NCBI GenBank assembly: GCA_003140935.1
Contig: PLLJ01000055.1
Span: 1 to 39,297, forward strand
DNA length: 39,297 nucleotides
Direction of reading: 5' to 3'
DNA from: Candidatus Omnitrophota bacterium
GTDB taxonomy: Bacteria > Omnitrophota > Omnitrophia > Omnitrophales > Aquincolibacteriaceae
Numbering within the stretch: position 1 is the first letter of the stretch; each line of letters starts with the position of its first letter. The notes under the pieces were generated by a model. That model was not told where the DNA came from and did no database searches. It saw nothing but the letters and a program-made list of their open reading frames with translations. Below are positions 1 through 39,297 of the stretch, in pieces. The position numbers were made by a program, and so were the translations under genes.

Positions 1-903
1 GCGCGTCTTGAAAAAATCGGAGCGGATCTCTCCCAACGATTCAGTTTTACGGCGTTTCAAGCGGTCTTCGGAAGGACGATATCCTTTGGGCATCATCATC
101 TTGCCCGTGCCGAGCTCCTTAAGAAAATCCGGCTTCCCAAGGGACTCCTCTCGCACGATAACTGGGATACGGTCCTTCTGGATCAAATGGGGTATCGAGT
201 CGCGTTTTGCCCGGATGTGTACGCCTTTGACGAAGCGCCCTCAAACTATCTGGAAGCAAGAGCCCGTTCCCGGCGCTGGTCGCAAGGGACGCTTCAAGGT
301 TCTCCGCTTGTTTGGAAGCCAGGCATAAGCCTTGCGTCCCGGTTCCTCGCTTTTTACGGTATTTATGTTTATTGGGCGGATCTCGTGTTTTTCCTCTGGG
401 TGATTCTTGGAGTCCTGGCGCATTCGGAACCGGCCGGGGAACTCATTCATTTCGAGATCGATTCTATCTGGTTCGGGTTTTGCACCAATAGCGTTCTCAA
501 GTGGGTGCTTTTTTTCAGTTTCATCGTGGTCGTGTTTCATAAGGTGACGATCTTGAAGACCTCACGCGATCTGAAAGCGTTCTTTTACGAGGCCTTTTTT
601 TCCATGCTCATCACCTTGAATAATTTTATTTACGCCCCCCTCGATATGATCACGATCCCGATCAGGAAACTTCAATGGAACCCCATGAAAAAAGACCCGT
701 TCACGAAGATAAACTTTGGAAGCGTCGTGCGGAATCTCTGGCTTGGCACGGCGCTTGGTTTTTACGGGTTTTACTTTTGCAGCTTCAAGACCCCGTATTT
801 CGTGTGGCAGACAGCCCCGTTTCTCGCAAGTCTCAGCCTTTCAATTCTTACGGTTTATCTGACCTCGAAAACCATTCCTGAAAGGTGGAGGCAATGGATC
901 TAA
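1..903 (+). CDS. Family-2 glycosyltransferase, OpgH/MdoH-like, 5'-truncated
   Basis: The frame is open from base 1, so the N terminus lies outside the window; about 300 C-terminal residues are visible. The conserved end of the GT2 catalytic domain is present: an SHDNWDTVLL segment, then a bulky acceptor-side stretch, then RSRRWSQGTLQ, which matches the (Q/R)xxRW motif of processive glycosyltransferases. In OpgH/MdoH the same order reads HDF...RDRRWCQGNL. Several hydrophobic membrane segments follow (roughly bases 330-420, 480-535, 590-660, 735-870), again as in OpgH, including a WNPMKKD segment like the cytoplasmic loop before its last helices. The protein would sit in the inner membrane and polymerise a beta-glucan or exopolysaccharide from an NDP-sugar. 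It ends with TAA, and the HlyD-like gene starts within about 20 bases, suggesting an operon. Other processive GT2 enzymes (cellulose or alginate synthase type) cannot be excluded without the N terminus. Confidence 0.8.
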   Translation, partial: ARLEKIGADLSQRFSFTAFQAVFGRTISFGHHHLARAELLKKIRLPKGLLSHDNWDTVLLDQMGYRVAFCPDVYAFDEAPSNYLEARARSRRWSQGTLQGSPLVWKPGISLASRFLAFYGIYVYWADLVFFLWVILGVLAHSEPAGELIHFEIDSIWFGFCTNSVLKWVLFFSFIVVVFHKVTILKTSRDLKAFFYEAFFSMLITLNNFIYAPLDMITIPIRKLQWNPMKKDPFTKINFGSVVRNLWLGTALGFYGFYFCSFKTPYFVWQTAPFLASLSLSILTVYLTSKTIPERWRQWI

Positions 904-923
904 TACAAAGAAAGGTAAAAAAC

Positions 924-1895
924 ATGACCGACGCGAAGGCCCCGGAAAAAATGCAGGGAAATGCACCAACCGAAGAACCGATGCTCTTTGAGGAAAAAAA
1001 AGAAAAGAAAGGCACAGGATGGTGGCGGCTGGTTTGGGCGGCCGGATTATGCGCGGGTGTTTTCTTTTTCTGGCCCAAGGAGGAAATCCGGGGGGATGCC
1101 GTCCTGCAGGCCGCGAAGTTCGTGAAACTCGAAGTTGCAAGTCCTGGGGTTTTAAAAGAACTGCTGTATGAAAAAGGCGCTTCGGTCAAAAGAGGAGCAA
1201 TCATTGCCCGCTTCGAAAACCCGGAGATCGTAAGGAACCTTGAAGAGAAAAAACAGTCTCTTGAGATCGCGAGTCACGACAAGATTCGTTTACAGAACCG
1301 TACAGAATTCCTTCAAAAAGAAAAGGAACGAATGGGCATTCTGTATGAGAACGGCGCTGTGGGTCGTGATGTCTGCGAAAAAGCGGATTTTGAGGTGCTG
1401 GATACCAAAGAAGAGCTCGCGGGGAAAGAGCAGGAAATACAGTCCCTCGAAGGGGAGATCCGATTTCTAAAAGAAAGGGCTGAAGCTCTGGAGCTGAAAG
1501 CTCCTTTTGACGGGGTTCTTCTCAATGATCCCAAAGACCATCTTGGTGGGTTCTTCAAGGAAGGGGATCTCGTGCTCGAGATGGCGGACCCCGGAAGTTA
1601 TTTCCTTGAGTTGTTGGTGCTGGAAAAGGATGTGAAAAAAATTGAGGTCGGTAATAAGGTTCAAGTCTCTTTTTATGCTTATCCCACGCGGCGGATCACG
1701 GGAGAAGTGGTACGCGTTGCTCCGAGGACGATCGAGCAGGTGGAAAAAGTTTTTAAAATACGGCGCGTGATCTCCTGCGAGATCAAGCTCTCGGATCTTC
1801 CCCTGGATATCCGGTACGGGATGCAAGCGTCGGTCAGGATCGATACGAACTCTCCCGAAAAAACCATTCAATACAGAAAGGATGCAGTCACATGA
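924..1895 (+). CDS. HlyD/RND-type membrane fusion (adaptor) protein
   Basis: A 323-residue protein with a charged N-terminal tail, one transmembrane segment (about residues 33-50, WWRLVWAAG...FFFW) and a periplasmic part. The first half of a lipoyl-like domain (SPGVLKELLYEKGASVKRG, about residues 69-90) is followed by a long charged coiled-coil hairpin (about 100-185), the second lipoyl half (ELKAPFDGVLLND) and a beta-barrel region. This order is typical of HlyD-family adaptors. GT2 synthases such as Alg8 are paired with HlyD-like partners such as Alg44, so a role in polysaccharide polymerisation or export is likely. I chose ATG 924 because AAAGG at 911-915 lies eight bases upstream. The frame is also open to ATG 894 and GTG 885, and those would overlap the previous gene. 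The stop overlaps the next start as ATGA. Confidence 0.82.
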   Translation: MTDAKAPEKMQGNAPTEEPMLFEEKKEKKGTGWWRLVWAAGLCAGVFFFWPKEEIRGDAVLQAAKFVKLEVASPGVLKELLYEKGASVKRGAIIARFENPEIVRNLEEKKQSLEIASHDKIRLQNRTEFLQKEKERMGILYENGAVGRDVCEKADFEVLDTKEELAGKEQEIQSLEGEIRFLKERAEALELKAPFDGVLLNDPKDHLGGFFKEGDLVLEMADPGSYFLELLVLEKDVKKIEVGNKVQVSFYAYPTRRITGEVVRVAPRTIEQVEKVFKIRRVISCEIKLSDLPLDIRYGMQASVRIDTNSPEKTIQYRKDAVT

Positions 1896-2674
1896 AAGCT
1901 ATTATTTTAGCCGCTGGGTTTGGAACCCGGCTTTATCCACTGACACTGGATCTGCCGAAATCGCTTTTGAGGATTGGAAAGAAAACCATTCTAGATCATT
2001 TGATGGTGAAGTTGGATACGCTTTCGGCGGTTGATGAGGTGATCATTGTCTCGAACAGCCGGTTCCACCGTCAGTTCCTTGATTGGCAAAAGACTGCCTC
2101 ATATTCAAAGCCCGTTCATATTCTTTCAAACAGGGTATGCGAGCACGAAAAAAGCCTCGGAGCTGTGCGGGACCTCTTTCTCGCGCTTCGATCGGGTTAT
2201 TGCGGCAGTGCCGATTTCCTCGTCTTTTGCGGGGACAATTATTTTGATTTTCCGCTCGGTTATATGCTTCTTCCGGCTCTGGGGCACCGCGAATCGGCGT
2301 TTGTGGGAGTTTATGACGTAAAAGACAGCTCCCTTGCCAAGGAGTATGGCGTGGTAGAAATGGATGAGCATCACAGGATCACGAAATTTGAAGAAAAACC
2401 AACCAATCCAAAATCCACTCTAGTAAGTATTGGCGCGTATTTTCTTCCCGGCAGTTACCGCTTACGTGTTTATGAATATCTCGAGATTGAAAAACGCAAT
2501 CCCGATAAGATCGGAGATTTTATAGCGTGGCTCACAGGGAAAGAAAACCTCTACGGGATTGAGTTTGACGGTGCGTGGTTCGACATCGGAAACAAGGACT
2601 CGTATGACGCGGCGCGAATATATTTTGAAACTAAGAATGCGGGTGCCTTCTCTCAAATGGAGAAAACGAGATAA
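1892..2674 (+). CDS. Sugar-1-phosphate nucleotidyltransferase
   Basis: A 260-residue protein of the NTP_transferase family, the usual length for the single-domain RmlA/HddC/GalU-like group. The N terminus has the nucleotide-binding signature (LAAGFGTRLYPLT, then LPKSLL with the conserved Lys). The metal-binding Asp is seen in FCGDNYFDF (about residue 115), and the second acidic site in GAWFDIGNKDSYDAA near residue 233. It would couple a sugar-1-phosphate to NTP, giving an NDP-sugar and pyrophosphate in the cytoplasm. The sugar and base cannot be told from sequence by eye. It overlaps the HlyD-like gene by four bases (ATGA), so translation is probably coupled, and it would supply donor sugar to the upstream glycosyltransferase. 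Its TAA directly abuts the ATG of the nuclease-like gene. Confidence 0.88.
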   Translation: MKAIILAAGFGTRLYPLTLDLPKSLLRIGKKTILDHLMVKLDTLSAVDEVIIVSNSRFHRQFLDWQKTASYSKPVHILSNRVCEHEKSLGAVRDLFLALRSGYCGSADFLVFCGDNYFDFPLGYMLLPALGHRESAFVGVYDVKDSSLAKEYGVVEMDEHHRITKFEEKPTNPKSTLVSIGAYFLPGSYRLRVYEYLEIEKRNPDKIGDFIAWLTGKENLYGIEFDGAWFDIGNKDSYDAARIYFETKNAGAFSQMEKTR

Positions 2675-3706
2675 ATGAAAAGCGAGGGAGCAAAGAGCTT
2701 GAAACCCATAAAATCCGAGATGGTAAACGTAAAAAAGGCTGATCAATTAGAGACGGTCAAAGGTTATCGGGAAATTCTTCGGGATATTCAGGAAATCCTT
2801 CTGAAGACGAGAGGAAGGGCATATCAGGCGGTCGATAAGCTTAAAGTCGAGGGCTATTGGGAGGTTGGCCAGAGAATCGCCAAGGGGGAATTCGAAAATA
2901 AGGATCGGGCTGATTATGGTAAATCGGTCGTTATGAGGCTTTCTGAGGATACGGGGATTGATAAATCCACACTTTATGATGCGCACCATTTTTTTAAAAG
3001 CTATCCGAATTTCCGCACAGTGTGCGGAAAATTGAGTTGGTCCATCTGGCGCCGTTTGATCCGTATTGCGAATGTCAAAGAACGAGAGTTTTATCGACTC
3101 AAAGCAGTTGAAGAAGATTGGTCCTACCGGCAATTCAGGGATGCCCTTAAAAAGAAGCAGTTTCAAAAAAAGACGCGAAAAAGAAGCATTGAAGTCGTCA
3201 GCCCTCCTACTTTTGAAAGTCCTCAGGAAGTATTTCGGGAAATCTATGACTTCGATTTCCTGAAACTTCCGGTGCCTTTCAAGGAATATGATCTGGAAAA
3301 TGCGATGATGGAAAAGGCGATCCGTGTTTTGACGGAGTTGGGGAGCCATTTCTGTTTGGCAGGGAGGCAAGTCCGGATTCTTATTGATGGAAATTGGGAT
3401 CGCATTGACCTTGTTTTTTATCACTCAAAACTTCATGCCTTTATCCTCGCCGATCTCAAACGCGGACCGTTTAAAAGCGAGTATATTGGGCAGATGAACA
3501 AGTATATTGAGTATTATCGCCATAACGAAGAAACCAAGAAGGATAACCCCACCGTCGGTTTGATCCTCTGCGAAGATGTCGGATACGAGGAAGCCGTGTA
3601 TGCATTGGGCGGGCTTGAAAGGAAAATTTTTGTTGCTCAATATCGCGTAAAACTGCCAAGCGAAAAGCAGATTGCAGAAAAACTTAGGACTATTAAGGCT
3701 TTTTAA
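2675..3706 (+). CDS. DUF1016 (YhcG-type) protein with PDDEXK nuclease domain
   Basis: A 343-residue protein with the two-part layout of the DUF1016/YhcG family. The N-terminal helical domain (about 28-170) carries YWEVGQRIAKGE, YGKSVVMRLSED and SWSIWRRLIRI, and the C-terminal PDDEXK-type nuclease domain covers about 190-335. The nuclease core is recognisable as D245 in RIDLVFYH, then D260-L-K262 in ILADLKRG, then FKSEYIGQMNKYIEYY. Most family members have Glu-Leu-Lys where this one has Asp-Leu-Lys. The family is linked to restriction, phage defence and mobile elements, but its biochemical role is not settled. The start abuts the previous stop (TAAATG) with a distant GGAG at 2659-2662. It may belong to the integrative element that ends at the tRNA, or read through from the sugar operon. 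Confidence 0.85.
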   Translation: MKSEGAKSLKPIKSEMVNVKKADQLETVKGYREILRDIQEILLKTRGRAYQAVDKLKVEGYWEVGQRIAKGEFENKDRADYGKSVVMRLSEDTGIDKSTLYDAHHFFKSYPNFRTVCGKLSWSIWRRLIRIANVKEREFYRLKAVEEDWSYRQFRDALKKKQFQKKTRKRSIEVVSPPTFESPQEVFREIYDFDFLKLPVPFKEYDLENAMMEKAIRVLTELGSHFCLAGRQVRILIDGNWDRIDLVFYHSKLHAFILADLKRGPFKSEYIGQMNKYIEYYRHNEETKKDNPTVGLILCEDVGYEEAVYALGGLERKIFVAQYRVKLPSEKQIAEKLRTIKAF

Positions 3707-3740
3707 GTGCCATCTTAGTTTTGGAAGGAGGAGCAGTGCA

Positions 3741-3944
3741 ATGTCGCATGATGTTCGATTTTTAAATTTATCCGAGGCAGCACCGTATTTGGGAAGAAGC
3801 CCGCGATGGATGCGGCGGCATTATATGGATCTGATAAGGTCAGGCGTCGTCACGTATCGTGTGCCTAAAAATTCAGTTAAGGGGAGAATTATGTTTGAAA
3901 GGTCTAGTCTGGACCAATATGTCCAGAATTGTCGGATCCGATAA
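3741..3944 (+). CDS. Small HTH protein, AlpA/excisionase-like
   Basis: A 67-residue protein resembling the HTH_17/excisionase group. LNLSEAAPYLGRSPRWMRRH forms the helix-turn-helix, followed by a wing (GVVTYRVP ... GRIMF) and a last helix (SSLDQYVQ). Such proteins act as recombination directionality factors or small regulators in integrative elements. The start is set by GGAGG at 3727-3731, nine bases before ATG 3741; the frame is open further upstream without a better start. It sits between the nuclease-like gene and the integrase, the usual place for an excisionase. Function is inferred from fold signature and context only. Confidence 0.75.
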   Translation: MSHDVRFLNLSEAAPYLGRSPRWMRRHYMDLIRSGVVTYRVPKNSVKGRIMFERSSLDQYVQNCRIR

Positions 3945-3964
3945 ACCCTAGCGCAGCGGTAGTG

Positions 3965-4105
3965 TTATTTGCGCTTCTCGGCCGTCGTCGTGAGGATCAT
4001 CTGAACAAAATTGCTGAGGGATCGGTTCTCTTTTTTGGCAAGCGCTTCAAGCTTCGTTTTTAGCTCAGGCGTGACTTTAAAACTCAGGGTTTCTGTTTTT
4101 TTCAT
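3965..4105 (-). CDS. Ribbon-helix-helix DNA-binding protein (CopG/Arc type)
   Basis: A 46-residue protein on the minus strand. A beta strand (ETLSFKVTPEL) is followed by two helices (KTKLEALAKKEN, then SLSNFVQMILTTTAEKRK), the CopG/Arc/MetJ pattern. The open frame extends to 4174, giving 69 residues, but a TATAAT box lies inside codons 2-3 of that longer form. Transcription should therefore start after the upstream ATG, and I take ATG 4105, with AGGA about ten bases upstream. It is divergent from the integrase. A perfect inverted repeat at 4197-4209 lies between the two genes and could be its operator. It may be an autoregulated repressor of the integrase, or the antitoxin half of a pair whose partner is not visible. 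Confidence 0.7.
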   Translation of the reverse strand: MKKTETLSFKVTPELKTKLEALAKKENRSLSNFVQMILTTTAEKRK

Positions 4106-4165
4106 CTTTGCTTGATCCTGGGATGAAGCGATGCCTTCTGACGCGGTTAGTCGTGTCAGTGCCAA

Positions 4166-4194
4166 ATTATACATATTGACTATGATGAGTTAAA
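4166..4194 (-). promoter_or_regulatory. Sigma70-type promoter of the ribbon-helix-helix gene
   Basis: On the minus strand, TTTAAC (4194-4189) is followed by a 17-base spacer and a perfect TATAAT (4171-4166). Transcription would start near 4159, downstream of ATG 4174 and upstream of ATG 4105. The -35 box is weak, while the -10 box and spacing are optimal. Confidence 0.6.
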
Positions 4195-4196
4195 CA

Positions 4197-4209
4197 CTTA
4201 TATTATAAG
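4197..4209. promoter_or_regulatory. Palindromic candidate operator
   Basis: CTTATA-T-TATAAG is a perfect 6-base inverted repeat around one base. It lies just upstream of the minus-strand promoter and about 55 bases before the integrase start. Ribbon-helix-helix repressors bind such short palindromes. The site is AT-rich, so chance occurrence is possible. Confidence 0.4.
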
Positions 4210-4265
4210 CAAAGATAAGTAAAACGCGAATAAATGAGCAGCTGTTCAGGAGGGGAGGGGGATTG

Positions 4266-5558
4266 ATGGCTACGATTTTTCAACGGAAAGGTCGGAAATG
4301 CTGGTACATCAATTATGTTATTAATACCGAATACGGGCCGCGCAAGGTTTTAAAAGCTTTAGATACTACGGACCGCACTGTGGCGAAACAAAAGAAGCGG
4401 GAAATAGAAACGGCCATTGAAAAAGAACTGCATGTTGAGTGCGGGAACATGAAAATCGAGGATTTGTCCCTGTCTTATAAAGCGGACAAACGTTTTCGAA
4501 AAGAACTCACCAATAACAATGAGTACTATGTTCTTGATGCCTTCGTCAAATCTGTGGCTGGGAAAACTTTGAAAGTGATTACGGAAAATGATATCCGGGC
4601 ATTTCTCAGAAAATATGAAGTTAAATCGAATGTTACCTATAAAAATGTTTTGGGTGTGGTAAGGCGGTTTTTTAAATTTGCTATAGACCGTGAATTGCTC
4701 TTAAAAAATCCGACTGCCAGGATTAAAACTAAAAAAATTGAAAAATGTGCGCCTAGATTCTTTGGGGATGATGACTATTTGAAAATTGAAACGGCAGCGA
4801 AGGGGCATCCTCTCTATCCTATGATTGTGACAGCCCGCTATACGGGTCTGCGATTAGGGGAATTGATACATCTGGAGTGGGAAGATTTCGACTGGGATCG
4901 GAAACAAATCCACGTTAAAAACAAATCCAAATTCAATTTTTCGATTAAAAATTCACAAGAAAGAACAGTGCCTTTTTGTGAGCAGTATCGTAAGAAGATG
5001 TGGCCTTTTATTAAAAAAGAGGGGCTGTGCTTTCCTGTTTGCGCTGGAAGGACAAAGGGCGGCTTGTATTCAGTGCAGGGACCTAAGAAAGCGCTTAAGG
5101 GGATATTTAAAGGGGCGAAAATTCAGGACAGTTGCCGCCTTGGTTGGCATTGGTTCAGAAAGACATTTGCCAGCCGTCTTGTGGAGAACGGAATATCCCT
5201 AAAGAAGGTTTCAAATTGGCTCGGCCATTCCAGCGTGTTAGTAACGGAAATCTATGCCGGGTTAGCCCCGCAATATGATGCTGACATTGAAAAATTAAAC
5301 ATTCCAAAACGTAAGAAAGATAAAAAAGATAAGAATAGCACAAACACAAAAACAAAGACAAAGATGCGAGAAACTGAGGGAAATTCTCTTCTAGAGACAA
5401 ATCGCTATCCAAAGTCGCTATCCATCGATGTTTTAGGGGTAAATAACAAAAATAGCGATCGACGTAACTATCGACCGCTATTTGAGATAGAAAAGGGTGG
5501 GCGAGGGGAATTGAACCCCCGACCCCAAGATCCACAATCTTGTGCTCTAACCAACTGA
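4266..5558 (+). CDS. Tyrosine recombinase (phage/ICE-type integrase)
   Basis: A 430-residue integrase. The N terminus has an arm-binding-like segment (ATIFQRKGRKCWYINYV) and a SAM-like core-binding domain (about 65-155). The catalytic domain shows R196 (TGLRLGE), H295-x-x-R298 (WHWFRKT), H321 (NWLGHSS) and the nucleophile Y330 (TEIYAG), a complete set. A Lys-rich tail follows (about 352-375). Codons 411-430 and the TGA lie inside the tRNA-His gene, read antisense, giving the GELNPRPQDPQ ending common in tRNA-targeting integrases. The start has a strong purine-rich ribosome site (AGGAGGGGAGGGGG, about 4247-4260); ATG 4266 is preferred over the adjacent TTG 4263. Base composition is clearly AT-richer than the flanking housekeeping genes, a sign of transfer. 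It should integrate the element at the 3' end of tRNA-His. Confidence 0.95.
   Translation: MATIFQRKGRKCWYINYVINTEYGPRKVLKALDTTDRTVAKQKKREIETAIEKELHVECGNMKIEDLSLSYKADKRFRKELTNNNEYYVLDAFVKSVAGKTLKVITENDIRAFLRKYEVKSNVTYKNVLGVVRRFFKFAIDRELLLKNPTARIKTKKIEKCAPRFFGDDDYLKIETAAKGHPLYPMIVTARYTGLRLGELIHLEWEDFDWDRKQIHVKNKSKFNFSIKNSQERTVPFCEQYRKKMWPFIKKEGLCFPVCAGRTKGGLYSVQGPKKALKGIFKGAKIQDSCRLGWHWFRKTFASRLVENGISLKKVSNWLGHSSVLVTEIYAGLAPQYDADIEKLNIPKRKKDKKDKNSTNTKTKTKMRETEGNSLLETNRYPKSLSIDVLGVNNKNSDRRNYRPLFEIEKGGRGELNPRPQDPQSCALTN
5402..5483. repeat. CGCTAT repeat cluster with hairpin beside the attachment site
   Basis: TCGCTATCCA occurs twice as an exact direct repeat (5402-5411 and 5415-5424, a 13-base step). 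About 25 bases later AAATAGCG (5450-5457) pairs with CGCTATTT (5476-5483). The stem continues inside, after one mismatch, with TCGA/TCGA (5459-5462 and 5471-5474) around an 8-base loop. The hexamer CGCTAT is thus present four times, one copy inverted, within the integrase 3' coding region and 13 bases from the tRNA. This could be a set of integrase arm sites or an RNA hairpin ending integrase mRNA; no T-run follows the hairpin. Confidence 0.55.
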
Positions 5559-5570
5559 GCTACGCCCACC
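5496..5570 (-). tRNA. tRNA-His (anticodon GTG)
   Basis: On the minus strand the cloverleaf can be folded by eye: acceptor GTGGGCG/CGCCCAC, D stem GCTC/GAGC with a GG-containing loop, anticodon stem CAAGA/TCTTG with loop TTGTGGA (anticodon GTG), and T arm GGGGG-TTCAATT-CCCCT. An extra G precedes the acceptor stem and faces a C discriminator, the G-1:C73 pair specific to tRNA-His. CCA is not encoded. The gene serves as attachment site for the integrase, whose 3' end overlaps it by 63 bases on the opposite strand. Confidence 0.95.
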
Positions 5571-5673
5571 ATGATTCTCATTAATAAAAAAAACAGCGAT
5601 ATCATGGTTGTCCTGGCTTACCATTATTTTAATAAAAGCATGAGCCAGGGCACCATGATTCTAATCAATAAAA
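5567..5673. repeat. Direct and inverted repeats upstream of tRNA-His
   Basis: A 23-base imperfect direct repeat starting CACCATGATTCT occurs at 5567-5589 and 5651-5673 (21 of 23 identical). The first copy includes the 5' end of the tRNA. Between them is a strong inverted repeat: ATCATGGT (5601-5608) pairs with ACCATGAT (5652-5659), and CCTGGCT (5612-5618) with AGCCAGG (5643-5649), with a small internal loop and an AT-rich apical loop. As the tRNA is transcribed leftward, this lies in its 5' flank. It may be a scar of insertion or an RNA structure in the tRNA leader. The rest of 5571-5821 shows no gene that I can support. Confidence 0.55.
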
Positions 5674-5810
5674 TTGCAATGAAGCAGGAAGGCATTATAA
5701 CGAAAAAAGTGTTTTAGGGAAGGACGAAAGCGCCCTTCCTGCCAGTGACTTACCTTTGTGACATCCGAGCAGATTATCCTAATTTTCTCTTCATTCAGAT
5801 GTAATTGGGC

Positions 5811-5816
5811 TATAAT
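5811..5816 (+). promoter_or_regulatory. Candidate -10 box before small membrane-protein gene
   Basis: A perfect TATAAT lies 47 bases before the TTG start at 5863. The -35 region (TTCATT or TCTTCA near 5788-5795) is poor, so this is a tentative promoter for the 5863-6337 gene pair. Confidence 0.35.
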
Positions 5817-5862
5817 GAGCCATGAACAGCTATTCGTTTCATGATGCGCTGGGAGGTATTAA

Positions 5863-6075
5863 TTGAAAGAATTTCTGGTCGGGTTGTTGGTGATCGTCAT
5901 GGTGCTGGTTCTTTCCGGGGTCGGGATTCTTCTTCTACCGCTTTTGCTTGTGCTGGGCATATTCTTTCGTTTGGCTATCGGACTGATCGTCCTGCTTCTT
6001 GCGGTATGGCTGATTGGGAAAGTAACGCTTTTTCTGATAGATGCTCTTACGAAAGAGTCGAAAAAACAGGTCTAG
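5863..6075 (+). CDS. Small integral membrane protein
   Basis: A 70-residue, extremely hydrophobic protein with two membrane helices (about residues 4-32 and 36-58) and a charged tail ending in ESKKQV. I do not recognise the family. The start is TTG at 5863, chosen because GGGAGG at 5851-5856 lies six bases upstream; no ATG in the frame is as well placed. The next small gene starts ten bases after the stop, so the two may be co-transcribed. Gene status rests on the ribosome site and the clean membrane-protein pattern. Confidence 0.6.
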   Translation: MKEFLVGLLVIVMVLVLSGVGILLLPLLLVLGIFFRLAIGLIVLLLAVWLIGKVTLFLIDALTKESKKQV

Positions 6076-6085
6076 CGGAACGTTT

Positions 6086-6337
6086 ATGGAACGGCTCATG
6101 ACGGCAAAACAGGTAAGCGAATTGATCGAGGTAAAACCCTCCACGGTCTATCAATGGGTACATCTCGGGCTCATTCCCTATGTGAAGCTTGGCAAATGCG
6201 TGCGTTTTAAGAAGGCCGAGCTTTTCCGATGGATCGATAAGAACTTTCGCAAGGAACGCATCTCTTTCAGGTCTGCTGAGAAGACACTTGGCAAGTACCC
6301 CTCCGCGAAGCAAAAGGATTTCTTTTCTTTGGAATAG
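6086..6337 (+). CDS. MerR/HTH_17-type small DNA-binding protein
   Basis: An 83-residue protein with a full winged helix-turn-helix of the HTH_17 (excisionase/MerR-like) type. MTAKQVSELIEVKPSTVYQW forms the helix-turn-helix, HLGLIPYVKLGKCVRF the wing, and KKAELFRWIDKNF the last helix. A basic C-terminal tail follows. Start candidates are ATG 6086 and ATG 6098; neither has a strong ribosome site, and I give the longer one. Such proteins are transcription regulators or directionality factors. It lies on the other side of tRNA-His from the integrase, so it may be chromosomal or a leftover of an earlier insertion. Confidence 0.75.
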   Translation: MERLMTAKQVSELIEVKPSTVYQWVHLGLIPYVKLGKCVRFKKAELFRWIDKNFRKERISFRSAEKTLGKYPSAKQKDFFSLE

Positions 6338-6352
6338 CTGCACCAATCGTAA

Positions 6353-6398
6353 GGCGTACGGAGTACGACGTGAGCTTTTTCGTCCTGCATAATACGCC
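6353..6398. repeat. Pseudo-palindromic TACGG-type intergenic repeat
   Basis: In the 184-base gap 6338-6521, CGTAC-GGA-GTACG (6355-6367) is a perfect small hairpin. It is nested in a wider inverted repeat, GGCGTA (6353-6358) with TACGCC (6393-6398) and GACG/CGTC inside. A similar TACGG/CCGTAT motif recurs at the start of lnt (11644-11670). I see no gene in the gap. Confidence 0.45.
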
Positions 6399-6521
6399 AT
6401 GTGTCTTATCATGGTGGTTGTATTTCCCCTTCAAAAGGCCTAAAATAATGTCGTAGATAAGAGTGCCGAGTTTTGGGCGGTTACGCTTGGTTTCACCCTA
6501 GCGGCAAATAGGAGGTGATCC

Positions 6522-6710
6522 ATGACAGAACCCCAGAGGCATAAGCTAGTCGCCAGTGGCGCGTTAATGGTGACCGTGTGCCTGATTCTTTATTTCATCG
6601 TGTTTGGGTTCCGTGCTTTTGATCCGAAAGGCCTGATTTTGTTTGTCGGATTTTTTGCGATGGCCGCGAAGCTTTCTACGGTAAAACACAAACACAATCC
6701 GATGCTTTAA
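6522..6710 (+). CDS. Small two-helix membrane protein
   Basis: A 62-residue protein with two predicted membrane helices (about residues 9-29 and 37-51) and a basic tail (KLSTVKHKHNPML). I do not recognise a family. Gene status is supported by an unusually complete ribosome site, AGGAGGTGATCC at 6510-6521, which matches twelve bases of the 16S rRNA 3' end complement and places AGGAGG six bases before the ATG. It stands alone between the HTH gene and prfB. Confidence 0.65.
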   Translation: MTEPQRHKLVASGALMVTVCLILYFIVFGFRAFDPKGLILFVGFFAMAAKLSTVKHKHNPML

Positions 6711-6800
6711 AAGCCGGGTACTAGCGCTTTGTTCCTCAGGAATCACAAAAGCAGCATCAGACGAGGAATGAGTCCCTAACCCCATTTCAGCTCTTCATCC

Positions 6801-6829
6801 TTGTAAAACCTCACCCCATTCAGTAGACT
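6801..6829 (+). promoter_or_regulatory. Candidate prfB promoter giving a near-leaderless mRNA
   Basis: TTGTAA (6801-6806), a 17-base spacer and TAGACT (6824-6829), four of six consensus bases in each box. The expected start, about seven bases after the -10 box, is at 6836-6838, immediately before ATG 6839, which has no visible ribosome site. Confidence 0.4.
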
Positions 6830-6838
6830 ACCCCAACT

Positions 6839-7949
6839 ATGAAAGAAGAAATTGCCGCGCTCAAGGACCGCATCACGGATCTCAAGGAAAAGCTCCAAGA
6901 GATAAGGGGGTATCTTTGACCTTGAGGCTCAGGAGCGTGAGATTTCTAACATTAATGAAAAAATGACCGCGGCCGATTTCTGGGACCGGCAGCAGGACGC
7001 CCAGGCGACGGTTGAACGCTTAAAAGTTCTTAAGAAGGTCGTCGACCCTTGGCATAAAGCCCATCAAACCTGCGGAGAGCTTCTGGAGCTTGTCGGAATG
7101 ATGGACGAGAACCAGGAAGAATCTCTTAAAGGACTGCAGGAAGACGTTGCGAAACTCTCCCGGGAAGTAGAGCTTCTCGAATTCCAGCGGCTTTTGTCGG
7201 GTCCTTTTGATCCCAATAACGCGATTGTGAGTATTAACTCCGGCGCGGGGGGGACCGAGGCTTGTGATTGGGCCCAGATGCTCTATCGCATGTATACGCG
7301 TTGGGCGGAACAGCACGGTTATACGGTGCAAATGGTCGATCTGATGCAGGGGGAAGAGGCTGGGATCAAGAGTGCAACCTTCATAGTGCAGGGCAGCTAT
7401 GCCTACGGCTATTTGAAAGCCGAATCGGGGGTGCACCGGCTTGTGCGGATATCGCCTTTTGATGCCAATAAACGCCGTCACACTTCGTTCGCGTCCATGG
7501 ATGTGATCGCGGAAGTGGATGATATCCCGGAGATCGAGATCAAAGAAGCGGATATCCGGATCGATGCTTATCGGGCTGGCGGAGCGGGCGGGCAGCATGT
7601 GAACAAAACCTCAAGTGCGATCCGCATCACGCATCTTGCGACCGGAATCGTAACGCAGTGCCAGAATGAGCGTTCCCAATTTCAGAATAAGCACGTGGCG
7701 ATGAAAGTTTTAAAGGCGCGCCTTTACGAAAGGTTGCGTCAGGAAAAAGAAGCGGCGCTTGCGACGCAATATGGGCCCAAGAAAAAGATCGAATGGGGTT
7801 CTCAGATCCGCTCCTATGTTTTTCACCCTTACACAATGGTGAAGGACCACCGCACGGATTTCGAGACATCGAACGGGGATGCGGTGATGGACGGCAAGCT
7901 GGATGAATTTATCGAAGCATATTTGAAACAGAATGTTGCTAAAAACTAA
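6839..7949 (+). CDS. prfB: Peptide chain release factor 2 (programmed +1 frameshift)
   Basis: RF2 reads UGA and UAA stop codons and hydrolyses peptidyl-tRNA on the ribosome. The gene is in two frames: 6839-6916 encodes 26 residues (MKEEIAALKDRITDL...) and stops at TGA 6917-6919. After a +1 shift at CTT-T, reading continues in 6918-7949, giving 369 residues, close to the E. coli length of 365. The RF2-specific SPF tripeptide (VRISPFDANKR) and the catalytic GGQ (AGGAGGQHVNKT) are intact. The frameshift autoregulates RF2 level. The start ATG 6839 fits the usual RF2 N terminus. Annotators ignoring the shift would start the gene at ATG 6963 and lose 41 residues. A single-lipoprotein gene follows 84 bases later. 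Confidence 0.97.
6905..6920 (+). promoter_or_regulatory. RF2 +1 programmed frameshift site
   Basis: AGGGGG, then TAT, then CTT-TGA-C: the internal Shine-Dalgarno-like purine run three bases before the slippery CTT, followed by the in-frame TGA and C. All elements of the classical prfB signal are present. Confidence 0.95.
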
Positions 7950-7955
7950 AGGGAC

Positions 7956-8012
7956 TCGGGGCTAGGGATTCGTTTTGTGTGGAACGATTCCGAACCCCGA
8001 TGCGCGAATCCC
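7956..8012. repeat. Interlocked inverted repeats between prfB and the SPFH gene
   Basis: GGGATTCG (7965-7972) pairs with CGAATCCC (8005-8012), and TCGGGG (7956-7961) pairs with CCCCGA (7995-8000). The two pairings cross, so they are alternatives or a pseudoknot rather than one hairpin. No T-run follows. Confidence 0.45.
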
Positions 8013-8033
8013 GAAGCGTTAGGAGTAGAAAAA

Positions 8034-8831
8034 ATGAAAAAGATGACTCAGCTGTTTTTAGGGATTCTTTGTTGTTTCATGCTCTCCGGTTGTGTGGTCC
8101 AGGTCGAGGATGGCCAGGTGGGTGTGAAGAACGATTTCGGACACATTCGCGACGAGGTTTTGAATGCCGGCTGGCACTTTTTTGTGCCTGCGGTCACGCA
8201 GATCGAACTGTGGAATGTAAAATTGCAAGAACTGAAAGAAATGGCTTATGTGCCTTCTTCAGAAGGACTGATCTCGCAGCTGGATATTTCGATCATGTAC
8301 CTTGTGCCGGCCGACAAAGCGAGTTTTGTCCGTAAGTCGATCGGACCCTATTATGTTTCAGTCGTGCTGGAACCTTACGTCCGCGAAGCGATCCGGAACG
8401 TGGCGAGCGGTTATGCGGTGAAAGCCCTTTATAGCGAGGCAGGGCGCAAGGATATCGGAAAGAACATCCTCGATTTTTTGAAGGGGAAATTAGATAGCAA
8501 GGGGATCATTATTCAAGATGTGCTTCTCCGGGACGTGAAACTCCCGCCCTCGTTTTCTCAGAGCATCGAATTAAAATTGAAAGCCGAGCAAGAAGCGCTT
8601 CAAAAGGAATTCGAATTGCAAAAAGCCAAGAAAGATGCCGAGATCGAAGTGGCTAAAGCGGAAGGTGTCGCGAAAGCCAACCAGATCATCGGGGATTCGC
8701 TGAAAAGCAACGACTCCTATTTGAAATATTTGTGGATCCGGGGATTGAAGGATACCAAAAATCAGGTGATCTATGTGCCAACCGAAACCGGACTTCCGAT
8801 ACTCGAAGCTTCGAGGAATCAAAGTAAATAA
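8034..8831 (+). CDS. SPFH/prohibitin-domain lipoprotein
   Basis: A 265-residue protein with a lipoprotein signal peptide (MKKMTQLFLGILCCFMLSGC; the lipobox LSGC puts the lipidated Cys at residue 20). An SPFH (band 7/prohibitin) domain spans about 25-190, with GQVGVKNDFG near its start and DVLLRDVKLPPSF near its end. A charged helical segment rich in Glu, Lys and Ala (about 183-225) follows, the oligomerising coiled coil of these proteins. The start is set by AGGAG at 8021-8025, eight bases before ATG; the open frame continues upstream to 7977 but lacks a ribosome site. SPFH proteins form membrane-associated rings or microdomains. The lipid anchor would place this one on the periplasmic side, and Lnt further downstream would complete its acylation. 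Confidence 0.88.
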   Translation: MKKMTQLFLGILCCFMLSGCVVQVEDGQVGVKNDFGHIRDEVLNAGWHFFVPAVTQIELWNVKLQELKEMAYVPSSEGLISQLDISIMYLVPADKASFVRKSIGPYYVSVVLEPYVREAIRNVASGYAVKALYSEAGRKDIGKNILDFLKGKLDSKGIIIQDVLLRDVKLPPSFSQSIELKLKAEQEALQKEFELQKAKKDAEIEVAKAEGVAKANQIIGDSLKSNDSYLKYLWIRGLKDTKNQVIYVPTETGLPILEASRNQSK

Positions 8832-8855
8832 ATATGTGACAATCGTGGAGCGGAA

Positions 8856-8891
8856 AACGGGGAGTGGAAGAATGACGTTGCGCTCCCCGTT
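8856..8891. repeat. Hairpin before secA
   Basis: AACGGGGAG (8856-8864) and CTCCCCGTT (8883-8891) form a perfect 9-base-pair stem with an 18-base loop. GGAAA/TTTCC lies just outside, with a bulge. There is no T-run, so a Rho-independent terminator is unlikely. It ends 17 bases before the secA ribosome site and may be a repeat element or an RNA control structure. Confidence 0.55.
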
Positions 8892-8918
8892 CAACGTTTC
8901 CTGTCATAAGGAATTTTC

Positions 8919-11600
8919 ATGCTGAACTATTTTTTAAAAAAGATCTTCGGGACACAGAATATCCGCACCTTGAAACTGCTTTGGCCCATGGTAGCGCAAG
9001 TGAACGCCTTTGAGCCTGAGATCCAGAAGCTTACGGATGGGGAGCTTCGTGCCAAGACCGATGAATTCAAAAAGCGGCTTGCAGGCGGGGCCACACTCGA
9101 TGATATTTTGCCGGAAGCCTTCGCGGTGGTGCGCGAAGCGTCGAAACGGACGACCAAGATGCGTCATTTCGACGTGCAAATCCTCGGCGGCATCGTTCTT
9201 CATAAAGGAAAAATCGCCGAGATGTCCACGGGTGAAGGGAAAACGCTTGTTGCCACACTTGCGATCTATCTGAACGCACTCGAGGGCAAAGGCGTGCATC
9301 TTGTGACCGTCAATGATTACCTGGCTCGTCGTGACCGGAACTGGATGGGGCCGATCTATGAATTTCTCGGGATGACGGTCGGTGTGATCCAGCATGACAT
9401 TCCGCAAGACGAGCGTCAGCAGGCCTATGCTTCAGATATTACATACGGGACGAATAACGAATTCGGCTTTGATTATTTGCGCGACAACATGGTCACCAGT
9501 ATCGAAATGCGCGTCCAGCGGCCGCTTCATTACGCGATCGTCGACGAAGTGGATTCGATCTTGATCGATGAAGCCCGCACGCCGCTTATCATTTCCGGCC
9601 CCGCCGAGGAGTCGACGGATAAATATTATAAGGCTCACCATGCGGCGATCGCGCTCAAGGGCCACCGGATCGTGAAGGAGGAAGTCGACCCCGATTGGAA
9701 GGCCAAGCTTGAAGAGATCAAGAAAACTGTGGATTACATTGCGGATGAAAAGGCCAAGACGATCCGTATGACGGAACAAGGGGAAACCAAGGCCGCGAAG
9801 CTTATGGGCGTGGGCAATATGCATGACTCGGATACGGTCGCGGAGCGGCACCACATTATGACCGCTTTGCGTGCCAAGGAGTTTTTCGAAAAAGACGTGG
9901 ACTACGTGATCAAAGACGATGAGATCCTGATCGTCGATGAATTCACGGGACGCCTGATGCCGGGGCGCCGTTTTTCGGACGGGTTGCACCAGGCGCTTGA
10001 AGCCAAGGAGAACGTGGAGATCCGTCGAGAGAATCAGACGCTCGCAACCGTGACGTTCCAGAACTATTTTCGTATGTACAAAAAACTTGGCGGCATGACC
10101 GGTACGGCCGCGACGGAATCTGTAGAATTCGATAAGATCTACAAATTGGACGTGGTCGTGATGCCGCCGAACCGTCCGTGTGTCCGCATCGATTCACCAG
10201 ATTGTATCTACAGGACCGAAAAAGAAAAATTTGATGCGGTGGTGCGTGAAATCGTGGAAGAACACAAAAAGGGACGCCCGGTCCTGGTCGGGACGATCTC
10301 GATCGAAAAATCCGAACGCTTAAGTCGCATGCTCCAGAAGATCAATCTTCCCCATGTCGTCTTAAACGCCAAGTATCACGAAAAAGAAGCCGAGATCGTG
10401 GCGCAGGCCGGGCAGCCGGGTGTTGTGACGATCGCGACCAATATGGCCGGCCGCGGGACCGATATCGTGCTGGGGCCGGGCGTCGCGGAGAAGGGCGGAC
10501 TTACGGTGATCGGCACCGAGCGGCATGAAGCCCGGCGTATTGATAATCAGTTGCGCGGCCGTTGCGGACGCCAGGGCGATCCGGGTTCCTCCAAGTTCTT
10601 TATTGCCATGGAAGATGAGCTCATGCGGCTTTTTGGATCGGACCGGATCTCCGCCATGATGCAGCGCCTCGGGATGCAAGAGGGGGATGAGATCCAGCAT
10701 CCGCTCGTGAGCCGCGCCATGGAGACGGCGCAGAAACGCGTGGAGGCGCACAATTTTGAGATCCGCAAACACCTCCTTGAATATGATGACGTGATGAACC
10801 GCCAGCGCGAGCTGATCTACGGTGAGCGTGATCTTGTTTTGAAGGGTTCTCCCGAGGAGCTGAAGAAGCATGTTCTCCAGATGGTCGAGAACGTGGTGGA
10901 GAACCTGGTGCTGACTTATATCAACCCGGACATCCGGGAGGAGGATAAGAATCCTGAAGGGTTGATCACGGCGCTGAGCGAAAAGTTCGGCGCGGGTTTC
11001 CGCGAAGTGGTGGACAAAAATTTGGATGATATGGACGGATTGCTCGAAGCTCTGGAAGAAAAAGCGCAAGAACAGTTGGAGCGCCGGGAACAAGAATTCG
11101 GGCCGGAACGCATGCAGTATCTGGTGCGTTTCATACTGCTTCAGGTGATCGACACGAAATGGAAAGAACATCTCTATGGACTCGACAATCTCCGGGAGGG
11201 GATCGGCCTGCGTGCTTATGGCCAGCGCGATCCGCTTGTGGAATACAAGCGTGAGGCCTTTGACATGTTCGATCAAATGACGGACAGTATCAAAGAAGAA
11301 GCCATCGAATTTCTTTTCCGGGTTCAGCAGGTCCGTGAGGTCAAACCGGTAAATCCGATCGAAGAGTCCCATGCCCAGTATCTTCATCCGGAGGCTGGAT
11401 TCTCAGAAAGCAAGGGAGCATCTTCCACAAAATTACCCAGAGGCATGGGCACGCCGTCGCCCTTTTCGCCGCGCAATGAAGCCCCGGACGATCAGGCCCC
11501 GGTTCCGATCAAGCGGGCCCATGAGAAAGTCGGCCGTAACGACCCCTGTCCCTGCGGCAGCGGTCAAAAATACAAAAAATGCTGCGGAAAGAATGAATAA
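8919..11600 (+). CDS. secA: Preprotein translocase ATPase SecA
   Basis: SecA drives unfolded proteins through SecYEG with ATP. The 893-residue protein is full length. Walker A is MSTGEGKT (residues 102-109), the DEAD-like Walker B is [15 protein letters not shown], a preprotein cross-linking domain follows, and NBD2 carries the [15 protein letters not shown] and [11 protein letters not shown] motifs. The helical scaffold/wing region leads to a Pro/Ser-rich linker and the C-terminal zinc-binding tail with C877-x-C879 and C888-C889 ([16 protein letters not shown]), which binds SecB or ribosomes. ATG 8919 has AAGGAA at 8908-8913. The stop overlaps the lnt start by eight bases. SecA would be the motor for export of the giant secreted protein downstream. 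Confidence 0.99.
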
Positions 11601-13164
11601 GAGTCAGTCGTATGATGTGCGGCGCTCGGACGAGAAAAGTATTCCGTATTCCATACGGCGCACCCCGTATCTCTATCAGATAGTGTCCGGTCTTCTGCTC
11701 GCGTTGTCTTTTCCCTCCGCGGGTTGGGGATTCCTGGCGTGGTTTGCTCTGGTGCCACTTCTCGCTTCTCTTCACCATGCCCAAAACAATTCGCAGGCCC
11801 TGGGTTTTGGGTTGATCTCGGGGATCCTTTTTTTCTTTTGTTCCATTCACTGGCTTACGCACGTATCGACCTTGGGTTGGCTGATTGCGACGCTGATGGA
11901 ATCGGTTTATATCATGATATTCGCGTGGCTCGCGTACGTGGGGATCAAATCCTCCAAGCCCGTTATTTTCAAGGTGTTGTGGATCGCACTCGCATGGACG
12001 TTGACGGAGTTCCTGCGTTCCGAAATGCCGGTATTCGGTTTTGGATGGAATCTTCTCGCCTACTCCCAATCTTCCTACGTTACTCTCATCCAGTTTGCAA
12101 ACGTTCTCGGCGCTTACGGATTGGGGTTTTTGATCGCGCTGGTGAACGCCTCTCTTTTTTACGCCTGGTTTGAACGCAAGAACCGGAAAGCGGTTTTTGG
12201 TTTGATGGCGGTCATTGTTTGTGTGCTGACGGGGCTTTGGGGATATGGAAAACAAACACTTGAAAAATCTTTCAATCCCAAAGAATATCTGCGCGTTTCG
12301 GTCGTGCAAGGAAATATCCCTCAGTCCGTAAAGTGGGAGCTCATGGCGAAGGAGAAGATCCTTGAGATCCATGAGAAATTGACCCGCCTTGCGGCGCTCG
12401 AACAAACGGATCTGATCATTTGGCCGGAGGCGGCTTTTCCTGGTTATTTCAACAGAGACCTTCAAGCAGAGCGGATCTCCAGGCTCGCGGAAGAGATCCG
12501 GACCCCGCTTTTACTCGGAGGACTCGAATGGGAAAGCGAGAAAGAATCCTATAACAGTGCTTATTTTCTCAAAAAAGACGGTGCTTTCGGACAGCGTTAT
12601 GACAAACTCCGGCTCGTGCCGTTCGGGGAATATGTTCCGCTCAAATCTATTTTCGGAGGGCTAAAACCTGTCGCGGATGCGCTAGGGATCAGTGATTTTA
12701 ACGCCGGGACCGCCCCCGTGATTTTCCGCTGGTCGCGCGAGGAATGGCCGTTCGGGGTCCTGATCTGTTTTGAGGACGTCTTTTCGGATCTCGCGCGGGA
12801 CTTGGCGGACCACGGTGCGAAATTCCTTGTCGTGATCACGAACGATGCCTGGTTCGGAAAGACCGGCGCGCCTTACCAGCATCTTCAGGCTTCGATCTTT
12901 CGCGCGGTCGAGAATGGCATGTCGGTCGTGCGTGCGGCGAATACCGGTGTTTCGGCTTTTGTTTCTCACCAGGGACGCGTGCTTGCCACCGTGAAGGATG
13001 CAAAAGGCGAAGAAACTTTTGTGATGGGGCAGAAGACACTCGACTTGCCGCTCGTGGCAGATCCGACCCTTTTTCGCCGGGGCGGCTATTTCTTCCCCTA
13101 TTTTTCCGCGGGGCTTTTTTTGATCCTGGTCATGACCCGGAGCAAACGGAGGGTGAAGGTTTGA
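11593..13164 (+). CDS. lnt: Apolipoprotein N-acyltransferase Lnt
   Basis: Lnt adds the third acyl chain to the N-terminal Cys of lipoproteins in the inner membrane. The 523-residue protein has six or so N-terminal membrane helices (from about residue 30) and a C-terminal nitrilase domain. The catalytic triad is E279 ([11 protein letters not shown]), K338 ([14 protein letters not shown]) and C392 (VLICFEDVF), close to E. coli positions 267, 335 and 387. ATG 11593 lies inside the last codons of secA (ATGAATAA), so the genes are coupled; the frame is open further upstream but that overlaps secA deeply. Residues 4-26 precede the usual Lnt start and are encoded by a palindromic repeat (see 11644-11670). 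A short lipoprotein gene overlaps its stop. Confidence 0.97.
11644..11670. repeat. CCGTAT/ATACGG repeat inside the lnt 5' end
   Basis: CCGTAT-TCC-ATACGG (11644-11658) is a perfect 6-base inverted repeat with a 3-base loop, and a third CCGTAT lies at 11665-11670. It encodes [10 protein letters not shown], an internally repetitive stretch outside the conserved Lnt domain. It resembles the repeat at 6353-6367. Confidence 0.5.
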
Positions 13165-13397
13165 GAGGCGGTAAATTAGAGTGTGATCGAAGCAGAGAAA
13201 ACAACAGATTTCTTTTCTGTTCTTTCTTGATTCTCTGGTTTGCTGTGGCCTGTATTTTTTCCGGATGTGTCCGCGTCGCCGGTACGGCAGGATATCGGCA
13301 CGCCGATGCAGAGGAGGGGAGCCAAACCAAGCAGGTTGGTTTTGACACGGCAAACCTTGTCTCAAAAGATAAAGATCAGAGAAGCATTACGGTTTGA
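13161..13397 (+). CDS. Short lipoprotein, unknown function
   Basis: A 78-residue protein. A polar N-region of 16 residues is followed by a hydrophobic stretch (FLFCSFLILWFAVACIF) and the lipobox FSGC with C36 as the lipidation site. The mature part is only about 43 residues (CVRVAGTAGYRHADAEEGSQ...), polar and probably flexible. The start is TTG at 13161, overlapping the lnt stop as TTGA, with GGAGG at 13148-13152 eight bases upstream; no alternative start lies before the signal peptide. I do not recognise the family. The overlap suggests co-transcription with lnt, whose product would acylate it. Confidence 0.6.
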   Translation: MRGGKLECDRSRENNRFLFCSFLILWFAVACIFSGCVRVAGTAGYRHADAEEGSQTKQVGFDTANLVSKDKDQRSITV

Positions 13398-13406
13398 GGA
13401 GCGGAC

Positions 13407-13435
13407 CCATGTACACCCCGTGGCGTACATCATGG
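13407..13435. repeat. Hairpin between convergent genes
   Basis: CCATGTAC (13407-13414) pairs with GTACAT-c-ATGG (13425-13435), with one bulged base and a 10-base loop. It lies in the 45-base gap between the convergent lipoprotein and fabL genes. Without a T-run on either side, a terminator role is uncertain. Confidence 0.35.
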
Positions 13436-13442
13436 ACGGATA

Positions 13443-14219
13443 TCAGATGAGGGAAAGGCCGCCGTCGGCGATGATCGTTTGACCGACGATCCAGGAGGAC
13501 TCGGGGGAGCAGAGAAATGCGACCACCCGGGCGAGGTCTTCCGGTTTTCCAATCCTTCCGCCCGGAGTTCTTTTTAATATCTCTTTCTTGAAGTCATCAA
13601 AGAACGGGAACATTTTTAGCGCGTCTGTGTCGACGAGCCCGCCTGAGACACAATTGACCCGTATACCTTTCGGCATCAATTCCACTCCCAAATATCGGAC
13701 GGTGGTTTCGATCGCGGCCTTGGAGATTCCGATGGCGCCATAATTAGGGATGAAATGGTGTGCGCCGAGGCTTGAGAGGGCGATGATGATGCCTTCCTTT
13801 TTGGCTTCCAGAGTTGGTAGCGCTCCTTGCGCAAGTGCGAGGAATGCTTTGGCATTGATATTCATCGAGAGATCCCAATGATTCATCTTGAGCCGGTGCA
13901 CGGGTTTGAAGGCGCCAAGCGCGGCGTTATGGATCAGGATGTCGAGTGTTCCGAATGTTTGAAGAACACCTTCGAAAAGAGCTTTGTGCGAGTCGAGGTC
14001 ACCGACATTCGCCTGGAATGCTGCGGCTTTTACTCCTTTCGCAAGAAGCTCGCCGACAGTTTTTTGGGCGGCTTTTTCATTCTGCAGATAATTGACCGCG
14101 ACATTCACGCCGTCGTCGGCTAAGCGGAGGGCGATGGCTCGTCCGATCCCGCGTGAAGCGCCGGTGATAAGGGCGACCTTGCCTTTCATGGAATGCGTCA
14201 TGGGCGATAAGATAGCCAT
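13443..14219 (-). CDS. fabL: FabL-type enoyl-ACP reductase (short-chain dehydrogenase)
   Basis: A 258-residue short-chain dehydrogenase. The NADP(H)-binding loop is TGASRGIG (residues 19-26), NAA is at 98-100, SSLG at about 149-152, and the catalytic pair Y160-x6-K167 lies in NYGAIGISKAAIE. The Y-x6-K spacing marks enoyl-ACP reductases, whereas FabG ketoreductases have Y-x3-K. SGGLVDTDALKMFP, TPGGRIGKPEDL and GQTIIADGGLSL match the Bacillus FabL pattern closely. It would reduce enoyl-ACP in the last step of the fatty-acid elongation cycle. The start is uncertain: ATG 14219 is preceded by AAAGAAT only; 14201 and 14189 are further candidates, and TTG 14237 is less likely. It faces the lipoprotein gene tail to tail and is divergent from the giant gene. 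Confidence 0.88.
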   Translation of the reverse strand: MAILSPMTHSMKGKVALITGASRGIGRAIALRLADDGVNVAVNYLQNEKAAQKTVGELLAKGVKAAAFQANVGDLDSHKALFEGVLQTFGTLDILIHNAALGAFKPVHRLKMNHWDLSMNINAKAFLALAQGALPTLEAKKEGIIIALSSLGAHHFIPNYGAIGISKAAIETTVRYLGVELMPKGIRVNCVSGGLVDTDALKMFPFFDDFKKEILKRTPGGRIGKPEDLARVVAFLCSPESSWIVGQTIIADGGLSLI

Positions 14220-14237
14220 ATTCTTTTTGAAAATCAA

Positions 14238-14826
14238 TCAATTTTGTGGACTCGAACACGGATTTTGCGGCACGGGTGGGTTGAGTGGGGCAGAATTATA
14301 TTTTGCATGTGGTGTCCAGGACTTCCAACAGTGATGAAGATGGATTGTTTCATCGATCATCCGTTTTGTTTAGGATCAGATTTTTCCCAGCGCCTCGACC
14401 GGAAAGTAAAGAAGAATGACCATGACTTGCCACATGTTGCCTCCCGTTCCTATTCGTCGTTAAGCAATGTTGGCGATCGAGTATCCCTATACGTGTTTCT
14501 TCTTTTCGAACAAAATTACAAGGATTTAGCTTGTCTGGGGACAACGTAAGTCTTAAAGTAATTTAATTATAAAAGGATATTTTTTTTCTGACTCAAATGG
14601 AAAATCTAGTCAAAATTCAATCTATCAATATATAGCAATTTATAGCATCGAAAAATTTGACAATAGATTTAAATACGGGTACACTTCTTTTAGAGGTTGG
14701 TCAAACGCGAGAGTAAAATATATGAATGAAGGACGCATGCTTATAAGAATACATGGGCGTTGTGATTACGCTCGTCGTATGCTTTTTACGTGATTTGAAA
14801 AATGAAGTGAGAAGGGAACGTTGCTT
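14238..14826. other. Gene-free leader region before the giant gene
   Basis: No coding sequence of more than about 65 codons is supported here. The second half is AT-rich, with a T8 run near 14580, the direct repeat TATAGCA twice (about 14632-14647), and AATCTAT (14619-14625) inverted as ATAGATT (14663-14669) around the -35 box of the promoter at 14657. The first half (14238-14560) shows no motif that I can name. Confidence 0.5.
14657..14685 (+). promoter_or_regulatory. Sigma70-type promoter of the giant gene
   Basis: Perfect TTGACA (14657-14662), a 17-base spacer and TACACT (14680-14685, four of six consensus bases). The expected transcript start near 14692 gives a leader of about 135 bases. 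The ribosome site AAGGGA (14812-14817) lies nine bases before ATG 14827. Confidence 0.65.
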
Positions 14827-14949
14827 ATGTTAAGTGAGTATCACAGCGAGAACAAACCGTGGGGGATCAAAGCGGTCAGTCTTTTTGTGATCTTCACATT
14901 TCTCGTGACACAAAGTGATATGCGGCTCGGTTTCGCCAACACTATGGCT
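14827..14949 (+). other. Signal peptide of the giant protein
   Basis: Residues 1-41: polar N-region with Lys10 and Lys15, hydrophobic core 16-28 and small residues near 37-41. The N-region is longer than average, but the pattern fits Sec export. No lipobox is present. Confidence 0.75.
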
Positions 14950-17900
14950 CCCGGCGTTCCCGCCGTTCCTGCGCCGGATCCTAAAGCCGACAAAATCCAC
15001 TTCATGCAGAATCTGCAGCAGCAAAAGGATCTTCAAGATCAGACGAAAGAAAATCCTCTTGAAGGAGTTAGTCCCGCGACAGCTGGACAGCAAAATCCTT
15101 TTTCAGGTGATATCCCGCAAGGCCAGACACCCCAGATCTCCACTTCTTTTTTGACCGGTCAAAATCCTTTAGCCGGGAAAACAGCGGAAGGCGCGATCAC
15201 TTCGAAGGATGAGGCGTTGGGGATCGTGACCGTTACCTACAACGATGGCACTTATTTCAAATATAATGATACGAGCAACAAGATCCTTGAGATCTGCGAC
15301 AAAACGCGTCCGGTGCTTGATGACACAGGGAAGATTACCGGCTATGCGCTTGAGACCCGCCAATTTTCGTATGAGACAAGTTCGGAGAACATGAACAGTG
15401 TTTCTTATGTTCGCGTGATCACGGTGGGACAGAATGATCAGCTCAGCACGTATCAAAAGTTCACGACGCTTGCAGATGGCCAGCTGGATAAGCTGATCGA
15501 GACCGGTTATTGGCTCTTGGATGATTCGACACAGCAATATGTCCAATCAGTCTCGGTCCGGTACAGCGGCGATCAAGTGACGGTTTATGACCGGACCGCA
15601 GATCCTTCCTATTATATAGAAAGGACCTATGAACAATTGCCGGCCGGCGAGAACCGTCTTTTGAGGTATCAAAAGATCGAAGGGGCTTTGACGCCCGTTG
15701 ATCTCGAGATCCGGTACGATGATGAAGCCGGTCGCGTGACGGTGATCGACCGATCCCAGGGCGGTGCGTCCGCTCCCACGACCGTTAATTTCTGGGAATA
15801 CGGTCTAGCGAACCAGAACGAACGCGGCGCCCTTCTCGCTGTGGGAGAAATGGACTCCGCAAGCGGTCAGGTTCTTTCCCGGATGGACATTAAAGTGACC
15901 ACCTATCAGATCACCTCGCCCCAGGCCCCGTCCCAACTTCTTATTTTCGAACGTCTCGCCAATGATGGTTTCGGTCGCGTACTTCGCTATCGCGATACCG
16001 GCATTGATCTCGAATATGTTTACGCAGTGGATCCGGCCACCGGTATTGAGGCGATGACCGTCCTGAACTATACGTCGAACACCTTTATCAAGATGAGTTA
16101 TATAGAAGGGGCAGCGCCGGATGCGGCGAGTGGGGTGGTCGATAGTTTCCAGAATATCCTCGCAGCCGGAACATTCACACTGGCTGGAACCGTGCCTACC
16201 TATAAGAACCTCATTGAAAAGGTTCAAGGCGAGTGGGTCGTTGCGGATCCCAGCAGCAGCAAGATCTTCGATGTTTATTCGTCATTCCCGAGCGATGAAT
16301 GGGGGACGCTAGTGCGGAGCCGCGGGCCGCCTGAACCGGGCGCCGCAACTCTCGCGGACTATCGCTACGCCTACGATCCCGCGACCCGTCAAGTCTATGC
16401 CTACGATACCACGAATCTCCGTTACGCCCTTTACGATTGGAAAGATCCCCAAACCCCGCGTCTTTTAGAACAAGGCAATATTGTTTTGGATAATAGCGGC
16501 AATGTCCTCTCCCGCACGGCCACCAGGACCTATAATGCCGAGATCCTCGGTCCCGTGACCGTTCCCGCTACCGAATATGAGACCGCGATCGCTTTTGCCT
16601 CGGCGAATGCCGCGCTTCAGTTGCGTTCCGGTATTGTCGCCGCCAACATTGAAAACCTTTCGATCCTGACAGATCCCAATGATGTAAGCCACTTGACGGT
16701 GGTTCTGCGTCATGGAGATATCCAATATTATTACCGGTATGATGTTCAGGCGAATGTGAGTGTTCTCGATAAGACCCGGACGCCCAATGCCGATGGGAAA
16801 ACTTTTAAGATCGTTATCTATGATGCCCAGGGTCGCGAGACGGGCGAATCCGAGGAGGCCCAGGACGGCACGCTGGCTCCTCAGATGGAGTACCGTTATG
16901 AGACCGCCGGGGAAGTGATCATTATTGACCGGGGCCAGGCGCACACCGTACGGGTTGCGGTTTTGAATGCGGACGGAACGATCGGTCAGACGCTTCGCGC
17001 CGGTTTTTATGACGACGCCAATAAGATCTACTCCCTCCAAGGTCCTGATGATACGGAGGCTAAATGGTATACCTACGGCCCGGAAGGCGGCGACGGCATC
17101 ATGCTGACGAAAGATGATGTTCTGACGACACGTCCCGTTCGGGGTCCGCAGCCGGGAACGGCTGGCAAAGGCTGGCGCCGTCCCGGTGGCGAAAATACAA
17201 CCATAGATGAATTGATCCGTCAACTTAATGCGAAGTTCAAGACTTATCAAGAATGCGCCGAAGAGAGGCTTCGTTCACAGGGAAGCATGACGACCCAGTG
17301 CGAAGATCTGCTTGATTCAGTCTCCGGTCTTCAAAAGAAGATCGAGGATGAACAGTATAACCAGGGTGGCGCTCCGCAATTCGGAGGCAGAGGCGGAAAT
17401 GGGAATCTCGATCTGAACTACCACGGCCCGGCGCCGACGCCGGCTTTTGTCGCGGCTATGGCAGGGCTGGGCAGCGCACCGATCAATGACCCGATGGCGG
17501 CAGTGGTGGATAACGCGGACGGAAGCAAAACGATCTCGCTGAACGGTTTGGTGGAGATCTGGCAGGCGGGTGCGGACGGGTGGGGGAAAGGGAACGATAT
17601 GCTGTCGCAGGTGACGGAAACCGCGACGCATACCACTTGGTATTATGATGCGACGGGCCGAGCGACCAGCGCGAAGGACGGAAGTGGGAACCTTTTAGCG
17701 GAATACTTCTATGACGAGGTCCCGGGCCAGATCCGCGTTTCCCAGTCGAACGGGAACAAATACACTTATACGTACACGGATGCCAAAGATCCTTTTGGTT
17801 CCGCGAAGCTTGTGACCGCCGAATTCGATCGTGGAGGTTCGCATTATGTGGAGACTTATAGCGGAGATCGTTTAAGCGTTCTTGAGAAAGACGGCGTCCG

Positions 17901-20900
17901 TACGGATTACACTTATGATCTTGCTTTGAATCAAGCGGTGCTTACTTCCGCGACAGGGACGCGCATTGTGGATCTTGGCGGGGACGGGAAACTTGGGACC
18001 GCGGATGATTATCTGGTAGGTGGGACCGACACGACACTGCTTGTCACGAAGGACGCCGATCAAAAACTTCAGAGTATTGAAGACCTGACCAACGGGACGA
18101 TCACGACCTTCGGGTATGCCGGCACGCAAGTGTCCATTGCAACGAATTGGACGAGCGGTGGAGTGATCAATGCGGTGACAGTCGATCTTGGCAAGGACGG
18201 AGCGCTGGGGACTTCCGATGACCGCCTTCTATATATAAGCGGGATCTATAACGGGAATCTTTTTGCCGAGACGTTTGACGCAGCCGGACACATACTTTCG
18301 TGGGAAGGCTATGTGGAGGTTGCACGTCGGGATGCCGACGGTCGCCTTTTGCGCTCAGACGGCACGGTCGCCATGACGGAAGAGGAGGCTGCAAAGGACC
18401 TTGCGCATCAATGGATCACTTATACTTGGAAGAGTGTTGAAACGCCCGGGGTGCTCTCGCTTCCGGAAGCAGAGCGCGGGGATGGGCTGGATTGGACAGT
18501 CGCAATCTCCACTTATGTTTTAGAAGGCACGGAGCGTACCCTCGATAACCAAATGACCTACAAACTCGGGGTAGATGATCTTTTCGGGACCGCCGATGAT
18601 CAATTAAGCATTGCTCAGGGTTATGACGCGGCGAATAAAGTTGATTACGAACAGACGTATGATGACAAGGCCCGGGTTGTTCTTTATAGGAACCTGGATA
18701 CCGGCGATGAACTTCGTTATGTCTATGATGATACGGCAAAGAAGGTCACGATCACCTCGAGCGGCAACTACTTCAAACAGGTTTATAAATTTGACGACAA
18801 GCATCCGGGTGACTTTTCGTTCGCGCGTCTTGTCGAGGAGGAACGCGACGGGATCAAGCGGCTCTGGGACGAGGATGAACAGCTGATCTCGACCGTTGAT
18901 ATCGAAACGGGTCTGGAGGTTAAGGAAAAGAGCGGCCACTTCGTAACTTCGGTGACGGATAAGGATGGTATCACGACATTCTTTCAAGACGGTGTGATCC
19001 TCTCGGTCGTCAAGCGCGACGGGACCGTGCTCAGGACTTACACGCATATTGTGGATCCCGCGACGGGGGAACTTCGGGACGTAAATTTTGAAGGCAAGGA
19101 TACGCTCGAAAAGATCACGATCTGTCTTTCCGGGGAAACTTCCGGCTGCTCGAATTACCGGGTGATCTACGAGAACGGGATCATGCTGGAATATCAGATG
19201 AAGGATAACCGGCCGGTACTTGTCTGGGTGGGCGATCCCTTGGGTATCGAATTCACGCAGCAGATCGATGAAGCGACCGGCTCCATGACGGTCCGTTACA
19301 ACGACGGACGTACGAATTTTTATTCTCAGATCGCTGGCTTCTACGAGATCCAACGCTCGATCAATCTCCGGGGCGAGGTCGAGGACTACTGTTACTACGG
19401 CTCCGCGATGGGAGCGGCCTGCAAGAGCGTTGACCTTGAGGCCTCCAAAAAGAAGATCCAGGGCGCGATCGATGCGTTACCCGCTTCCGGGGCGGACACC
19501 GGCACCACGAAATTCACAGTCCCGGACCTGACGCCCGAGAATCCCGGTCTTGATTACTCGATCCGTCATGACGGCACGATTGTTTTTTACGCGACGCGCA
19601 GCAAAACGGAATGGCAGGAAACGCCAAGTGCTTTATACACGATCGGGAAATTCGATCATGTGACGATCTCCCAGTTGGACGCGTCCAGTAAAGTGACGCA
19701 AGCGATCGAATTGCGGGCGGACGGCACACTCGCGAACATTACAACATACGACACGGACGGCCGGGTCACAAATTCCTACAGTTACAATCCCGACGGCAAG
19801 AAGATCTTGAGCCACAGTATTTACACGTATTATTCGGCGGATACCCAGTCAAAAGACTTCCGTCTTTTAAAGCTTGTCGAGACCTACAGCATCGGGGATC
19901 TGAATCTGAGCGCGATCAAGGATGTGACGGGCCCTCTGGGCGCTCTTGAGAGTCGCGTTCATTATCTCCCGCTTCACGCGGAGGCTCAGAAATTCACGAA
20001 GGAGGAGAACAAGCCCGATGTGACGGAAGCGACTTTCGGCCGTTTTGATTATTTAGGGCTTGGCCTCGTGGATTACACGGAGAATTTCCGCCGTCCTCTT
20101 GTGGCGGGCGGGGATCCGGTTTTCTTATCGAGCGTCCAACAGCAGTATTCTGTTTTTCAACTTGTCAGAAGCGTGACTTATAAGAATCTGACAAGCACGA
20201 AGCCTTGCGGGGACGGTTTCTCGGGCTGCGAGATCACGAGCCTTGATGAATTCACGTATTTGCCGGGGACCCAGGACCTTGATTTCACGAAACGGTACTG
20301 GGTTTCGGGCAATGATATTAATAACAAAGTGCTTCAAAGCGTGTTTCGCACGGAGCAGGTGGATGATTACACGAGCGTGACGCATGATTTCGGGAAAGAT
20401 TTCGTCGAAGACACCGCTCCCGGTGGTGACGACAAATTTACAGTGCAAACCTCGGTGGCAGTGGGGAATGATCTGGATGGAGACACCACGCGCGAGGAAT
20501 GGGGCACAGAGGTCATTGAGTACGATGACATTTCCGACTTCAGTTATTGCCACAAAGACGGTTACACAGAAGCGTTCCGTCTCGGGCTTTTCACGGACCG
20601 TCAGAGCCATACGTTCCAGTATGATGTGAACGGTGACGGGTCGGTGACGCGCACGAAATCATTCAAGTTCGTGCGCGGCGTGGAAACTTCCGAGGTCAGT
20701 TACAGCGAATCCCAAAGACGCCTCGGCTGGGAGGACGGCTATGAGGGGACGCTGGCCGATTCACTGCTCGGGGACTTGACTGCCGCCGAACTCGAGAATT
20801 TCAAAGGCCAAGAATTCTCTTTCACCCGCACCTGGAAATTCGGTTTTGACAAAGAGGAAGAAGACCGCATCTTCCGTTCCGAGAGTTATTCGGTCACGTC

Positions 20901-23900
20901 CCGCGATGATAAATCCACGCGCACGGTTTCTCGCGATGTGGTGACCGATCTTTTGACGTACACAAATCAAAGAAGGATCGATCCAGCGCATCAGACGGCT
21001 GAGGAGGCCGCCGTTCGTCAGGAGCTTTTGGGCACCGGCGCTCTCGCCATTACCTCGGATAAGGACATGTTCGAATCCTGGAGTTATGCGGGCGGTTTTG
21101 ATACGGAGCAGTTACTCCTGGATCACAGTTTCTCGCTGGATGTGTACGGGGACGGAACGGTGACCCGCACCAAGAATTTCAAAGTGGACGGGGGCAGTGA
21201 GACGGGTGAGATCAATTACAGCGAGACCGAAGACATCGCGCACAACACGATCTCTTATGACGGTGTTCATACGGTATGGGAGCTCATGTTGAGCTCTGAT
21301 CTCTGGACCAACCCGAACTGGGCCGAAGAGCATGTGAACCGGACCCAGACCTGGAGCGTGTCCTTTGAGGTGGATTCCGCGGAGCGCCAGGCGCGTCATG
21401 TCCCTCCTTACGAAGGGGAGTCTTATCAGCTGACCTCTGCGGACGGGAAGATCACCCGTAGCGCCAATTGGGACGCCATCAAGGGGGAGTCCTTCTATAA
21501 TTACGTGGAGCAGGTGAAGATCCCTTACGACACGATCACGGTCAACGGTATCCATGTCGGGGAAAGCCTCTTGGGGGACGTGAAAGGCGACAAGAACTGG
21601 AGCCCGAAGAGCATTCTTTACATGACGTCCTCCCGTGAAGCGTTCAATGTCAGGGACCGCTTCATCGATTCAGAATCCTATCAAGTGACCTCCCGCGACC
21701 GCAAAGAAACGCGGACGATGACGGTGAACCGTAATGATCCGGATGGTCCGCGCGTGACGTATTCGTCATCCGTTCGTGCGACGCGTGCCGAGATGCAAGC
21801 CCTGATGGATGATCCGAAGACGACGATCTTGCCGGCCGAGCGCGAAATGTTCATGAGCGTTTTTAACGATCCCGCATTTGAACACAATCCTTTTTATCTC
21901 GTGACCGGATCCAGCGATGCCTTTAATGTTCCTCAGCTCCAGAAACGCGCGCGTGTGATCACAAGCAAAGCCTATCAAGTGACCTCGCGGGACGGCGATG
22001 TGACGCATTCTCTTGTGATCGACGACCATGTTCCGGAAGGTTATCCGATCGCGACCTATCAGCGTCAAGAGCGTATGCTGAAAGCTGACATTGAAAAGGT
22101 CCTGGCGGATCCTGCGAACACATTGGTCCCTCCTGGAACGACGATGCTCGATTCCGGGAAGACGCTTGCCGAGACCCTTCAGGCCGCTCTCAATAGCAAT
22201 CCGTTTGCGACCTTTTATATGACCACCTCGAACTATTATTATCCGGACGGGTCGACGACCCCGAAAGCAAGTTCTTTTGGATATTCCTGGAGCTCGCGGG
22301 ATGGGAACAAGAGTTACAACATTGGGATCAATGAAAAAGCTCCGGACGGTCCCGAAATGACTTTTACTCAAACGCAGAAGGTGAGTCATCAAGCGGCGCT
22401 TGGGATCGCGAACCAGATCGGAGACGCTGCGAAAAAAGCGGATGCTCTTGCGGCGCTCAATGGCAATCCGATTGCCTCGATCAGCATGTCACTGACGGGA
22501 ATGGGGGACCCGGTCTACCAATGGACAAGTTCTCTTGACCCCAACCTGAGTTTTTCGATGAGCGTGAATAATTCGGTGCCCGTGGGTGTGGCTAATACGC
22601 CGACCGGTACGGAGATCACTTTCAGTCGGAATATTCGTGTGAGTCGCTCGGAAGTCGTCTCGAAGATCGGTTTGATCCCGAGTGACGCGGTCAAAGCCGA
22701 TGAACTCGCGCGGCTCGACGCGTGCACCAATTGTGTTTATTTCACGAAACAGGAAGGGATCACGAGTGATCCGGACGCAAGTTACCAGTGGTCCGCACTC
22801 GGGGATCCGAACAATGCCTTTACTCTGACGCTGAATTCTCATGTGCCGGTCGGGATCCCGAATGCAAGCGGTGTTTATCCGAGCATGAAGACCGAAGCAA
22901 GTGTTAGTACGAACACCCGTGTTTCGCGCAGTGTCGCGTTGGGTTATATCAACGCGGACGCGAACGGCGAGTGGATCGCGAATCCAGACGACCGCGCCGC
23001 GGCCCTTGCGGCGTACAATGCGGCGGTCGCGCTCGAGAGCTCTTTTTATAAGGTCCAATCGGGGATCGCCGATCCGGTCTTGCAGTGGACCGTTGGCAGT
23101 GATCCAAACACAAGTTATTCCCTCCTTCTGAAGGACAACATCGCCGCCGGATGGCACAGCGCCATTTTTAGTTTTAACAGGAGGGTGAGTCGTGATTCGG
23201 TTGCAGCGCAATGCAGTAATTTGCCGCCGACGGATTCCAGACGGATGGCGTTCGAAGCGGCGATTATGGTGCCTGCGGATGCGTACTATATGTCGATGGG
23301 TGATCGCGGACCGACGTATCAGTGGACCGATAAGGCAAATAAGAACCTCAGCTACAGCCTTTCGCTTGACGAGAAGTTCCCGGCCGGTAATGCGTTCCAA
23401 GTTCCGCCGGTCATCACTTTCACGACCAACTTCCGCGTCAGCGTCGCGGAAGCCTTGGCCGATTTTGATCTTATTCAGGATCCCGCGAGGCGCGACGAAG
23501 CTAAGAGCAAGCTCACGGGCACTGTCCCGGTTTATCGGGCGCTCAGTGATGGAGTTTCCGCGATCGACGGGATCGACCCGGTCTATCAATTCGCGGATGC
23601 CAGCGATGCCGATACGAATTATACCGTTTCACTTCGCAGTGGCGTGCCGGTCGGTGATCCGCCAACCTATACCGGCCGTGAGGCGACGTTCGGGATCTCG
23701 AAACGCGTGAACCAGCGTGAGATCGAACAATGGCTTAATGATCAGGCGATCACGCTGGTCGCGCAAGGGATAACACCCGCCGAGGCACTCCAGAATGTCG
23801 AAATTTTTTATTTATCCAAAGGTAGCGCGGCGGAAGCGGGACAATATCAATGGACGAGTTTTCAGGATCCGAACAAGAGTTACAGTCTGCAGGTCCGCGA

Positions 23901-26900
23901 GGATCTCAAACAAAAAACACTTACGGCTACGACGCAGGTAAGTTCGGCGACCGTCGCAGCGGAACTTGCGGCTGCCATCGCAGCGGGAACGATCACAGCG
24001 GACGATTCTCGCAAGCAAAAGATCGAAGCTGCGATTGCTGATGGCTTGACTTTTTTTAAGACAACGGGGGATAAGGGTCCAAACTACCAGTGGGCGAGCG
24101 ATTCGAACAAGAACATGAGTTATAGTCTTGGCGTCGATACCCTCGTTCCCGTCGGAGACGCCTCTGCGGACGGGACTTATGCGAATCACAGGACTGAGCT
24201 CAACATTACGGTCAGCGTTCGCTCAAGCATTGAAGCGGTGCTGAACCAATTGAACCTCATCGCGGATGTTGCGAACCGTGAAGAGGCCCGTGCCCAGCTT
24301 TTGAAGAAGGGAACGGCGGTTTCGCGAACGGTAACGGACGGCGCTTCCGCACAGGACGGGGTGGATCCCGTTTATCAGTTCGGGGATACAGGGAATCCCG
24401 ATGTCAATTACAGTATTGCGGTCCGGAGCGGCTTACCGTCCGGCATTCCCGATATCAACGGTGTTTACACGTCCTTCCATAGCGAAGCGACATGGAATAT
24501 TTCAACGCGTGTTGGCAAAGCGGATGTTCAGCAGTGGCTCAGCCAGCAAGGTCAAGAGTGGCTCGCCAAGCAGGGCTTTCAGCTCATCAATAACGGCGTT
24601 GATCTCGCGACAGCATTTGAGGACACTTCGCTTTATTATCTCTCGCAAGCCGGGACGAAGGACAGCGGTCAATATCAATGGTCGAATATTTCGGACCCGA
24701 ATACAAGTTTCAGCTTGCAGGCCCGGGATACTTTTAAACAGGTGACGGTCAACGCAACGACGCAAGTGAGCTCAGAGACCGTCACCGCAGAACTTACGGC
24801 CGCTCTCGCGGCTGGAACGATCACAGTGAGCGATTCCCGGAAAGCATCGATCGAAAACGCGATCGCGAACGGGAAGATCTTTTCGAGAAGCACGGGAGAT
24901 CAGGGGCCGAATTATCAGTGGTCGAGTGAGACGGACAAGAATCGAAGCTACAATCTCGCCGTGGACAAGAATTTCCCGGTCGGACTCGAAGACCCGCAAA
25001 CGCAGCGTTATATGTCCTTTCGAACTGAACTGTCGATCACCACGAGTGACCGTGTGAGCGCCGAGTACGTTGCGCTGCAAGCTGGTTTAATCAAGGATGC
25101 TGCCAATGTTGCTGAAGCGAGAGCGAAACTCGCACTGCCCGGAGTTGCCGTGTCGCGTACTGTGACGGACGGAGTGATGGCGACCGACGGTGTGGAACCG
25201 GTTTATCAATTCGCAGACCCTCAAGACCAGGATACGAGCTACAGCCTTACGGTCCGGACGCTTGTGCCGGTCGGGGATCCGCCAGTCAATTCGGGGACAG
25301 AAGTCACGTGGGGGATCTCACGCCGCGTGGATCCTGCCGCAGCCCTTGAGGATCTCCAAAAGTATGAAATTGATCCAGCGCGGATCGCCGCATTCGAAGC
25401 AGCGATGGCCCAGGGCGATGCCGTTTATTTGTCGCAGGCCGGTTCGGACGACAAGAGCCGGCAGTATCAATGGACGCACCGTTATGATGCGGCCGATCCC
25501 GGCGCTTCAAACATCAATTATTCATTGACAGTGAAGGATTTTGATTCCGAAGCGATCTTTACCGTTTCGACCCAGGTAAGCCTGGAGACGGTGACGGCGC
25601 AGATCGCGATCCTGGACCAGGATTTTGCAGCCCGCAAAGCGGAGATCGACACAGAAAAGGCGAAACCTTCGGCCACGCCGGAGCAGATCGCGGCCCTTGA
25701 TGCGGCCTTGGCGGTGCTTATCGCAGACCGCGATACAAAACGCACGTTGATCCAAGCTGCGATTGCGGACGGTAAGATCTTCAGCCGGCAGGAAACCTGG
25801 GGAGCAGATCCTTCGTATTCGTGGGCGAGCAATTCGAATGTGAATGTGAATTACAGTCTCGGGCTCAACACGAAGGTGCCTGTCGGGCTCCGTGATCCGC
25901 AGACGCAGCAGTACACGTCTTTCAGGACCGAAATTTCTTTTACGCGCTCGGAGCGTACAAGTCTCGCTGTGATCATGGGGCAGGCCAACGGCATCGCAGA
26001 CCCCAAGAAGAAAGCAGAAGCGCTAGCTGCGATCGGTGTAACGGATGCCGCCGGCGGCGCGTTCTACAAGGCTTCAACAGACGGCAAAGATCCGGTCTAT
26101 CAGTGGACGAATCCCAAGAATCTTGATGAGAGTTGGAATCTTTCCATGAATAATCACGTTCCGAACGGGACCGAGGCGAATCCGCTGCCGCCTTCAACCG
26201 AAATGATCTTTACTCATTCGGTCCGGTTGAGCAAGAGCGATGTCGCGGCCTTTGTTGCTCTGATCGCGGATCCCGCCAAGAAAACTGAGGCAGAAGCGGC
26301 GCTGGATACCGGCCGGGATTTTTATCGTTCCCAGGCCGGGGATGACGATCCGGTTTATCAGTGGACGAACAAGAATAATTCCGGGATCAGTTACAGCGTG
26401 ACCGAGAATAATCACGTTCCTGTCGGGTTGCCTGACGCAAACGGGAATTACACGCAATTCACGACCGAATTTGTTTTTGCGCACAACGAACGCACGAGCC
26501 TTCAGGAGATGCTCACGCTGATTCCCTTGATCGTGGACACCACGAAACAAAGCCAGGCCTATTTGGCGCTTTTTGATGGGGAGATTTACTCTCGTGCCCA
26601 GGCAGGCAATGACGATCCTTCTTATCAGTGGACGGGCCTGAAGGATCAGAACGTAAGCTATACCCTGTCGAAAAATCCGCGTCTCGATACCGTGAGCTTC
26701 AGCCGCACGAAACGGGTAAGCCAGGCGCAGGTTGCGCTGGAACGCGATACGTTGACGACAAACTACAACACCGACAAGACAGCCCTTGAAGCTCAGATCG
26801 CCGCGCTTTCTGACGGCGATGAAAAAGCCGCTCTTGTCGCCTCGTTGGATCGTCTGACCTCGGAATATGCGGCTCGCCTCAGCAGGATCAATGCCGCGCT

Positions 26901-29900
26901 CGCGGATGCGAAAGGGAATGTCTTTTACATGTCCCAGGCCGGCAACGATGATCCGAGTTATCAATGGTCCAGTGCGGCCAATAAGAATTTGAACTATAGC
27001 CTGTCGACCAATACGAAAGTTCCTGTCGGAGAAACGGGGACGGCCGGAGCAGGTGTCAGGACCGAATTGACGTTCAACCGGACCGAGCGCTCGAGCATTG
27101 CGGAAGCGCAAGCGAAACTCGCCTTGATCCGCGATGCTGGGGACAGGACCGAGGCCCAGGCGGCACTCGATGCCCAGGCTGCCACGGCAGGATCAGCGAT
27201 TTACCGGTCATTGACGGACACAGAATCTGTTTTGGATTTTGTTGATTACAATTATCAATTCACGGATGTCACAAATCCCGACAAAAGTTACAGCATCACC
27301 GTCAATTCGGGCGCTCCCGGTGGAACCGTGGAAGCGGTCTGGAGCATTTCACTCCGGATCGGTCGCGCCCAGGTGGTGACGGCCCGCGATTACATCACCG
27401 CGAATTATTCCGCGGCCCGTACTGATCTTGAAGCGCTTATCGTTGCGCAAAGTGCGGATCCCGCAAAAGTGGCATTGCTACAACAGTCCTTGGCGGACCT
27501 GACGGCGAATTATCAGGCGAAACTTGATGATATCAACGCCGCGCTCGCAGACGGGGATTCGTTCGTGATGTCTCAAGCCGGTTCCAATGACCCGAACCGG
27601 CAATATCAGTGGACAAGCAAGACGAATGCCAATATCAGTTATAGCCTGAACGTGAAAGAGAGCTGGCAGGAGGCAACCTTCACGCGGACCGTGCGGGTCA
27701 GTGCCGAAGATGTCGCAAAACAGTTCGCTTATCTTAAGGACACCGGTGATTCCCGTTACACCAACCTTCAAATGGCTCTGATCGATAGCCGGCTCTTTTA
27801 CAAGAGCCAGTCAGGCAATGACGATCCATCTTTTCAATGGTCGAGCGAGACGAACCGGAACCTAAGTTACAGCATGTCGCTTAATACGAAGATCGGGGTC
27901 GGCATCCCGAACGCGCTCGGTATCTACCCGAGCACTAAGACCGAAGTGACATTTACCCGCAACGAGCGTGTGACGGTGGCCGAAGCCCAAAGCAAATTGG
28001 CACTCGTGGGTGATCCCGACTACCGCACTGCCGCGACAGCCGCCCTCGAACAGGCCGGGGTCGTGGTCTATCGCGCGCTTACGGACGGGGAATCCGCCGC
28101 CGATTTCGTGGATCCTGTCTATCAATTCTCGAACGTCTCGAATTCTGACATCAATTATTCTCTTGCGATCAAGAGCGGGATCCCGGTCGGGGAGCTCAAC
28201 CCGGACGGCTCTTATCCGAGCACGAGAACGGAAGCGGTCTGGAACATTTCGGAACGGATCAGCAGGGACTCCGTGCGCCAGAATATTTTGGCGGATGCCA
28301 CCGGCGAATGGATCTCGGATACCGCAAAACGCAATGACGCGTTAGCGGCGCTTGCGGATGGAGAGATTTTTTCCAAGTCTTATGCTGGCCCCAAGGATAA
28401 CGTGACCTATCAGTGGACGAGCCGGACGAATCCGAATATGAGCTACAGTCTTTTGGTGAAAGACAAAGCAAATCCAGTGACGGGGAACAACTGGCATGAG
28501 GCAACTTTCAACAGGACCCGACGCGCCAGCCGCGAAGAGGTCGCCGCTCGCTATGCCTACCTCCAAGGTACCGGGGATTCCCGTTACGCGGGCCTTGAGG
28601 CGGCCATGGCTGATGCGGACGGAACGCTTTTCTATATGTCGCAGGCCGGCAACGACGACCCGAGTTTTCAATGGGCAAGCATTACCGACCATAATCTTAA
28701 CTATAGTTTGTCGGTCAATTCGAAAGTGCCGGTAGGGGAAGCCGGTACGCCCGCTGCGGGTTTCAAGACCGAAGTGACGTTTACGAAGAGTTCCCGGGAG
28801 AGCATTGAGCAGGCGATGAAGCAGGCGCAACTGATCGTGGATCCTTCCGACCGCGCAGAGGCGTTGGCGGCCCTTGCAGTATTTGGGACCGTGGTTTCCA
28901 GGACTTTGTCCGACGGGGAATCCGCCTCTGACGGTATCGATCCCGTTTATCAGTTCACGGATGTCGCGAACCCGGACAAGAGCTATAGCATGGCAGTCCG
29001 CAGCGGCGTTCCGGTTGGGAATCCGCCGGCGAACACTGGGATCGAAGCCACGTGGAATGTGACGGAACGGATCAGCAAAACACAAGTGGAAACGGCACGC
29101 GGCTATATCACATCAGATTACAATGCAGCCAAAGCCGCTATTGATGCGCTTATTGCTGCGCCGGACACGGATCCCGCGCAGGTGGCCGTATTGCAGCAGA
29201 CATTGGCTGTCCTCACGGCGAATTATTCTGCGAAACTGGCCAGCATCAACGCAGCCATCGATGACGGGGACGTGTTCACGATGTTGTATGCCGGGGAAAA
29301 CGACAGGGTCACCGGCGTGACTTATCAGTGGACGAGCCGCACTAATCAGAACATCAACTACAGCATTCAGGTCAAGGAGAACTGGCGTGAGGCGAACTTC
29401 AACCGGAACGAGCGCGTGAGCCGGGAAACGGTTGAGCACGAATTGACCCGTCTGGCGCCGACGGACAGCCGTTATGCGACGCTTCAGGCGGAGATCGCCG
29501 ACGGACAGATCTTTTATATGTCACGGTCTGGGAATGATCAGGTGTCTTACCAATGGGCAAGCGGGGCGAATAAGAACATGAATTACGGACTTTCGCTTAC
29601 GCTTGTGAACGGGAGCATCCAACTTACGGTTTCGTCCACGGAAAGGATGAGCGTCGAATTTGTTCGTGCACAGACCGGACTGATCCGTGATGTCAGCGAT
29701 AAAGCCGATATCGATACCGCTTTGACGCAGGAAGGTTTGGTGGTGTATCGAGCCCTATCGGACGGGGAATCCTCGCTAGACGGCAATGCCGTAAATCCGA
29801 CGTATACCTTCACGGACACCGCTAACAGCGACCGCAATTATACGATTACAGTGAATTCGACGGCGCCGGATGGCCCCGAAGCCACCATCAATATTTCGAC

Positions 29901-32900
29901 GCGGATTGCCAGAACTTTGGTAGAACAGCATATCCGCACGGACGGCGCTAACGAATGGATCCAGGATCCCGTGAAACGGTCACAAGCGCTTATTTCTCTT
30001 TGGGATGCAGATATTTTTTATATGTCTCAAGCAGGGTCTGATGATGCCCCGCAGTACCAGTGGTCAAGCCTCAGCGATCCGGATGTTAACTACAGCATGC
30101 AGGTCCGGGACGATTGGCATCAATCCCTTTTTTCGAAAAACGAACGCGTTCCGATCTCCGAGCTTGAAACAAGACTTCTTGAACTTACGGGAATTTATCA
30201 GCAGCGCAAGCAAGAAATCGAAGCTCAAATCGCCGAAATCACCGCTCAAGACCCGCAAGATCCGCGGATCTTGAATTTGCAGAATGCTCTGGCTCTCTTG
30301 GACGGAAATTACGGGACGCAAAACACACAGCTGCGTGCCGCCATCGATGATGGGGAAATGGTGTCGAAGTCTCAGGCGGGAAATGACGATCCCTCCTATC
30401 AATGGTCCAGTAAAACCGACCACAATACGAGCTACGGGTTATCCATGAACACGCACGTGCCGGTCGGGATGGCGGACGCCAACGGGAACTATGCGACTTT
30501 CCGGACAGAATTTTCCGTGGCCGTCACACAGCGGGTCAGCATTCATGACATCGATACGAACAGCGACGCTTACAAATTAATCCAGGATCCGAATCAACAG
30601 ACGCCGGCCGCGCAGGCCGCGGCGGAAGTCGGGATTATGGTTTACAAAGCCGTGACCGACGGCAAAGATCCCGTTTATCAATGGACCAGTTCGCTCAACA
30701 CGGCGGTCAGTTACAGCCTTTCTTTCGACGCGCATGTGCCCGTCGGCTTGGCCGGACAGGAAATCAAAGTGGCGAATTTCACCCGGACCGAAAAAATCAG
30801 CCGTGCGGCCATGCTGGACCTGTTGCCCGCGATCAAGAATCCGAGCGAAAAAACGAACGCGATCGCGGCCATTGCCGACGGAGAAAGCTTTGCCGTCTCC
30901 CAACGGGGACCGGTGGATAATTTGAATTACTCCTGGTCGAGTCTTTCCAACGCGCTCGTGAGTTATTCCATTTCGTTGGATACTCACGTAGTTCTCGGCC
31001 GAGAAGCGACATTCAAGAAGTCCACGCGCACGAGCCTGGAAGATGTTGAGGCCCTGACGGTACCGACGAAAAACGTCGACGTCTCTCAAAACGTCACGGA
31101 TGAAAGATTCAGCACTACGAAGACCATCCGTGAACTGTTATTGGGGAATTTAATAAACGACCCTAATTGGGCCCAGGCGATGCCCCAACTGATCGAAGGC
31201 GTGGGCGCGGACGGGACTCTTGATTGGACGGGCTATGCCATCACCTCCGCCGACGGATTGATCACGCGGACGGTGATCTTGAATCTCGAACTCGGCCCGG
31301 ACGGCCAATACGTCGATGTGGATCCGTCCACACCGGGCATTGACCGGATGCAGTACATTGAAACTCGTAAGATTTCAAAAGACACGGAAGTTCTTCCGGG
31401 CCATACAGCCTTAGAGATTTTGGGTTCCCATGTGGCAGAAACAGATTGGCCGGTCACACGGGTGAGCATTTCGCTGACCGATTTCAGCGATCCTCAGCGG
31501 GTTCTGACGAATGATTTCTATAATCTCAACGCAGCGGCGGTTCCCGGTCAATTCAACGTGGCGATTATTAGGAGCCCGACCGACATTCAATTTGTGACTC
31601 AAGTCGACGTCAGCGAGGTCGTCGGTGCGGTCAAGCTCATCCGGGATGATGAAATGCGTCTTGCGGCCAACCGGGCGGCAACGGATCCGCTCGCGGTTTT
31701 CTATAAAGTCGAAGGGGATAACAAGCAAACCGTTTATCAATGGACGAATTCGAATGATCCTAACGTGTCCTATTCCATCAATATTGATCTGAAGGCGCCG
31801 GCGGGAGATGAGGGCTTTTTTACTCAAGAGGCTACGTTTGTGACCACCACGCGGGTCAGCCGCGAAAGTGTGGCTAAAGTTTATGACGATCAAATCGCTT
31901 TGGTGCTTTTGTCCGTGATCGATGCGACCCTGCGGACCAACTTGATCGCCGCGGCTTCCATGGATGCTTTTAAAGATCTCATTAACAATGCGGCTGACTT
32001 GCCTGCGGAGCTCAAGGATGTGATTGCAGCCTGGAATACGGCGGATCCCGAGGACATGACGGCCTTTACTTCGGTTCAGAGCAGTCTGGCCGACCCGGTC
32101 CTCCAGGCCAAAGCGCTTTCCGGCACCGCCACGATTTCTCCCGAAGAGCTCAAAATGCTTATGGAAGGTCTTAAAGAGAACACGAACGTTGCTACAACCT
32201 TTAACCGTTCTCTTACCATCGAAAGCCATCCCGGTTTAAGCCTCGACGAAACTTCCGTCATTCAATACAGCTGGACCAGCCTTGACGGGATCAAATCGTA
32301 TTCGCTCAACTACGGCAATGTGGCGATCATGGAAAGCGACGGTACTTTTACTTATGACCGTGAAGCAAGTTTCTCCGAATCCCAGCGGTTTGCCCAGATC
32401 AGCGAGGATTATCTTACACAGCTGTGTCTGATTCCTTATATCGCTTCGGCAGTGGCCGATGGATCCGCCGGAGTGACGATGGAACAGCTGCAAGCAGCCG
32501 CGAATCTCACGGAATTCAAAGCGCTGGTTGCCGGATCCGGTCTCGGGGATGACATTAAAAACGCGGCGAACGCTTTGACGGAAGACGACTGGACTCAAAA
32601 GATCAAATCCGACCTGGCGATACCGCGGCATATGACCACTCTGACGCGGACGGATTACAACGCGTTCAAGGCAGCTCTGGCATTGACGAGTGAAGACACC
32701 CTTTTCACGATGACGCGCATTGCCGGCGGTTATGAATACGGTTGGGAAGGTCTTGATGATAAAGAACAAGTGACGGAATACAGATTATCCGAGCGGGTCG
32801 ACGAAGTGGCCGTGAGCAGAGACACGAACGGGAATGACGTGTACGCCCAAGATGAAGCCTGGACTTTCCGTTCCGAAACAAAAGTTTCGGAGGCTTCAGT

Positions 32901-35900
32901 CTCTGGGAAAGAGGCGGTACTGACCGCTGACAAGCGGCAGCAGTATATGGACGCTCTGCAGCGCGTCGGTTCTGCAACGGATTTCACGGTCACCAAAACG
33001 GGCCGGGATGTGAACTACAGCTGGATCAGTGCCGACAAAACACAAGTGTATACGCTTTCCAAGACCTTCGCGAAGGTGGAAAACCAGACAGAAGTCGTTG
33101 GGAAATGGGACTTCAATATTCAAGTGCGCGTCCGTCGCAGCGTGGTAGAAAAAGCCGCCTTGAGTTTGCCCCCCGGCTTGGAAAAAGACCAGTATCTTGT
33201 CGGGATACAAAATACGGCCAGCTGGACCAAATTCACCATGGCGATTAGCGGGAATGATGTGAACTATAAATGGACAAACCGCAGCGGTGGGGTGACCTAC
33301 AGCTTGACCAACAGCAAGCAGATCAAAGAGTTTTCGGATCCGCAGGGTAACATTACTCGCCAGCTCGGAGACAATTGGAGTTTTTCGAGTTTTAACCGCG
33401 TGGTGAAATCGTACGTTGACAATTTTGTTGCACAGATCGAAGACCCCGATCAAAAAACGCAATACCTGCAAGCCCTTCAAGACACGGACGCGTCTACGAT
33501 TTACACCCGGACCATCAGTGGGGACAGCACGAGTTACCGTTGGACCGGATTGGATGATGCGACGACTTACTTGCTTGGTTTTTCGAAACAGCTGACATTG
33601 CAGGTCAAGATGGAGGCAGGCGTTCCGGCCCGCGACGCGCAAGGCAATATTCTTTACGAAACGGATGTTCAAGGTAATTATTTGTATGACACGTCGGAAA
33701 AATGGTATTTCCGGACCGAGGTCCTGGTGCTTGCCGATGAAGTCGCGAATCATGCGGCGCAACTTCAAAACGAGGTTTTGAGAGAGCAATACGATCTGGC
33801 CTTTAACGAACGCACGGGCGCTACATTCTTTACGCGCAGTCAATCCGGTAAGGACACGACTTATTTATGGAATGCATATCTTGATACGCCGAGTCTCAAA
33901 GGACAAACCGCCAGCTATACGTTGAGCATGACGTCGGAAAAAATCACAGCGGCTGACGGAACGGTCAGCGATATCGACCGCTGGAATTTCCGGGCGGATT
34001 TCTTGGTTGATATCAGCGTTGTGCGTTACAGGACACAATTTTTAGACGACGATTCAAAAGCCGCTCTGGAAGCCGTTTTGGCGGAATTGGATGCCAAAGA
34101 CCCGACTCACGGGACGAAATTCACAAGAACGACGACAGGTATGGAAGATTCTTACACCTGGCAAAGTTTTGATCACGTAAAAAATTACAGTCTGAATGTT
34201 TCGCGTTTGAGTGAGACTTCGGAGGAAGGCGCCCGCTGGTCTTTCAATGAGCAAATGAACGTGCCCAAGATTGCCGTGGAAGGATATTCAAGCCTTCTTG
34301 AAACGCAATATCAGGCGGCTTATGAAGCCGCTTTGGCGGATATTTGTGCGGCGGGGGATACGAGTTGCCTGATGACCACATTTACCATGACGAAGAGCGG
34401 GGAGAACATTTCGTTCAACTGGAAGAGCAAAGACGGCTCCAAGGCCTATTCGCTCGCCCGTAGTATCGAACGGACGCTTGAAACGGAAACGATAGATCCT
34501 GCCACCGGCAAGGTCACGGCCCGCACTTATAATCAACGGCAGAAATGGAATTTTACGACTAATATCGCGGTCACGAAAGATGAGGCGGCGGGATTTGTGG
34601 ATGCACTCGAAACGGATTCGCTCAGAAATCAGTACAACCAGGCGTTAGGCGCCGCATCCGTGGATGCCACCACGGTCTTTACCAAAACCTTAAGCGGTGA
34701 GAGCCTCAGCTACAGCTGGACGGCGCTGGACGGTATCACGACCCACCGGCTCGCCCGTTCGAAACAAACCATCTACGATCCTGAAACCGAATGGGTTAAC
34801 GGCGTCGAACAAGTGAAGCGTGATGCCCAGGGTAATGTTATTTACAAATCCGCTTATGTTGAGCAATGGAAATGGAATTTCAGTTCCGAGCAGCTCGTCC
34901 TTCGCAGTGAAGTCTTAAGCGGTGCGAATAAAATGAAATTAGAAACGCAAGAATTGCGCGACCATTATCAGTCCGTTTTGGACGAAACACCTTTGACGGT
35001 CGCCTTTACCCGCTCCACAAGCGGCGACGATGTTTCGTATTCCTGGCAGAGTACGGACAAGGCCCGGACTTTCACGCTAGGGCAAACCCTCGTAAAAGTT
35101 GAAACCGGGAAGGATGCGGACGGGAATCCCATTTACGGACAATCGGTCGGTCGCTGGTCTTTTACGGAGCAGGTTGCAGTATTGAAATCCTTGGTCGAAC
35201 CGCAAATCGCCTTGCTGACAGACAACGATCAGGCGACTTTGATGCAGGCGGCGCTCGGGGATGTGAATGCCTTCACGACCTTTACGCGTTCGATCAGCGG
35301 GGCCGACTCGAGCTATAGCTGGCGCTCTGTGGACGATGCCCGTACTTATACGATCGCCTCCGAATCCTTGAAAGATGAACACGGCGTTCCGATGGGCGTG
35401 AAATCCACTTTCAGCACCCAGTCTCAAGTGAAGAAAATTGAAGTCGAGAATCATGCGGCGGATATGGAGGCAGAATACCGCTCGCAATATACGAACGCAT
35501 TAGCCGATACCAATAACGCGACGGTTTTTACAAAGACGATTACGGGTCGTGAAATAAGCTATAGCTGGAAGTCCGCACTCGAAGGCAAAACCTACACATT
35601 GGCGCAGGCCATAGAAAAAATTTATATCCCCGAACTGAATACCGACGGGACCGTGAAAACCGACGTACAAGGCCAAGTGGTTTACAAGGTCAAAGACGGC
35701 ACGACGGAATTAGATTATACGGAGGCCTTAAAGTGGACCTTCAGCGAGCAGGCCATTGTCCTGAAATCGGAAGCCGCGTCCAAAACAGACAATCTGGAGA
35801 CCTGGGAACTCCGGAATCAGTACAGCCTGGCGCTCAATGATACGGACGAGGCCACGACCTTCACGCGGACCTTGAGCGGCTTGAGCATTACTTACAGCTG

Positions 35901-38900
35901 GAAATCGGCGTTCGTCGGCAAGACTTACAGCCTCTCGAAAGAACACGTGAAGGTGCTTACGGACGAACAGCGGAATGCGGCCGGCCAAGTGATCTCACAG
36001 ACATTTACGGACAGCGAGAAATGGTCGTTCAGCGAACAAGTCTATGTGTCGCCGGCCGAAGTTGGAAGCCATGTGGATCAGTTGAACAATATTGACCTGA
36101 AAACGCAGTACGAGGCAGCTCTTACCGATGTCGCTCTTGGAACCTACTTTACACGAATGACCAGCGGCGCGGATATCAGCTACAGCTGGAAATCCAAGGA
36201 CGGTGTTCAGTCCTATGCGTTGACTGAAGAGCGGGTCATCCAAACTCCGGCCACCGAGTCCACGCCGCCGGTTTATTCCGATGCGAATGCAAAATGGAAT
36301 TTCAGCGCGCAGTTCCGCGTTCAACGAATTGAAGTTGCCGGTCATGAAGGTGATCTGGACAAAGATTCCCAAGCTCAATATATATCCGTGCTGCCGCCGG
36401 CGACCGATACCGAGACCGTCTTCACCAAGACGGTGAGTGGTGACGGCATCACGTATTCATGGAAATCTCAAGACCAGGGAGTGACCTATAGCCTGAACCG
36501 TTCCGCGGAAAAAGTCGTCGTTCCGGAAACCGAAATTGTCGACGGCACAGAACGTGTCAAAACGGATGCTTCCGGAAATACGATCTACAGAACAGACGCG
36601 AACGGGAATTTGCTCACGGAAAACGCCAGAAAATGGAGTTTCAGCGAGCAATCGATTGTGGCCCGGAGCATGGTCGAAGCCAATATTGCGAATCTTCCGA
36701 CCGATTTATTGAGGACCCAGGTCACGGCCGCCCTTGCAAACGCGGCTTCCGGCATGGCCACCTTCAGCCGTTCGCTCAGCGGCAAAAATATCAGTTTTAC
36801 CTGGAAGTCTTTGAGCAACGGGAAAACTTACAGCGTGAACGGAACGGCCACCAAGGTATTAACGGTCGGAACCGTGATCCCGGCTGCGGATAACGTTTGG
36901 GATGAGTCGGCTTTGAAATGGAGTTTTAGCGAGGAATCCCTTATTTTGAAAAGCGAAGTGTCCGGTCATCTGGCCGATCTCCCGCAGGAACAGCAGCAAC
37001 AATACACGGATGCCCTTGCCGACACAGATGACACCTCGACCTACTTTACAAAGACAATAGGCGGTAATCAGATCAGTTATAGCTGGAGCTCGAAGGATGG
37101 GGTTAAATCGTATGTGCTGACCAAGGAAACCCTGAAAGACGGGAGCGGCGCGGTCACCATTCAGGACAGATGGACCATGAACGAACAGATCCGCGTCAAA
37201 AAGATCGAAGTCGAAAACCATACGGCGGATCTTGATCCCGACCAAGCGGTCCAATACCAGCTTGCACTTTCAGATACCAATGATGCGACGATTTATACCA
37301 AGAACCTGAGCGGCAATGAGGTCAGCTATAGCTGGAAAAATTCAGAAGGAGCCATCACTTATAACCTGACGCGAGGCGTGAAAAAGATTTCGAACGCTGA
37401 CGGCAGTTTGGCGGAGACCCAGACCAAGTGGACTTTTTCTAAACAGGCCTCTGTCGCGAAGGGCCTCGTCAGCATCTATGTCGACCGCTTGGAATCGCAG
37501 GCTGTCAAAGATCAATACGCGGCGGCCCTTGCGGACACGGATGCGGCGACGGAATACACGCTGAGTGTGAGCGGAACCGACATCAGTTTTTCGTGGAAAC
37601 CGATTTCAGGGAGTACCACTTACACGCTTTCAAAAGCAGCGACTCAGGTGCGCCAGGCCGACGGGAGTTGGATTGCAGGAGAAAAGTGGAGCTTCAGCGC
37701 ACAAGCGCTTGTCCTGCGTTCGGAGGTGGAATCGAACGCTAATAATCTCGAGACCGATGAAATGCGTACTCAGTATGCGGCAGCGCTCAGCGCCCAACAT
37801 GCTCCGGTTTCGACTCTTTTTACTAAATCGGTTTCCGGAAACGAGATCTCTTACAGCTGGGCGGATCAAGACGGCATCACCTCCTACAATCTCTCCAAGG
37901 CCGTGACGCCGTCCACCGGCGCCGAGAGGTGGTCGTTTGTTTCCACCGCGTTGGTACTGCTTGCCGAGATCCAAGGACATGTCGACGATCTTGCGATCAA
38001 TGATCCGGCTGATGCGGATGCCGCAACGTTGAGGCAGCAATATAATGATGCGCTGCTCGATTTCAATTCCAGGACGGAATTTTCGAGAACCATCAGCGGC
38101 ACTGAAATATCTTATGCCTGGAAGAGCGCGGACAAAAAACAATCCTACGCGCTTTCCAAGACGGTCACGCAAGAACTCCAGCAGGACCGGACTTATCTCG
38201 AAAAAACCAAATGGAGTTTTAGCACCCAGCTGGTGCTGAGCAAAGACGCGCTCATGAGTTCCAATCCCGCTCTGGGAAGTGCGCTCCAAGCCCAGTACGG
38301 AGCGGCTTTGGCGGATACGGTGTCCGCGACCGAATTCACAGTCTCGACTTCGGGACGGAATATCAGTTATTCCTGGAAGAACACAAACGGGGAAAAGACT
38401 TATACCCTGGCATCTTCAGTAGCCAAAACGTTGCTCACTGAAACCAACGGCGTGAAGACCTACCAGGAAGGGACGAAGTGGAATTTCACGGAACAGATCG
38501 CCGTGCCGGCTTCCGAAGTATCGGGTTCATTATCCGGACTTTCGGCCGATCAAAAAGCCCAAGCCGACGCAGCGCTCGCCGCCGCGAATTCAGCGACCGC
38601 TTATTCGCGTTCGACGAGCGGGACCGATGTCACTTATAGTTGGAAAAATCCGACCGGTCGACAAGCTTACAGTCTCTCGAAGACTCTTGTGCAGGAACAG
38701 CAGACGAGCGGCGATTATCTTGCCAAAGAAAAATGGAGTTTCACGGTCCAAACCGTGGTGGCCCAAGCAGTCTTCTCCGATCAGATTTCGGAACTTGCAA
38801 ACCAAACACTGAAAGATCAACTCACCGCCGCGTTATCTGATATTAACAGCTTTACGGAATTTACGCTCTCCGCCAGCGGGACTGACGAAAATTACGGCTG

Positions 38901-39297
38901 GCGGTCTGCTGACGGCGCTCGCAATTACACACTATCGAAGTCTGTATTTCAGGAACTGCAGGCGGATGGAACTTATCTTGCAAAAGACAAATGGAGTTTC
39001 TCGGCTCAAGAATCCGTTGTCATCGGTCTGGTGCAAGCGAATTTGGCGGAGCTTCCGGAAAACCAACGGAATCAGGCGGATGCCGCGCTTGCCTCGGGTG
39101 CTTATGATCCTCTCGCCGGGTTTACAGTATCGACCAGCGGGACAGAGATCAGTTACAGCTGGAAGTCTGCGGATGAAAAAAAGAATTACTCGTTAAGCAA
39201 GACGGAAAACGCGATCCTTCAAGCAGATAATTCCGTTATTTGGTCTCCGAAGTGGAGTTTTTCGGTTCGCCAGGACGTTTCTCAGGCGGTGGTGCAA
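14827..39297 (+). CDS. Giant secreted repeat protein, at least 8,157 residues, 3'-incomplete
   Basis: One reading frame runs from ATG 14827 to the last base of the window (24,471 bases, exactly 8,157 codons); I read it through and found no stop. Residues 1-41 form a signal peptide: a polar, basic N-region, a hydrophobic core (AVSLFVIFTFLVT, 16-28) and a likely cleavage near LGFA or NTMA. A Gln/Pro-rich linker follows to about residue 120. Then come YD-like beta repeats, a transitional block with GDG motifs, and about 55 modules built on a SY-x-W core, all described as separate entries. No enzyme domain is visible so far. Cysteine is very rare (16 in 8,157) and mostly in close pairs, fitting an exported protein. 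The gene has its own promoter and ribosome site. A cell-surface fibre, adhesin or sheath-like role is an inference; the C terminus that would show anchoring or enzymatic domains lies outside the window. Confidence 0.95.
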   Translation, partial: MLSEYHSENKPWGIKAVSLFVIFTFLVTQSDMRLGFANTMAPGVPAVPAPDPKADKIHFMQNLQQQKDLQDQTKENPLEGVSPATAGQQNPFSGDIPQGQTPQISTSFLTGQNPLAGKTAEGAITSKDEALGIVTVTYNDGTYFKYNDTSNKILEICDKTRPVLDDTGKITGYALETRQFSYETSSENMNSVSYVRVITVGQNDQLSTYQKFTTLADGQLDKLIETGYWLLDDSTQQYVQSVSVRYSGDQVTVYDRTADPSYYIERTYEQLPAGENRLLRYQKIEGALTPVDLEIRYDDEAGRVTVIDRSQGGASAPTTVNFWEYGLANQNERGALLAVGEMDSASGQVLSRMDIKVTTYQITSPQAPSQLLIFERLANDGFGRVLRYRDTGIDLEYVYAVDPATGIEAMTVLNYTSNTFIKMSYIEGAAPDAASGVVDSFQNILAAGTFTLAGTVPTYKNLIEKVQGEWVVADPSSSKIFDVYSSFPSDEWGTLVRSRGPPEPGAATLADYRYAYDPATRQVYAYDTTNLRYALYDWKDPQTPRLLEQGNIVLDNSGNVLSRTATRTYNAEILGPVTVPATEYETAIAFASANAALQLRSGIVAANIENLSILTDPNDVSHLTVVLRHGDIQYYYRYDVQANVSVLDKTRTPNADGKTFKIVIYDAQGRETGESEEAQDGTLAPQMEYRYETAGEVIIIDRGQAHTVRVAVLNADGTIGQTLRAGFYDDANKIYSLQGPDDTEAKWYTYGPEGGDGIMLTKDDVLTTRPVRGPQPGTAGKGWRRPGGENTTIDELIRQLNAKFKTYQECAEERLRSQGSMTTQCEDLLDSVSGLQKKIEDEQYNQGGAPQFGGRGGNGNLDLNYHGPAPTPAFVAAMAGLGSAPINDPMAAVVDNADGSKTISLNGLVEIWQAGADGWGKGNDMLSQVTETATHTTWYYDATGRATSAKDGSGNLLAEYFYDEVPGQIRVSQSNGNKYTYTYTDAKDPFGSAKLVTAEFDRGGSHYVETYSGDRLSVLEKDGVRTDYTYDLALNQAVLTSATGTRIVDLGGDGKLGTADDYLVGGTDTTLLVTKDADQKLQSIEDLTNGTITTFGYAGTQVSIATNWTSGGVINAVTVDLGKDGALGTSDDRLLYISGIYNGNLFAETFDAAGHILSWEGYVEVARRDADGRLLRSDGTVAMTEEEAAKDLAHQWITYTWKSVETPGVLSLPEAERGDGLDWTVAISTYVLEGTERTLDNQMTYKLGVDDLFGTADDQLSIAQGYDAANKVDYEQTYDDKARVVLYRNLDTGDELRYVYDDTAKKVTITSSGNYFKQVYKFDDKHPGDFSFARLVEEERDGIKRLWDEDEQLISTVDIETGLEVKEKSGHFVTSVTDKDGITTFFQDGVILSVVKRDGTVLRTYTHIVDPATGELRDVNFEGKDTLEKITICLSGETSGCSNYRVIYENGIMLEYQMKDNRPVLVWVGDPLGIEFTQQIDEATGSMTVRYNDGRTNFYSQIAGFYEIQRSINLRGEVEDYCYYGSAMGAACKSVDLEASKKKIQGAIDALPASGADTGTTKFTVPDLTPENPGLDYSIRHDGTIVFYATRSKTEWQETPSALYTIGKFDHVTISQLDASSKVTQAIELRADGTLANITTYDTDGRVTNSYSYNPDGKKILSHSIYTYYSADTQSKDFRLLKLVETYSIGDLNLSAIKDVTGPLGALESRVHYLPLHAEAQKFTKEENKPDVTEATFGRFDYLGLGLVDYTENFRRPLVAGGDPVFLSSVQQQYSVFQLVRSVTYKNLTSTKPCGDGFSGCEITSLDEFTYLPGTQDLDFTKRYWVSGNDINNKVLQSVFRTEQVDDYTSVTHDFGKDFVEDTAPGGDDKFTVQTSVAVGNDLDGDTTREEWGTEVIEYDDISDFSYCHKDGYTEAFRLGLFTDRQSHTFQYDVNGDGSVTRTKSFKFVRGVETSEVSYSESQRRLGWEDGYEGTLADSLLGDLTAAELENFKGQEFSFTRTWKFGFDKEEEDRIFRSESYSVTSRDDKSTRTVSRDVVTDLLTYTNQRRIDPAHQTAEEAAVRQELLGTGALAITSDKDMFESWSYAGGFDTEQLLLDHSFSLDVYGDGTVTRTKNFKVDGGSETGEINYSETEDIAHNTISYDGVHTVWELMLSSDLWTNPNWAEEHVNRTQTWSVSFEVDSAERQARHVPPYEGESYQLTSADGKITRSANWDAIKGESFYNYVEQVKIPYDTITVNGIHVGESLLGDVKGDKNWSPKSILYMTSSREAFNVRDRFIDSESYQVTSRDRKETRTMTVNRNDPDGPRVTYSSSVRATRAEMQALMDDPKTTILPAEREMFMSVFNDPAFEHNPFYLVTGSSDAFNVPQLQKRARVITSKAYQVTSRDGDVTHSLVIDDHVPEGYPIATYQRQERMLKADIEKVLADPANTLVPPGTTMLDSGKTLAETLQAALNSNPFATFYMTTSNYYYPDGSTTPKASSFGYSWSSRDGNKSYNIGINEKAPDGPEMTFTQTQKVSHQAALGIANQIGDAAKKADALAALNGNPIASISMSLTGMGDPVYQWTSSLDPNLSFSMSVNNSVPVGVANTPTGTEITFSRNIRVSRSEVVSKIGLIPSDAVKADELARLDACTNCVYFTKQEGITSDPDASYQWSALGDPNNAFTLTLNSHVPVGIPNASGVYPSMKTEASVSTNTRVSRSVALGYINADANGEWIANPDDRAAALAAYNAAVALESSFYKVQSGIADPVLQWTVGSDPNTSYSLLLKDNIAAGWHSAIFSFNRRVSRDSVAAQCSNLPPTDSRRMAFEAAIMVPADAYYMSMGDRGPTYQWTDKANKNLSYSLSLDEKFPAGNAFQVPPVITFTTNFRVSVAEALADFDLIQDPARRDEAKSKLTGTVPVYRALSDGVSAIDGIDPVYQFADASDADTNYTVSLRSGVPVGDPPTYTGREATFGISKRVNQREIEQWLNDQAITLVAQGITPAEALQNVEIFYLSKGSAAEAGQYQWTSFQDPNKSYSLQVREDLKQKTLTATTQVSSATVAAELAAAIAAGTITADDSRKQKIEAAIADGLTFFKTTGDKGPNYQWASDSNKNMSYSLGVDTLVPVGDASADGTYANHRTELNITVSVRSSIEAVLNQLNLIADVANREEARAQLLKKGTAVSRTVTDGASAQDGVDPVYQFGDTGNPDVNYSIAVRSGLPSGIPDINGVYTSFHSEATWNISTRVGKADVQQWLSQQGQEWLAKQGFQLINNGVDLATAFEDTSLYYLSQAGTKDSGQYQWSNISDPNTSFSLQARDTFKQVTVNATTQVSSETVTAELTAALAAGTITVSDSRKASIENAIANGKIFSRSTGDQGPNYQWSSETDKNRSYNLAVDKNFPVGLEDPQTQRYMSFRTELSITTSDRVSAEYVALQAGLIKDAANVAEARAKLALPGVAVSRTVTDGVMATDGVEPVYQFADPQDQDTSYSLTVRTLVPVGDPPVNSGTEVTWGISRRVDPAAALEDLQKYEIDPARIAAFEAAMAQGDAVYLSQAGSDDKSRQYQWTHRYDAADPGASNINYSLTVKDFDSEAIFTVSTQVSLETVTAQIAILDQDFAARKAEIDTEKAKPSATPEQIAALDAALAVLIADRDTKRTLIQAAIADGKIFSRQETWGADPSYSWASNSNVNVNYSLGLNTKVPVGLRDPQTQQYTSFRTEISFTRSERTSLAVIMGQANGIADPKKKAEALAAIGVTDAAGGAFYKASTDGKDPVYQWTNPKNLDESWNLSMNNHVPNGTEANPLPPSTEMIFTHSVRLSKSDVAAFVALIADPAKKTEAEAALDTGRDFYRSQAGDDDPVYQWTNKNNSGISYSVTENNHVPVGLPDANGNYTQFTTEFVFAHNERTSLQEMLTLIPLIVDTTKQSQAYLALFDGEIYSRAQAGNDDPSYQWTGLKDQNVSYTLSKNPRLDTVSFSRTKRVSQAQVALERDTLTTNYNTDKTALEAQIAALSDGDEKAALVASLDRLTSEYAARLSRINAALADAKGNVFYMSQAGNDDPSYQWSSAANKNLNYSLSTNTKVPVGETGTAGAGVRTELTFNRTERSSIAEAQAKLALIRDAGDRTEAQAALDAQAATAGSAIYRSLTDTESVLDFVDYNYQFTDVTNPDKSYSITVNSGAPGGTVEAVWSISLRIGRAQVVTARDYITANYSAARTDLEALIVAQSADPAKVALLQQSLADLTANYQAKLDDINAALADGDSFVMSQAGSNDPNRQYQWTSKTNANISYSLNVKESWQEATFTRTVRVSAEDVAKQFAYLKDTGDSRYTNLQMALIDSRLFYKSQSGNDDPSFQWSSETNRNLSYSMSLNTKIGVGIPNALGIYPSTKTEVTFTRNERVTVAEAQSKLALVGDPDYRTAATAALEQAGVVVYRALTDGESAADFVDPVYQFSNVSNSDINYSLAIKSGIPVGELNPDGSYPSTRTEAVWNISERISRDSVRQNILADATGEWISDTAKRNDALAALADGEIFSKSYAGPKDNVTYQWTSRTNPNMSYSLLVKDKANPVTGNNWHEATFNRTRRASREEVAARYAYLQGTGDSRYAGLEAAMADADGTLFYMSQAGNDDPSFQWASITDHNLNYSLSVNSKVPVGEAGTPAAGFKTEVTFTKSSRESIEQAMKQAQLIVDPSDRAEALAALAVFGTVVSRTLSDGESASDGIDPVYQFTDVANPDKSYSMAVRSGVPVGNPPANTGIEATWNVTERISKTQVETARGYITSDYNAAKAAIDALIAAPDTDPAQVAVLQQTLAVLTANYSAKLASINAAIDDGDVFTMLYAGENDRVTGVTYQWTSRTNQNINYSIQVKENWREANFNRNERVSRETVEHELTRLAPTDSRYATLQAEIADGQIFYMSRSGNDQVSYQWASGANKNMNYGLSLTLVNGSIQLTVSSTERMSVEFVRAQTGLIRDVSDKADIDTALTQEGLVVYRALSDGESSLDGNAVNPTYTFTDTANSDRNYTITVNSTAPDGPEATINISTRIARTLVEQHIRTDGANEWIQDPVKRSQALISLWDADIFYMSQAGSDDAPQYQWSSLSDPDVNYSMQVRDDWHQSLFSKNERVPISELETRLLELTGIYQQRKQEIEAQIAEITAQDPQDPRILNLQNALALLDGNYGTQNTQLRAAIDDGEMVSKSQAGNDDPSYQWSSKTDHNTSYGLSMNTHVPVGMADANGNYATFRTEFSVAVTQRVSIHDIDTNSDAYKLIQDPNQQTPAAQAAAEVGIMVYKAVTDGKDPVYQWTSSLNTAVSYSLSFDAHVPVGLAGQEIKVANFTRTEKISRAAMLDLLPAIKNPSEKTNAIAAIADGESFAVSQRGPVDNLNYSWSSLSNALVSYSISLDTHVVLGREATFKKSTRTSLEDVEALTVPTKNVDVSQNVTDERFSTTKTIRELLLGNLINDPNWAQAMPQLIEGVGADGTLDWTGYAITSADGLITRTVILNLELGPDGQYVDVDPSTPGIDRMQYIETRKISKDTEVLPGHTALEILGSHVAETDWPVTRVSISLTDFSDPQRVLTNDFYNLNAAAVPGQFNVAIIRSPTDIQFVTQVDVSEVVGAVKLIRDDEMRLAANRAATDPLAVFYKVEGDNKQTVYQWTNSNDPNVSYSINIDLKAPAGDEGFFTQEATFVTTTRVSRESVAKVYDDQIALVLLSVIDATLRTNLIAAASMDAFKDLINNAADLPAELKDVIAAWNTADPEDMTAFTSVQSSLADPVLQAKALSGTATISPEELKMLMEGLKENTNVATTFNRSLTIESHPGLSLDETSVIQYSWTSLDGIKSYSLNYGNVAIMESDGTFTYDREASFSESQRFAQISEDYLTQLCLIPYIASAVADGSAGVTMEQLQAAANLTEFKALVAGSGLGDDIKNAANALTEDDWTQKIKSDLAIPRHMTTLTRTDYNAFKAALALTSEDTLFTMTRIAGGYEYGWEGLDDKEQVTEYRLSERVDEVAVSRDTNGNDVYAQDEAWTFRSETKVSEASVSGKEAVLTADKRQQYMDALQRVGSATDFTVTKTGRDVNYSWISADKTQVYTLSKTFAKVENQTEVVGKWDFNIQVRVRRSVVEKAALSLPPGLEKDQYLVGIQNTASWTKFTMAISGNDVNYKWTNRSGGVTYSLTNSKQIKEFSDPQGNITRQLGDNWSFSSFNRVVKSYVDNFVAQIEDPDQKTQYLQALQDTDASTIYTRTISGDSTSYRWTGLDDATTYLLGFSKQLTLQVKMEAGVPARDAQGNILYETDVQGNYLYDTSEKWYFRTEVLVLADEVANHAAQLQNEVLREQYDLAFNERTGATFFTRSQSGKDTTYLWNAYLDTPSLKGQTASYTLSMTSEKITAADGTVSDIDRWNFRADFLVDISVVRYRTQFLDDDSKAALEAVLAELDAKDPTHGTKFTRTTTGMEDSYTWQSFDHVKNYSLNVSRLSETSEEGARWSFNEQMNVPKIAVEGYSSLLETQYQAAYEAALADICAAGDTSCLMTTFTMTKSGENISFNWKSKDGSKAYSLARSIERTLETETIDPATGKVTARTYNQRQKWNFTTNIAVTKDEAAGFVDALETDSLRNQYNQALGAASVDATTVFTKTLSGESLSYSWTALDGITTHRLARSKQTIYDPETEWVNGVEQVKRDAQGNVIYKSAYVEQWKWNFSSEQLVLRSEVLSGANKMKLETQELRDHYQSVLDETPLTVAFTRSTSGDDVSYSWQSTDKARTFTLGQTLVKVETGKDADGNPIYGQSVGRWSFTEQVAVLKSLVEPQIALLTDNDQATLMQAALGDVNAFTTFTRSISGADSSYSWRSVDDARTYTIASESLKDEHGVPMGVKSTFSTQSQVKKIEVENHAADMEAEYRSQYTNALADTNNATVFTKTITGREISYSWKSALEGKTYTLAQAIEKIYIPELNTDGTVKTDVQGQVVYKVKDGTTELDYTEALKWTFSEQAIVLKSEAASKTDNLETWELRNQYSLALNDTDEATTFTRTLSGLSITYSWKSAFVGKTYSLSKEHVKVLTDEQRNAAGQVISQTFTDSEKWSFSEQVYVSPAEVGSHVDQLNNIDLKTQYEAALTDVALGTYFTRMTSGADISYSWKSKDGVQSYALTEERVIQTPATESTPPVYSDANAKWNFSAQFRVQRIEVAGHEGDLDKDSQAQYISVLPPATDTETVFTKTVSGDGITYSWKSQDQGVTYSLNRSAEKVVVPETEIVDGTERVKTDASGNTIYRTDANGNLLTENARKWSFSEQSIVARSMVEANIANLPTDLLRTQVTAALANAASGMATFSRSLSGKNISFTWKSLSNGKTYSVNGTATKVLTVGTVIPAADNVWDESALKWSFSEESLILKSEVSGHLADLPQEQQQQYTDALADTDDTSTYFTKTIGGNQISYSWSSKDGVKSYVLTKETLKDGSGAVTIQDRWTMNEQIRVKKIEVENHTADLDPDQAVQYQLALSDTNDATIYTKNLSGNEVSYSWKNSEGAITYNLTRGVKKISNADGSLAETQTKWTFSKQASVAKGLVSIYVDRLESQAVKDQYAAALADTDAATEYTLSVSGTDISFSWKPISGSTTYTLSKAATQVRQADGSWIAGEKWSFSAQALVLRSEVESNANNLETDEMRTQYAAALSAQHAPVSTLFTKSVSGNEISYSWADQDGITSYNLSKAVTPSTGAERWSFVSTALVLLAEIQGHVDDLAINDPADADAATLRQQYNDALLDFNSRTEFSRTISGTEISYAWKSADKKQSYALSKTVTQELQQDRTYLEKTKWSFSTQLVLSKDALMSSNPALGSALQAQYGAALADTVSATEFTVSTSGRNISYSWKNTNGEKTYTLASSVAKTLLTETNGVKTYQEGTKWNFTEQIAVPASEVSGSLSGLSADQKAQADAALAAANSATAYSRSTSGTDVTYSWKNPTGRQAYSLSKTLVQEQQTSGDYLAKEKWSFTVQTVVAQAVFSDQISELANQTLKDQLTAALSDINSFTEFTLSASGTDENYGWRSADGARNYTLSKSVFQELQADGTYLAKDKWSFSAQESVVIGLVQANLAELPENQRNQADAALASGAYDPLAGFTVSTSGTEISYSWKSADEKKNYSLSKTENAILQADNSVIWSPKWSFSVRQDVSQAVVQ
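15190..17200 (+). repeat. First YD/RHS-like beta-repeat block (giant protein)
   Basis: About residues 122-792. Repeated short strands carry Tyr-Asp and GR/GK turns: VTYNDGTYFKYNDT, IRYDDEAGRVTVIDRS, YRYDVQANVSVLDK, VIYDAQGRETGES, YRYETAGEVIIIDRG. This is the spacing and composition of YD (RHS-type) repeats, which build beta-cage shells, but the copies are divergent and no RHS core motif is present. Confidence 0.6.
17206..17403 (+). other. Helix and Gly-rich linker (giant protein)
   Basis: About residues 794-859: a charged helical stretch with two Cys (IDELIRQLNAKFKTYQEC, later QCEDLLDSVSGLQKKIED), then QYNQGGAPQFGGRGGNGN. It separates the two YD-like blocks and probably acts as a spacer. Confidence 0.6.
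17407..20100 (+). repeat. Second YD-like block with DG..GT.DD motifs (giant protein)
   Basis: About residues 861-1758. YD-like units (WYYDATGRATSAKDGSGN, YTYDLALNQAV, YDDKARVVLYRN, YVYDDTAKKVTIT, TTYDTDGRVTNSYSYN). Three acidic loops, DLGGDGKLGTADD (17971), DLGKDGALGTSDD (18184) and a weaker GVDDLFGTADD (about 18568), resemble calcium-binding loops. Close Cys pairs lie at 19123/19147 and 19390/19420. Confidence 0.6.
20461..22290 (+). repeat. Transitional TSRD/GDG repeat block (giant protein)
   Basis: Cores SYSVTSRD (20881), SYQLTSADG (21421), SYQVTSRDRKETRT (21673), AYQVTSRDG (21970) and YSWSSRDGNKSYNI (22279) lead stepwise into the YQW modules. A longer unit recurs 172 residues apart: DVNGDGSVTRTKSFK (20623) and DVYGDGTVTRTKNFK (21139), each followed by a Y-S-E segment. 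Confidence 0.65.
22276..31020 (+). repeat. Type-A module array with three-module higher-order repeat (giant protein)
   Basis: About 32 modules of 80-110 residues. The core is a strand F-x-x-S-x-x-G....SYQW(S/T)S, then NxNxSYSLS, then VPVG, then TE(V/L)TFxRxxRVS, then a helix ending in AALADG. Seven copies of an ordered triad (A1-A2-A3) are visible. A1 has KNLSYSLS...KVPVG; A2 has VSRTVTDG...DPVYQF and W(N/G)IS; A3 has QYQWTS and a V-(R/K)-(D/E) segment in place of VPVG. Triads start at 23317, 24085, 24913, 26959, 27832, 28666 and 29548. Ala-rich helical inserts occur at about 25570-25760, 26740-26920, 27370-27550, 29095-29270 and 30145-30350. Confidence 0.85.
31021..32265 (+). repeat. Divergent junction between type-A and type-B arrays (giant protein)
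   Basis: About residues 5399-5813. It holds one clear type-A core (VYQWTNSNDPNVSYSI, about 31732), one degenerate TSRD-like core (YAITSADGLITRT, about 31234) and a long helical, Ala/Leu-rich segment (about 31870-32180). The order looks like a breakpoint where older module types are kept between two expanded arrays. Confidence 0.55.
32266..39297 (+). repeat. Type-B module array (giant protein), continuing past the window
   Basis: Two early degenerate cores (32266, 32737) are followed by 23 modules with cores from 33016 to 39157, on average 279 bases (93 residues) apart. Each module reads FT(R/K)T-x-SG, xxISYSWKS, then YSLSK, a variable acidic loop, KWSFSEQ-x-x-V, then a helix with L-R-x-Q-Y-x-x-AL-A-D-T. 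The final visible bases encode WSPKWSFS, so the array is not finished at 39297. Confidence 0.88.

What the first reader, a model, noticed from the sequence alone, without database searches (positions are those of the whole stretch)
14827..39297. Single open frame of at least 8,157 codons encoding a secreted giant repeat protein
The frame begins with a promoter, a ribosome site and a signal peptide and stays open to the last base. No stop was seen in any of the 8,157 codons, although much of the sequence is degenerate repeat, so it is under selection as one protein. Omnitrophota are known to encode extremely long proteins, and this fits that pattern. No known enzyme or adhesin domain is visible, so the repeat modules themselves may be an undescribed family.
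Basis: partly seen in the sequence, partly recalled or inferred. Interest (0 to 1): 0.9.

Follow-up and report, generated by a model that had tools for sequence, protein, structure and literature searches.

The report
Half of a giant Omnitrophota surface protein
The window holds the first 8,157 amino acids of a giant exported protein from an uncultured Omnitrophota bacterium, built largely of 60 copies of a repeat not found in the family or structure databases searched and kept in the same order in a related genus; giant proteins were already known in this phylum, but I found no earlier description of this repeat or of the gene switch it shares with related giant genes.

Summary
In detail: one frame runs from the ATG at 14827 to the last base (8,157 codons, no stop; 224-355 expected by chance). 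It is not a chimera or a lucky frame: an independent MAG of another genus carries the same protein, collinear over 8,039 codons at 66% identity, with differences concentrated at third codon positions. The window is the whole contig, so the gene is cut by the contig end. About 60 tandem ~86-residue modules (aa ~2271-8157) match no Pfam, NCBIfam or PDB sequence family. Three modules fold confidently in AlphaFold2 (pLDDT 94.9; four strands plus two helices each) without a convincing PDB or viral structural match. The modules were found in 7 of 384 sampled Omnitrophota genomes, all of this family, and their order is fixed. A conserved promoter with TATAGCA tandem repeats and a conserved signal peptide precede this and related giant genes. 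Complete relatives (12,700-18,700 aa) continue into discoidin domains, membrane helices, a helicase- or SecA-type ATPase and an HExxH motif. Contig C38 of the same genome carries a C-terminal fragment, probably this gene's end (join not shown). Giant proteins are known in Omnitrophota; function (contact, adhesion or predation) is inferred.

The parts
14621..14647 (+). Operator-like tandem repeat (TATAGCA units, 10-bp period) just upstream of the promoter
   Evidence: TATAGCAATTTATAGCA exact at 14631-14647, preceded by a degenerate copy at 14621; conserved in a 5-species alignment; within 3 mismatches upstream of 10 of 27 giant-gene starts against 0 for the reversed pattern; 15 sites in the own genome against 4 for the reversed control
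14657..14685 (+). Promoter: -35 TTGACA, 17-nt spacer, -10 TACACT
   Evidence: TTGACA identical in 5 species, -10 TAYACT/TATAAT; TTGACA-type promoter in 19 of 27 giant-gene upstream regions; consensus scan alone not above shuffles
14810..14816 (+). Ribosome-binding site AGAAGGG, 10 nt before the ATG
   Evidence: read directly
14827..39297 (+). Giant open frame, 8,157 codons, cut by the contig end
14827..14940 (+). Conserved signal peptide, aa 1-38 (YHSE.KPW..K..SLFVI.TFLVTQ.D..L.FA)
   Evidence: alignment A1 of 21 homologues; profile found in most genomes of the family, in 11 order members outside it, and only weakly elsewhere in the phylum
14941..17466 (+). N-terminal strand-rich region, aa 39-880, including a helical hairpin around aa 790-845
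   Evidence: 6-row alignment A3; AlphaFold2 of low overall confidence, pLDDT 52, mostly strands
17467..21636 (+). Second non-modular strand-rich region with YD-like motifs, aa 881-2270
   Evidence: translation; conserved in G001C59 at about 42-51% identity up to aa ~2170; no family match
21637..39297 (+). Array of 60 modules of about 86 residues, the last one cut by the contig end; interrupted at aa ~5427-5621 and by shorter inserts up to aa ~5956
   Evidence: profile search; collinearity with other genomes
37036..37800 (+). The three modules predicted in 3D (aa 7404-7658)
   Evidence: mean pLDDT 94.9, pTM 0.83, four strands and two helices per module; no PDB or viral match at E<=0.001

Best explanation
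The window carries the N-terminal part of a giant exported protein. Shown: one intact frame conserved between genera; a conserved promoter and signal peptide; about 60 modules that keep their order, of which three were predicted, each as four strands plus two helices. Inferred: the protein is exported by the Sec route, the modules stack into a long rod outside the cytoplasmic membrane, and the chain ends, as in relatives, with membrane helices, a helicase- or SecA-type ATPase and an HExxH (zincin-like) domain. In the own genome the likely tail is contig C38:1-18915 (6,305 codons), giving at least 14,462 codons; the join is not shown. Most likely role (inferred): a surface stalk or scaffold used in contact with other cells or particles, as proposed for other giant Omnitrophota proteins.
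For: Frame and selection. Modules collinear with G016 (55 of 59 steps; mean 68% identity across species against a mean best paralogue identity of 44.5% within the protein). Confident module fold. Signal peptide; no other membrane helix by hydropathy. Complete relatives with a stop: G001C59 gene 2 (18,667 aa) and G002C21 (12,698 codons), with DUF4214 and discoidin domains in the first, membrane helices, weak ResIII/DEAD matches in the first and HExxH in both. A related frame in G001, open at its contig start (9,521 codons), has a clear SecA motor (PDB SecA 2.3e-49; Pfam SecA_DEAD 7e-41 and discoidin). The own genome has one strong N-terminal match of this family and one C-terminal match (C38, 7.8e-125), both at contig ends.
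Against: No sequence evidence shows the function. The C-terminal halves of relatives differ strongly, so this gene's own tail could differ. A tandem second gene, as in G001, could own C38. The ATPase in C38 is recognised only from motifs read by eye and weak similarity to G002C21; Pfam finds nothing in C38. Some related frames are broken: G002:C65 has two overlapping frames and G002:C69 a stop.
Confidence: 0.65

Rival explanations
1. The protein is of the polymorphic-toxin or effector-delivery type: a conserved N-terminal export and rod part with an exchangeable C-terminal part that carries the activity and is released by the HExxH domain.
For: The N-terminal half is conserved in order while C-terminal halves differ between genomes; YD-like regions read by eye; small C-terminal remnants lie between tandem genes in G001 and in G016:C11; the last ~320 residues of the tandem G001 genes are 85% identical, suggesting exchange.
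Against: No toxin domain and no RHS/YD family found; the extreme C-terminus is conserved rather than variable.
Confidence: 0.15
2. A scaffold that stays within the cell envelope, with the N-terminal helix as an uncleaved anchor.
For: The signal peptide could be an uncleaved anchor; ATPase domains in the C-terminal part of relatives would normally need cytoplasmic ATP (general knowledge).
Against: A cleavage-site-like LAFA motif is conserved; discoidin domains in relatives are usually extracellular (general knowledge).
Confidence: 0.12
3. An assembly chimera or a non-functional open frame.
For: The gene sits at a contig end and its tail is missing from the contig.
Against: Collinear homologue over 8,039 codons in an independent genome with codon-position bias; module-by-module orthology.
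Confidence: 0.01

Closest known systems
Giant ORFs of Omnitrophota (Seymour et al. 2023, PMC10066038), including the 39,678-aa protein of Ca. Velamenicoccus archaeovorus
   Same: same phylum, extreme length, few recognisable domains, membrane helices; discoidin domains reported in the class Omnitrophia and found here in a complete relative
   Different: that paper calls most giant ORFs of Velamenicoccia poorly conserved; here the N-terminal 8,000 residues are collinear between genera, with a repeat family and a promoter for which I found no description; homology to the V. archaeovorus protein was not tested
SecA motor (Pfam PF07517)
   Same: a SecA-type motor lies inside the related 9,521-codon frame of G001
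   Different: embedded in a giant protein and 28% identical to the separate SecA gene at window 8919-11600; absent from the window frame and not found by Pfam in C38
Large surface proteins of other bacteria, for example Giant1-5 of Apilactobacillus (PMC12863079, abstract only)
   Same: very long extracellular bacterial proteins
   Different: no sequence comparison was made; here individual modules keep separate identities between genera

Membership tests
Omnitrophota giant ORFs (>20 kb) | single ORF longer than 20 kb in an Omnitrophota genome | tested here: met
   24,471 bases open and still unfinished; named relatives are Omnitrophota
Omnitrophota giant ORFs (>20 kb) | multiple membrane helices and large extracellular domains such as discoidin (described for the class Omnitrophia) | tested here: inconclusive
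   absent from the window fragment; membrane helices and discoidin present in complete relatives
Homologue of the V. archaeovorus 39,678-aa protein | sequence homology | not tested
   that record was not compared; the one genome-contig scan returned 5 loci, none named as it
SecA | SecA DEAD, preprotein-binding and P-loop domains in the window frame | tested here: not met
   no Pfam match in the window protein; met in the related G001 frame
YD/RHS repeat proteins | Pfam or NCBIfam RHS/YD match | tested here: not met
   the resemblance was read by eye only
WIF or PKD domain proteins | at least one stretch passing on its own | tested here: not met
   whole-protein scores only, no passing stretch; of 56 modules one weak for WIF, none for PKD

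The most novel reading that the evidence does not exclude
A lineage-specific giant-protein system with its own control and export marks: a shared promoter with TATAGCA tandem repeats, a dedicated signal peptide, a new rod-forming module kept in fixed order, and exchangeable C-terminal parts carrying a motor ATPase, an HExxH protease-like domain and a common VA.AA tail that also ends two other large secreted proteins of the genome.
Probability: 0.35. Interest if true: 0.8.

Novelty: new variant of a known kind. Interest (0 to 1): 0.6.

Why it matters
Giant Omnitrophota proteins are described as poorly conserved and hard to interpret. Here one can be compared module by module across genera, its repeat has a confident predicted fold, and a shared promoter element offers a way to find which genes are switched on with it. 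That makes the role of these proteins testable by proteomics, imaging and expression of a few modules.

Tried and rejected
Self-BLAST of the whole protein returned only the self match, so modules were found by profile iteration instead. A first alignment of overlapping four-module stretches fell out of register and was replaced by disjoint triples, a few rows of which are still shifted. AlphaFold2 of the N-terminal region gave low confidence, so no fold search was made on it. The tail of G016 found nothing in the own genome, nor did the ATPase region of G001 gene 2. tmRNA tag: AEKTSWNERAVGPVAVPMPLALPFAA shares only a hydrophobic-AA ending with the VA.AA tails, too little to claim a degron. Chimera and chance open frame rejected. 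Another very long frame of the genome (C5, 26,995 codons) reads N in most of the places sampled, so it is not claimed as intact and was not pursued.

Full report
Observation. The stop-to-stop frame is 14806-39297 and the ATG at 14827 gives 8,157 codons without a stop. The start is supported by homologues that begin at the equivalent codon. By chance 224 to 355 stops would be expected, and the other five frames hold 90 to 428. The window is the complete contig G000:C3, so the gene is cut by the contig end.

One protein under selection. Aligned codon by codon, the frame matches G016:C13 (another genus of the family) over 8,039 codons at 66% amino-acid identity and G001:C3 (same genus) over 7,821 codons at 59%. 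Differences per codon position are 0.25/0.20/0.53 and 0.30/0.25/0.59, and the third-position excess holds in every 1,000-codon block, being weakest after aa 7000. This excludes a chimera within the stretch.

Anatomy. The first 38 residues form a signal peptide conserved in 21 homologues. Two strand-rich non-modular regions follow, to about aa 2270; the first was predicted with low confidence from six sequences, the second is judged from its sequence only. From aa ~2271 to the end lie 60 modules of about 86 residues, with inserts between aa ~5427 and ~5956. Three of them were predicted at mean pLDDT 94.9 and pTM 0.83, each with four strands and two helices. Fold searches returned no match at E<=0.001 in the PDB or viral library; no library of predicted cellular proteins was available. 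Sequence searches gave no family. The profile was found in 7 of 384 sampled Omnitrophota genomes, all in the own family.

Fixed module order. For almost the whole array, the best match of module n in the window is module n in G016 (55 of 59 collinear steps, mean 68% identity), while the best paralogue within the protein averages 44.5%. The array is therefore older than the split of these genera and has not been reshuffled since; I regard this as unusual for a tandem array, from general knowledge.

Promoter. An alignment of five species shows TTGACA, a spacer (17 nt in the window) and TAYACT or TATAAT, preceded by TATAGCA repeats at a 10-bp period. In 27 giant-gene upstream regions, 10 carry the repeat within 3 mismatches against 0 for the reversed pattern, and in eight of the ten it lies 186-205 nt before the start codon. 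In the own genome 15 sites were found against 4 for the reversed control. Two of the sites lie upstream of large secreted proteins of 2,611 and 3,701 aa that end in QSVAQAA and SAVGKAA; the giant frames read to their stops end in similar tails. A shared regulon and a common function of the tail are hypotheses.

The missing end. Complete relatives are G001C59 gene 2 (18,667 aa) and G002C21 (12,698 codons). The first continues with DUF4214 and discoidin domains; both have membrane helices and HExxH, and the first has weak helicase-type ATPase matches. A 9,521-codon frame at the start of G001:C59 carries a clear SecA motor. In the own genome, C38:1-18915 is a 6,305-codon frame open at the contig start and ending in the same kind of tail. 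One strong N-terminal match and one C-terminal match of this family in the genome make a join likely but do not show it; C38 and the C-terminal fragment of G016 share only parts.

Literature. Giant ORFs over 20 kb are reported for many Omnitrophota, with discoidin domains in the class Omnitrophia and proposed roles in adhesion or predation (PMC10066038). Preprints are not held in the library, so an earlier description of this repeat or of SecA fused to giant proteins cannot be excluded. The function given here is inferred from that literature and from the anatomy.

Noticed in passing
window 6900-7949: prfB with a start that looks like the classic RF2 programmed frameshift site (AGGGGGTATCTTTGAC, near 6905-6920).
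   Followed up: partly
window 4263-5569: Tyrosine integrase whose end overlaps tRNA-His on the opposite strand, with a helix-turn-helix-like ORF at 6041-6337: possible integrated element.
   Followed up: no
window 2675-3706: YhcG-type PDDEXK nuclease protein (PF06250, PF17761).
   Followed up: no
L107 (G000:C45:27394-35226 minus) and L108 (G000:C54:4264-15366 plus): Two large secreted proteins (2,611 and 3,701 aa) with IQDAHA/IQDAHS-type N-termini, upstream TATAGCA repeats and VA.AA-like tails.
   Followed up: partly
L061-L065 (G000:C5:68061-149045 minus): Another very long frame (26,995 codons) with an IQDAHA-type N-terminus; much of it reads N, so its intactness is unknown.
   Followed up: no
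L087 and nearby (G005:C47:74879-90160): A 39,033-codon frame in a same-genus genome with SecA-like and C-terminal-domain matches; not checked for N.
   Followed up: no
G001:C59:30607-32394: Short remnants of the giant C-terminus between two tandem giant genes whose last ~320 residues are 85% identical, suggesting recombination.
   Followed up: partly
L070, L071 and L084 (G002:C65); L073 (G002:C69): Related giant frames that are interrupted: two overlapping frames of 7,410 and 7,188 codons, and a stop between 2,051- and 1,943-codon frames.
   Followed up: partly
L111 (G000:C25:20431-20828): tmRNA with tag peptide AEKTSWNERAVGPVAVPMPLALPFAA.
   Followed up: yes
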